From Eledone cirrhosa (taxonomy: Eukaryota; Mollusca; Cephalopoda; Octopoda; Eledonidae): a stretch of 64,000 nucleotides of DNA. The position numbers and the translations under genes were made by a program. Location: the NCBI GenBank assembly GCA_964016885.1, contig OZ024742.1, forward strand, positions 14,961,007 through 15,025,006, written 5' to 3'. How positions within the stretch are numbered: the stretch's first letter is position 1; each line of letters begins with the position of its first letter. A model generated the notes under the pieces. It was not told the origin of the DNA, did no database searches, and saw only the letters and a list, made by a program, of their open reading frames with translations. Below are positions 1 to 64,000 of the stretch, in pieces.

Positions 1-1656
1 AGAGAAATTACCCTTGGTAGATCCGACAGAGGGACCAGCTATTGAGATTGACGAATATAGGGTCCAAGAGGTAATTAGGGAAATGGAAAATGGTAAGGCT
101 GCCGGACCATCGGGAATAGTTGCTGAGATGCTGAAGGCATCGGGATGTAGGCATTAAACTCATAAATTGCTACAAAGGTAAAGGGGATGCTCTGGAGAGG
201 AGCAATTATAGGGGTATAAAACTGATAGATCAGGTTATGAAAGTGCCAGAAAGGATATTAGCACAACTAATTAGAGAAAGGGTCAAACTAGATGAGATGC
301 AGTTTGGTTTTGTGCCTGGGAAGAGTACAACAGATGCCCTCTTGGTGAGACAATTACAAGAGAGGTTCTTAGAGAAGAATAAGCCACTATACTTAGCCTT
401 TGTTGACCTAGAGAAGGCCTTTGATAGGGTACCTCGATCTGTCATCTGGTGGTCCCTAAGGAAGCTAGGTGTTGAGGAATGGCTTGTGAGGACAGTGCAA
501 ACTTTGTACAGAGGTACTCTCAGTAAAGTCAGTGTAGGAATGGAGTTTAGTGAGGAATTCCAGATACAAGTAGGAGTACATCAGGGTTCGGTCCTCAGCC
601 CGCTCTTGTTCATTATAGTCCTCCAAGCCATAACAGAGGAGTTTAAGACTAGCTGTCCATGGGAACTTCTCTATGCTGACGATCTGGTTCTTATAGCAGA
701 ATCAGTAGAGGAGCTAGAGAATAAATTCTGGCTATGGAAACAGCAGTTGGAAGCAAGAGGACTGAGAGTGAACCTAGCTAAGACAAAAGTGTTGATGAGT
801 AGAAAAGAGGACAAAACCCTGATTCCATCAGGGAAATGGCCATGTTCGATATGCAGAAAAGGAACCGGCATAAATTCTGTAAAATGCACACAATGCAGAT
901 CCTGGGTACACAAGAGATGTAGCGGCATAGCAGGCAAACTAACAGGTAGGGAGAAATATGTATGCAGTAGATGTACAGGGAAATTAGACAGTAGAAGTCG
1001 CATTGATAGACACATTTTTCAAATGCAGGAGGGCGCTATAGAAGTGGTGGATAGCTTCCGGTACCGAGGAGATAAGATTAGCATGGGAGGAGGGTGTTCC
1101 GAGGCCATAGTGTCTAGAATAAGGACGGGTTGGAAGATGTTTAGGGAGCTGCTTCCTCTGTTGACGAAGAAGGGTTTCTCCCTGCGTACGAAAGGCCGGT
1201 TGTATGATGCCTGTGTGAGGAGTGCGATGCTGCATGGTAGTGAGACATGGGCAGCAACTGCAGAGGATATGCGACGGCTGGAGAGAAATGAGGCAAGCAT
1301 GCTCCGTTGGATGTGCGTGAACGACCCAGCATAAATGTGTTGAGAGAGAAACTGTCTGAGAGGGATAGAATGTAGTGTACGGGAGAGGAGACTGAGGTGG
1401 TATGGACATGTGATGCGCATGGAGGATGACCGATGGGTGAAGAAGTGCCAGGAAATGCCAGTTGAAGGAAGATGTGGTAGAGGTAGACCACGAAAAACAT
1501 GGGCGGAGGTGGTGATAACAGACCTCAGATCATTGAAGCTCACGGTGGAGATGACGAAGGACCTTGACGAGTGGAGAGATGCTGTGGTGCTGAATAAGAC
1601 CCGTCCCACCCTTGCAAGCAGGGAAAAGCGGACGTAAAATGATGATGATGATGATA
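1..1656 (+). mobile_element. Degenerate non-LTR retrotransposon (LINE), 3' part with reverse transcriptase
   Basis: This is the 3' part of a LINE; the 5' end lies outside the window. The first 150 bases encode the RT finger region (GKAAGPSG then AEMLKASG). A deletion of several dozen codons and a stop follow, and the frame resumes near 160 (NCYKGKGDALER). The frame at 237-1334 carries the RT palm: FVDLEKAFDRVPR, GVHQGSVLSPLL and the catalytic YADD at 672-683. It then has an inserted C4HC3 zinc finger and the connection region (LRWMC). A stop at 1332-1334 and a shift break it. The C-terminus continues at 1410-1637 (RLRWYGHVMRMEDD, GRGRPRKTW) and ends in a GATGAT tail. The copy is inactive. RT identity is sure; I do not assign a clade. 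Confidence 0.93.
237..1334 (+). pseudogene. LINE reverse transcriptase ORF, broken, with internal PHD-like finger
   Basis: A 365-codon remnant of the retrotransposon polyprotein; its apparent ATG is an internal Met left open by upstream decay. Approximate domains: RT fingers/palm 1-185, with FGFVPGKSTTDALL near 24, the Asp of FVDLEKAFDR near 61 and YADD at 146-149. A cysteine/histidine finger follows at about 203-246 (CSIC, CTQC, WVHKRC, CSRC), spaced like a PHD finger. The RT thumb/connection follows (SRIRTGWKMFRELLPLL; GSETWAATAEDMRRLERNE). In life it would copy the element RNA at a nicked target. The normal continuation after LRWMC is lost by a small deletion and a stop. Confidence 0.9.
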
Positions 1657-1660
1657 AATA

Positions 1661-3773
1661 ACCTCCAGCTTGGTTTCTACATAATTTTCTAAATACAAGT
1701 AGTAGATGACAGTTGTTGATCGATTCTTTCAGAAAGAAATATTCTTTTAATGTTGCAATATTAAAGAAAATGTAAAAGAAAGGATGAACAACGGAGCCAA
1801 CACCAGAGCAAAAGAAAAGACAGAAGCGTCGTGAGGAGTACCGGGCAACCTCTCTAATGATTTTTGAGGCAAGCCAGCACACTCACAGCGTTGCCTTGGG
1901 TGATGGTGAGGCTAATGCGCTAGAACAATCAAGCGCTCTTGCGAGATTTGCCAGTTACCTCTATTAGGCGAACCGCAGTGAAGAGAGGAACATCGCAGTC
2001 AGCGGCCCGACTCCCCCAAACGTCTAGAAAGCCACAGGCTGAAAAATGTAGATGGCCGACAGATCAGAGTAAGGGTCTTAATCTGCTTGGTTGCGTAGCA
2101 ATTTATTTGTGCCTTCAGCTGAGATTTTAAGTTTTAGGATGGTTAACAATTTTGAATTTAATACCTGTATGTATAACTTTTTAATTCCAGTTACTTGCGC
2201 CAAGCTAACTTTGATATGTAAAATTTGGGGGTTTTGCTGTGTATTTTAATTTTTTGTGTATGAGTCGTCGTCCCCTGCCCCCAAAAAACTTGTGCCCCGG
2301 GCCCCCACAAGTTCTAAATCCTACCTTGCCCATGAGTCCTCTCTACCCTGTGGTTTCTGCATTTTATTGTCCCTAATTCTATGATACTCTTGCAGTTTTT
2401 TTAAAATGTTTATATTTATCTAAAAACCTTTCAACATGATTTTATGTGAGAATATTTATGTTCCAAACACTGACTTAATAAAGGGAAAGTTTGTTATATT
2501 TACTAAGTTTCTCCAAATTCTTGATTGTTTTCAGAATGATTTGAAAATTATAGGTATTAGAAATATGGCAAGTGTTAAGAGGGCACATGTCTGTGTGATA
2601 ACTATATATACTATAGCCTCAGGTTGACCAATATTTTGTGAGGGAAACTGTATAGAAGCCTGCTGTAAATGTGTGTGTTTTCTGTACATTGCTGGTTGTT
2701 TAGATACCTCATAACTTAGCAGTTTGATAAATAGCTATTGATAAAATAAGTACTGGGGCCAGTATGAATAACTTAAAACTCCTTCCCATCATGGCTTCAG
2801 TCATTAGACAGATCCCAATTTTTCATCCAATCCAGTCTGAGGCCATCTCACTCTTGATGGAGGAGCCCCTCCTTGGTTGACCTACACCACTTTCTGTTGA
2901 GTTTTAATCATGTCAGGAGTATAGCCATATTCACCATGCTTCGCCAATTGTGGGTTGGTGAGGCTATTTATCCCATGTTTCCATATTTAGAGTTAATTCT
3001 TTGGCTGCATGTGCTTGGGTGGTCTTGCTTAGAGACGTTGCTTCTGACAGGACTCGCTGGTAGGAGTTTTTGGGGACTCTGCCTCCATGACCCTGGGTGG
3101 TTTTCTGCTAGCCTCTGTAGTGTGTATATTGATATTATACACAAGTATATATGCATGTAGATATGATACATCAAATAAAATCGTAATTGACAATATACAC
3201 AGAAATTGAACAAAGATTGCGTTACACTGTCTTATGTAATCAGTAACGTAATCCATGATACATTAAAAAAAGACGATATTATATATAAACTGCATTAGGA
3301 GAAAATTAGTGACGGGAATATATGAATGTTTATTTAAGCGATCGCTAACCAGAAGTGTTGACATTTGAAAATTTTAAAGAAGTGAATCTTAAAATAAGCA
3401 ACAAAATTATTTATATTTAATCAAGAATAACGAAATTTAGTAGATAAATTATGTAATATTCATTCATTATTTATTCAAAGTAATCCAACTTATTTTACAG
3501 ATGGGATAACAAAATATATTCTGGACACAGTCCCGCACTCCTTACTTATTGTAGTTTAGATTAGCTGACGATTGAAGACTTTGGTCTTTGAATTGCTTGT
3601 ACTACATATTTAACATTTGCTCAGTCTTACTTTAACTGTATTTGTGATTTGTTGGGTAAAAATAGCAATTTAACTTTTAAATATCAGAACACAAAAAAAA
3701 ACTCATATTATCATTTCTAATTATCATAATTTTTGATTATTCACTTATTTTAAACCAATTTTGTTTTCTTCAG
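1661..3773. other. Upstream flank or intron of MED25, no gene recognised
   Basis: AT-rich sequence between the LINE and the first visible MED25 exon. I looked for an exon encoding the N-terminal VWA strand (a VFVIEGT-like stretch) and did not find one, so this is most likely intron. 1870-2120 is less AT-rich and may be an old element. A perfect 8-bp inverted repeat with a GC-rich loop lies at 2287-2313. The rest (2320-3770) shows no coding frame with conserved features; small open frames near 2436 and 2873 look like chance. Confidence 0.5.
2287..2313. other. Perfect 8-bp inverted repeat with GC-rich loop
   Basis: AACTTGTG and CACAAGTT separated by CCCCGGGCCCC. In an AT-rich context it stands out; its role is unknown. 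Confidence 0.6.
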
Positions 3774-3819
3774 ATATTTCAATGGGGGACCACCAGATCC
3801 CACAGATTATGGATGTGAT
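3774..3819 (+). CDS. MED25: MED25 exon (VWA, start of visible part)
   Basis: 46 nt after acceptor TTTTCTTCAG and before donor GTAAGT. One base completes a codon from an upstream exon; then comes YFNGGPPDPTDYGCD, the conserved loop after helix 1 of the MED25 VWA domain (vertebrate form FNGGPPAETDFGGD). It ends in phase 0 and joins FSCTLYALVAF of the next exon. The exon supplying the first strand and helix of the VWA fold is not in the window. Short, but the motif is distinctive. Confidence 0.9.
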
Positions 3820-4045
3820 GTAAGTTATAAATACTTACTTGTAAGGTATTTGATTTATCTATTAGTTTAAAGTGCTCATCATAGAGGTTGGAGCCAGAGG
3901 CTTTGTGGGCAAATCGGCCTATAATCTCATGAAACAACTTTTAGTCTCTGGGAAGACGAAGACCAAAGCGCTAAAGGCAATTTCAGAGGCTGCGGAAAGG
4001 AGTTCCAGCTGATCTGGTCGAGGAGGAACAAAAATGTCATTTATA

Positions 4046-4265
4046 AAGTGGTAGTGCTGGCGCCACAATAAACTGCATCCACAACACTCTGTAAGGGCTA
4101 ATGCAGGTGTCACAATGAAATGCACCCACTAGACTCTGTAAAAGGAGGGAAGGGCGTCCAGCTGTAGAATCCATGCCAAAAATGAAACGTATTAGGTAGG
4201 TGTGGTTCTCTAACCCATCTAGTCATGGACTAAGACATGGAAAATAAATGTAAAATGATGATGAT
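4046..4265 (+). mobile_element. SINE body and tail
   Basis: A diverged cephalopod-type SINE body. Recognisable pieces are GGGAAGGGCGTCCAGCTGTA (matching GGAAGGGCATCCAGCTGTAG at 51759), then CTAACCCATCTAGTCATGGA and a final AAAATGATGATGATG tail. The stretch just left (3880-4045) is less AT-rich than its surroundings and may be another worn element; I cannot name it. Confidence 0.7.
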
Positions 4266-4410
4266 GATCATCATCAGCATCATCATCATTTTATATCTAA
4301 TCTGCCATGCTGACATGAGTTGTACTGTTTATTACAAAGTCAGGACTCAACTGGAGCCAGTGTCCTCCTAGATGGGTTGAGGGGACCATGTCTCACTCAA
4401 TACTTTATTT
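4251..4410 (-). mobile_element. Retroelement tail, opposite orientation
   Basis: The sequence opens with CATCATCAGCATCATCATC and ATTTTATATC, the reverse complement of the usual GATGAT tail, and continues with CTGCCATGCTGACATGAGTT, a reversed 'catgctagcatgg'-like segment. It abuts the + tail of the preceding SINE, so two elements meet tail to tail. Confidence 0.6.
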
Positions 4411-4429
4411 AAGGTAGGGTACTTAATTG

Positions 4430-4998
4430 CAGCGGAGAAGGGTGTGCTGAGAGTATAATAGCTAGAATAAGGATAGGATGGAAGAAGTTTAGAGAGCTAC
4501 TCCTACTGTTGACAACAAAAGGTTTCTTACTGCATACAAAAGGATGACTGCATGATGCCTGTGTGTGAAGCCTGATGCTGCATGGTAGTGAAACATGGGC
4601 TGTGATTGCAGCGGACATGCATAGACTGGATAGAAATGAAGCAACCATGCTTCGTTGGATGTGCAATGCAAGTGTGAGAGAAAGGCAGAGCTTGGAGAAG
4701 CTGGGTTTAAGAGGAATCTGAGGTGGTGTGCACAAGAGAAGACTGAGTTGGTATGGACATGTGATGCACATGGACAATGACCACTGAATGAAGAAATGCC
4801 AGGAAATCCTAGTGGAAGGAAGCTGAGGTAGAGCAAGAAAGACCTGGGCAGAGGTTGAGATAGTTGACTTGAAATCGCTAAGACTTGCAGAGGGATGATG
4901 AAGGTACACGACAAGTGGAGAGATGCCATGCTGAGAAGGACCTATCCAACCCATGCAAGCGTGGAAAAGCAGATGTAAAAATGATGATGATGATGATG
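4430..4998 (+). mobile_element. LINE 3' end fragment
   Basis: A diverged copy of the 3' end of the LINE at 1-1656. Pieces recognised are GLRRIRIGWKK-like text near 4460, LHGSETWAVIAADMHRLDRN near 4578-4640, MLRWMCNASVRERQSLE near 4650, RLSWYGHVMHMDND near 4742, and the end HASVEKQM with GATGAT repeats. Several stops and shifts break it. It is 5'-truncated, as expected of target-primed insertion. Confidence 0.85.
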
Positions 4999-5132
4999 AA
5001 TGGAGTAAGAGAAACATTAGAATGCTATACTAAGCGTTTTGGGTTTGCCTTCCATCTTAGACTTAATTAAATTGATTTTTAACCTCTTTACAAATGTTGA
5101 TGCTAATGTTGGAAATCATTCTTATTTTACAG

Positions 5133-5257
5133 TTCAGTTGTACATTGTATGCACTGGTGGCCTTCCATTCGGCAGACATTGCACCAGAGCCTGCTGCACG
5201 ATGTTATGCTCCAACTACAAACATTCATACATTCCTTGGATGGTTGGATGGAATTCC
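5133..5257 (+). CDS. MED25: MED25 exon (VWA strands 2-3)
   Basis: 125 nt between acceptor TTATTTTACAG and donor GTAAGT. It encodes FSCTLYALVAFHSADIAPEP followed by a segment ending FLGWLDGI, which aligns with vertebrate [20 protein letters not shown] through WLDGI. The last two bases (CC) are completed by the first A of the next exon to give Pro. The intron to its left holds several retroelement ends (4046-4998). Confidence 0.95.
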
Positions 5258-5324
5258 GTAAGTTATTGTTTTCATCTAAAGTTTACTGCAAATTCTCATA
5301 GATTTATATGTATTAATATGCAGG

Positions 5325-5700
5325 GTTTCGGCTTTGCCATGCTACTTGGCAGCATGGCATGGACCTTAAGTGTAGAAGATATGTAGAGGCTAGAAAGAAA
5401 TGAGGCATGCATGGCTTCACTGGATGACTAATGTGAACTGTGGATTGAGAACAAAGCTGAATATAAGAGGAATTGAATGTTGCATGCAGGAGAGACCATA
5501 ACATTAGCGTAGTTATGTGTAAGGAGAGTGAGAGTGAGAGTTGTGTTAACAAAAATGGTGAGCTTTTGAACCTGTGGAAGGGTGAGACCAAGGAAGACAT
5601 GAGATGAAGTTGTGAAGGATGACCTCAAGAAAGTTCACAGCATGAAGGAGATGGCGCAAGATTGAGCTGACTGGCGATATGCTGTAATACAAAAGACCCC
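5325..5700 (+). mobile_element. Old LINE 3' end fragment
   Basis: Worn copy of the same LINE C-terminus: an ACHAWHGP-like start, LSVEDM, stop, RLERNEACM, then RGIECCMQE, and late GRVRPRKTWDEVVKDDLKK at about 5577-5630. Several stops. No clear GATGAT tail remains. Confidence 0.7.
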
Positions 5701-6080
5701 ACTCATCAGCTCAAACACAGAATTTTAAAACCCCGAAATGATTTAACAGAAGATAAATATAAACTGATTATTTTATTCAAATGTGTGTAGTATCTTTTCT
5801 AGTGTCAGATCAGTCAACTAAAATAAAGACTTCAATTTTTATTGTGATGTAGTCATAGTGCTGTCTTGTACTTTTCACGAATCACCTACTAATGTGGTTT
5901 AATGTGGTACAGGATATTAAGAGTTACTCTATTACATGTTCTAGCCGACAGGCTGAAGCCATGCTGGGGCACTGCCATCGATGATTTTGTTTTCTCTTTC
6001 CTCTTCTCATCATATAAATTTCAGAATAAAATGAATTGGTATATTATATGAATTATAATTTTTTTATCCTCTTGTTTTAG

Positions 6081-6179
6081 ATTCATTGGTGGTGCCGGTG
6101 AAGGCAAAAGTCACATAGCAGAGGGTTTAAGTACTGCTATCCAAGTTTTCGATGATTTCAGTAAAAAGAGACATCCCAG
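6081..6179 (+). CDS. MED25: MED25 exon (VWA central helix)
   Basis: 99 nt between acceptor CTTGTTTTAG and donor GTTTGT. It reads [20 protein letters not shown] then [12 protein letters not shown], corresponding to vertebrate [20 protein letters not shown] and QLFDDF, the helix that follows the glycine-rich loop. It ends with two bases (AG) of a Ser codon finished by the next exon. The GGAGEGKS stretch resembles a P-loop by chance; the vertebrate counterpart lacks the Lys. Confidence 0.95.
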
Positions 6180-6525
6180 GTTTGTCTTATATACATTTTT
6201 GTTTTTCATTTGGATATGACAGTTCAGTTCTTGCAATATTTTCACATTCTGACAAAAACACATCCTATGGCTTTCATCTATGAGGCCTTAACTATAGAGA
6301 AAGAAACTGAACCTACTGTTACTTGACCTGTTAAAAATAGCAGCTGAATTTCAGTTCATACACTATTGTTTCCAAAAAGAACGACCATGTTGGATACACT
6401 GTTCTGAAAGAAAGAGGCTAAACAACCACAATGGCAGTAAAATAATTATGACATTGCCAGGAATGTGACATTGGTCTAACGGTGCCAGTGATCTTCAGTC
6501 TCTTATTATTGCTATTGACTCTAGG

Positions 6526-6660
6526 ATGTCGATCCTTTTGTATGGGTGTGAGAGTTGGACTCCCATAGCTGACATGGAACAAAGAATGTAGTTATTTGAG
6601 CACAGGTGCTTCAGAAGGTTGCTACATATCTCATATATGGAGCACAAAACAAACAGAATG
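6526..6660 (+). mobile_element. LINE C-terminal fragment of a different family
   Basis: Reads MSILLYGCESWTPIADMEQR, a Met and stop, then LFEHRCFRRLLHISYMEHKT. This is the RT C-terminal connection typical of other LINEs (LYGCESWT ... FENRCYRRMLGISY ... EHKTN). One in-frame stop at 6589-6591. The 26-bp minisatellite starts exactly where the coding text stops. Confidence 0.8.
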
Positions 6661-6895
6661 GCACCCTAACGACAGGCTGCACCAGTGGCACCCCAACGAC
6701 TGGCAACAACAGTGACACATCTAGAGTGGCACCCCGATGACAGGCTGCACCAGTGACACATCTAGAGTGGCACCTCAAGACTGGCTGCTCTAGTGGCACC
6801 CCAAGACTGGCTGTACCAGTGGCACCCCAAGACTGGCTGTACCAGTGGCACCCCAAGACTGGCTGTACCAGTGACACCCCAAGACTGTCTGTACC
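6655..6895 (+). repeat. Minisatellite, about 26 bp
   Basis: Tandem units with core GGCACCCCAAGACTGGCTG, best preserved at 6795-6895, more degenerate to the left (GGCACCCCGATGACAGGCTG). Roughly nine copies. It follows a LINE C-terminal remnant without a gap and ends just before ACAATGATGATGAC, a tail-like sequence, so the array may have expanded inside the LINE 3' end. Confidence 0.8.
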
Positions 6896-7123
6896 TGTTA
6901 CAGGAACACAATGATGATGACTAGTGTTATATTATGTCTGAGCCACTTTACTTTCAGTAGGGTGTAATTTGAAGGCAACTCAACTGCTATTTCTATCTGG
7001 TCAAGTAACAATATTGTTTAGGAAATATTTAAAAAACAATTGATTGTCTAAATATTTATTGTCTATATTATATATGTTTTACTTTAATTTTCTCATATAT
7101 ATTTTTTCATTTTTTAATATTAG

Positions 7124-7244
7124 TATCAAACCACAGTGCCATTGTATATTAGTGACAAATTCTCCCCCATATCAAATACCAAGTTATCAAGTTAAGAACT
7201 ATGCTGGTCATACTTGTGAAGATCTTGTCAAAATGATGTCTAAC
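7124..7244 (+). CDS. MED25: MED25 exon (VWA, NSPPY strand)
   Basis: 121 nt, acceptor AATATTAG, donor GTAAGT. The reading starts IKPQCHCILVTNSPPYQIPS and continues YQVKNYAGHTCEDLVKMMSN. The central strand (vertebrate VCLLICNSPPYLLP) and the following Tyr-x-Gly/Cys helix (TYSGCTTENLVQQI) are clear. Phase is 2 in, 0 out. Confidence 0.95.
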
Positions 7245-7882
7245 GTAAGTTTTACTCGTTAGTTTCTCTCACATCCATATCATATTTTTCACCTAAATTT
7301 TATTATGCTAACTCTATTTTTCATCTTTTTGGAGTCCTTAAATTAACCCTTTTCTACCAAACCTGAAACAACACCTTCATATTTGTTTAAAAACTTATCA
7401 TAATTTTATGTATGAACCTTTGTTGAATTATACTCCAGTCATCAGTGTAATAATGAGAAAGGTATACTATTAAATACTTCCAAATTCTTAATTATTTGCC
7501 ACTGTTGGTCAATCAATGATAAATATTGAATGCCAGCTAAATTATTTATAAAAATATACTGAAGTGAAAACCAAACCAAACAGGGAGTGTGTTTTACTAT
7601 TTTTGGCAATATTAGGACAACATGACCCTTCCCAAATATAACAATATGTATTAATGTTAATGTTTGTGAAAGTAGTGGTTTACTGGTATAATTTGTAGAG
7701 TGTCAGTTCAGCCTGACAATATTGTTTTGTATCTCTAATGTCCTCTGAACTATAAATCCAGACATGTTCTGAGAGTTGATTTAATTTAACCCTATTCCAC
7801 TCAATATCAATATTGAAAAATTTATCATGAAAGAAATCCATACTGCATATATATATATGTCTTTTTTTTATTTCATTTTCAG
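7245..7882. other. MED25 intron, nothing recognised
   Basis: AT-rich intron of 638 bp. A short TA run precedes the acceptor region (7846-7857). No repeat family or conserved frame seen. Confidence 0.6.
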
Positions 7883-7948
7883 AAAGGAATCAATTTCTCT
7901 ATTATTTCCCCCAGAAAAATTCCATCTTTATTGAGGTTGTTTGAAGAG
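7883..7948 (+). CDS. MED25: MED25 exon (VWA, FSIISPRK)
   Basis: 66 nt, acceptor TTTCATTTTCAG, donor GTTTGT. It encodes KGINFSIISPRKIPSLLRLF then EE, matching vertebrate [20 protein letters not shown], one of the best conserved stretches of the domain. Phase 0 at both ends, so skipping would remove 22 residues in frame. Confidence 0.96.
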
Positions 7949-8067
7949 GTTTGTATATATTTAATTCTGTTTCTTCATGAAATTGATACTGTTTTCTTTA
8001 TTTATTTCATATTTTCTCTTAATATTTTGTTAATCCTGTTTTTATATTTTCCTCTCCTATATTTCAG

Positions 8068-8158
8068 AGTAACATGGGCAGCAATGACCCACTAAATATG
8101 AAAGACTGTACAGTGGATCATCGACATCAAGTTTTACTTAAAGGTTATTCTTTACCAG
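8068..8158 (+). CDS. MED25: MED25 exon (end of VWA)
   Basis: 91 nt, acceptor CCTATATTTCAG, donor GTAGCT. It encodes SNMGSNDPLNMKDCTVDHRH then QVLLKGYSLP. The vertebrate equivalent is the segment ending DPRHMVLVRGLVLP, so DHRHQVLLKGYSLP closes the VWA domain. It ends one base into a codon. Confidence 0.93.
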
Positions 8159-8189
8159 GTAGCTACTATTATTTATTGTCAAGTATGGA

Positions 8190-8655
8190 TTGGCTGATTT
8201 CACCATCATCACCATCACCATCATTTTACTCTAGATTAAATGGGCTGTTATGAATTGGGGATAGACATGTCAAGTGACCATATCTTGTTTGTACACCTTT
8301 TTGGCTTGATTTTCTATGGCTGGATGCCCTTCCTTATGCCAACCACTTTACAACATGTACTGGAAGTATTTTATCCTGCCTAAGAAACTAACACCTTACA
8401 GAGTGGACTGGGAGCTTTTTGTTGTGACACCTACATGACCACTTTACAGTTTGGGCTGGGTCTTTTTGTTTGTGGAAAACCAGCAGTCACCCATCCACAC
8501 CAGTCTCCCCTCTCCACGCCACTGATGTTGTCCAAAGGAAAGGCAATGGCCAATACAGTTTAGCACCAGTGACATTGCAACTCATTTCTACAGCTGAGTA
8601 AACTGGAGCAACATGAAATAAAGTGTCTTGCTCAAGGACACAAGGCATCACCCTT
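8190..8655 (-). mobile_element. SINE, reverse orientation
   Basis: Read on the minus strand, this starts with the tRNA-derived part (TTGAGCAAGACACTTTATTT-like text near 8620-8640, then CTCCAGTTTACTCAGCTGTA near 8590) and ends with the GATGGTGATGATGG tail at about 8193-8225. The body contains the reversed GGAAGGGCATCCAGCC motif near 8320. The A/B-box head appears shortened. Confidence 0.8.
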
Positions 8656-8908
8656 CATTACAAAATATAATACATTCATAAACAATGGTAATATATATTG
8701 ATGGCATTTGAGACAGAGGATGGAATTTTTACCTACGCCTTTCTTGCACACTGAGCCAAGTCATTTCCCTGGGGGGATCCGGGCCCTGTTTTCCCTTCTA
8801 CTTACTAGGACCTTAACCTTTGTCAGGTTGTTTTTAAGACCCTTTGATTCTAGATCATGCTTCAAGATTTGGAATTTCTTTTCTAACGTTTCAAATATTC
8901 CATTCCAG

Positions 8909-8974
8909 AACAATCAAACAGCCCAAGTTTAGAAGAAGAGCGGCAAATTATCGACATGTTACGAATGAAACTTT
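8909..8974 (+). CDS. MED25: MED25 exon (linker start)
   Basis: 66 nt, acceptor TTCCATTCCAG, donor GTGAGT. It encodes EQSNSPSLEEERQIIDMLRM then KL, a charged segment probably helical, between the VWA and the P/Q-rich linker. No close family motif is recognised; support comes from phase agreement on both sides (1 in, 1 out) and good splice sites. Confidence 0.85.
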
Positions 8975-9305
8975 GTGAGTTACTTATGACTTCTATAAAT
9001 TGTATTGGATTATTTCTGAATTGTTGCTTTATTTGGTTTTAGGTTGCAGTGGTATTTGGTATATTAACTTTTAAACGTCCTGTACTGCATGAAACTACAC
9101 TAGCAAAACATTCTTCAAAAGTACAAAACAGCACTGTGACTGCATCACATTAGAAATTAAAGCCTTTACTTTATTGCAAATTCTCAAAATGATCTGTCCT
9201 CTAGTAAAGATACTATAAACATTTGAATTAACAAACCCACTTTAAAATATTTTCTTTTAAATATTTGCAGGATGTTAAGAGTTAAACAAAGGGTAAATAA
9301 TATAT
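8975..9305. other. MED25 intron, nothing recognised
   Basis: AT-rich intronic sequence before the retroelement cluster at 9310. No conserved frame. Confidence 0.5.
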
Positions 9306-9309
9306 ATTG

Positions 9310-9740
9310 CCTGCATATGAAGTGTGATGTTGCGTGGTGGGGAAATGTAGTTTGTGAATGAGGAGGGTGTTTGAATGTGAGAAAGAAATGAGGGTTTAGC
9401 TGGATGTGTAATGTGATTGTGGTTTTGATATCCAATTCTTCCAGACATTTTAAAATTCAATCTTTTGAGGTTAGCTAACTTCACTGGATGTGTAATATGA
9501 GTGCCCAGATGAAACACAGATGATTTAAAGGAAAAATGGAATATAAGTAGAATCAGATGTAGTGTGCAAGAGAGATGATTGTGTTGGTAGAGGAATGTAA
9601 TGCATATGGATGATGATTGTTGACTGAAGAAGTTCCAAGAGTTTCTAGCAGGAGGAAACTGAAAAAGAGGAAGACTGGGGCGACTACAATCTAATCGACC
9701 TCCTAATTGCTGACCTTGTGCCATAATTAGAAATAATTAA
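9310..9740 (+). mobile_element. Worn LINE 3' fragments and SINE tail
   Basis: Two degenerate pieces of the LINE C-terminus (9310-9440 and 9480-9680; GSVMLRGGEM-like, then CMDDDC and RRKLKKRKTG-like text). A SINE tail follows at about 9680-9740 with CTAATCGACCTCCTAATTGC and GACCTTGTGCCATAATTAG. The same tail closes the SINE at 10475. Confidence 0.6.
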
Positions 9741-9744
9741 TTAC

Positions 9745-10000
9745 ACAGATGGTATGGACATGTGATGCGCATGGAGGATGACCACTGGGTAAAGAAGTGC
9801 CAAGAAATTCCAGTAGAAGGAAGACGCAGTAGAGGAAGACCATGAAAAACATGGGCGGAGGTGGTGAGAGCAAACCTCAGATCGCTGAAACTCACGGAGG
9901 AGATGACGAAGGACCGTGATGGGTGGAGAGATGCTGTGCTGAATAGGACCCATCCCACCCTTGCAAGCAGGGAAAAGCAGACGTAAAATGATGATGATGA
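9745..10000 (+). mobile_element. LINE 3' end, well preserved
   Basis: Nearly collinear with 1397-1650. It reads WYGHVMRMEDDHWVKKCQEI, then PVEGRRSRGRP, a stop, KTWAEVVRANLRSLKLTEEM, and ends HPTLASREKQT with AAAATGATGATGATGA. Severely 5'-truncated. It ends 65 bp upstream of the MED25 exon at 10066. Confidence 0.9.
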
Positions 10001-10065
10001 CAGCCTTTTCTTTTTGTTTTGTGATTCCTCAATTTTCATTTTCTATTTTTCCTTTTTTTTTTTAG

Positions 10066-10451
10066 CTGTAGCCTTGCCAGGGACCCAACAGCCACCACAG
10101 CCCATTCCTACTGGTGCACCCATTGGCCCTGGCCAACAAGTGATGCCTAATCAACCAAACCACATGACAGTTCAACAAGCCCCTCCACAGCAACAGCAAC
10201 AGCCGTCTATCCGAGGCAAAAATAGCATGAATCAGAAAGTTGTTCATGGTATTGGTCCTCGTGGAGGGACTGGAGCCCCTGGTCCACAAATGCCAATGAC
10301 TCCACCACAAGTCATGCAACAGCCCAATATGTCTCCACAGAATATGCCACCAGTAGCATCTCAGCAGCCTCCACCACCCTCTGGCCATCATATGATGCCA
10401 CAGGTTATGGCACAACAGATGCCAAATACAGTTACAACACGTGTCATGCCT
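10066..10451 (+). CDS. MED25: MED25 exon (Pro/Gln/Met-rich linker)
   Basis: 386 nt after a long T tract and TTTAG, donor GTAAGT. It is open throughout, beginning SVALPGTQQPPQPIPTGAPI and ending TVTTRVMP. Low complexity rich in Pro, Gln, Met and Gly replaces the Pro-rich linker of vertebrate MED25 between VWA and ACID. Such linkers are disordered and vary in length. It ends in phase 0, which matters for how the next exons join. A SINE inserted within 25 bp of the donor (10475). Confidence 0.9.
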
Positions 10452-10474
10452 GTAAGTATTATTATTTCCTTCAA

Positions 10475-10668
10475 GGGCGGTGGATTGGCAGTATTGGTAG
10501 AGAGTCGGACGCCATGCTTTGACGCATAGAGTTACGGCCCTTGCTATTCTGAGTTCAAGTCCCGCCGAGGTTAACTTTGCCTTTCATCCTTACGGGGTCG
10601 ATAAAATAAAGTACCAGTAATACACTGGGTAATTGCTGGCCTTGTGCATAACGTAAAAACAATTATTA
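10475..10668 (+). mobile_element. tRNA-derived SINE (family 1)
   Basis: The head GGTGGATTGGCAGTATTGGT resembles an A box and GAGTTCAAGTCCCGCC a B box of an RNA polymerase III promoter. The body is TTTGCCTTTCATCCTTACGG then GGTCGATAAAATAAAGTACC, and the tail is TTGCTGGCCTTGTGC with an AATTATT end. The same body recurs at 54258 and reversed at 12050. It lies 24 bp past a MED25 donor. Confidence 0.88.
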
Positions 10669-10723
10669 TTTCCTTCATTTTTATTTTTGGACTTTAACTC
10701 TTTTGCATTTGTTTCAATTCCTA

Positions 10724-11011
10724 GTGAAGGCACATGGCTTAGTGGTTAGAGCATTGGGCTTGCAATCAAGAGGTTGTGAGTTCAATTCTCGGAACCAGGT
10801 GATGTGTTGTTTTCTTGAGCAAGACACTTTATTTCACGTTGCTCCAGTTTACTCAGCTGTAGAAATGAGGTGATAGGACTGGGGTCCCTATCATTAAATC
10901 ACCCAAGACACCTCCAACGAGATATACCTTGGAGGAGGCCAGCTAAACCTGCATAGGTGTGAGCTGTCACACACACACACACATAGGTGTGAGCTGTCAC
11001 ACACACACACA
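10724..11011 (+). mobile_element. tRNA-derived SINE (family 2) with CA-repeat end
   Basis: Head GGCACATGGCTTAGTGGTTA (A box) and GGTTGTGAGTTCAATTC (B box). The body is TTGAGCAAGACACTTTATTT and CTCCAGTTTACTCAGCTGTA. The last part, 10952-11011, is a 30-bp unit (CATAGGTGTGAGCTGTCAC plus CA repeats) present twice. It matches the head of the full element at 51520. Confidence 0.88.
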
Positions 11012-11224
11012 ATTCCTAGTACCATTCCCTATTAACCCTTTAACATTTAAACTGACCAGAATTCTCTCACCTCTTTCTGTTCAAACCAGCTGTAACCAGC
11101 TGCTCATACTTATGTTAGGGTATTGTTCTCAAAATAAATATCAAAATCTCATACATTCGATATTGTGTGAGATAAAGCCTTTCCCATGAAAATATTAGTA
11201 AATATAGAATAATGTAAATGTTAA

Positions 11225-11450
11225 AGGGTTAAGTGGTAGCGGTGGTGCCTCAAAAAAGCTCCCAATACATGGTGTAATGTGGTTGGTGTTAGAAAGTGAA
11301 TCCAGCTGTAGAAAAGCTAAAAACATCTGTATAAGCAAGACATAGCCACATGACATGATCTGGCTTACCTCATAATATGACAACCTGTGTAACCCTTGCA
11401 AGTATGGAAAATAGATAGCGATGATGATGGTGGGGGTGGTGGTGATGATG
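11225..11450 (+). mobile_element. SINE body and tail (family 2)
   Basis: Contains GTGGTTGGTGTTAGAAAGTG, ATCCAGCTGTAGAAAAGC, GTATAAGCAAGACATAGCC and the tail AACCCTTGCAAGTATGGAAA with GATGATGATGG. The head is missing. It overlaps no exon. Confidence 0.8.
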
Positions 11451-11651
11451 ATATATAAATCATCAGTGAATTTTCCAGTCCAGCCTTCTGTTATTTGAAA
11501 CTCAAGAGTAACTAATCCATTCATTGTTTAGTTTAGCAACCAAATAGTTATTTAATTGTCAAAGCTGTTTCTGGTTTTGTTGACACCATTTCTATTTCAA
11601 ACACTCATAGATATAAAAACTGATGATATTCTTTTTTATATTTTCTTTTAG

Positions 11652-11673
11652 TCTGAAGATCCCGCTATTATTG
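11652..11673 (+). CDS. MED25: MED25 microexon, 22 nt
   Basis: 22 nt between TATTTTCTTTTAG and donor GTGAGT. It encodes SEDPAII plus one base that completes an Ala codon at the next exon. It converts phase 0 into phase 1, exactly what the exon at 12675 needs, and the joined text AIIAQRQALANSQN resembles vertebrate QVAAQNAVEAAKNQ. Joining 10451 directly to 12675 would reach TGA after 12 codons. An alternative that avoids the microexon is an in-frame acceptor at 12635. Splice sites are strong; no RNA evidence is available here. Confidence 0.7.
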
Positions 11674-12049
11674 GTGAGTACCAATTTATATATAACCTTT
11701 TTATATTTATCATTGTTGTGGTATAAGCATAGCCATTACATTCTTTTAATAGTTGTGTTTTACTCTGGACATTGTTTAGCTGGATCCATTCAGTGCTTTA
11801 TGATTGCCTCAACTCGATTAGCAATTAGCACCTGCCATACGGCAGCTACAACTTTGATTCATATGTATGTGTTGCATGCTCCTGCAACTCCTGAGGGAGT
11901 CATTGGGGCGCCATAGTGAGATATAGCATTTCTAGGGTATTTTCTTTTAAACCTGGTAGAGCCCATCCCTCTCCAAATCTGAATATAGCAGATTTCTTTC
12001 AGAGAGGGATTGAGAGTGAGAGAATGGAAGTGAGAAAGAGATATAGAGG

Positions 12050-12180
12050 AAGAATTGACCCCAGTACTTGACTGGTACTTTTTTTATCGACCTGGAATGG
12101 ATGAAAGGCAAAGTTGAACTCAAGAGAGCAGAGTGCCAAGCATTCTGTCTGACATTCTAATGACTATGCCAATTTGCCTA
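12050..12180 (-). mobile_element. SINE family 1, reverse orientation
   Basis: Reverse complement shows AACTTTGCCTTTCATCC, GTCGATAAAAAAAGTACCAG and ACTGGGGTCAATTC, matching the body at 10575-10630. The head towards 12180 is worn, with an AATTGGCATAGTCATTAG-like text. Confidence 0.8.
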
Positions 12181-12182
12181 TA

Positions 12183-12185
<3 letters not shown>

Positions 12186-12214
<29 letters not shown>
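12186..12214. repeat. TA microsatellite
   Basis: A short TATATA run interrupted by GTG; simple repeat between two SINEs. Confidence 0.8.
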
Positions 12215-12437
12215 CAGCCCACACTGTAAAGTGGTCGTGTAGGTGTCACGGCAAAAAAGCACCCAGTACACACAGTAAATGTGGTTGGCGTTAGGAAGGG
12301 CATCCAGCAGTAGAAAACCAGCCAGAAACAGTCCTATATGAGCGAGACACAGTCACCCGACCCAACTTGCCTCTAAATGGGACAAACCTGTCTAACCCAT
12401 GCTAGCTTTGAGGATGGGCGTTAAACGATGATGATAT
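12215..12437 (+). mobile_element. SINE body and tail (family 2)
   Basis: ACTGTAAAGTGGTCGTGTAG, then GTGGTTGGCGTTAGGAAGG, GCATCCAGCAGTAGAAAACC, GAGCGAGACACAGTCACC and the tail AACCCATGCTAGCTTTGAGG with TTAAACGATGATGA. A good copy of the central body without the tRNA head. Confidence 0.87.
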
Positions 12438-12527
12438 ATATCAAGCTAATTCGATTGTTGAATAAAATTTGAAATTTAACATGAACATCTACAAATAATG
12501 AAGAATGTTGACTTATATGAATATGAG

Positions 12528-12600
12528 AGATGTAGTGGGATAACGAGTAAGCTAACAGGAAGGGAACACTGTTTGTAGAGGATGAATAGGGGTAACTGAG
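12528..12600 (+). mobile_element. Small LINE fragment (zinc-finger region)
   Basis: Encodes RCSGITSKLTGREHCL, matching RCSGIAGKLTGREKYVC of the PHD-like finger in the LINE at 910-975. Only about 70 bp survive, 35 bp before a possible MED25 acceptor at 12635. Confidence 0.65.
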
Positions 12601-12674
12601 GGGAAGATGTTTTTATTTTGTTTTATTCTTTTAGATATTTTTCACACCATTGCTTCATCTGTTTCAACTTACAG

Positions 12675-13081
12675 CTCAACGGCAAGCTCTGGCTAATTCT
12701 CAAAACAGTATGATGGCTACTCGTCAGCAGTCACAACTAATGACTACAGCAGGCCTTGTTAACCAGTCTGGGGCCATGATGCCTGGCCAGCAAGTTATAG
12801 CATCAGCAAATACAGTTTTACCTGCCCAAATGTCCATGCCTCAGAACCCACAGATGCATCATGCACATGTTACTATGGTGAATTCACAACAACAGCTGCA
12901 TCAACAAATGCATCAGAACTTTACAAACATGCCGACACCTGTTACTGCTTCACAGTTGCCACAGCAGCCACCACCACCGAACCAACAGCGCATGCATTAT
13001 ACTCCCGCTCAAATAAATTCTATCAAACATCAGCAACAACATCAGCAACAGCAACAACAGCAGCAACAGCAACAACAACAA

Positions 13082-13118
<37 letters not shown>

Positions 13119-13283
13119 AACAACAACAGAATAATCCCCAGCAACAGCCTACACCACCACAACCACCCCAAGTTTCTCAACCATCATCATCTCAACCACA
13201 AGGACCAGCAAATGTTCAGCAGTCATTGATGGATGCAGCTGGTATGGGAAGCAAAGTGACCCGAGATAAGAAAATATGGTCTG
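12675..13283 (+). CDS. MED25: MED25 exon with poly-Gln and start of ACID domain
   Basis: 609 nt from acceptor CAACTTACAG to donor GTAAGT. It starts AQRQALANSQNSMMATRQQ, runs through Gln/Met-rich sequence, and holds 29 uninterrupted Gln codons (13043-13129, mixed CAG and CAA) preceded by HQQQH. The end, AAGMGSKVTRDKKIWSG, leads into the ACID domain (vertebrate KLLAWSGVLEW). An in-phase acceptor at 12635 would extend the exon by 40 nt, adding IFFTPLLHLFQL. That text is hydrophobic and unlike the rest of the linker, so 12675 is preferred. Confidence 0.9.
13043..13129 (+). repeat. Coding CAG/CAA repeat (29 Gln)
   Basis: 29 Gln codons in the MED25 linker, in phase with the exon, with CAG runs of up to seven interrupted by CAA. 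Interruptions of this kind usually damp expansion. Poly-Gln is common in Mediator linkers. Confidence 0.92.
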
Positions 13284-13311
13284 GTAAGTTGGGGATTGTT
13301 CTTAGCTAATG

Positions 13312-13400
13312 CACCATCATTGTCATCATTATATGTCCATGTTTGCATGGGTTGGAAAGAACTGCAACACATCATATCAACCTTTTGTTTTACTGCTTTG
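13312..13400 (-). mobile_element. Retroelement tail, reverse orientation
   Basis: Begins CATTGTCATCATTATATGTC and CATGTTTGCATGGGTTGGA, the reverse complement of the shared CCAACCCATGCAAACATGGA plus GATGAT tail. The body to the right is too worn to assign to LINE or SINE. Confidence 0.6.
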
Positions 13401-13742
13401 TCCTCTCATTTATCAGCTCATTTCTTCCTACATCTTATTTTCGCCCCAGCAGTAGATGACCCCCCCCCCTTTTATCTCCCAGAATTCATTGTTCATTCAT
13501 GTCATATATCTTATACTAGTGCAGCCACCTCCCCTCCACACTTTCACTGAGGAATTTAACCTTTTAGCATTTAAACTAGCCAGCCAGAATTTTGTCTAAA
13601 ATCTGTCTCAAGCCAGGAAGCTTGTCAGGCTGGTGTTTATCCCAGTTTTGTGGCGTGAAACAACCGAGAGTACAAAACTCTCCCCTGGACAGGACACCAG
13701 TTCATCTCAGAGCTAAACCCTCAGCTATTGCTGATATTCATT

Positions 13743-13880
13743 TATAGCTGAGTAGAAAACCTGCCAGATAGTCCTATACGAGCGAGACACGGTCACCCCA
13801 CCAATCTTGCCTCAAATGGGACAATTCCCATCTAACCCACGCTAGCGTGGAAGATAGACGTTAAATGATGATGATGATAT
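13743..13880 (+). mobile_element. SINE tail (family 2)
   Basis: AGCTGAGTAGAAAACCTGCC, CTATACGAGCGAGACACGGT and AACCCACGCTAGCGTGGAAG, ending TTAAATGATGATGATGAT. The sequence before it (13600-13742) is likely another repeat but is not recognised. Confidence 0.8.
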
Positions 13881-13884
13881 ACTT

Positions 13885-14003
13885 GAGCAGCATGAAATGA
13901 AGTGTTTTGTTCAAGAATACAACACACAACCCAGTCCAGGAATTGAACCCACAACATTATGATCATAAGTCAAACACTCTTACCATTAGGCAATGCCCCT
14001 CCA
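13885..14003 (-). mobile_element. tRNA-derived SINE head, reverse orientation
   Basis: On the minus strand it reads GGGGCATTGCCTAATGGTAA (A box), GTTGTGGGTTCAATTCCTGG (B box), then TTCTTGAACAAAACACTTCA. The anticodon-arm region does not fold as a full tRNA, and the body continues as SINE, so it is not a tRNA gene. Confidence 0.75.
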
Positions 14004-14084
14004 CAAGGTGAGGTAAATTTAGTGAAAAGTGGGTAAGTGAGGAGAGTTAGACTTAGCTTTCAGTTTAGCTTGGGACTGGGTGAG

Positions 14085-14272
14085 TAATGAGAGGACTGAG
14101 TAACGAGAGGACTGGGTCAATAACGAGAGGACTGGGTGAGTAATGAGAGGTCTGGGTGAGTAACGAGAGGACTGGGTGAGTAATGAGAGGTCTGGGTGAG
14201 TAATGAGAGGTCTGGGTGAGTAATGAGAGGTCTGGGTGAGTAACGAGAGGACTGGGTGAGTAATGAGAGGTG
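14085..14272 (+). repeat. 20-bp minisatellite in intron 10
   Basis: About nine units of a 20-bp repeat with core ACTGGGTGAGTAATGAGAG (TCTGGGTGAGTAA in some). Every full unit holds GGGTGAGTAA, a near-ideal 5' splice site in the sense strand of MED25. The array is 800 bp downstream of the true donor at 13284. Confidence 0.88.
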
Positions 14273-14289
14273 ACATGTGCCTAGATCAG

Positions 14290-14535
14290 AGGCTGGTTGT
14301 CATTGTGGTTGTCCAATTCTTCCAGAATGTATGGATGTTGATCATGAGTTAAGAAGTGGTGAAAGCTCCAAATAAAAAGAAGGTAACAGCAGAAGAAGAA
14401 AAGGAAAACTTGGAAGTGTTAAGAACTGGTATTAAGATGAACCTCACAAGGAGATGTTAAAGGTAGAGGAAAAATGTTTTGGAGAAGACTTGGAAAGGTG
14501 GAGGTAAAAATTATGATGGTGATGGTAATTATGTT
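14290..14535 (+). mobile_element. Worn LINE 3' end
   Basis: Resembles the C-terminal part of the LINE (MDVDHELRSGESSK-like, then RRRKGKLGS and DEPHKEMLK-like text), ending near GGTGGAGGTAAAAATTATGA and TGGTGATGG. Low identity, moderate confidence. Confidence 0.45.
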
Positions 14536-14644
14536 TCATCTCCATCTGTTTCTATTTTAATGTTTTTTTTATATATTTGAGTTTATTTTTATTCTGGACC
14601 TCTCCTCCCCCCAAGAAAAATCTAAATTTTCATGTGTTTTCCAG

Positions 14645-14747
14645 GAACCTTAGAATGGCCTGAAATGCCAAAACAAGGAACCAGTGCCACTAAAGCCACC
14701 CATTCTCTTCAATGCAACATGACAGTTAGTGCTGGAGAACAAGACAT
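14645..14747 (+). CDS. MED25: MED25 exon (ACID strand 1-2)
   Basis: 103 nt, acceptor GTGTTTTCCAG, donor GTATGT. It encodes GTLEWPEMPKQGTSATKATH then SLQCNMTVSAGEQDM-, matching vertebrate GVLEWQEKPKP and SLPCQVYVNHGENL. These are the first strands of the seven-stranded ACID beta-barrel. It ends two bases into a codon; the partner base is 37.7 kb away at 52456. Confidence 0.95.
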
Positions 14748-15157
14748 GTATGTATTTCTTTTACTGACTTTAACCATTAATACTATGGGGCTTCACTTTC
14801 AAGGGATTTAGTAGATTATACCAACCACATACACATTATTGATCAGGTACTCCACTGATGGTGGTGATGGTGCCTATAAATCTTGGCGTGTAGCCTCCTC
14901 AGCTGTCCTCAATCAGCTTTGCTTCAGTAAACCTATATAGGTAACCCATTGACCACGTAGGAGGATCAAGTTTCTTGCATCTTTCCCACTGCATGTTTCT
15001 GTTTCCTAATTTAGTGTGATTTAGACCCCAATTACCCTCTAACATTCTGTAATTTACTATGAGATGGTAGAGGGGCTACTGCTATCCACTAGTGGTCACT
15101 GTAGGAACAAGCAAAGTAGCTACTAGAAACTAATTCAGTCAATGAAACTCAGTTTCA
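14748..15157. other. Unique start of MED25 intron 11
   Basis: 410 bp between the donor and the satellite. No repeat family recognised. The last 90 bp contain ACTAGTGGTCACTG and CTACTAGAAACTAATTCAGT, loosely similar to the satellite unit (CTAGAGCTGGTCAGTG), a possible seed. Confidence 0.5.
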
Positions 15158-18059
15158 CAGTGACTTTACTAGAGCTGGTCAGTGACTTTACTAGAGCTGG
15201 TCAGTGACTTTACTAGAGCTGGTAAGTGACTTTACTAGAGCTGGTCAGTGACTTTACTAGAGCTGGTCAGTGACTTTACTAGAGCTGGTCAGTGACTTTA
15301 CTAGAGCTGGTCAGTGACTTTACTAGAGCTGGTCAGTGACTTTACTAGAGCTGGTCAGTGACTTTATTAGAGCTGGTCAGTGACTTTACTAGAGGTGGTC
15401 AGAGACTTTACTAGAGGTCGTCTGACTTTACTAGAGGTCGTCAGTGACTTTACTAGAGCTGGTCAGAGACTTTACTACAGCTGGTCAGTGACTTTAGAGC
15501 TGGTCAGTGACTTTACTAGAGCTGGTCAGTGACTTTACTAGAGCTGGTCAGAGACTTTACTAGAGCTGGTCAGTGACTTTACTAGAGCTGGTCAGTGACT
15601 TTACTAGAGCTGGTCAGAGACTTTACTAGAGGTTGTCAGTGACTTTACTAGAGCTGGTCAGTGACTTTACTAGAGCTGGTCAGTGACTTTACTAGAGCTG
15701 GTCAGTGACTTTACTAGAGCTGGTCAGAGACTTTACTAGAGGTTATCAGTGACTTTACTAGAGCTGGTCAGTGACTTTACTAGAGCTGGTCTGACTTTAC
15801 TAGAGGTGGTCCGAGACTTTACTAGAGGTCGTCTGACTTTATTAGAGCTGGTCAGTGACTTTACTAGAACTGGTCAGAGACTTTACTAGAGGTTGTCAGT
15901 GACTTTACTAGAGCTGGTCAGTGACTTTACTAGAGCTGGTCAGTGACTTTACTAGAGGTGGTCAGTGACTTTACTAGAGCTGGTCAGTGACTTTACTAGA
16001 GCTGGTCAGTGACTTTACTAGAGCTGGTCAGAGACTTTACTAGAGCTGGTCTGAGTTTACTAGAGGTGGTCAGACTTTACTAGAGCTGGTCAGTGACTTT
16101 ACTAGAGGTCGTCAGAGACTTTACGAGAAGTGGTCAGACTTTACTAGAGCTGGTCAGTGACTTTACTAGAGCTGGTCAGTGACTTTACTAGAGGTGGTCA
16201 GAGACTTTACTAGAGCTGGTCAGTGACTTTACTAGAGGTGGTCAGAGACTTTACTAGAGCTGGTCAGTGACTTTACTAGAGCTGGTCAGTGACTTTACTA
16301 GAGCTGGTGAGTGAATTTACTAGAGCTGGTCAGTGACTTTACTAGAGCTGTTCACTGACTTTACTAGAGCTGGTCAGAGACTTTACTAGAGGTTGTCAGT
16401 GACTTTAGAGCTGGTCAGTGACTTTAGAGCTGGTCAGTGACTTTACTAGAGCTGGTCAGTGACTTTACTAGAGCTGGTCAGTGACTTTACTAGAGCTGGT
16501 CAGTGACTTTACTAGAGCTAGTCAGTGACTTTACTAGAGCTAGTCAGTGACTTTACTAGAGCTGGTCAGAGACTTTACTAGAGCTGGTCAGTGACTTTAC
16601 TAGAGCTGGTCAGTGACTTTACTACTGCTGGTCAGTGACTTTACTAGAGCTGGTCAGAGACTTTACTAGAGGTCAGTGACTTTGCTAGAGGTCAGTGACT
16701 TTACTAGAGCTGGTCAGAGACTTTACTAGAGGTTGTCAGTGACTTTACTAGGGGTTGTCAGTGACTTTACTAGAGCTGGTCAGTGACTTAACTAGAGGTG
16801 GTCAGAGACTTTACTAGAGGTCGTCTGACTTTACTAGAGGTCGTCAGTGACTTACTAGAGGTGGTCAGAGACTTTACTAGAGGTTGTCAGTGACTTTACT
16901 AGAGGTCGTCACTGACTTTACTAGAGGTCGTCAGAGACTTTACTAGAAGTGGTCAGACTTTACTAGAGCTGGTCAGTGACTTTACTAGAGCTGGTGAGTG
17001 ACTTTACTAGAGCTGGTCAGTGACTTTACTAGAGCTGTTCAGTGACTTTACTAGAGCTGGTCAGAGACTTTACTAGAGGTTGTCAGTGACTTTACTAGAG
17101 CTGGTCAGTGACTTTAGAGCTGGTCAGTGACTTTACTAGAGCTGGTCAGTGACTTTACTAGAGCTGGTCAGTGACTTTACTAGAGCTGGTCAGAGACTTT
17201 ACTAGAGGTCAGTGACTTTACTAGAGGTCAGTGACTTTACTAGAGCTGGTCAGACTTTACTAGAGGTTGTCAGTGACTTTACTAGAGGTTGTCAGTGACT
17301 CTACTAGAGCTGGTCAGTGACTTTACTAGAGCTGGTCAGTGACTTTACTAGAGGTGGTCAAAGACTTTACTAGAGGTCGTCAGAGACTTTACTAGAAGTG
17401 GTCAGACTTTACTAGAGCTGGTCAGTGACTTTACTAGAGCTGGTCAGTGACTTTATTAGAGCTGGTCTGACTTTACTAGAGCTGGTCACTGACTTTACTA
17501 GAGCTGGTCAGTGACTTTACTAGAGGTGGTCAGAGACTTTACTAGAGGTCGTCAGTGACTTTACTAGAGGTGGTCAGAGACTTTACTAGAGGTGGTCAGA
17601 GACTTGACTAGAGCTGGTCAGTGACTTCACTAGAGGTGGTCAGTGACTACTAGAGCTGGTTAGTGACTTTACTAGAGCTGGTCAGTGACTTGATTAGAGC
17701 TGGTCTGACTTTACTAGAGCTGGTCAGTGACTTTACTAGAGGTGGTCAGAGACTTTACTAGAGGTCATCAGTGACTTTACTAGAGGTCGTCAGAGACTTT
17801 ACTAGAAGTGGTCAGACTTTACTAGAGCTGGTCAGTGACTTTACTAGAGATGGTCAGTGACTTTACTAGAGCTGGTCTGACTTTACTAGAGCTGGTCACT
17901 GACTTTACTAGAGCTGGTCAGTGACTTTACTAGAGGTGGTCAGAGACTTTACTAGAGGTCGTCAGTGACTTTACTAGAGGTGGTCAGAGACTTTACTAGA
18001 GGTGGTCAGAGACTTGACTAGAGCTGGTCAGTGACTTTACTAGAGGTGGTCAGTGACTT

Positions 18060-21000
18060 TACTAGAGCTGGTCAGTGACTTTATTAGAGCTGGTCAGTGA
18101 CTTTACTAGAGCTGGTCAGTGACTTTACTAGAGCTGGTCAATGACTTTACGAGAGGTGGTCAGAGACTTTACTAGAGGTCATCAGTGACTTTACTAGAGG
18201 TCGTCAGACTTTACTAGAAGTGGTCAGACTTTACTAGAGCTGTCAGTGACTTTACTAGAGATGGTCAGTGATTTTACTAGAGCTGGTCTGACTTTACTAG
18301 AGCTGGTCACTGACTTTACTAGAGCTGGTCAGTGACTTTACTAGAGGTGGTCAGAGACTTTACTAGAGGTCGTCTGACTTTACTAGATGTCAGTGACTTT
18401 ACTAGAGGTGGTCAGAGACTTTACTAGAGGTCGTCAGTGACTTTACTAGAGCTGGTCAGTGACTTTACTAGAGGTGGTCAGAGACTTTACTAGAGGTCGT
18501 CAGAGACTTTACTAGAAGTGGTCAGACTTTACTAGAGCTGGTCAGTGACTTTACTAGAGCTGGTCAGTGACTTTACTAGAGCTGGTCAGTGACTTTACTA
18601 GAGCTGGTCAGTGACTTTACTAGAGGTGGTCAGAGACTTTACTAGAGCTGGTCAGTGACTTTACTAGAGCTGGTCAGTGACTTTACTAGAGCTGGTGAGT
18701 GACTTTACTAGAGCTGGTCAGTGACTTTACTAGAGCTGTTCAGTGACTTTACTAGAGCTGTTCAGTGACTTTAGAGCTGGTCAGTGACTTTAATAGAGCT
18801 GGTCAGTGACTTTACTAGAGATGGTCAGTGACTTTACTAGAGGTGGTCAGAGACTTTACTACAGCTGGTCAGTGACTTTACTAGAGCTGGTCAGTGACTT
18901 TACTAGTGCTGGTCAATGACTTTACTAGAGCTGGTCAGAGACTTTACTAGAGGTCAGTGACTTTACTAGAGGTCAGTAACTTTACTAGAGCTGGTCAGAT
19001 TTTACTAGAGGTTGTCAGTGACTACTAGAGCTGGTCAGTGACTTTACTAGAGCTGGTCAGTGACTTTACTAGAGGTGGTCAAAGACTTTACTAGAGGTCG
19101 TCAGAGACTTTACTAGAAGTGGTCAGACTTTACTAGAGCTGGTCAGTGACTTTACTATAGCTGGTCAGTGACTTTACTAGAGCTGGTCAGTGACTTTATT
19201 AGAGCTGGTCTGACTTTACTAGAGCTGGTCACTGACTTTACTAGAGCTGGTCAGTGACTTTATTAGAGGTGGTCAGAGACTTTACTAGAGGTCGTCTGAC
19301 TTTACTAGATGTCAGTGACTTTATTAGAGGTTGTCAGTGACTTTAATAGAGCTGGTCAGTGACTTTACTAGAGGTGGTCTGAGACTTTACTAGAGGTCGT
19401 CAGTGACTTTACTAGAGGTGGTCAGAGACTTTACTAGAGGTGGTCAGAGACTTGACTAGAGCTGGTCAGTGACTTTACTAGAGGTGGTCAGTGACTTTAC
19501 TAGAGCTGGTCAGTGACTTGATTAGAGCTGGTCTGACTTTACTAGAGCTGGTCAGTGACTTTACTAGAGGTGGTCAGAGACTTTACTAGAGGTCATCAGT
19601 GACTTTACTAGAGGTCGTCAGAGACTTTACTAGAAGTGGTCAGACTTTACTAGAGCTGGTCAGTGACTTTACTAGAGATGGTCAGTGACTTTACTAGAGC
19701 TGGTCTGACTTTACTAGAGCTGGTCACTGACTTTACTAGAGCTGGTCAGTGACTTTACTAGAGGTGGTGAGAGACTTTACTAGAGGTCGTCAGTGACTTT
19801 ACTAGAGGTGGTCAGAGACTTTACTAGAGGTGGTCAGAGACTTTACTAGAGCTGGTGAGTGACTTTAATAGAGCTGGTCAGTGACTTTACTAGAGCTGTT
19901 CACTGACTTTACTAGAGCTGGTCAGAGACTTTACTAGAGGTTGTCAGTGACTTTAGAGCTGGTCAGTGATTTAGAGCTGGTCAGTGACTTTACTAGAGCT
20001 GGTCAGTGACTTTACTAGAGCTGGTCAGTGACTTTACTAGAGCTGGTCAGAGACTTTACTAGAGCTGGTCAGTGACTTTACTAGAGCTGGTCAGTGACTT
20101 TACTACTGCTGGTCAGTGACTTTACTAGAGCTGGTCAGAGACTTTACTAGAGGTCAGTGACTTTGCTAGAGGTCAGTGACTTTACTAAAGCTGGTCAGAG
20201 ACTTTACTAGAGGTTGTCAGTGACTTTACTAGAGGTTGTCAGTGACTTTACTAGAGCTGGTCAGTGACTTAACTAGAGGTCGTCTGACTTTACTAGAGGT
20301 CGTCAGTGACTTTACTAGAGCTGGTCAGTGACTTACTAGAGGTAGTCAGAGACTTTACTAGAGGTTGTCAGTGACTTTACTAGAGCTGGTCAGTGATTTT
20401 ACTAGAGGTGGTCAGAGACTTTACTAGAGGTCGTCACTGACTTTACTAGAGGTCGTCAGAGACTTTACTAGAAGTGGTCAGACTTTACTAGAGCTGGTCA
20501 GTGACTTTACTAGAGCTGGTGAGTGACTTTACTAGGGGTGGTCAGAGACTTTACTAGTGCTGGTCAGTGACTTTACTAGAGCTAGTCAGTGACTTTACTA
20601 GAGGTGGTCAGTCTCTACAAGAGGTCGTCGGTGACTTTACTGGAGCTGGTCAGTGACTTTACTAGAGGTGGTCAGTGACTTTACTAGAGGTGGTCAGACA
20701 TTACTAGAGCTGGTCAGTGACTTTACTAGAGGTGGTCAGAGACTTTACTAGAGGTCAGTGACTTTACTAGAGTTGGTCAGAGACTTTACTAGAGGTTGTG
20801 AGTGACTTTACTAGAGCTCGTCAGTGACTTTAGCGCTGGTCAGTGACTTTACTAGAGCTGGTCAGTGACTTTACTAGAGGTGGTCAGACTTTACTAGGCT
20901 GGTCAGTGACTTTACTAGAGCTAGTCAGTGACTTTACTAGAGGTTGTCAGACTTTACTAGAGGTTGTCAGTGACTTTACTAGAGCTGGTCAGTGACTTTA

Positions 21001-24000
21001 CTAGAGCTGGTCAGTGAAATACTAGAGGTGGTCAGTGACTTTACTAGAGCTGGTCAGTGACTTTACTAGAGCTGGTCAGTGACTTTACTAGAGCTGGTCA
21101 GTGACTTTACTAGAGCTTGTCTGACTTTACTAGAGCTGGTCACTGACTTTACTAGAGGTGGTCAGAGACTTTACTAGGCTGGTCAGTGACTTTACTAGAA
21201 CTAGTCAGTGACTTTACTAGAGGTGGTCAGACTTTACTAGAGGTTGTCAGTGACTTTACTAGAGCTCGTCAGTGACTTTACTAGAGGTGGTCAGTGACTT
21301 TACTAGAGGTGGTCAGAGACATTACTAGAGCTGGTCAGTGTCTTGATTAGAGGTTGTCAGACTACTAGAGGTGATCAGTGACTCTACTAGAGCTGGTCAG
21401 AGACATTACTAGAGGTGGTCAGTGACTTTACTAGAGGTCGTCTGACTTTACTAGATGTAAGTGACTTCACTAGAGGTGGTCAGAGAGTTTACTACAGCTG
21501 GTCAGTGACTTTACTACAGCTGGTCAGTGACTTTACTAGAGCTGGTCAGTGACTTTACTAGAGGTGGTCAGTGACTTTACTAGAGGTGGTCAGAGACATT
21601 ACTAGAGCTGGTCAGTGACTTTACTAGAGGTGGTCAGAGACTTTACTAGAGGTCAGTGACTTTACTAGAGTTGGTCAGAGACATTACTAGAGCTGGTCAG
21701 TGACTTGACTAGAGGTTGTCAGAGACTTTACTAGAGCTGGTCAGTGATTTTACTAGAGGTGGTCAGAGACTTTACTAGAGGTGATCAGTGACTTTACTAG
21801 AGCTGGTCAGTGACTTTACTACAGGTGGTCAGTGACTTTACTAGAGGTGGTCAGACTTTATTAGAGCTGGTCAGTGACTTTACTAGAGGTGGTCAGACTT
21901 CACTAGAGATGGACAGTGACTTACTAGAGCTGGTTAGTGACTTGACTAGAGGTGGTCAGACTTTACTAGAGGAGGTCAGTGACTTTACTAGAGCTGGTCT
22001 GACTTTACTAGAGCTGGTCTGACTTTTCTAGAGATAGTCAGAGACTTTACTAGAGCTGGTCAGTGACTTTACTAGTGCTGGTCAGTGACTTTACTAGAGC
22101 TGGTCAGTGACTTTACTAGAGCTGGTCAGTGACTTTACTAGAGGTGGTCAGAGACTTTACTAGAGGTCGTCAGTGACTTTATTAGAGCTGGTCAGTGACT
22201 TTATTAGAGCTGGTCAGTGACTTTACTAGAGCTGGTCAGTGACTTTACTAGAGCTGGTCAGTGACTTTACTAGAGGTGGTCAAAGACTTTACTAGAGGTC
22301 GTCAGTGACTTTACTAGAGCTGGTCAGAGACCTTACTAGAGGTTGTCAGAGACTTTACTAGAGGTTGTCAGAGACTACTAGAGCTGGTCAGTGACTTTAC
22401 TAGAGTTGGTCAGACTTTACTAGAGCTCTTCAGTGACTTTACTAGAGGTGGTCAGAGACTTTACTAGGGCTGGTCAGTGACTTTACTAGAGCTAGTCAGT
22501 GACTTTACTAGTGCTGGTCAGTGACTTTACTAGAGCTGGTCAGTGACTTTACTAGAGCTGGTCAGTGACTTTACTTGAGCTGGTTAGTGACTTTACTCGA
22601 GCTGGTCAGTGACTTTATTAGAGCTGGTCAGTGACTTTACTAGAGCTGGTCAATGACTTTACGAGAGGTGGTCAGAGACTTTACTAGAGGTCATCAGTGA
22701 CTTTACTAGAGGTCGTCAGACTTTACTAGAAGTGGTCAGACTTTACTAGAGCTGTCAGTGACTTTACTAGAGATGGTCAGTGATTTTACTAGAGCTGGTC
22801 TGACTTTACTAGAGCTGGTGACTGACTTTACTAGAGCTGGTCAGTGACTTTACTAGAGGTGGTCAGAGACTTTACTAGAGGTCGTCTGACTTTACTAGAT
22901 GTCAGTGACTTTACTAGAGGTGGTCAGAGACTTTACTAGAGGTCGTCAGTGACTTTACTAGAGCTGGTCAGTGACTTTACTAGAGGTCGTCAGAGACTTT
23001 ACTAGAAGTGGTCAGACTTTACTAGAGCTGGTCAGTGACTTTACTAGAGCTGGTCAGTGACTTTACTAGAGCTGGTCAGTGACTTTACTAGAGCTGGTCA
23101 GTGACTTTACTAGAGGTGGTCAGAGACTTTACTAGAGCTGGTCAGTGACTTTACTAGAGCTGGTCAGTGACTTTACTAGAGCTGGTGAGTGACTTTACTA
23201 GAGCTGGTCAGTGACTTTACTAGAGCTGTTCAGTGACTTTACTAGAGCTGTTCAGTGACTTTAGAGCTGGTCAGTGACTTTAATAGAGCTGGTCAGTGAC
23301 TTTACTAGAGATGGTCAGTGACTTTACTAGAGGTGGTCAGAGACTTTACTACAGCTGGTCAGTGACTTTACTAGAGCTGGTCAGTGACTTTACTAGTGCT
23401 GGTCAATGACTTTACTAGAGCTGGTCAGAGACTTTACTAGAGGTCAGTGACTTTACTAGAGGTCAGTAACTTTACTAGAGCTGGTCAGATTTTACTAGAG
23501 GTTGTCAGTGACTACTAGAGCTGGTCAGTGACTTTACTAGAGCTGGTCAGTGACTTTACTAGAGGTGGTCAAAGACTTTACTAGAGGTCGTCAGAGACTT
23601 TACTAGAAGTGGTCAGACTTTACTAGAGCTGGTCAGTGACTTTACTATAGCTGGTCAGTGACTTTACTAGAGCTGGTCAGTGACTTTATTAGAGCTGGTC
23701 TGACTTTACTAGAGCTGGTCACTGACTTTACTAGAGCTGGTCAGTGACTTTATTAGAGGTGGTCAGAGACTTTACTAGAGGTCGTCTGACTTTACTAGAT
23801 GTCTGACTTTATTAGAGGTTGTCAGTGACTTTAATAGAGCTGGTCAGTGACTTTACTAGAGGTGGTCTGAGACTTTACTAGAGCTGGTCAGTGACTTTAC
23901 TAGAGGTGGTCAGAGACTTTACTAGAGGTGGTCAGAGACTTGACTAGAGCTGGTCAGTGACTTTACTAGAGGTGGTCAGTGACTTTACTAGAGCTGGTCA

Positions 24001-27000
24001 GTGACTTGATTAGAGCTGGTCTGACTTTACTAGAGCTGGTCAGTGACTTTACTAGAGGTGGTCAGAGACTTTACTAGAGGTCATCAGTGACTTTACTAGA
24101 GGTCGTCAGAGACTTTACTAGAAGTGGTCAGACTTTACTAGAGCTGGTCAGTGACTTTACTAGAGATGGTCAGTGACTTTACTAGAGCTGGTCTGACTTT
24201 ACTAGAGCTGGTCACTGACTTTACTAGAGCTGGTCAGTGACTTTACTAGAGGTGGTCAGAGACTTTACTAGAGGTCGTCAGTGACTTTACTAGAGGTGGT
24301 CAGAGACTTTACTAGAGGTGGTCAGAGACTTTACTAGAGCTGGTGAGTGACTTTAATAGAGCTGGTCAGTGACTTTACTAGAGCTGTTCACTGACTTTAC
24401 TAGAGCTGGTCAGAGACTTTACTAGAGGTTGTCAGTGACTTTAGAGCTGGTCAGTGATTTAGAGCTGGTCAGTGACTTTACTAGAGCTGGTCAGTGACTT
24501 TACTAGAGCTGGTCAGTGACTTTACTAGAGCTGGTCAGAGACTTTACTAGAGCTGGTCAGTGACTTTACTAGAGCTGGTCAGTGACTTTACTACTGCTGG
24601 TCAGTGACTTTACTAGAGCTGGTCAGAGACTTTACTAGAGGTCAGTGACTTTGCTAGAGGTCAGTGACTTTACTAAAGCTGGTCAGAGACTTTACTAGAG
24701 GTTGTCAGTGACTTTACTAGAGGTTGTCAGTGACTTTACTAGAGCTGGTCAGTGACTTAACTAGAGGTCGTCTGACTTTACTAGAGGTCGTCAGTGACTT
24801 TACTAGAGCTGGTCAGTGACTTACTAGAGGTGGTCAGAGACTTTACTAGAGGTTGTCAGTGACTTTACTAGAGCTGGTCAGTGATTTTACTAGAGGTGGT
24901 CAGAGACTTTACTAGAGGTCGTCACTGACTTTACTAGAGGTCGTCAGAGACTTTACTAGAAGTGGTCAGACTTTACTAGAGCTGGTCAGTGACTTTACTA
25001 GAGCTGGTGAGTGACTTTACTAGGGGTGGTCAGAGACTTTACTAGTGCTGGTCAGTGACTTTACTAGAGCTAGTCAGTGACTTTACTAGAGGTGGTCAGT
25101 CTCTACAAGAGGTCGTCGGTGACTTTACTGGAGCTGGTCAGTGACTTTACTAGAGGTGGTCAGTGACTTTACTAGAGGTGGTCAGACATTACTAGAGCTG
25201 GTCAGTGACTTTACTAGAGGTGGTCAGAGACTTTACTAGAGGTCAGTGACTTTACTAGAGTTGGTCAGAGACTTTACTAGAGGTTGTGAGTGACTTTACT
25301 AGAGCTCGTCAGTGACTTTAGCGCTGGTCAGTGACTTTACTAGAGCTGGTCAGTGACTTTACTAGAGGTGGTCAGACTTTACTAGAGCTGGTCAGTGACT
25401 TTACTAGAGCTGGTCAGTGACTTTACTAGAGCTGGTCAGTGACTTTACTAGAGGTTATCAGTGACTTTACTAGAGCTGGTCAGTGACTTTACTAGATCTG
25501 GTCAGTGACTTTACTAGAGCTTGTCTGACTTTACTAGAGCTGGTCACTGACTTTACTAGAGGTGGTCAGAGACTTTACTAGGCTGGTCAGTGACTTTACT
25601 AGAGCTAGTCAGTGACTTTACTAGAGGTTGTCAGACTTTACTAGAGGTTGTCAGTGACTTTACTAGAGCTGGTCAGTGACTTTACTAGAACTGGTCAGAG
25701 ACTTTACTAGAGGTTGTCAGTGACTTTACTAGAGCTGGTCAGTGACTTTACTAGAGCTGGTCAGTGAAATACTAGAGGTGGTCAGTGACTTTACTAGAGC
25801 TGGTCAGTGACTTTACTAGAGCTGGTCAGTGACTTTACTAGAGCTGGTCAGTGACTTTACTAGAGCTTGTCTGACTTTACTAGAGCTGGTCACTGACTTT
25901 ACTAGAGGTGGTCAGAGACTTTACTAGGCTGGTCAGTGACTTTACTAGAACTAGTCAGTGACTTTACTAGAGGTGGTCAGACTTTACTAGAGGTTGTCAG
26001 TGACTTTACTAGAGCTCGTCAGTGACTTTACTAGAGGTGGTCAGTGACTTTACTAGAGGTGGTCAGAGACATTACTAGAGCTGGTCAGTGTCTTGATTAG
26101 AGGTTGTCAGACTACTAGAGGTGATCAGTGACTCTACTAGAGCTGGTCAGAGACATTACTAGAGGTGGTCAGTGACTTTACTAGAGGTCGTCTGACTTTA
26201 CTAGATGTAAGTGACTTCACTAGAGGTGGTCAGAGAGTTTACTACAGCTGGTCAGTGACTTTACTACAGCTGGTCAGTGACTTTACTAGAGCTGGTCAGT
26301 GACTTTACTAGAGGTGGTCAGTGACTTTACTAGAGGTGGTCAGAGACATTACTAGAGCTGGTCAGTGACTTTACTAGAGGTGGTCAGAGACTTTACTAGA
26401 GGTCAGTGACTTTACTAGAGTTGGTCAGAGACATTACTAGAGCTGGTCAGTGACTTGACTAGAGGTTGTCAGAGACTTTACTAGAGCTGGTCAGTGATTT
26501 TACTAGAGGTGGTCAGAGACTTTACTAGAGGTGATCAGTGACTTTACTAGAGCTGGTCAGTGACTTTACTACAGGTGGTCAGTGACTTTACTAGAGGTGG
26601 TCAGACTTTATTAGAGCTGGTCAGTGACTTTACTAGAGGTGGTCAGACTTCACTAGAGATGGACAGTGACTTACTAGAGCTGGTTAGTGACTTGACTAGA
26701 GGTGGTCAGACTTTACTAGAGGAGGTCAGTGACTTTACTAGAGCTGGTCTGACTTTACTAGAGCTGGTCTGACTTTTCTAGAGATAGTCAGAGACTTTAC
26801 TAGAGCTGGTCAGTGACTTTACTAGTGCTGGTCAGTGACTTTACTAGAGCTGGTCAGTGACTTTACTAGAGCTGGTCAGTGACTTTACTAGAGGTGGTCA
26901 GAGACTTTACTAGAGGTCGTCAGTGACTTTATTAGAGCTGGTCAGTGACTTTATTAGAGCTGGTCAGTGACTTTACTAGAGCTGGTCAGTGACTTTACTA

Positions 27001-30000
27001 GAGCTGGTCAGTGACTTTACTAGAGGTGGTCAAAGACTTTACTAGAGGTCGTCAGTGACTTTACTAGAGCTGGTCAGAGACCTTACTAGAGGTTGTCAGA
27101 GACTTTACTAGAGGTTGTCAGAGACTACTAGAGCTGGTCAGTGACTTTACTAGAGCTGGTCAGACTTTACTAGAGCTCTTCAGTGACTTTACTAGAGGTG
27201 GTCAGAGACTTTACTAGGGCTGGTCAGTGACTTTACTAGAGCTAGTCAGTGACTTTACTAGTGCTGGTCAGTGACTTTACTAGAGCTGGTCAGTGACTTT
27301 ACTAGAGCTGGTCAGTGACTTTACTTGAGCTGGTTAGTGACTTTACTCGAGCTGGTCAGTGACTTTATTAGAGCTGGTCAGTGACTTTACTAGAGCTGGT
27401 CAATGACTTTACGAGAGGTGGTCAGAGACTTTACTAGAGGTCATCAGTGACTTTACTAGAGGTCGTCAGACTTTACTAGAAGTGGTCAGACTTTACTAGA
27501 GCTGTCAGTGACTTTACTAGAGATGGTCAGTGATTTTACTAGAGCTGGTCTGACTTTACTAGAGCTGGTGACTGACTTTACTAGAGCTGGTCAGTGACTT
27601 TACTAGAGGTGGTCAGAGACTTTACTAGAGGTCGTCTGACTTTACTAGATGTCAGTGACTTTACTAGAGGTGGTCAGAGACTTTACTAGAGGTCGTCAGT
27701 GACTTTACTAGAGCTGGTCAGTGACTTTACTAGAGGTCGTCAGAGACTTTACTAGAAGTGGTCAGACTTTACTAGATCTGGTCAGTGACTTTACTAGAGC
27801 TGGTCAGTGACTTTACTAGAGCTGGTCAGTGACTTTACTAGAGCTGGTCAGTGACTTTACTAGAGGTGGTCAGAGACTTTACTAGAGCTGGTCAGTGACT
27901 TTACTAGAGCTGGTCAGTGACTTTACTAGAGCTGGTGAGTGACTTTACTAGAGCTGGTCAGTGACTTTACTAGAGCTGTTCAGTGACTTTACTAGAGCTG
28001 TTCAGTGACTTTAGAGCTGGTCAGTGACTTTAATAGAGCTGGTCAGTGACTTTACTAGAGATGGTCAGTGACTTTACTAGAGGTGGTCAGAGACTTTACT
28101 ACAGCTGGTCAGTGACTTTACTAGAGCTGGTCAGTGACTTTACTAGTGCTGGTCAATGACTTTACTAGAGCTGGTCAGAGACTTTACTAGAGGTCAGTGA
28201 CTTTACTAGAGGTCAGTAACTTTACTAGAGCTGGTCAGATTTTACTAGAGGTTGTCAGTGACTACTAGAGCTGGTCAGTGACTTTACTAGAGCTGGTCAG
28301 TGACTTTACTAGAGGTGGTCAAAGACTTTACTAGAGGTCGTCAGAGACTTTACTAGAAGTGGTCAGACTTTACTAGAGCTGGTCAGTGACTTTACTATAG
28401 CTGGTCAGTGACTTTACTAGAGCTGGTCAGTGACTTTATTAGAGCTGGTCTGACTTTACTAGAGCTGGTCACTGACTTTACTAGAGCTGGTCAGTGACTT
28501 TATTAGAGGTGGTCAGAGACTTTACTAGAGGTCGTCTGACTTTACTAGATGTCTGACTTTATTAGAGGTTGTCAGTGACTTTAATAGAGCTGGTCAGTGA
28601 CTTTACTAGAGGTGGTCTGAGACTTTACTAGAGCTGGTCAGTGACTTTACTAGAGGTGGTCAGAGACTTTACTAGAGGTGGTCAGAGACTTGACTAGAGC
28701 TGGTCAGTGACTTTACTAGAGGTGGTCAGTGACTTTACTAGAGCTGGTCAGTGACTTGATTAGAGCTGGTCTGACTTTACTAGAGCTGGTCAGTGACTTT
28801 ACTAGAGGTGGTCAGAGACTTTACTAGAGGTCATCAGTGACTTTACTAGAGGTCGTCAGAGACTTTACTAGAAGTGGTCAGACTTTACTAGAGCTGGTCA
28901 GTGACTTTACTAGAGATGGTCAGTGACTTTACTAGAGCTGGTCTGACTTTACTAGAGCTGGTCACTGACTTTACTAGAGCTGGTCAGTGACTTTACTAGA
29001 GGTGGTCAGAGACTTTACTAGAGGTCGTCAGTGACTTTACTAGAGGTGGTCAGAGACTTTACTAGAGGTGGTCAGAGACTTTACTAGAGCTGGTGAGTGA
29101 CTTTAATAGAGCTGGTCAGTGACTTTACTAGAGCTGTTCACTGACTTTACTAGAGCTGGTCAGAGACTTTACTAGAGGTTGTCAGTGACTTTAGAGCTGG
29201 TCAGTGACTTTAGAGCTGGTCAGTGACTTTACTAGAGCTGGTCAGTGACTTTACTAGAGCTGGTCAGTGACTTTACTAGAGCTTGTCAGTGACTTAACTA
29301 GAGCTAGTCAGTGACTTTACTAGAGCTGGTCAGAGACTTTACTAGAGCTGGTCAGTGACTTTACTAGAGCTGGTCAGTGACTTTACTACTGCTGGTCAGT
29401 GACTTTACTAGAGCTGGTCAGAGACTTTACTAGAGGTCAGTGACTTTGCTAGAGGTCAGTGACTTTACTAAAGCTGGTCAGAGACTTTACTAGAGGTTGT
29501 CAGTGACTTTACTAGAGGTTGTCAGTGACTTTACTAGAGCTGGTCAGTGACTTAACTAGAGGTCGTCTGACTTTACTAGAGGTCGTCAGTGACTTTACTA
29601 GAGCTGGTCAGTGACTTACTAGAGGTGGTCAGAGACTTTACTAGAGGTTGTCAGTGACTTTACTAGAGCTGGTCAGTGATTTTACTAGAGGTGGTCAGAG
29701 ACTTTACTAGAGGTCGTCACTGACTTTACTAGAGGTCGTCAGAGACTTTACTAGAAGTGGTCAGACTTTACTAGAGCTGGTCAGTGACTTTACTAGAGCT
29801 GGTGAGTGACTTTACTAGGGGTGGTCAGAGACTTTACTAGTGCTGGTCAGTGACTTTACTAGAGCTAGTCAGTGACTTTACTAGAGGTGGTCAGTCTCTA
29901 CAAGAGGTCGTCAGTGACTTTACTGGAGCTGGTCAGTGACTTTACTAGAGGTGGTCAGTGACTTTACTAGAGGTGGTCAGACATTACTAGAGCTGGTCAG

Positions 30001-32000
30001 TGACTTTACTAGAGGTGGTCAGACTTTACTAGAGGTCAGTGACTTTACTAGAGTTGGTCAGAGACTTTACTAGAGGTTGTGAGTGACTTTACTAGAGCTC
30101 GTCAGTGACTTTAGCGCTGGTCAGTGACTTTACTAGAGCTGGTCAGTGACTTTACTAGAGGTGGTCAGACTTTACTAGAGCTGGTCAGTGACTTTACTAG
30201 AGCTGGTCAGTGACTTTACTAGAGCTGGTCAGTGACTTTACTAGAGGTTATCATTGACTTTACTAGAGCTGGTCAGTTACTTTACTAGAGCTGGTCAGTG
30301 ACTTTACTAGAGCTTGTCTGACTTTACTAGAGCTGGTCACTGACTTTACTAGAGGTGGTCAGAGACTTTACTAGGCTGGTCAGTGACTTTACTAGAGCTA
30401 GTCAGTGACTTTACTAGAGGTTGTCAGACTTTACTAGAGGTTGTCAGTGACTTTACTAGAGCTGGTCAGTGACTTTACTAGAACTGGTCAGAGACTTTAC
30501 TAGAGGTTGTCAGTGACTTTACTAGAGCTGGTCAGTGACTTTACTAGAGCTGGTCAGTGAAATACTAGAGGTGGTCAGTGACTTTACTAGAGCTGGTCAG
30601 TGACTTTACTAGAGCTGGTCAGTGACTTTACTAGAGCTGGTCAGTGACTTTACTAGAGCTTGTCTGACTTTACTAGAGCTGGTCACTGACTTTACTAGAG
30701 GTGGTCAGAGACTTTACTAGGCTGGTCAGTGACTTTACTAGAACTAGTCAGTGACTTTACTAGAGGTTGTCAGTGACTTTACTAGAGCTCGTCAGTGACT
30801 TTACTAGAGGTGGTCAGTGACTTTACTAGAGGTGGTCAGACATTACTAGAGCTGGTCAGTGTCTTGATTAGAGGTTGTCAGACTACTAGAGGTGATCAGT
30901 GACTTTACTAGAGCTGGTCAGAGACATTACTAGAGGTGGTTAGTGACTTTACTAGAGGTCGTCTATCTTTACTAGATGTAAGTGACTTCACTAGAGGTGG
31001 TCAGAGTTTACTACAGCTGGTCAGTGACTTTACTACAGCTGGTCAGTGACTTTACTAGAGCTGGTCAGTGACTTTACTAGAGGTGGTCAGTGACTTTACT
31101 AGAGGTGGTCAGAGACATTACTAGAGCTGGTCAGTGACTTTACTAGAGGTGGTCAGAGACTTTACTAGAGGTCAGTGACTTTACTAGAGTTGGTCAGAGA
31201 CATTACTAGAGCTGGTCAGTGACTTTACTAGAGGTTGTCAGAGACTTTACTAGAGGTGATCAGTGACTTTACTAGAGCTGGTCAGTGACTTTACTACAGG
31301 TGGTCAGTGACTTTACTAGAGGTGGTCAGACTTTATTAGAGCTGGTCAGTGACTTTACTAGAGGTGGTCAGACTTCACTAGAGATGGACAGTGACTTACT
31401 AGAGCTGGTTAGTGACTTGACTAGAGGTGGTCAGACTTTACTAGAGGAGGTCAGTGACTTTACTAGAGCTGGTCAGTGACTTTACTAGAGCTGGTCAGTG
31501 ACTTTACTAGAGCTGGTCAGTGACTTTACTAGAGCTGGTCAGTGACTTTACTAGAGGTGGTCAGAGACTTTACTAGAGGTCGTCAGTGACTTTATTAGAG
31601 CTGGTCAGTGACTTTATTAGAGCTGGTCAGTGACTTTACTAGAGCTGGTGAGTGACTTTACTAGAGCTGGTCAGTGACTTTACTAGAGGTGGTCAGAGAC
31701 TTTACTAGAGGTCGTCAGTGACTTTACTAGAGCTGGTCAGAGACCTTACTAGAGGTTGTCAGAGACTTTACTAGAGGTTGTCAGAGACTTTACTAGAGCT
31801 GGTCAGTGACTTTACTAGAGCTGGTCAGACTTTACTAGAGCTCTTCAGTGACTTTACTAGAGGTGGTCAGAGACTTTACTAGGGCTGGTCAGTGACTTTG
31901 CTAGAGCTAGTCAGTGACTTTACTAGTGCTGGTCAGTGACTTTACTAGAGCTGGTCAGTGACTTTACTAGAGCTGGTCAGAGACTTTACTAGAGCTCGTC
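18060..32000 (+). repeat. Higher-order repeat block, period about 4.75 kb
   Basis: Rare variants recur at fixed spacing: GTCAATGACTTTACGAGAGG at about 18138, 22649 and 27399; the open patch at 21810, 26560 and 31285. Spacings are about 4.51, 4.75 and 4.73 kb. The first copy lacks about 260 bp present in the second near 25400-25700. Edges are approximate because they were read by eye. Confidence 0.85.
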
Positions 32001-35000
32001 AGTGACTTTACTAGAGGTGGTCAGAGACTTTACTAGGGCTGGTCAGTGACTTTACTAGAGCTAGTCAGTGACTTTACTAGAGGTGGTCAGACTTTACTAG
32101 AGGTTGCCAATGACTTTACTAGAGGTCGTCAGTGACTTTACTAGAGCTGGTCAGTGACTTTACTAGGTGGTCAGTGACTTTACTAGAGGTGGTCAGAGAC
32201 ATTACTAGAGCTGGTCAGTGACTTGACTAGAGGTTGTCAAAGACTTTACTAGAGCTGGTCAGTGACTTTACTAGAGCTGGTCAGTGACTTTACTAGAGGT
32301 GGTCAGACTTTACTAGAGGTTGTCAGTGACTTTACTAGTGCTGGTCAGTGACTTTACTAGAGGTCGTTAGTGACTTTATTAGAGCTGGTCAGTGACTTCA
32401 CTAGAGCTGGTCAGTGATTTTACTGGAGCTGGTCAGAGACTTTACTAGAGCTGGTCAGTGACTTTACTAGAGCTGGTCAGTGACTTTACTAGAGCTGGTC
32501 AGAGACTTTACTAGTGCTCGTCAGTGACTTTACTAGAGGTGGTCAGAGACTTTACTAGAGGTCAGTGACTTTACTAGAGTTGGTCAGAGACTTTACTAGA
32601 GGTTGTGAGTGACTTTACTAGAGCTCGTCAGTGACTTTAGCGCTGGTCAGTGACTTTACTAGAGCTGGTCAGTGACTTTACTAGAGGTGGTCAGACTTTA
32701 CTAGAGCTGGTCAGTGACTTTACTAGAGCTGGTCAGTGACTTTACTAGAGCTGGTCAGTGACTTTACTAGAGGTTATCATTGACTTTACTAGAGCTGGTC
32801 AGTTACTTTACTAGAGCTGGTCAGTGACTTTACTAGAGCTTGTCTGACTTTACTAGAGCTGGTCACTGACTTTACTAGAGGTGGTCAGAGACTTTACTAG
32901 GCTGGTCAGTGACTTTACTAGAGCTAGTCAGTGACTTTACTAGAGGTTGTCAGACTTTACTAGAGGTTGTCAGTGACTTTACTAGAGCTGGTCAGTGACT
33001 TTACTAGAACTGGTCAGAGACTTTACTAGAGGTTGTCAGTGACTTTACTAGAGCTGGTCAGTGACTTTACTAGAGCTGGTCAGTGAAATACTAGAGGTGG
33101 TCAGTGACTTTACTAGAGCTGGTCAGTGACTTTACTAGAGCTGGTCAGTGACTTTACTAGAGCTGGTCAGTGACTTTACTAGAGCTTGTCTGACTTTACT
33201 AGAGCTGGTCACTGACTTTACTAGAGGTGGTCAGAGACTTTACTAGGCTGGTCAGTGACTTTACTAGAACTAGTCAGTGACTTTACTAGAGGTGGTCAGA
33301 CTTTACTAGAGGTTGTCAGTGACTTTACTAGAGCTCGTCAGTGACTTTACTAGAGGTGGTCAGTGACTTTACTAGAGGTGGTCAGAGACATTACTAGAGC
33401 TGGTCAGTGTCTTGATTAGAGGTTGTCAGACTACTAGAGGTGATCAGTGACTTTACTAGAGCTGGTCAGAGACATTACTAGAGGTGGTTAGTGACTTTAC
33501 TAGAGGTCGTCTATCTTTACTAGATGTAAGTGACTTCACTAGAGGTGGTCAGAGTTTACTACAGCTGGTCAGTGACTTTACTACAGCTGGTCAGTGACTT
33601 TACTAGAGCTGGTCAGTGACTTTACTAGAGGTGGTCAGTGACTTTACTAGAGGTGGTCAGAGACATTACTAGAGCTGGTCAGTGACTTTACTAGAGGTGG
33701 TCAGAGACTTTACTAGAGGTCAGTGACTTTACTAGAGTTGGTCAGAGACATTACTAGAGCTGGTCAGTGACTTTACTAGAGGTTGTCAGAGACTTTACTA
33801 GAGGTGATCAGTGACTTTACTAGAGCTGGTCAGTGACTTTACTACAGGTGGTCAGTGACTTTACTAGAGGTGGTCAGACTTTATTAGAGCTGGTCAGTGA
33901 CTTTACTAGAGGTGGTCAGACTTCACTAGAGATGGACAGTGACTTACTAGAGCTGGTTAGTGACTTGACTAGAGGTGGTCAGACTTTACTAGAGGAGGTC
34001 AGTGACTTTACTAGAGCTGGTCAGTGACTTTACTAGAGCTGGTCAGTGACTTTACTAGAGCTGGTCAGTGACTTTACTAGAGCTGGTCAGTGACTTTACT
34101 AGAGGTGGTCAGAGACTTTACTAGAGGTCGTCAGTGACTTTATTAGAGCTGGTCAGTGACTTTATTAGAGCTGGTCAGTGACTTTACTAGAGCTGGTGAG
34201 TGACTTTACTAGAGCTGGTCAGTGACTTTACTAGAGGTGGTCAGAGACTTTACTAGAGGTCGTCAGTGACTTTACTAGAGCTGGTCAGAGACCTTACTAG
34301 AGGTTGTCAGAGACTTTACTAGAGGTTGTCAGAGACTTTACTAGAGCTGGTCAGTGACTTTACTAGAGCTGGTCAGACTTTACTAGAGCTCTTCAGTGAC
34401 TTTACTAGAGGTGGTCAGAGACTTTACTAGGGCTGGTCAGTGACTTTGCTAGAGCTAGTCAGTGACTTTACTAGTGCTGGTCAGTGACTTTACTAGAGCT
34501 GGTCAGTGACTTTACTAGAGCTGGTCAGAGACTTTACTAGAGCTCGTCAGTGACTTTACTAGAGGTGGTCAGAGACTTTACTAGGGCTGGTCAGTGACTT
34601 TACTAGAGCTAGTCAGTGACTTTACTAGAGGTGGTCAGACTTTACTAGAGGTTGCCAATGACTTTACTAGAGGTCGTCAGTGACTTTACTAGAGCTGGTC
34701 AGTGACTTTACTAGGTGGTCAGTGACTTTACTAGAGGTGGTCAGAGACATTACTAGAGCTGGTCAGTGACTTGACTAGAGGTTGTCAAAGACTTTACTAG
34801 AGCTGGTCAGTGACTTTACTAGAGCTGGTCAGTGACTTTACTAGAGGTGGTCAGACTTTACTAGAGGTTGTCAGTGACTTTACTAGTGCTGGTCAGTGAC
34901 TTTACTAGAGGTCGTTAGTGACTTTATTAGAGCTGGTCAGTGACTTCACTAGAGCTGGTCAGTGATTTTACTGGAGCTGGTCAGAGACTTTACTAGAGCT

Positions 35001-38000
35001 GGTCAGTGACTTTACTAGAGCTGGTCAGTGACTTTACTAGAGCTGGTCAGAGACTTTACTAGTGCTCGTCAGTGACTTTACTAGAGGTGGTCAGAGACTT
35101 TACTAGAGGTCAGTGACTTTACTAGAGTTGGTCAGAGACTTTACTAGAGGTTGTGAGTGACTTTACTAGAGCTCGTCAGTGACTTTAGCGCTTGTCAGTG
35201 ACTTTACTAGAGCTGGTCAGTGACTTTACTAGAGGTGGTCAGACTTTACTAGAGCTGGTCAGTGACTTTACTAGAGCTGGTCAGTGACTTTACTAGAGCT
35301 GGTCAGTGACTTTACTAGAGGTTATCATTGACTTTACTAGAGCTGGTCAGTTACTTTACTAGAGCTGGTCAGTGACTTTACTAGAGCTTGTCTGACTTTA
35401 CTAGAGCTGGTCACTGACTTTACTAGAGGTGGTCAGAGACTTTACTAGGCTGGTCAGTGACTTTACTAGAGCTAGTCAGTGACTTTACTAGAGGTTGTCA
35501 GACTTTACTAGAGGTTGTCAGTGACTTTACTAGAGCTGGTCAGTGACTTTACTAGAACTGGTCAGAGACTTTACTAGAGGTTGTCAGTGACTTTACTAGA
35601 GCTGGTCAGTGACTTTACTAGAGCTGGTCAGTGAAATACTAGAGGTGGTCAGTGACTTTACTAGAGCTGGTCAGTGACTTTACTAGAGCTGGTCAGTGAC
35701 TTTACTAGAGCTGGTCAGTGACTTTACTAGAGCTTGTCTGACTTTACTAGAGCTGGTCACTGACTTTACTAGAGGTGGTCAGAGACTTTACTAGGCTGGT
35801 CAGTGACTTTACTAGAACTAGTCAGTGACTTTACTAGAGGTGGTCAGACTTTACTAGAGGTTGTCAGTGACTTTACTAGAGCTCGTCAGTGACTTTACTA
35901 GAGGTGGTCAGTGACTTTACTAGAGGTGGTCAGAGACATTACTAGAGCTGGTCAGTGTCTTGATTAGAGGTTGTCAGACTACTAGAGGTGATCAGTGACT
36001 TTACTAGAGCTGGTCAGAGACATTACTAGAGGTGGTTAGTGACTTTACTAGAGGTCGTCTATCTTTACTAGATGTAAGTGACTTCACTAGAGGTGGTCAG
36101 AGAGTTTACTACAGCTGGTCAGTGACTTTACTACAGCTGGTCAGTGACTTTACTAGAGCTGGTCAGTGACTTTACTAGAGGTGGTCAGTGACTTTACTAG
36201 AGGTGGTCAGAGACATTACTAGAGCTGGTCAGTGACTTTACTAGAGGTGGTCAGAGACTTTACTAGAGGTCAGTGACTTTACTAGAGTTGGTCAGAGACA
36301 TTACTAGAGCTGGTCAGTGACTTTACTAGAGGTTGTCAGAGACTTTACTAGAGGTGATCAGTGACTTTACTAGAGCTGGTCAGTGACTTTACTACAGGTG
36401 ATCAGTGACTTTACTAGAGGTGGTCAGACTTTATTAGAGCTGGTCAGTGACTTTACTAGAGGTGGTCAGACTTCACTAGAGATGGACAGTGACTTACTAG
36501 AGCTGGTTAGTGACTTGACTAGAGGTGGTCAGACTTTACTAGAGGAGGTCAGTGACTTTACTAGAGCTGGTCAGTGACTTTACTAGAGCTGGTCAGTGAC
36601 TTTACTAGAGCTGGTCAGTGACTTTACTAGAGCTGGTCAGTGACTTTACTAGAGGTGGTCAGAGACTTTACTAGAGGTCGTCAGTGACTTTATTAGAGCT
36701 GGTCAGTGACTTTATTAGAGCTGGTCAGTGACTTTACTAGAGCTGGTGAGTGACTTTACTAGAGCTGGTCAGTGACTTTACTAGAGGTGGTCAGAGACTT
36801 TACTAGAGGTCGTCAGTGACTTTACTAGAGCTGGTCAGAGACCTTACTAGAGGTTGTCAGAGACTTTACTAGAGGTTGTCAGAGACTTTACTAGAGCTGG
36901 TCAGTGACTTTACTAGAGCTGGTCAGACTTTACTAGAGCTCTTCAGTGACTTTACTAGAGGTGGTCAGAGACTTTACTAGGGCTGGTCAGTGACTTTGCT
37001 AGAGCTAGTCAGTGACTTTACTAGTGCTGGTCAGTGACTTTACTAGAGCTGGTCAGTGACTTTACTAGAGCTGGTCAGAGACTTTACTAGAGCTCGTCAG
37101 TGACTTTACTAGAGGTGGTCAGAGACTTTACTAGGGCTGGTCAGTGACTTTACTAGAGCTAGTCAGTGACTTTACTAGAGGTGGTCAGACTTTACTAGAG
37201 GTTGCCAATGACTTTACTAGAGGTCGTCAGTGACTTTACTAGAGCTGGTCAGTGACTTTACTAGGTGGTCAGTGACTTTACTAGAGGTGGTCAGAGACAT
37301 TACTAGAGCTGGTCAGTGACTTGACTAGAGGTTGTCAAAGACTTTACTAGAGCTGGTCAGTGACTTTACTAGAGCTGGTCAGTGACTTTACTAGAGGTGG
37401 TCAGACTTTACTAGAGGTTGTCAGTGACTTTACTAGTGCTGGTCAGTGACTTTACTAGAGGTCGTTAGTGACTTTATTAGAGCTGGTCAGTGACTTCACT
37501 AGAGCTGGTCAGTGATTTTACTGGAGCTGGTCAGAGAGTTTACTAGAGCTGGTCAGTGACTTTACTAGAGCTGGTCAGTGACTTTACTAGAGCTGGTCAG
37601 AGACTTTACTAGTGCTCGTCAGTGACTTTACTAGAGGTGGTCAGAGACTTTACTAGAGCTGGTCAGAGACTTTACTAGAGCTGGTCAGAGACTTTACTAG
37701 GGCTCGTCAGTGACTTTACTAGAGGTGGTCAGAGACTTTACTAGTGCTGGTCAGTGACTTTACTAGAGCTAGTCAGTGACTTTACTAGAGGTGGTCAGTC
37801 TGTACAAGAGGTCGTCAGTGACTTTACTGGAGCTGGTCAGTGACTTTACTAGAGGTGGTCAGTGACTTTACTAGAGGTGGTCAGACATTACTAGAGTTGG
37901 TCAGTGACTTTACTAGAGGTGGTCAGAGACTTTACTAGAGGTCAGTGACTTTACTAGAGTTGGTCAGAGACTTTACTAGAGGTGGTCAGAGACTTTACCA

Positions 38001-40440
38001 GAGCTGGTCAGTGACTTTACTAGAGCTGGTCAGTGACTTTACTAGAGCTGGTCAGAGACTTTACTAGAGGTTATCAGTGACTTTACTAGAGCTGGTCAGT
38101 GACTTTACTAGAGCTGGTCAGTGACTTTACTAGAGGTGGTCAGAGACTTTACTAGAGCTCGTCAGTGACTTTACTAGAGGTGGTCAGTGACTTTACTAGA
38201 GGTGGTCAGAGACATTACTAGAGCTGGTCAGTGTCTTGATTAGAGGTTGTCAGACTACTAGAGGTGATCAGTGACTTTACTAGAGCTGGTCAGAGACATT
38301 ACTAGAGGTGGTTAGTGACTTTACTAGAGGTCGTCTATCTTTACTAGATGTAAGTGACTTCACTAGAGGTGGTCAGAGAGTTTACTACAGCTGGTCAGTG
38401 ACTTTACTACAGCTGGTCAGTGACTTTACTAGAGCTGGTCAGTGACTTTACTAGAGGTGGTCAGTGACTTTACTAGAGGTGGTCAGAGACATTACTAGAG
38501 CTGGTCAGTGACTTTACTAGAGGTGGTCAGAGACTTTACTAGAGGTCAGTGACTTTACTAGAGTTGGTCAGAGACATTACTAGAGCTGGTCAGTGACTTT
38601 ACTAGAGGTTGTCAGAGACTTTACTAGAGGTGATCAGTGACTTTACTAGAGCTGGTCAGTGACTTTACTACAGGTGATCAGTGACTTTACTAGAGGTGGT
38701 CAGACTTTATTAGAGCTGGTCAGTGACTTTACTAGAGGTGGTCAGACTTCACTAGAGATGGACAGTGACTTACTAGAGCTGGTTAGTGACTTGACTAGAG
38801 GTGGTCAGACTTTACTAGAGGAGGTCAGTGACTTTACTAGAGCTGGTCAGTGACTTTACTAGAGCTGGTCAGTGACTTTACTAGAGCTGGTCAGTGACTT
38901 TACTAGAGCTGGTCAGTGACTTTACTAGAGGTGGTCAGAGACTTTACTAGAGGTCGTCAGTGACTTTATTAGAGCTGGTCAGTGACTTTATTAGAGCTGG
39001 TCAGTGACTTTACTAGAGCTGGTGAGTGACTTTACTAGAGCTGGTCAGTGACTTTACTAGAGGTGGTCAGAGACTTTACTAGAGGTCGTCAGTGACTTTA
39101 CTAGAGCTGGTCAGAGACCTTACTAGAGGTTGTCAGAGACTTTACTAGAGGTTGTCAGAGACTTTACTAGAGCTGGTCAGTGACTTTACTAGAGCTGGTC
39201 AGACTTTACTAGAGCTCTTCAGTGACTTTACTAGAGGTGGTCAGAGACTTTACTAGGGCTGGTCAGTGACTTTGCTAGAGCTAGTCAGTGACTTTACTAG
39301 TGCTGGTCAGTGACTTTACTAGAGCTGGTCAGTGACTTTACTAGAGCTGGTCAGAGACTTTACTAGAGCTCGTCAGTGACTTTACTAGAGGTGGTCAGAG
39401 ACTTTACTAGGGCTGGTCAGTGACTTTACTAGAGCTAGTCAGTGACTTTACTAGAGGTGGTCAGACTTTACTAGAGGTTGCCAATGACTTTACTAGAGGT
39501 CGTCAGTGACTTTACTAGAGCTGGTCAGTGACTTTACTAGGTGGTCAGTGACTTTACTAGAGGTGGTCAGAGACATTACTAGAGCTGGTCAGTGACTTGA
39601 CTAGAGGTTGTCAAAGACTTTACTAGAGCTGGTCAGTGACTTTACTAGAGCTGGTCAGTGACTTTACTAGAGGTGGTCAGACTTTACTAGAGGTTGTCAG
39701 TGACTTTACTAGTGCTGGTCAGTGACTTTACTAGAGGTCGTTAGTGACTTTATTAGAGCTGGTCAGTGACTTCACTAGAGCTGGTCAGTGATTTTACTGG
39801 AGCTGGTCAGAGACTTTACTAGAGCTGGTCAGTGACTTTACTAGAGCTGGTCAGTGACTTTACTAGAGCTGGTCAGAGACTTTACTAGTGCTCGTCAGTG
39901 ACTTTACTAGAGGTGGTCAGAGACTTTACTAGAGCTGGTCAGAGACTTTACTAGAGCTGGTCAGAGACTTTACTAGGGCTCGTCAGTGACTTTACTAGAG
40001 GTGGTCAGAGACTTTACTAGTGCTGGTCAGTGACTTTACTAGAGCTAGTCAGTGACTTTACTAGAGGTGGTCAGTCTCTACAAGAGGTCGTCAGTGACTT
40101 TACTGGAGCTGGTCAGTGACTTTACTAGAGGTGGTCAGTGACTTTACTAGAGGTGGTCAGACATTACTAGAGTTGGTCAGTGACTTTACTAGAGGTGGTC
40201 AGAGACTTTACTAGAGGTCAGTGACTTTACTAGAGTTGGTCAGAGACTTTACTAGAGGTGGTCAGAGACTTTACCAGAGCTGGTCAGTGACTTTACTAGA
40301 GCTGGTCAGTGACTTTACTAGAGCTGGTCAGAGACTTTACTAGAGGTTATCAGTGACTTTACTAGAGCTGGTCAGTGACTTTACTAGAGCTGGTCAGTGA
40401 CTTTACTAGAGGTGGTCAGAGACTTTACTAGAGGTGGACT
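30000..40440 (+). repeat. Higher-order repeat block, period about 2.55 kb, then 2.28 kb
   Basis: The open patch recurs at 31285, 33833, 36383 and 38659 (spacings 2548, 2550, 2276), and GGTTGTGAGTGAC recurs at 30075, 32601 and 35149. The 2.55-kb unit is a rearranged part of the 4.75-kb unit, since both share TTAGCGCT and GTCTATCTTTACTAG-type markers. The last copy differs by an internal deletion. Confidence 0.85.
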
Positions 40441-41759
40441 GACTTACTAGAGCTGGTCAGTGACTTTACTAGAGGTGGTCAGACTTAATTAGAGATGGTC
40501 AGTAACTTTACTAGAGCTGGCCAGTGACTTGACTAGAGGTGGTCAGACTTTACTAGAGGAGGTCAGTGACTTTACTAGAGCTGGTCTGACTTTACTAGAG
40601 CTGGTCTGACTTTTCTAGAGATGGTCAGAGACTTTACTAGAGTGGTCAGTGACTTTACTAGAGTGGTCAGTGACTTTACTAGAGCTGGTCAGTGACTTTA
40701 CTAGAGCTGGTCTGACTTTACTAGAGCTGGTCAGTGACTTTACTTGAGGTGGTCAGACTTTACTAGTGGTCGTCTGACTTTACTAGATGTAAGTGACTTT
40801 ACTAGAGGTGGTCAGAGACTTTACTAGAGGTTGTCAGTGACTTTACTAGAGCTGGTCAGTGACTTTACTAGAGCTGGTCAGTGACTTTACTAGAGCTGGT
40901 GAGTGACTTTACTAGAGCTGTTCAGTGACTTTACTAGAGCTGGTAAGTGACTTTAGAACTGGTCAGTCACTTTACTAGAGCTGGTCAGTGACTTTACTAG
41001 AGGTGGTCAGAGACTTTACTAGAGCTGGTCAGTGACTTTACTAGAGCTGGTCAGTGACTTTACTAGTGCTGGTCAGTGACTTTACTAGAGCTGGTCAGTG
41101 ACTTTTCTAGAGGTTGTCAGAGACTTTACTAGAGCTGGTCAGTGACTTTACTAGAGCTGGTCTGACTCTACTAGAGCTGGTCACTGTCTTTACTAGAGCT
41201 GGTCACTGTCTTTACTAGAGGTGGTCAGAGACTTTACTAGGCTGGTCAGTGACTTTACTAGAGATAGTCAGTGACTTTACTAGAGCTGGTCAGACTTTAC
41301 TAGAGGTTGTCAGTGACTTTACTAGAGGTCGTCAGTGACTTTACTAGAGCTGGTCTGACTTTACTAGAGGTGGTCAGAGACTTTACTAGAGGTGGTCAGT
41401 GACTGCTAGAGGTGGTCAAACATTACTATAGCTGGTCAGTGACTTGACTAGAGGTTGTCAGAGACTTTACTAGAGCTGGTCAGTGACTTTACTAGCGCTG
41501 ATCAGAGACTTTACTAGAGCTGGTCAGTGACTTTACTAGAGGTGGTCAGAGACTTTACTAGAGCTAGTCAGTGACTTTACTAGAGGTGGTCAGACTCTAC
41601 TAGAGGTCGTCAGTGACTTTACTAGAGCTGGTCTGACTTTACTAGAGGTGGTCAGTGACTTTACTAGAGGTGGTCAGAGACATTACTAGAGCTGGTCAGT
41701 GACTTGACTAGAGGTTTTCAGAGACTTTACTAGAGGTGGTCAGATACTTTACTAGAGGT

Positions 41760-44060
41760 GATCAGTGACTTTACTAGAGCTGGTCAGTGACTTTACTAGA
41801 GGTGGTCAGTGACTTTACTAGAGGTGGTCAGACTTTATTAGAGCTGGTCAGTGACTTTACTAGAGGTGGTCAGACTTTACTAGAGATGGACAGTGACTTA
41901 CTAGAGCTGGTCAGTGACTTACTAGAGCTGGTCAGTGACTTGACTAGAGGTAGTCAGACTTTACTAGAGGAGGTCAGTGACTTTACTAGAGCTGGTCTGA
42001 CTTTACTAGAGCTGGTCAGTGACTTTACTAGAGCTGGTCAGTGACTTTACTAGTGCTGGTCAGTGACTTTACTAGAGCTGGTCAGTGACTTTTCTAGCGA
42101 TAGTTAGAGACTACTAGAGCTGGTCAGTGACTTTACTAGAGCTGGTCAGTGACTTTACTAGAGCTGGTCAGTGACTTTACTAGAGCTGGTCAGTGACTTT
42201 ACTAGTGCTGGTCAGTGACTTTACTAGAGCTGGTCAGTGACTTTACTAGAGCTGGTCAGTGACTTTACTAGGGCTGGTCAGTGACTTTACTAGTGCTGGT
42301 CAGTGACTTTACTAGAGCTGGTCAGAGACTTTACTAGAGGTTGTCACAGACTTTACTAGAGGTTGTCAGAGACTTTACTAGAGCTGGTCAGTGACTTTAC
42401 TAGAGCTGGTCATAGACTTTACTAGAGCTCTTCAGTGACTTTACTAGAGGTGGTCAGAGACTTTACTAGGGCTGGTCAGTTACTTTACTAGAGCTGGTCA
42501 GTGACTTTACTAGTGCTGGTCAGTGACTTTACTAGAGCTGGTCAGTGACTTTATTAGAGGTTGTCAGAGACTTTACTAGAGCTGGTCAGTGACTTTACTA
42601 GCGCTGATCAGAGACTTTACTAGAGCTGGTCAGTGACTTTACTAGAGGTGGTCAGAGACTTTACTAGAGCTGGTCAGTGACTTTACTAGAGCTAGTCAGT
42701 GACTTTACTAGAGGTGGTCAGACTCTACTAGAGGTCGTCAGTGACTTTACTAGAGCTGGTATGACTTTACTAGAGGTGGTCAGTGACTTTACTAGAGGTG
42801 GTCAGAGACATTACTAGAGCTGGTCAGTGACTTGACTAGAGGTTTTCAGAGACTTTACTAGAGCTGGTCAGTGATTTTACTAGGGGTGGTCAGATACTTT
42901 ACTAGAGGTGATCAGTGACTTTACTAGAGCTGGTCAGTGACTTTACTAGAGGTCGTCAGTGACTTTACTAGAGGTGGTCAGACTTTATTAGAGCTGGTCA
43001 GTGACTTTACTAGAGGTGGTCAGACTTTACTAGAGATGGACAGTGACTTACTAGAGCTGGTCAGTGACTTACTAGAGCTGGTCAGTGACTTGACTAGAGG
43101 TGGTCAGACTTTACTAGAGGAGGTCAGTGACTTTACTAGAGCTGGTTTGACTTTACTAGAGCTGGTCAGTGACTTTACTAGAGCTGGTCAGTGACTTTAC
43201 TAGTGCTGGTCAGTGACTTTACTAGAGCTGGTCAGTGACTTTTCTAGCGATAGTTAGAGACTACTAGAGCTGGTCAGTGACTTTACTAGAGCTGGTCAGT
43301 GACTTTACTAGAGCTGGTCAGTGACTTTACTAGTGCTGGTCAGTGACTTTACTAGAGCTGGTCAGTGACTTTACTAGAGCTGGTCAGTGACTTTACTAGG
43401 GCTGGTCAGTGACTTTACTAGTGCTGGTCAGTGACTTTACTAGAGCTGGTCAGAGACTTTACTAGAGGTTGTCACAGACTTTACTAGAGGTTGTCAGAGA
43501 CTTTACTAGAGCTGGTCAGTGACTTTACTAGAGCTGGTCATAGACTTTACTAGAGCTCTTCAGTGACTTTACTAGAGGTGGTCAGAGACTTTACTAGGGC
43601 TGGTCAGTTACTTTACTAGAGCTGGTCAGTGACTTTACTAGTGCTGGTCAGTGACTTTACTAGAGCTGGTCAGTGACTTTATTAGAGGTTGTCAGAGACT
43701 TTACTAGAGCTGGTCAGTGACTTTACTAGAGCTGGTCAGTGACTTTACTAGAGGTGGTCAGAGACTTTACTAGGGCTGGTCAGTGACTTTACTAGGGCTA
43801 GTCAGTGACTTTACTAGAGGTGGTCAGACTTTACTATAGGTTGACAACGACTTTACTAGAGGTCGTCAGTGAATTTACTAGAGCTGGTCAGTGACTTTAC
43901 TAGAGGTGGTCAGTGACTTTACTAGAGGTGGTCAGAGACATTACTAGTGCTGGTCAGTGACTTTACTAGAGGTCGTCAGTGACTTTATTAGAGCTGGTCA
44001 GTGACTTGACTAGAGGTTGTCAGAAACTTTACTAGAGCTGGTCAGTGACTTTACTAGAGC
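41760..44060 (+). repeat. Higher-order repeat block, period 1.15 kb
   Basis: Two copies: the open patch at 41787 and 42937, and GACTTTTCTAGCGATAGTTAG at about 42087 and 43237, both 1,150 bp apart. The copies are near identical to about 43700. Confidence 0.8.
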
Positions 44061-44279
44061 TGGTCAGTGACTTTACTAGAGGTTGTCAGTGACTTTACTA
44101 GTGCTGGTCAGTGACTTTACTAGAGGTCGTCAGTGACTTTATTAGAGCTGGTCAGTGACTTCACTAGAGCTGGTCAGTGATTTTACTAGAGCTGGTCAGA
44201 GATTTTACTAGAGCTGGTCAGTGACTTTACTAGAGCTGGTCAGTGACTTTACTAGAGCTGGTCAGAGACTTTACTAGAG

Positions 44280-47200
44280 CTGGTTAGTGACTTTATTAGA
44301 GCTGGTCAGAGACTTTACTAGGGCTCGTCAGTGACTTTACTAGAGGTGGTCAGAGACTTTACTAGAGCTGGTCAGTGACTTTACTAGAGCTAGTCAGTGA
44401 CTTTACTAGAGGTGGTCAGTCTCTACAAGAGGTCGTCAGTGACTTTACTGGAGCTGGTCAGTGACTTCACTAGAGGTGGTCAGTGACTTTACTAGAGGTG
44501 GTCAGAGACATTACTAGAGCTGGTCAGTGACTTTACTAGAGGTGGTCAGACTTTGCTAGAGGTCAGTGACTTTACTAGAGTTGGTCAGAGACATTACTAG
44601 AGCTGGTCAGTGACTTGACTAGAGGTTATCAGAGATTTTACTAGAGCTGGTCAGTGATTTTACTAGAGGTGGTCAGAGACTTTACTAGAGGTGATCAGTG
44701 ACTTTACTAGAGCTGGTCAGTGGCTTTACTAGACGTGGTCAGTGACTTTACTAGAGGTGGTCAGAGACTTTATTAGAGCTGGTCAGTGACTTTACTAGAG
44801 GTGGTCAGACTTTACTAGAGGTGGGCAGTAACTTTACTAGAGCTGGTCAGTGACTTGACTAGAGGTGGTCAGACTTTACTAGAGGAGGTCAGTGACTTTA
44901 CTAGATCTGGTCTGACTTTACTAGAGCTGGTCAGTGACTTTTCTAGAGATGGTCAGAGACTTTACTAGAGCTGGTCTGACTTTACTAGAGCTGGTCAGTG
45001 ACTTTACTAGAGCTGGTCAGTGACTTTACTAGTTCTGGTCAGTGACTTTATTAGAGGTGGTCAGACTTTACTAGAGGTCAGTAACTTTATTAGAGCTGGT
45101 CAGTGACTTTATTAGAGCTGGTCAGTGACTTTACTAGAGCTGGTCAGTGACTTTACTAGAGGTGGTCAGAGACTTTACTAGAGGTCGTCAGTGACTTTAC
45201 TGGAGGTCGTCAGTGACTTTACTAGGTGGTCAGACTTCACTAGAGGTGGTCAGTGACTTTACTAGAGCTGGTCAGTGACTGTTAGAGGTGGTCAAACATT
45301 ACTATAGCTGGTCAGTGAATTGACTAGAGGTTGTCAGAGACTTTACTAGAGCTGGTCAGTGACTTTACTAGAGCTGGTCAGTGACTTTACTAGAGCTGGT
45401 CAGAGACTTTACTAGAGCTCGTCAGTGACTTTACTAGAGGTGGTCAGAGACTTTACTAGAGCTGGTTAGTGACTTTACTAGAGCTAGTCAGTGACTTTAC
45501 TAGAGGTGGTCAGACTCTACTAGAGGTCGTCAGTGACTTTACTAGAGCTGGTCAGTGACTTTACTAGAGGTGGTCAGAGACTTTACTAGAGGTGGTCAGT
45601 GACTTTACTAGAGCTAGTCAGTGACTTTACTAGAGGTGGACAGACTCTACTAGAGGTCGTCAGTGACGTTACTAGAGCTGGTCAGTGACTTTACTAGAGG
45701 TGGTCAGAGACTTTACTAGAGGTGGTCAGTGACTTTACTAGAGGTTGTCAGACATTACTAGAGCTGGTCAGTGACTTGACTAGAGGTTGTCAGACTTTAT
45801 GAGAGCTGGTCAGTGACTTTACTAGAGGTGGTCAGAGACTTTACTAAAGGTGGACTGACTTACTAGAGCTGGTCAGTGACTTTACTAGAGGTGGTCAGAC
45901 TTAATTAGAGATGGTCAGTAACTTTACTAGAGCTGGTCAGTGACTTTACTAGAGCTGGTCAGTGACTTTATTAGAGGTTGTCAGAGACTTTACTAGAGCT
46001 GGTCAGTGACTTTACTAGAGCTGGTCAGTGACTTTACTAGAGGTGGTCAGAGACTTTACTAGGGCTGGTCAGTGACTTTACTAGAGCTAGTCAGTGACTT
46101 TACTAGAGGTGGTCAGACTTTACTATAGGTTGCCAACGACTTTACTAGAGGTCGTCAGTGAATTTACTAGAGCTGGTCAGTGACTTTACTAGAGGTGGTC
46201 AGTGACTTTACTAGAGGTGGTCAGAGACATTACTAGAGCTGGTCAGTGACTTGACTAGAGGTTGTCAGAAACTTTACTAGAGCTGGTCAGTGACTTTGCT
46301 AGAGCTGGTCAGTGACTTTACTAGAGGTGGTCAAACTTTACTAGAGCTGGTCAGTGACTTTATTAGAGCTGGTCAGAGACTTTACTAGGGCTCGTCAGTG
46401 ACTTTACTAGAGGTGGTCAGAGACTTTACTAGAGCTGGTCAGTGACTTTACTAGAGCTAGTCAGTGACTTTACTAGAGGTGGTCAGTCTCTACAAGAGGT
46501 CGTCAGTGACTTTACTGGAGCTGGTCAGTGACTTTACTAGAGGTGGTCAGTGACTTTACTAGAGGTGGTCAGAGACATTACTAGAGCTGGTCAGTGACTT
46601 TACTAGAGGTGGTCAGACTTTGCTAGAGGTCAGTGACTTTACTAGAGTTGGTCAGAGACATTACTAGAGCTGGTCAGTGACTTGACTAGAGGTTATCAGA
46701 GATTTTACTAGAGCTGGTCAGTGATTTTACTAGAGGTGGTCAGAGACTTTACTAGAGGTGATCAGTGACTTTACTAGAGCTGGTCAGTGGCTTTACTAGA
46801 CGTGGTCAGTGACTTTACTAGAGGTGGTCAGAGACTTTATTAGAGCTGGTCAGTGACTTTACTAGAGGTGGTCAGACTTTACTAGAGGTGGACAGTAACT
46901 TTACTAGAGCTGGTCAGTGACTTGACTAGAGGTGGTCAGACTTTACTAGAGGAGGTCAGTGACTTTACTAGATCTGGTCTGACTTTACTAGAGCTGGTCA
47001 GTGACTTTTCTAGAGATGGTCAGAGACTTTACTAGAGCTGGTCTGACTTTACTAGAGCTGGTCAGTGACTTTACTAGAGCTGGTCAGTGACTTTACTAGT
47101 TCTGGTCAGTGACTTTATTAGAGGTGGTCAGACTTTACTAGAGGTCGTCAGTAACTTTATTAGAGCTGGTCAGTGACTTTATTAGAGCTGGTCAGTGACT

Positions 47201-48000
47201 TTACTAGAGCTGGTCAGTGACTTTACTAGAGGTGGTCAGAGACTTTACTAGAGGTCGTCAGTGACTTTACTGGAGGTCGTCAGTGACTTTACTAGGTGGT
47301 CAGACTTCACTAGAGGTGGTCAGTGACTTTACTAGAGCTGGTCAGTGACTGTTAGAGGTGGTCAAACACTACTATAGCTGGTCAGTGACTTGACTAGAGG
47401 TTGTCAGAGACTTTACTAGAGCTGGTCAGTGACTTTACTAGAGCTGGTCAGTGACTTTACTAGAGCTGGTCAGAGACTTTACTAGAGCTCGTCAGTGACT
47501 TTACTAGAGGTGGTCAGAGACTTTACTAGAGCTGGTTAGTGACTTTACTAGTGCTAGTCAGTGACTTTACTAGAGGTGGTCAGACTCTACTAGAGGTCGT
47601 CAGTGACTTTACTAGAGCTAGTCAGTGACTTTACTAGAGGTGGTCAGACTCTACTAGAGGTCGTCAGTGACGTTACTAGAGCTGGTCAGTGACTTTACTA
47701 GAGGTGGTCAGAGACTTTACTAGAGGTGGTCAGTGACTTTACTAGAGGTTGTCAGACATTACTAGAGCTGGTCAGTGACTTGACTAGAGGTTGTCAGACT
47801 TTATGAGAGCTGGTCAGTGACTTTACTAGAGGTGGTCAGAGACTTTACTAAAGGTGGACTGACTTACTAGAGCTGGTCAGTGACTTTACTAGAGGTGGTC
47901 AGACTTAATTAGAGATGGTCAGTAACTTTACTAGAGCTGGTCAGTGACTTGACTAGAGGTGGTCAGACTTTACTAGAGGAGGTCAGTGACTTTACTAGAG
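44280..48000 (+). repeat. Higher-order repeat block, period about 2.07 kb
   Basis: Marker CAGTCTCTACAAGAGG at 44417 and 46484 (2,067 bp), and GTGACTGTTAGAGGTGGTC near 45275 and 47345. Two copies. Confidence 0.8.
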
Positions 48001-48229
48001 ATGGTCAGAGACTTTACTAGAGTGGTCAGTAACTTTACTAGAGTGGTCAGTGACTTTACTAGAGCTGGTCAGTGACTTTACTAGAGCTGGTCTGACTTTA
48101 CTAGAGCTGGTCAGTGACTTTACCTGAGGTGGTCAGACTTTGCTAGAGGTCGTCTGACTTTACTAGATGTAAGTGACTTTACTAGAGGTGGTCAGAGACT
48201 TTACTAGAGGTTGTCAGTGACTTTACTAG

Positions 48230-49160
48230 AGCTGGTCAGTGACTTTACTAGAGCTGGTCAGTGACTTTACTAGAGCTGGTCAGTGACTTTAGAGCTGGTC
48301 AGTCACTTTACTAGAGCTGGTCAGTGACTTTACTAGAGGTGGTCAGAGACTTTACTAGAGCTGGTCAGTGACTTTACTAGAGCTGGTCAGTGACTTTACT
48401 AGTGCTGGTCAGTGACTTTACTAGAGCTGGTCAGTGACTTTTCTAGAGGTTGTCAGAGACTTTACTAGAGCTGGTCAGTGACTTTACTAGAGCTGGTCTG
48501 ACTTTACTAGAGCTGGTCACTGTCTTTACTAGAGGTGATCAGAGACTTTACTAGGCTGGTCTGACTTTACTAGGCTGGTCAGTGACTTTACTAGAGATAG
48601 TCAGTGACTTTACTAGAGGTGGTCAGACTTTACTAGAGGTTGTCAGTGACTTTACTAGAGGTCGTCAGTGACTTTACTAGAGCTGGTCTGACTTTACTAG
48701 AGGTGGTCAGTGACTTTACTAGAGCTGGTCAGTGACTTTAGAGCTGGTCAGTCACTTTACTAGAGCTGGTCAGTGACTTTACTAGAGGTGGTCAGAGACT
48801 TTACTAGAGCTGGTCAGTGACTTTACTAGAGCTGGTCAGTGACTTTACTAGTGCTGGTCAGTGACTTTACTAGAGCTGGTCAGTGACTTTTCTAGAGGTT
48901 GTCAGAGACTTTACTAGAGCTGGTCAGTGACTTTACTAGAGCTGGTCTGACTTTACTAGAGCTGGTCACTGTCTTTACTAGAGGTGATCAGAGACTTTAC
49001 TAGGCTGGTCTGTGACTTTACTAGGCTGGTCAGTGACTTTACTAGAGATAGTCAGTGACTTTACTAGAGGTGGTCAGACTTTACTAGAGGTTGTCAGTGA
49101 CTTTACTAGAGGTCGTCAGTGACTTTACTAGAGCTGGTCTGACTTTACTAGAGGTGGTCA
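48230..49160 (+). repeat. Higher-order repeat block, period about 0.45 kb
   Basis: AGAGCTGGTCAGTCACTTTA recurs at 48291 and 48740. Two copies; the right one differs by a few bases (GGTCTGTGAC). Confidence 0.75.
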
Positions 49161-50931
49161 GTGAATTTACTAGAGGTGGTCAGAGACATTACTAGAGCTG
49201 GTCAGTGACTTGACTAGAGGTTGTCAGACTTTACTAGAGCTGGTCAGTGACTTTACTAGAGGTGGTCAGAGACTTTACTAGAGGTGGTCAGTTACTTTAC
49301 TAGAGGTGATCAGTGACTTTACTAGAGCTGGTCAGACATTACTAGAGGTGGTCAGTGACTTTACTAGAGGTCGTCTGACTTTACTAGATGTCAGTGACTT
49401 TACTAGAGGTGGTCAGAGACTTTACTAGAGGATGTCAGTGACTTTACTAGAGCTGGTCAGTGACTTTACTAGAGCTGGTCAGTGACTTTACTAGAGCTGG
49501 TCAGTGACTTTACTAGAGCTGGTCAGTGACTTCACTAGAGCTGGTCAGTGACTTTACTAGAGCTGGTCAGAGACTTTACTAGAGGTTGTCAGTGACTTTA
49601 CTAGTGCTGGTCAGTGACTTTAGAGCTGGTCAGTGACTTTACTAGAGCTGGTTAGTGAATTTACTAGAGGTGGTCAGACTTTACTTGAGCTGGTCAGTGA
49701 CTTTACTAGAGCTGGTCAGTGACTACTAGAGCTGGTCAGACTTTACTAGAGGTTGTCAGTGACTTTACTAGGGCTGGTGAGAGACTTTACTAGAGATGGT
49801 CAGTGACTTTACTAGAGCTGGTCAGTGACTTTACTAGAGCTGCTCAGTGACTTTACTAGAGCTGGTCAGTGACTTTACTAGAGGTGGTCAGTGACTTTAC
49901 TAGAGGTGGTCAGAGACTTTACTAGAGCTGGTCAGTGACTTTACTAGAGCTGGTCAGTGACTTTACTAGAGCTGGTCAGTGACTTTACTAGAGGTTGTCA
50001 GAGACTTTACTAGAGGTCGTCAGTGACTTTATTAGAGCTGGTCAGTGACTTTACTAGAGCTGGTCAGTGACTTTACTAGTGCTGGTCAGTGACTTTACTA
50101 GAGGTGGTCAGAGACTTTACTAGAGGTGGTCAGTGACTTTACTAGAGCTGGTCAGTGACTTTACTAGTGCTGCTCAGTGACTTTACTAGAGCTGGTCAGT
50201 GACTTTACTAGAGCTGGTCAGTGACTTTACTAGTGCTGGTCAGTGACTTTACTAGAGGTGGTCAGAGACTTTACTAGAGGTGGTCAGAGACTTTACTAGA
50301 GCTGGTCAGTGACTTTACTAGAGCTGGTCAGTGACTTTACTAGAGGTGGTCAGAGACTTCACTAGAGGTCGTCAGTGACTTTATTAGAGCTGGTCAGTGA
50401 CTTTACTAGAGCTGGTCAGTGACTTTACTAGTGCTGGTCAGTGACTTTACTAGAGGTGGTCAGAGACTTTACTAGAGCTGGTCAGTGACTTTACTAGAGG
50501 TGGTCAGAGACTACTAGAGGTGGACAGTGACTTTACTAGAGCTGGTCAGTGACTTTACTAGAGGTGGTCAGTGACTTTACTAGAGCTGGTCAGTGACTTT
50601 ACTAGAGCTGCTCAGTGACTTTACTAGAGCTGGTCAGTGACTTTACTAGAGGTGCTCAGTGACTTTACTAGAGGTGGTCAGAGACTTTACTAGAGCTGGT
50701 CAGTGACTTTACTAGAGGTGGTCAGAGACTACTAGAGGTGGACAGTGACTTTACTAGAGCTGGTCAGTGACCTTACTAGAGGTGGTCAGAGACTTTACTA
50801 GAGATGGTCAGTGACTTTACTAGGGCTGGTCAGTGACTTTACTAGGGCTGGTCAGTGACTTTACTAGAGGTGGTCAGAGACTTTGCTAGAGGTTGTCAGT
50901 GACTTTACTATAGATGGTTAGTGACTTCACT

Positions 50932-51071
50932 GTTTTATTCTAATGATGTTTATAAAATCTCAAATGAATGCTTGAATACACTCAAAACTGAAACCTAAAT
51001 TTTATAATCCTCTGGATTAACACTTTGGAAAGGTAGCTTAAACTGTAGAATCAGCTCAGTCGTTTTGAGGT
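50932..51071. other. Short unique intron segment
   Basis: Non-repetitive DNA between the satellite and a cluster of retroelement pieces. Nothing recognised. Confidence 0.6.
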
Positions 51072-51285
51072 ATCACCATCATCATCATCTGCTTTTTTAT
51101 GGTTACATGTGTTAGATGAGTTCTCTCCAGTACAGCTTCCCTCTAGTTTTTTTTTCCTGTGTCATCTTTGTGAGCTTCATCATGCTAAGGTCAGCGTTTA
51201 GCACATCTGCTCACATCTATCCTGGTCGTCGTCTTCTGTGGTTTCCATCCACTTGCAACACATGGCATTTTTTCATCTTCTTCAC
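51072..51285 (-). mobile_element. LINE 3' end, reverse orientation
   Basis: Starts with ACCATCATCATCATCTGC, the reversed LINE tail. On the minus strand near 51180-51260 it matches the LINE C-terminal coding region (KTTTTRIDVSR-like, related to the GRGRPRKTW part), worn. Confidence 0.65.
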
Positions 51286-51289
51286 TCAC

Positions 51290-51500
51290 TTTAATCCTGA
51301 GAGGGTCGTGGGGACCAGAGTCCTCAAACACTCCTTCCAGCGGGTCCGGTCAGAACAGAAGAAACCGTCTCCAACTGATCCGACTAGATCCCCAAGTGAG
51401 ACCAACCGAGCTTATGGGTGTTATCCAACCATCTTGCTCGAGGTCTACCCCTGGTTCTCCTGCCAGTTGGTTTTGCCCATAAAATCTGCCCAACGATTTT
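51290..51500 (-). mobile_element. LINE C-terminal fragment of another family
   Basis: The minus strand encodes GRRTRGRPRARWLDNTHKLG then WSHLGI, preceded by IVGQILWAKP. This is the C-terminal end of a LINE polyprotein family that carries GRRxRGRPRTRWxD..xxLGWSRLGI. No stop within the piece. Confidence 0.75.
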
Positions 51501-51519
51501 TTCCTGATTTTTTCCTGAG

Positions 51520-51862
51520 GCACATGGCTTAGTGGTTAGAGCATTGGCCTTGCAATCAAAAGGTTGTGAGTTCAATTCTCAGACCGGGTGATGTGTTGTT
51601 TCCTTGAGCAAGACACTTTATTTCACATTGCTCCAGTTTACTCAGCTGTAGAAGTGAGATGATAGGGACTGAGATCCATATCATTCCACTGCAAAGTGGT
51701 CGTGGAGGTGCCACGGCAAAAAAGCACCCAGCACTCACTGTAAATGAGGTTGGTGTTAGGAAGGGCATCCAGCTGTAGAAATCAAGCCAGAATCAGTTCC
51801 CGTCCCACCCTTGCAAGCAGGGAAAAAAAGCGGACGTAAGATGAAATGATGATGATGATGAT
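51520..51862 (+). mobile_element. Full-length SINE (family 2) with LINE-like tail
   Basis: About 340 bp and complete: head GGCACATGGCTTAGTGGTTA and GGTTGTGAGTTCAATTC (pol III A and B boxes), then TTGAGCAAGACACTTTATTT, CTCCAGTTTACTCAGCTGTA, body GTGAGGTGCCACGGCAAAA-like text, GGAAGGGCATCCAGCTGTAG, and tail CCCGTCCCACCCTTGCAAGC with GCGGACGTAAGATGAAATGA and GATGAT repeats. The last 60 bp match the LINE end at 1600-1655. It is the reference copy for partial SINEs elsewhere in the window. Confidence 0.9.
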
Positions 51863-52200
51863 TCTGACCACATGCCCATTTTTTTTCATTTGTATATCAA
51901 AATAAATATCTTTTTGTGGTAGTTGATAAACACGCATGCTGTCTTTTTGATTTTCATTGTGCTGATATTATCTCTCAAATATTTAATGTCTCAAAGAGAT
52001 ATTTTCTCTAGTTGAAACTCAATGCTATCCATAGTGATAAAGGAGCTTAATTCATGTCTATGGAAATGGGAAATTTTCTAAATCAACAAAGAATTGTGCA
52101 AAACAACCACTATTGCTCCGATCAATCGACAAGATCCCCGATCTCGCTCACTTGCTGAGTGGACTGGACCATGTTTCCATTAATCTTTCCATTACTGATA
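51863..52200. other. MED25 intron 11, nothing recognised
   Basis: AT-rich. The part at 52085-52190 is more GC-rich but matches nothing I know. Confidence 0.5.
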
Positions 52201-52204
52201 CTAT

Positions 52205-52330
52205 TTAACTGTCGCAACTCCTGGCAGAAGGCTTAGTAGTTAGAGAGTTGGATTTGCAATCGCGAGGTGAGTTCGATTCTTGGACCAGGTGATGCATCCT
52301 TGAGCAAGACATTTATTTCAGAACCACTAT
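52205..52330 (+). mobile_element. SINE head, truncated
   Basis: GGCTTAGTAGTTAGAGAGTT, GCAATCGCGAGGTGAGTTCG (B box), ACCAGGTGATGCATCC and TTGAGCAAGACATTTATTTC. The body is lost after that. Confidence 0.8.
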
Positions 52331-52455
52331 ACAACAGTTTAAAATATTCTAATCTAAAATATTCCAGTGAAATGAAGTTATTTACTTCCATTTTTGTATC
52401 TCTTGATAATTCATAATAGATATTTTAATGTTTTTCATAAAACCTATTTTTTCAG

Positions 52456-52621
52456 TAATGCTAGTAACTGGCCGAACAAACTAATCATGCAGCTAATTCC
52501 AGTCGACTTCCTGAACCATTTCTCAGAATACTTCACGAATCCAAAGTCTGTCAACTTTCATTTCACTAACACTGACATTGAAGCTATGCGGAGCCTCTGC
52601 CGTATTCTTGGAAATTCTCTT
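52456..52621 (+). CDS. MED25: MED25 exon (ACID core)
   Basis: 166 nt, acceptor CTATTTTTTCAG, donor GTAAGT. It encodes [20 protein letters not shown], then [20 protein letters not shown], then [15 protein letters not shown]. The vertebrate sequence has [39 protein letters not shown]. The match is the strongest in the gene. It follows directly after the giant satellite intron, showing the gene continues across it. Confidence 0.97.
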
Positions 52622-52689
52622 GTAAGTACATATATATACTTGGATCATGTATGGTTGAGTAGAGCATCTTTTTCTTAGTCCTGTTGGAG

Positions 52690-52765
52690 ATAGAACAACC
52701 TTCTCTACTGTTATGGCTGTAATAAAACATACCCAGTACATGCTGTGAAGTGGTTGGCTTTAGGA
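52690..52765 (+). mobile_element. SINE body fragment at the edge of the 72-bp array
   Basis: ATACCCAGTACATGCTGTGA, AGTGGTTGGCTTTAGGAAG corresponds to CACCCAGTACACACAGTAAA, TGTGGTTGGCGTTAGGAAG in the SINE at 12215. The fragment runs straight into the first 72-bp unit, which contains the same GGCTTTAGGAAG. Confidence 0.7.
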
Positions 52766-53899
52766 AGCAAGGTCACTGACATAGATTTGGTAGCTGTCAT
52801 TGAGACTAGGATATCCTGGATACATCTAGCTTTAGGAAGCAAGGTCACTGACATAGATTTGGTAGCTGTCATTGAGACTAGGATATCCTGGATACATCTA
52901 GCTTTAGGAAGCAAGGTCACTGACATAGATTTGGTAGCTGTCATTGAGACTAGGATATCCTGGATACATCTGGCTTTAGGAAGCAAGGTCACTGACATAG
53001 ATTTGGTAGCTGTCATTGAGACTAGGATATCCTGGATACATCTGGCTTTAGGAAGCAAGGTCACTGACATAGATTTGGTAGCTGTCATTGAGACTAGGAT
53101 ATCCTGGATACATCTGGCTTTAGGAAGCAAGGTCACTGACATAGATTTGGTAGCTGTCATTGAGACTAGGATATCCTGGATACATCTGGCTTTAGGAAGC
53201 AAGGTCACTGACATAGATTTGGTAGCTGTCATTGAGACTAGGATATCCTGGATACATCTGGCTTTAGGAAGCAAGGTCACTGACATAGATTTGGTAGCTG
53301 TCATTGATACTAGGATATCCTGGATACATCTAGCTTTAGGAAGCAAGGTCACTGACATAGATTTGGTAGCTGTCATTGAGACTAGGATATCCTGGATACA
53401 TCTGGCTTTAGGAAGCAAGGTCACTGACATAGATTTGGTAGCTGTCATTGAGACTAGGATATCCTGGATACATCTAGCTTTAGGAAGCAAGGTCACTGAC
53501 ATAGATTTGGTAGCTGTCATTGAGACTAGGATATCCTGGATACATCTAGCTTTAGGAAGCAAGGTCACTGACATAGATTTGGTAGCTGTCATTGAGACTA
53601 GGATATCCTGGATACATCTGGCTTTAGGAAGCAAGGTCACTGACATAGATTTGGTAGCTGTCATTGAGACTAGGATATCCTGGATACATCTAGCTTTAGG
53701 AAGCAAGGTCACTGACATAGATTTGGTAGCTGTCATTGAGACTAGGATATCCTGGATACATCTGGCTTTAGGAAGCAAGGTCACTGACATAGATTTGGTA
53801 GCTGTCATTGAGACTAGGATATCCTGGATACATCTGGCTTTAGGAAGCAAGGACACTGACATAGATTTGGTAGCTGTCATTGAGACTAGGATATCCTGA
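52750..53899 (+). repeat. 72-bp minisatellite, 16 copies, in MED25 intron 12
   Basis: Sixteen nearly identical 72-bp units; key words are GGCTTTAGGAAGCAAGGTCA, CATAGATTTGGTAGCTGTC and GAGACTAGGATATCCTGGAT. Only scattered single changes occur (TGG/TAG before CTTT, one GAT for GAG, one GACACTG near 53851). Since 72 is divisible by three, one + frame (24-residue repeat containing TDIDLVAVIETRIS) and one - frame (24-residue repeat containing QDILVSMTATKSMSV) stay open for the whole array. Position inside an intron and lack of any signal argue against coding. Confidence 0.97.
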
Positions 53900-53949
53900 A
53901 CACATATGTTTGCAACCATTATTGATGAGGTGAATGTATTTATTGGTTG

Positions 53950-54255
53950 ATCTGGATAGAAGTGGTTGATAGCTTCTGCTATATATGTGACATAATTAGC
54001 AACGATGGAGAGAACTCTGAGACTGATACCTAGGATAGGATGGAAAAAGCTAGTACCACAGTTGACCATAAAACGTTTCTCCCTGTGTACAAAGGGATGA
54101 CTGTATGATGCCTGTTTGTGAAGTGTGATGCTGCATGGTAGTGAAAGATGGGCTATAACTGCAGAAGACATGCGTAGACTAGAGAGAAATGAAGTAACCA
54201 TGCTTCGTTGGATGTGCAATGCAAGTGTGAGAGAAAGACAGAGCTTGGACGAGTT
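53950..54255 (+). mobile_element. LINE 3' fragment
   Basis: Near 53962 it reads EVVDSFCYICDIISNDGENS, and later MLHGSERWAITAEDMRRLER, NEVTMLRWMCNASVRERQSL, collinear with the LINE at 1040-1320. It is broken by a shift near 54100 and cut off by the next SINE. Confidence 0.85.
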
Positions 54256-54257
54256 AG

Positions 54258-54582
54258 ACATTTTGAGTTCAAATCCTGCTGGGGTTAGCTTTGCCTTTCA
54301 TCCTTACGGGGTTGATAAAGTAAAGTACCAGTAATGCACTGGGGTTGATTTAATTGACTTTCCCCTCCCCTTCAAAACTACACCTGATGTCCCCTTTCCA
54401 TACACATGCACACATCATGACTGTATATCATGCACTGTTCATTTTCCTGACGTTTGTACATTACCCTATGTACTATACATACACTTTTGATGAGTTGTAG
54501 TGCACCTGAGCACTGTACACAATATTTTCATTATTAACCTATGCTAGCGTGGAAGATGGACGTTAAACGATGATGATGATGA
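54258..54582 (+). mobile_element. SINE family 1 body plus separate GATGAT tail
   Basis: TTGAGTTCAAATCCTGCTGG (B box), TTTGCCTTTCATCCTTACGG, GGTTGATAAAGTAAAGTACC, AGTAATGCACTGGGGTTGAT and TTAATTGAC. After about 150 bp of other sequence, a family-2-like tail CTATGCTAGCGTGGAAGATG with TTAAACGATGATGATGATGA closes at 54582. Confidence 0.8.
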
Positions 54583-54699
54583 TTATTATTATCATATCCA
54601 TACTTCTTTTAGTCTCATACTTCATATCTATATAATACTATTATTTGTCTTAACTGTCCACTGCCTGGAATTCGTTCATCCCTTGTCTTCTATTTCCAG

Positions 54700-54855
54700 G
54701 CTGGCTGTGTCCACATTCCCGGTGTACACCAGTGTGAACTGAGGGTGGTGATGTTGATATATAGCAAGAAAAAGAAATCATTTGTTGGTCTGTTGCCAAA
54801 TGACCAAGCAGCTTTTATCGCTGGAATACGCCGAGTCATTGCTGAACACAAGAAG
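54700..54855 (+). CDS. MED25: MED25 exon (end of ACID domain)
   Basis: 156 nt, acceptor TTCTATTTCCAG, donor GTAAGT, phase 0 at both ends. It encodes AGCVHIPGVHQCELRVVMLI, then [20 protein letters not shown], then AGIRRVIAEHKK. The vertebrate equivalents are [40 protein letters not shown] and GIRQVITNHK. The basic KKKK stretch belongs to the activator-binding face. The donor implies a further exon encoding the Gln/Pro-rich C-terminus, which I cannot find before 64000. Confidence 0.97.
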
Positions 54856-54964
54856 GTAAGTGACTATGTAGCATTTAGTACGTTAGTACCTTTTGTATTT
54901 GCAATATGTTGTCAACATTATTGTTGTTGTTGTGTGAGCAATTGGCTTTTGTTTGCTAGTCCAT

Positions 54965-55044
54965 ATAATATATAATACATACATACACACGCACACATAC
55001 ATACATATATATATATGTATATATATATGTGTATATGTATATAG

Positions 55045-55085
<41 letters not shown>
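54965..55085. repeat. TA/CA microsatellite
   Basis: Mixed ATACATACAC and long TATATA run shortly after the last visible exon. Confidence 0.9.
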
Positions 55086-55088
<3 letters not shown>

Positions 55089-55561
55089 TGTGTGTGCCGT
55101 TGGCTTATTATTACTCTTAATATTGTTGTTGATGTTGTTACCAGTAGTAGTAGTTGTAGTAGTAGCAGCTGAAGTATTTGATTAATTAATATCAAAGCAA
55201 ACTATTTTCTGTTTTTGTTAGTGTATTTGTTTCTTTAATTGACTCAAATTTTTATTCAAGCATGTTTGTGTGTTAAATGTATTTTTTCTTTAAATTTGTT
55301 TTTTCCTGTATAAAAGTGCATGTAATTTTTTTTAAAGAAATTGTTTTCTTTATTATTTTAATAATAATAATAATAATAATATTAATAAGATTGATTATTC
55401 TGAAACTTATTTTAGTTGACTTTATTTCACTAGAAACTTTAAAACCAATAAATGGAAGGGTTGTTATTAGGGGTAGACAGAAATGGCAGGGGTTTAGAGT
55501 TTTGAGGCTGTTCATAAGAAAATTGTTGAATTTATGGTTCATGACAGACAGTTTGAACACT
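55086..55561. other. AT-rich intron downstream of exon 13
   Basis: Contains short TTG, TAG and AAT triplet runs (55110-55165, 55358-55386). No exon with ACID-tail features is found. Confidence 0.5.
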
Positions 55562-55838
55562 AACCCTTGTATAGCTAACCCTTGTATACCTAGTCCTTGT
55601 ATAGCTAGCCCTTGTATACCTAGTCCTTGTAACCCTAGTCCTTGTATAGCCAACCCTTGTAACCCTAGTCCTTGTATAGCTAACCCTTGTAACCCTAATC
55701 CTTGTATACCTAGTCCTTGTATAGCTAACCCATGTAACCCTAACCCTTGTATACCTAGCCCTTGTATAGCTAACCCTTGTAACCCTAGCCCTTATATAGC
55801 TAACCCTTGTAATCCTAGCCCTTATATAGCTAACCCTT
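55562..55838 (+). repeat. 15-bp minisatellite, about 18 copies
   Basis: Units alternate among AACCCTTGTATAGCT, AGTCCTTGTATACCT and AGTCCTTGTAACCCT. Stretches such as GTAACCCTAACCCTTGTA contain CCCTAA, the animal telomere hexamer, but not in tandem. Both strands stay open (NPCIA/SPCIP on +, QGLGI/QGLAI on -) since 15 is a multiple of three. Confidence 0.93.
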
Positions 55839-55900
55839 TTGTTCTAGAGTTCCGCTATTTGTCATTGAAACATAACCGTTAAGTCATAGTCTTATACTAA

Positions 55901-56188
55901 GAGATTATACTGATAGCCACAACACATACCTTATATAGTCCCTTATAAGAGATTATACTGATAGCCATAACACATACCTTATATAGTCCCTTATAAGAGA
56001 TTATACTGATAGCCATAACACATACCTTATATAGTCCCTTATAAGAGATTATACTGATAGCCATAACACATACCTTATATAGTCCCTTATAAGAGATTAT
56101 ACTGATAGCCATAACACATACCTTATATAGTCCCTTATAAGAGATTATACTGATAGCCATAACACATACCTTATATAGTCCCTTATAA
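55901..56188. repeat. 48-bp minisatellite, exactly 6 copies
   Basis: Each unit begins GAGATTATACTGATAGCCAT, continues AACACATACCTTATATAGTC and ends CCTTATAA. All six are identical except one base in the first (CCACAAC for CCATAAC). The minus strand is open with a 16-residue repeat (YKGLYKVCVMAISIIS). CTTATAAG at each junction is palindromic. Confidence 0.95.
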
Positions 56189-56425
56189 GCAGATTTGTAA
56201 CAAACACAATCATACAATGATTATATTACAATGTTTTCCTTTAATGTCTTCATGGTTCAGTGTCTAGCAATGTCATAATGTTAGCTCCAAGTATAAAATA
56301 AAATGATACTGTTTTAAAAAGAAAATTTCAATAAAGTTGTCAAACAACACATCACATCTAAATTACCATTTATATATATATATTGGTGAGGTGGCACCAC
56401 TTAGCTCAAACTAATCATATCTAAA

Positions 56426-56772
56426 TAGAGAGTGAGGCCTCTGCATTGAGTGAACATACTTCCAGAACACCTTACTGTCAGGGTTGGTTGCTATGCGCTG
56501 CTGAAATTGAAGCACTGCCTTTTTTGTCACCTGTTTGATGCGGTTGGACGATTTATTTTGCCTCTTCCCATTAATGTCTGATTTGTGCAGTTTGTACTCA
56601 CGTTCAGCATTGCAACGTTCTTTTCTGGCAAGACGGACTGCTGCAGTCTCCCAAATTGCACTTTTGGAATGTTTTTTCCACTTTCGTGGCACTGATGCTG
56701 CACATGCTGTCCATATTGAGCTCAGGATGTTCTGGAGTACAGTGTTGACATCTCCAGAGTCGTAGAACTGAA
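56426..56772 (-). mobile_element. Captured LINE coding fragment, copy 1
   Basis: On the minus strand about 115 codons are open: DSGDVNTVLQNILSSIW near the start, PRKWKKHSKSAIWETAAVRL, RKERCNAEREYKLHK, KAVLQFQQRIATNPDSK and VFWKYVHSMQRP. This style (basic, then FQQRIATNPxxxFWKYV) is the linker between endonuclease and reverse transcriptase in LINE ORF2. Both ends are cut: there is neither RT nor a 3' tail. CATATCTAAAT flanks both sides. Confidence 0.85.
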
Positions 56773-57063
56773 GCCATATCTAAATTACCATATATATTGG
56801 TGAGGTGGTACCACTAAGCTCAAACTAATCATATCTAAATTACTATATATATTGGTGAGGTGGCACCACTTAGCTCAAACTAATCATATCTAAATTACCA
56901 TATATATTGGTGAGGTGGCACCACTTAGCTGAAACTAATCATATCTAAATTACCATATATATATATTGGTGAGGTGGCACCACTTAGCTCAAACTAATCA
57001 TATCTAAATTACCATATATATTGGTGAGGTGGCACCACTTAGCTCAAACTAATCATATCTAAA

Positions 57064-57410
57064 TAGAGAGTGAGGCCTCTGCATTGAGTGAACATACTTC
57101 CAGAACACCTTACTGTCAGGGTTGGTTGCTATGCGCTGCTGAAATTGAAGCACTGCCTTTTTTGTCACCTGTTTGATGCGGTTGGACGATTTATTTTGCC
57201 TCTTCCCATTAATGTCTGATTTGTGCAGTTTGTACTCACGTTCAGCATTGCAACGTTCTTTTCTGGCAAGACGGACTGCTGCAGTCTCCCAAATTGCACT
57301 TTTGGAATGTTTTTTCCACTTTCGTGGCACTGATGCTGCACATGCTGTCCATATTGAGCTCAGGATGTTCTGGAGTACAGTGTTGACATCTCCAGAGTCG
57401 TAGAACTGAA
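57064..57410 (-). mobile_element. Captured LINE coding fragment, copy 2
   Basis: Same as copy 1, 638 bp further right, identical in encoded protein. It belongs to a 638-bp duplication that includes satellite units. Confidence 0.85.
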
Positions 57411-60063
57411 GCCATATCTAAATTACCATATATATTGGTGAGGTGGTACCACTAAGCTCAAACTAATCATATCTAAATTACTATATATATTGGTGAGGTG
57501 GCACCACTTAGATCAAACTAATCATATCTAAATTACCATATATATTGGTGAGGTGGCACCACTTAGCTGAAACTAATCATATCTAAATTACCATATATAT
57601 ATATTGGTGAGGTGGCACCACTTAGCTCAAACTAATCATATCTAAATTACCATATATATTGGTGAGGTGGCACCACTTAGCTCAAACTAATCATATCTAA
57701 ATTACCATATATTTATATTGGTGAGGTGGCACCACTTAGCTCAAACTAATCATATCTAAATTACCATATATATTGGTGAGGTGGCACCACTTAGCTCAAA
57801 CTAATCATATCTAAATTACCATATATTTATATTGGTGAGGTGGCACCACTTAGCTCAAACTAATCATATCTAAATTACCATATATATTGGTGAGGTGGCA
57901 CCACTTAGCTCAAACTAATCATATCTAAATTACCATATATATTGGTGAGGTGGCAGCACTTAGCTCAAACTAATCATATCTAAATTACCATATATATTGG
58001 TGAGGTGGCACCACTTAGCTCAAGTTAATCACATCTAAATTACCATATATATTGGTGAGGTGGCACCACTTAGCTCAAACTAATCATATCTAAATTACCA
58101 TATATATTGGTGAGGTGGCACCACTTAGCTGAAACTAATCATATCTAAATTACCATATATATATATTGGTGAGGTGGCACCACTTAGCTCAAACTAATCA
58201 TATCTAAATTACCATATATATTGGTGAGGTGGCACCACTTAGCTCAAACTAATCATATCTAAATTACCATATATTTATATTGGTGAAGTGGCACCACTTA
58301 GCTCAAACTAATCATATCTAAATTACCATATATATTGGTGAGGTGGCACCACTTAGCTCAAACTAATCATATCTAAATTACCATATATATTGGTGAGGTG
58401 GCACCACTTAGCTCAAACTAATCATATCTAAATTACCATATATATTGGTGAGGTGGCACCACTTAGCTCAAACTAATCACATCTAAATTACCATATATTT
58501 ATATTGGTGAGGTGGCACCACTTAGCTCAAACTAATCATATCTAAATTACCATATATTTATATTGGTGAGGTGGCACCACTTAGCTCAAACTAATCATAT
58601 CTAAATTACCATATATATATATTGGTGAGGTGGCACCACTTAGCTCAAACTAATCATATCTAAATTACCATATATATTGGTGAGGTGGCACCCCTTAGCT
58701 CAAACTAATTATATCTAAATTACCACATATATTGGTGAGGTGGCACCACTTAGCTCAAACTAATCATATCTAAATTACCATATATATTGGTGAGGTGGCA
58801 CCACTTAACTCAAACTAATCATATCTAAATTACCATATATTTATATTGGTGAGGTGGCACCACTTAGCTCAAACTAATCATATCTAAATTACCATATATT
58901 TATATTGGTGAGGTGGCACCACTTAGCTCAAACTAATCATATCTAAATTACCATATATTTATATTGGTGAGGTGGCACCACTTAGCTCAAACTAATCATA
59001 TCTAAATTACCATATATATATATTGGTGAGGTGGCACCACTTAGCTCAAACTAATCATATCTAAATTACCATATATATTGGTGAGGTGGCACCCCTTAGC
59101 TCAAACTAATTATATCTAAATTACCACATATATTGGTGAGGTGGCACCACTTAGCTCAAACTAATCATATCTAAATTACCATATATATTGGTGAGGTGGC
59201 ACCACTTAACTCAAACTAATCATATCTAAATTACCATATATTTATATTGGTGAGGTGGCACCACTTAGCTCAAACTAATCATATCTAAATTACCATATAT
59301 TTATATTGGTGAGGTGGCACCACTTAGCTCAAACTAATCATATCTAAATTACCATATATATATATATATTGGTGAGGTGGCACCACTTAGTTCAAACTAA
59401 TCATATCTAAATTACCATATATATTGGTGAGGTGGCACCACTTAGCTCAAACTAATCATATCTAAATTACCATATATATATATATTGGTGAGGTGGCACC
59501 ACTTAGCTCAAACTAATCATATCTAAATTACCATATATATTGGTGAGGTGATACCACTTAGCTCAAACTAATCACATCTAAATTACCATATATATATATA
59601 TTGGTGAGGTGGCACCACTTAGCTCAAACTAATCATATCTAAATTACCATATACATATATTGGTGAGGTGGCACCACTTAGCTCAAACTAATCATATCTA
59701 AATTACCATATATATTGGTGAGGTGGCACCACTTAGCTCAAACTAATCATATCTAAATTACCATATATATTGGTGAGGTGGCACCACTTAGCTCAAACTA
59801 ATCATATCTAAATTACCATATATATTGGTGAGGTGGCACCACTTAGCTCAAACTAATCATATCTAAATTACCATATATATATATATATATTGGTGAGGTG
59901 GCACCACTAAGCTGAAACTAATCATATCTAAATTACCATATATATATATTGGTGAGGTGGCACCACTTAGCTCAAACTAATCATATCTAAATTACCATAT
60001 ATATATATTGGTGAGGTGGCACCACTTAGCTCAAACTAATCATATCTAAATTACCATATATAT

Positions 60064-60126
60064 GGCCATCCAAACCCATGCAAGCGTGGAACACGGACGT
60101 CAAACGATGATGATGATGATGATGAT
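60064..60126 (+). mobile_element. Captured SINE/LINE tail, copy 1
   Basis: GGCCATCCAAACCCATGCAA, GCGTGGAACACGGACGTCAA, then ACGATGATGATGATGATGAT fused directly to TGGTGAGG of the satellite. It is the generic retroelement tail without its body. Confidence 0.88.
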
Positions 60127-62880
60127 TGGTGAGGTGGCACCACTTAGCTCAAACTAATCATATCTAAATTACCATATATATATATATATTGGTGAGGTGG
60201 CACCACTAAGCTGAAACTAATCATATCTAAATTACCATATATATATATTGGTGAGGTGGCACCACTTAGCTCAAACTAATCATATCTAAATTACCATATA
60301 TATATATTGGTGAGGTGGCACCACTTAACTCAAACTAAACATATCTAAATTACTATATATATATATTGGTGAGGTGGCACCACTTAGCTCAAACTAATCA
60401 TATCTAAATTACCATATATATATATATTGGTGAGGTGGCACCACTTAGTTCAAACTAATCATATCTAAATTACCATATATATATATTGGTGAGGTGGCAC
60501 CACTTAGCTCAAACTAATCATATCTAAATTACCATATATATATATTGGTGAGGTGGCACCACTTAACTCAAACTAAACATATCTAAATTACTATATATAT
60601 ATATTGGTGAGGTGGCACCACTTAGCTCAAACTAATCATATCTAAATTACCATATATATTGGTGAGGTGGCACCACTTAGCTCAAACTAATCATATCTAA
60701 ATTATCATATATATATATTGGTGAGGTGGCACCACTTAGCTCAAACTAATCATATCTAAATTACCATATATATTGGTGAGGTGGTACCACTAAACTCAAA
60801 CGAATCATATCTAAATTACCATATATATTGGTGAGGTGGCACCACTTAGCTCAAACTAATCATATCTAAATTACCATATATATTGGTGAGGTGGCACCAC
60901 TTAGCTGAAACTAATCATATCTAAATTACCATATATATATATTGGTGAGGTGGCACCACTTAGCTCAAACTAATCATATCTAAATTACCATATATATTGG
61001 TGAGGTGGCACCACTTAGCTCAAACTAATCATATCTAAATTACCATATATTTATATTGGTGAGGTGGCACCACTTAGCTCAAACTAATCATATCTAAATT
61101 ACCATATATATTGGTGAGGTGGCACCACTTAGCTCAAACTAATCATATCTAAATTACCATATATTTATATTGTTGAGGTGGCACCACTTACCTCAAACTA
61201 ATCATATCTAAATTACCATATATATTGGTGAGGTGGCACCACTTAGCTCAAACTAATCATATCTAAATTACCATATATATTGGTGAGGTGGCAGCACTTA
61301 GCTCAAACTAATCATATCTAAATTACCATATATATTGGTGAGGTGGCACCACTTAGCTCAAGTTAATCACATCTAAATTACCATATATATTGGTGAGGTG
61401 GCACCACTTAGCTCAAACTAATCATATCTAAATTACCATATATATTGGTGAGGTGGCACCACTTAGCTGAAACTAATCATATCTAAATTACCATATATAT
61501 ATATTGGTGAGGTGGCACCACTTAGCTCAAACTAATCATATCTAAATTACCATATATATTGGTGAGGTGGCACCACTTAGCTCAAACTAATCATATCTAA
61601 ATTACCATATATTTATATTGGTGAAGTGGCACCACTTAGCTCAAACTAATCATATCTAAATTACCATATATATTGGTGAGGTGGCACCACTTAGCTCAAA
61701 CTAATCATATCTAAATTACCATATATATTGGTGAGGTGGCACCACTTAGCTCAAACTAATCATATCTAAATTACCATATATATTGGTGAGGTGGCACCAC
61801 TTAGCTCAAACTAATCACATCTAAATTACCATATATTTATACTGGTGAGGTGGCACCACTTAGCTCAAACTAATCATATCTAAATTACCATATATTTATA
61901 TTGGTGAGGTGGCACCACTTAGCTCAAACTAATCATATCTAAATTACCATATATATATATTGGTGAGGTGGCACCACTTAGCTCAAACTAATCATATCTA
62001 AATTACCATATATATTGGTGAGGTGGCACCCCTTAGCTCAAACTAATTATATCTAAATTACCACATATATTGGTGAGGTGGTACCACTTAGCTCAAACTA
62101 ATCATATCTAAATTACCATATATATTGGTGAGGTGGCACCACTTAGCTCAAACTAATCATATCTAAATTACCATATATTTATATTGGTGAGGTGGCACCA
62201 CTTAGCTCAAACTAATCATATCTAAATTACCATATATTTATATTGGTGAGGTGGCACCACTTAGCTCAAACTAATCATATCTAAATTACCATATATATAT
62301 ATTGGTGAGGTGGCACCACTTAGCTCAAACTAATCATATCTAAATTACCATATATATTGGTGAGGTGGTACCACTTAGCTCAAACTAATCACATCTAAAT
62401 TACCATATATATATATATTGGTGAGGTGGCACCACTTAGCTCAAACTAATCATATCTAAATTACCATATACATATATTGGTGAGGTGGCACCACTTAGCT
62501 CAAACTAATCATATCTAAATTACCATATATATTGGTGAGGTGGCACCACTTAGCTCAAACTAATCATATCTAAATTACCATATATATTGGTGAGGTGGCA
62601 CCACTTAGCTCAAACTAATCATATCTAAATTACCATATATATTGGTGAGGTGGCACCACTTAGCTCAAACTAATCATATCTAAATTACCATATATATATA
62701 TATATATTGGTGAGGTGGCACCACTAAGCTGAAACTAATCATATCTAAATTACCATATATATATATTGGTGAGGTGGCACCACTTAGCTCAAACTAATCA
62801 TATCTAAATTACCATATATATATATTGGTGAGGTGGCACCACTTAGCTCAAACTAATCATATCTAAATTACCATATACAT

Positions 62881-62944
62881 GGCCATCCAAACCCATGCAA
62901 GCGTGGAACACGGACGTCAAACGATGATGATGATGATGATGATT
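62881..62944 (+). mobile_element. Captured SINE/LINE tail, copy 2
   Basis: Same junctions as copy 1, 2,817 bp to the right, showing that the tail was in place before a long segment duplicated. Confidence 0.88.
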
Positions 62945-64000
62945 GGTGAGGTGGCACCACTTAGCTCAAACTAATCATATCTAAATTACCATATATATAT
63001 ATATATTGGTGAGGTGGCACCACTAAGCTGAAACTAATCATATCTAAATTACCATATATATATATTGGTGAGGTGGCACCACTTAGCTCAAACTAATCAT
63101 ATCTAAATTACCATATATATATATTGGTGAGGTGGCACCACTTAACTCAAACTAAACATATCTTAATTACTATATATATATATTGGTGAGGTGGCACCAC
63201 TTAGCTCAAACTAATCATATCTAAATTACCATATATATATATATTGGTGAGGTGGCACCACTTAGTTCAAACTAATCATATCTAAATTACCATATATATA
63301 TATTGGTGAGGTGGCACCACTTAGCTCAAACTAATCATATCTAAATTACCATATATATATATTGGTGAGGTGGCACCACTTAACTCAAACTAAACATATC
63401 TAAATTACTATATATATATATTGGTGAGGTGGCACCACTTAGCTCAAACTAATCATATCTAAATTACCATATATATATATATTGGTGAGGTGGCACCACT
63501 TAGTTCAAACTAATCATATCTAAATTACCATATATATATATTGGTGAGGTGGCACCACTTAGCTCAAACTAATCACATCTAAATTACCATATATATTGGT
63601 GAGGTGGCACCACTTAGCTCAAACTAATCATATCTAAATTACCATATATATTGGTGAGGTGGCACCACTTAGCTCAAACTAATCATATCTAAATTACCAT
63701 ATATATATATATTGGTGAGGTGGCACCACTTAGCTCAAACTAATCATATCTAAATTAACATATATACGTATATTGGTGAGGTGGTACTACTTAGCTCAAA
63801 CTAATCACATCTAAATTACCATATATATTGGTGAGGTGGCACCACTTAGCTCAAACTAATCATGTCTAAATTACCATATATATTGGTGAGGTGGCACCAC
63901 TTAGCTCAAACTAATCATATATAAATTACCATATATATATATATTGGTGAGGTGGCACCACTTAGCTCAAACTAATCACATCTAAATTACCATATATATA

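Follow-up and report, generated by a model that had tools for sequence, protein, structure and literature searches.

A private 22-bp minisatellite that fills most of a MED25 intron in Eledone cirrhosa and has probably grown in place

How does a single intron of MED25, a gene of the transcription machinery, come to hold some 36 kb of one tandem repeat in the octopod Eledone cirrhosa, and how could the gene still be read? The window analysed here is a 64,000-bp stretch of contig C3. In it, TRF delimited a 22-bp tandem array at exactly 15158-50931 (period 22, 1,659.6 copies). Our own wrap-around alignment, the scoring of which penalises insertions, parsed these 35,774 bp into 1,660 units of 13-22 bp each, 225 of them distinct, with 2,159 mismatches, 737 deleted bases and 0 inserted bases relative to the consensus. 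Identity to the consensus was 93-96% in each 2-kb stretch and 85% in the lowest-identity 66-bp stretch, and the unit-by-unit parse of the whole array revealed no foreign piece. The sequence-only reading that preceded this analysis had described one 22-bp array without insertion occupying about 95% of one intron; both statements were borne out, the measured share being 94.9% of 37,708 bp. With head-to-tail units within the range of about 10-100 bp and internal variants, the array is a minisatellite and a candidate VNTR.

Identification of the gene relied on its ACID and VWA domains (Table 1). Exons B, C, D and E joined into one 344-aa frame without a stop, each with AG before and GT after it. 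The Pfam Med25 profile (PF11232) matched the joined exons C and D at 2.1e-21 and exon E at 2.6e-17, and in a genome search each of the three exons matched it singly. Exons C, D and E, together with the end of exon B, make up a 147-aa ACID domain, which matched seven PDB sequences of MED25 (best 9.7e-46); this alignment has two gaps, one of 2 residues and one of a single residue that adjoins the C-D junction. Exons C and D had been read as adjacent parts of ACID, and their in-phase junction and their Pfam and PDB matches confirm it. Two pieces of the VWA domain (profile positions 51-90 and 125-165 of 213 in PF11265) precede ACID in the expected order on the same strand. The array thus lies, as had been proposed, inside a single MED25 intron, between two exons of one gene, which makes this a candidate giant satellite-bearing intron. 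Neither exon A nor exon B on its own matched Pfam; an exon was probably missed between 10451 and 12675, and it is likely small, since A and B, as read, are not directly compatible in phase. Taking 5131 as an approximate start, the known MED25 span is about 50 kb, of which the array makes up 72%.

Table 1. Features of the MED25 locus (window positions; contig coordinates where stated).
Feature	Position	Strand	Basis
VWA-domain exon piece of MED25	5136-5255 (contig C3 14966142-14966261)	+	PF11265, 29.7 bits, over cut-off, profile 51-90
VWA-domain exon piece of MED25	7122-7244 (contig C3 14968128-14968250)	+	PF11265, 38.3 bits, over cut-off, profile 125-165
Probable MED25 Pro/Gln-rich exon A	10066 or 10072-10451	+	Open frame, pyrimidine-rich AG acceptor, GTAAGT donor
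MED25 Gln-rich exon B, ending KKIWSG at ACID start	12675-13283	+	Frame open with C-D-E, AG acceptor, GTAAGT donor
MED25 ACID exon C	14645-14747	+	Pfam PF11232, PDB alignment, genome search, joined frame
Array-holding intron, GT...AG, 37,708 bp	14748-52455	+	C-D exon boundaries, joined frame
22-bp minisatellite, 1,660 units	15158-50931	.	TRF and own parse
Array part with 4.5-4.8 kb higher-order period	18501-30837 (end approximate)	.	Repeated unit blocks
Array part with 2.3-2.5 kb higher-order period	30576-40480	.	Repeated unit blocks
MED25 ACID exon D	52456-52621	+	Pfam PF11232, PDB alignment, genome search, joined frame
72-bp minisatellite, 16 copies 98% alike, in D-E intron	52755-53905	.	TRF
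MED25 ACID exon E, ending at GTAAGT donor	54700-54855	+	Pfam PF11232, PDB alignment, genome search, joined frame
55/59-bp array, past window end, at least 106 kb	57413-64000+	.	TRF, flank reading, C3 samples

A search of the whole assembly for a second ACID copy, whether another gene or a processed copy, found none: the three matches among ten scored candidates were exons C, D and E of the window. Given this result and the order of VWA and ACID on one strand, only a transcript running across the array can yield a complete ACID. One protein orthologue search returned nine proteins, two named vertebrate PTOV1 and seven without a name; another found none among 64 candidates.

At a tolerance of two mismatches, the 22-bp unit is private to this locus. 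It occurs at 1,101 places in the 2.98-Gb assembly, and the same 1,101 is the count in the window, with 0 on the minus strand; the control, the unit read backwards, gave 0 and 1. The 44-bp dimer was likewise found at 103 places in both window and assembly. As the whole counts are equal, the array has not dispersed and does not belong to a shared satellite, a statement that applies to units within two mismatches; 559 of the 1,660 units lie further off, and remote relatives may exist elsewhere in the assembly. A classical satellite has the same unit at many loci, and this unit, at the same tolerance, is found only in the MED25 array. Among the arrays met in this work, privacy was demonstrated for the 22-bp unit alone.

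To follow the growth of the array, each unit was coded as a letter and repeated strings were sought. This revealed 49 repeated blocks of 15 to 216 units that cover 83% of all units (45 of the 49 blocks are listed). When the order of units was shuffled, no repeated block appeared in any of five shuffles at the same threshold without trimming, under which the real order was 88% covered. One block of 3,656 bp recurs at a lag of 4,750 bp with 9 substitutions, another of 2,320 bp at a lag of 2,276 bp with 2. The 12 blocks of at least 1 kb differ by 0.09-1.14% in substitutions, half of them by at most 0.5%; over all 49 the difference ranges from 0 to 2.1%, with 13 at or below 0.5%, these counts omitting units of unequal length. 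The blocks are concentrated away from the array ends, where they include 3% of the first 60 units and 0% of the last 40, as expected if exchange takes place mostly within the array. From the lags, the central 22 kb would derive from about 7 kb.

A study on octopus quotes a rate of 0.0036 per million years (PMC13282606). If the rate is similar here and gene conversion is absent, this dates the six closest among the 12 pairs of at least 1 kb to 0.12-0.66 million years, and the widest pair, by the same sum, to about 1.6 million years. The recent growth suggested from the sequence alone is supported by near-identical, kilobase-scale duplications within the array. Not all of the growth is recent, as smaller blocks differ by up to 2.1%. 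Together, the private unit and the nested, partly recent duplications are well supported. Among the substitutions between array copies, 15 of 110 involve CpG, all 15 as CpG to TpG/CpA, a count made over overlapping blocks and restricted to a unit identity of at least 0.85, which hints that the copies are methylated at CpG. Decayed units were also sought in the unique flanks, where 6, 23, 95 and 89 of 100 shuffles scored as high in the left 300, left 100, right 300 and right 100 bp, respectively; this is at most a borderline hint of decayed units on the left.

The absence of transposons from the array had been contrasted with dozens in the flanks. That number was too high: the 18,194 bp of unmasked flank contain 16 interspersed-repeat clusters, merged by eye from 23 self-BLAST pairs and a reverse transcriptase frame. 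At this density 31 clusters would be expected in the 22-bp array, and 0 were seen. The reverse transcriptase frame lies at 135-1334, with a PHD-finger match over the cut-off directly after the RT domain. A near-absence of inserts is not special to the 22-bp array, as the 106 kb read of the neighbouring 55/59-bp array contain a single insert, about 0.4 kb long and SINE-like by eye. A SINE-like tail opens the stretch sampled at 15187501; SINE-like tails are in keeping with a cephalopod genome.

This neighbouring array begins 2.6 kb after exon E, with first units at 56385, and fills the entire right 100-kb flank; the left 100-kb flank is 21% tandem. At its start, at 56411-57417, a 0.4-kb piece occurs twice, each time with the same LINE-like minus-strand reading frame, and the two copies alternate with 55-bp units, so that duplication of the array seems to have taken a piece of transposon along with it. 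Many of the 55/59-bp units differ in the length of their AT run. On contig C3 the array was present at 15175, 15187.5, 15200 and 15212.5 kb and absent at 15225 kb, which corresponds to 194-207 kb if it is continuous. It may lie within the next MED25 intron, in which case the last MED25 exon would lie beyond it.

Further samples indicate how ordinary such arrays are in this genome, with the reservation that they were small and not strictly random. Among 2-kb samples at 20 preset positions on contigs C1-C5, three contained N and were dropped, and 6 of the 17 gap-free ones were at least 90% tandem (95% interval 14-62%). These six have different units, five of 20, 24, 30, 39 and 62 bp and one of 420 bp, which exceeds minisatellite length. 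At least 85% tandem content was found in 2 of 9 samples of 400 bp, one of them mainly of 6-bp period (10 taken, 1 with N). Downstream on C3, 8 of 18 samples of 1 kb were at least 99% tandem (20 taken, 2 with N); one of the eight is the 55/59-bp array. Another three, spaced 100 kb apart over 200 kb within 15525001-15726000, have one 29-bp unit in common, which suggests a 29-bp array of 200 kb or more. Long tandem arrays thus appear to be common in the Eledone cirrhosa genome. The MED25 array had been regarded as exceptional, a view that these counts do not support: the places sampled often carry long arrays of other units, and the neighbour is likewise nearly free of inserts.

How a transcript could pass through the array was examined from its signals. 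AATAAA/ATTAAA hexamers number 0 on the sense (gene) strand versus 65 on the antisense strand. At minima of 12, 11 and 10 pyrimidines in 15, the sense strand has 0, 16 and 87 acceptor-like sites and the antisense strand 5, 209 and 383. At the 12/15 cut the sense value of 0 compares with 0.66-2.94 per kb in five flank stretches, and at 11/15 it is again below all five per kb; at 10/15 the 2.43 per kb is within the 0.96-5.15 of the flanks. Of the four true acceptors, those of exons B and D, the latter the array intron's own, have only 10/15 pyrimidines, and the argument from few acceptors depends on the cut chosen. Donor-like sites are plentiful on the sense strand, with 31 GTRAGT and 991 GTNAGT (about one per 36 bp), against 48 GTNAGT on the antisense strand. 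The intron's own donor is CAT/GTATGT, and some of the array sites are at least its equal by the donor consensus; they could disturb splicing. The array is therefore poor in transcript-ending signals, though with weak splice-like sites. As a single array is concerned, the strand asymmetry may be due to chance.

Recursive splice sites (YAG/GTRAG) number 0 on both strands of the array, but also in all five flank stretches, which leaves the zero in the array with little weight. A special RNA structure of the sense strand was discarded, since a 661-nt array piece folds alike on both strands (sense z -1.8, 0 of 20 shuffles as low; antisense z -1.9, 1 of 20). Scans of the window with Rfam, at gathering threshold, and for tRNAs gave no match.

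We consider it probable that a locus-private minisatellite arose in the MED25 intron, grew in place and is a neutral, tolerated passenger. In a first step, single 22-bp units would have multiplied by slippage or unequal exchange. The sequence records the later growth: repeated tandem duplication of blocks of about 1-5 kb in the central part of the array, with unduplicated units remaining at both ends. Turnover by duplication and deletion would dilute transposon insertions. The array, probably neutral to selection, would owe its tolerance in part to the lack of poly(A) hexamers on the sense strand: without AATAAA/ATTAAA and with few good 3' splice sites, it would let polymerase read through, and the spliceosome would still be able to splice exons C and D together across 37.7 kb. 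The array is one example from a class of long arrays in this genome.

Three other explanations bear on the same observations. Part of what was measured could stem from the assembly, the array being real and mis-sized, or its near-identical 1-5 kb blocks being in part assembly duplications. Stretches of at least 1.5 kb are indeed exactly repeated, and the assembly has gaps elsewhere, so the assembled length may be wrong. On the other hand, the window and its 200 kb of flank contain no N, copies differ by scattered substitutions and by changes in unit length at several nested lags, and the array is bordered at either edge by non-array sequence of the same intron; we regard this explanation as rather unlikely. 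A function in MED25 expression is a more doubtful proposal, in which dense U1-like sites (CTG/GTCAGT) guard the transcript from early cleavage, or the intron imposes a delay. The strand bias of the GTNAGT sites agrees with a U1 platform, a motif that was noticed after the fact. Ranked over the 22 cyclic windows of nine positions, however, the U1 motif is the most variable (14.3% non-consensus versus 3.6% at the other 13 positions), which speaks against selection keeping it and makes the platform unlikely, and such a platform would have no poly(A) hexamer within the array to silence.

It is still less credible that MED25 is broken here, the array blocking splicing so that the gene is dead or its protein truncated. 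The combination of the CAT/GTATGT donor with an array rich in donor-like sites, the array of at least 106 kb after exon E, and the absence of the first and last exons from those found would fit such a loss. Against it, exons B-E form one stop-free frame, and no other ACID copy able to take over was found. Growth in place of a tolerated minisatellite accounts best for the locus.

More tentatively, and with some doubt on our part, the genome itself may have grown largely through many locus-private arrays, perhaps a third of the DNA, which expand in place, core-gene introns included, rather than through transposons or shared satellites; MED25 would carry two of them (36 kb and about 200 kb) and still be expressed. 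A genome filled with arrays would be of greater interest than the MED25 locus by itself. If the samples are representative, array growth would be a main driver of intron and genome size here, and the species a testbed for splicing over such introns. At the scale of one gene, a 36-kb private array shows how much tandem DNA a single intron can hold, and its nested duplications form a record of array growth.

Among the matches listed, mainly from the literature on cephalopod and mollusc genomes and on tandem repeats, the parts covered contain no prior description of the MED25 array or of such a class of arrays. The Octopus vulgaris genome consists of about 66% repeats (PMC13282606); that paper concerns transposons and, in the parts covered, gives no figure for minisatellite arrays. 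The closest known cases come from other animals, as far as the covered parts of the sources describe them. In Drosophila, the Y-linked genes kl-3 and kl-5 have introns that consist almost wholly of tandem repeats and are transcribed with the gene: megabases of simple satellite, transcribed as spermatocytes differentiate and with the aid of two RNA-binding proteins, Blanks and Heph (PMC6508621). The MED25 intron resembles them in being almost wholly tandem repeat, and differs in holding 36 kb of one private 22-mer, known from DNA alone, instead of a megabase satellite. The CeRep25B minisatellite of C. elegans is over-represented near alternatively spliced regions (PMC4039745) and lies near many genes, whereas the MED25 unit is found at one locus. 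The human ABCA7 intronic VNTR, with a 25-bp unit expanded to about 10 kb, has a length linked to expression and to exon 19 skipping (PMC5954066, PMC6857246). Like the MED25 array it is built from a short unit within an intron; it is smaller, and its length polymorphism and splicing effect have been measured, whereas MED25 is represented by one assembly. Overall, the array is real and correctly placed, and is a large-sized example of the intronic minisatellites already known.
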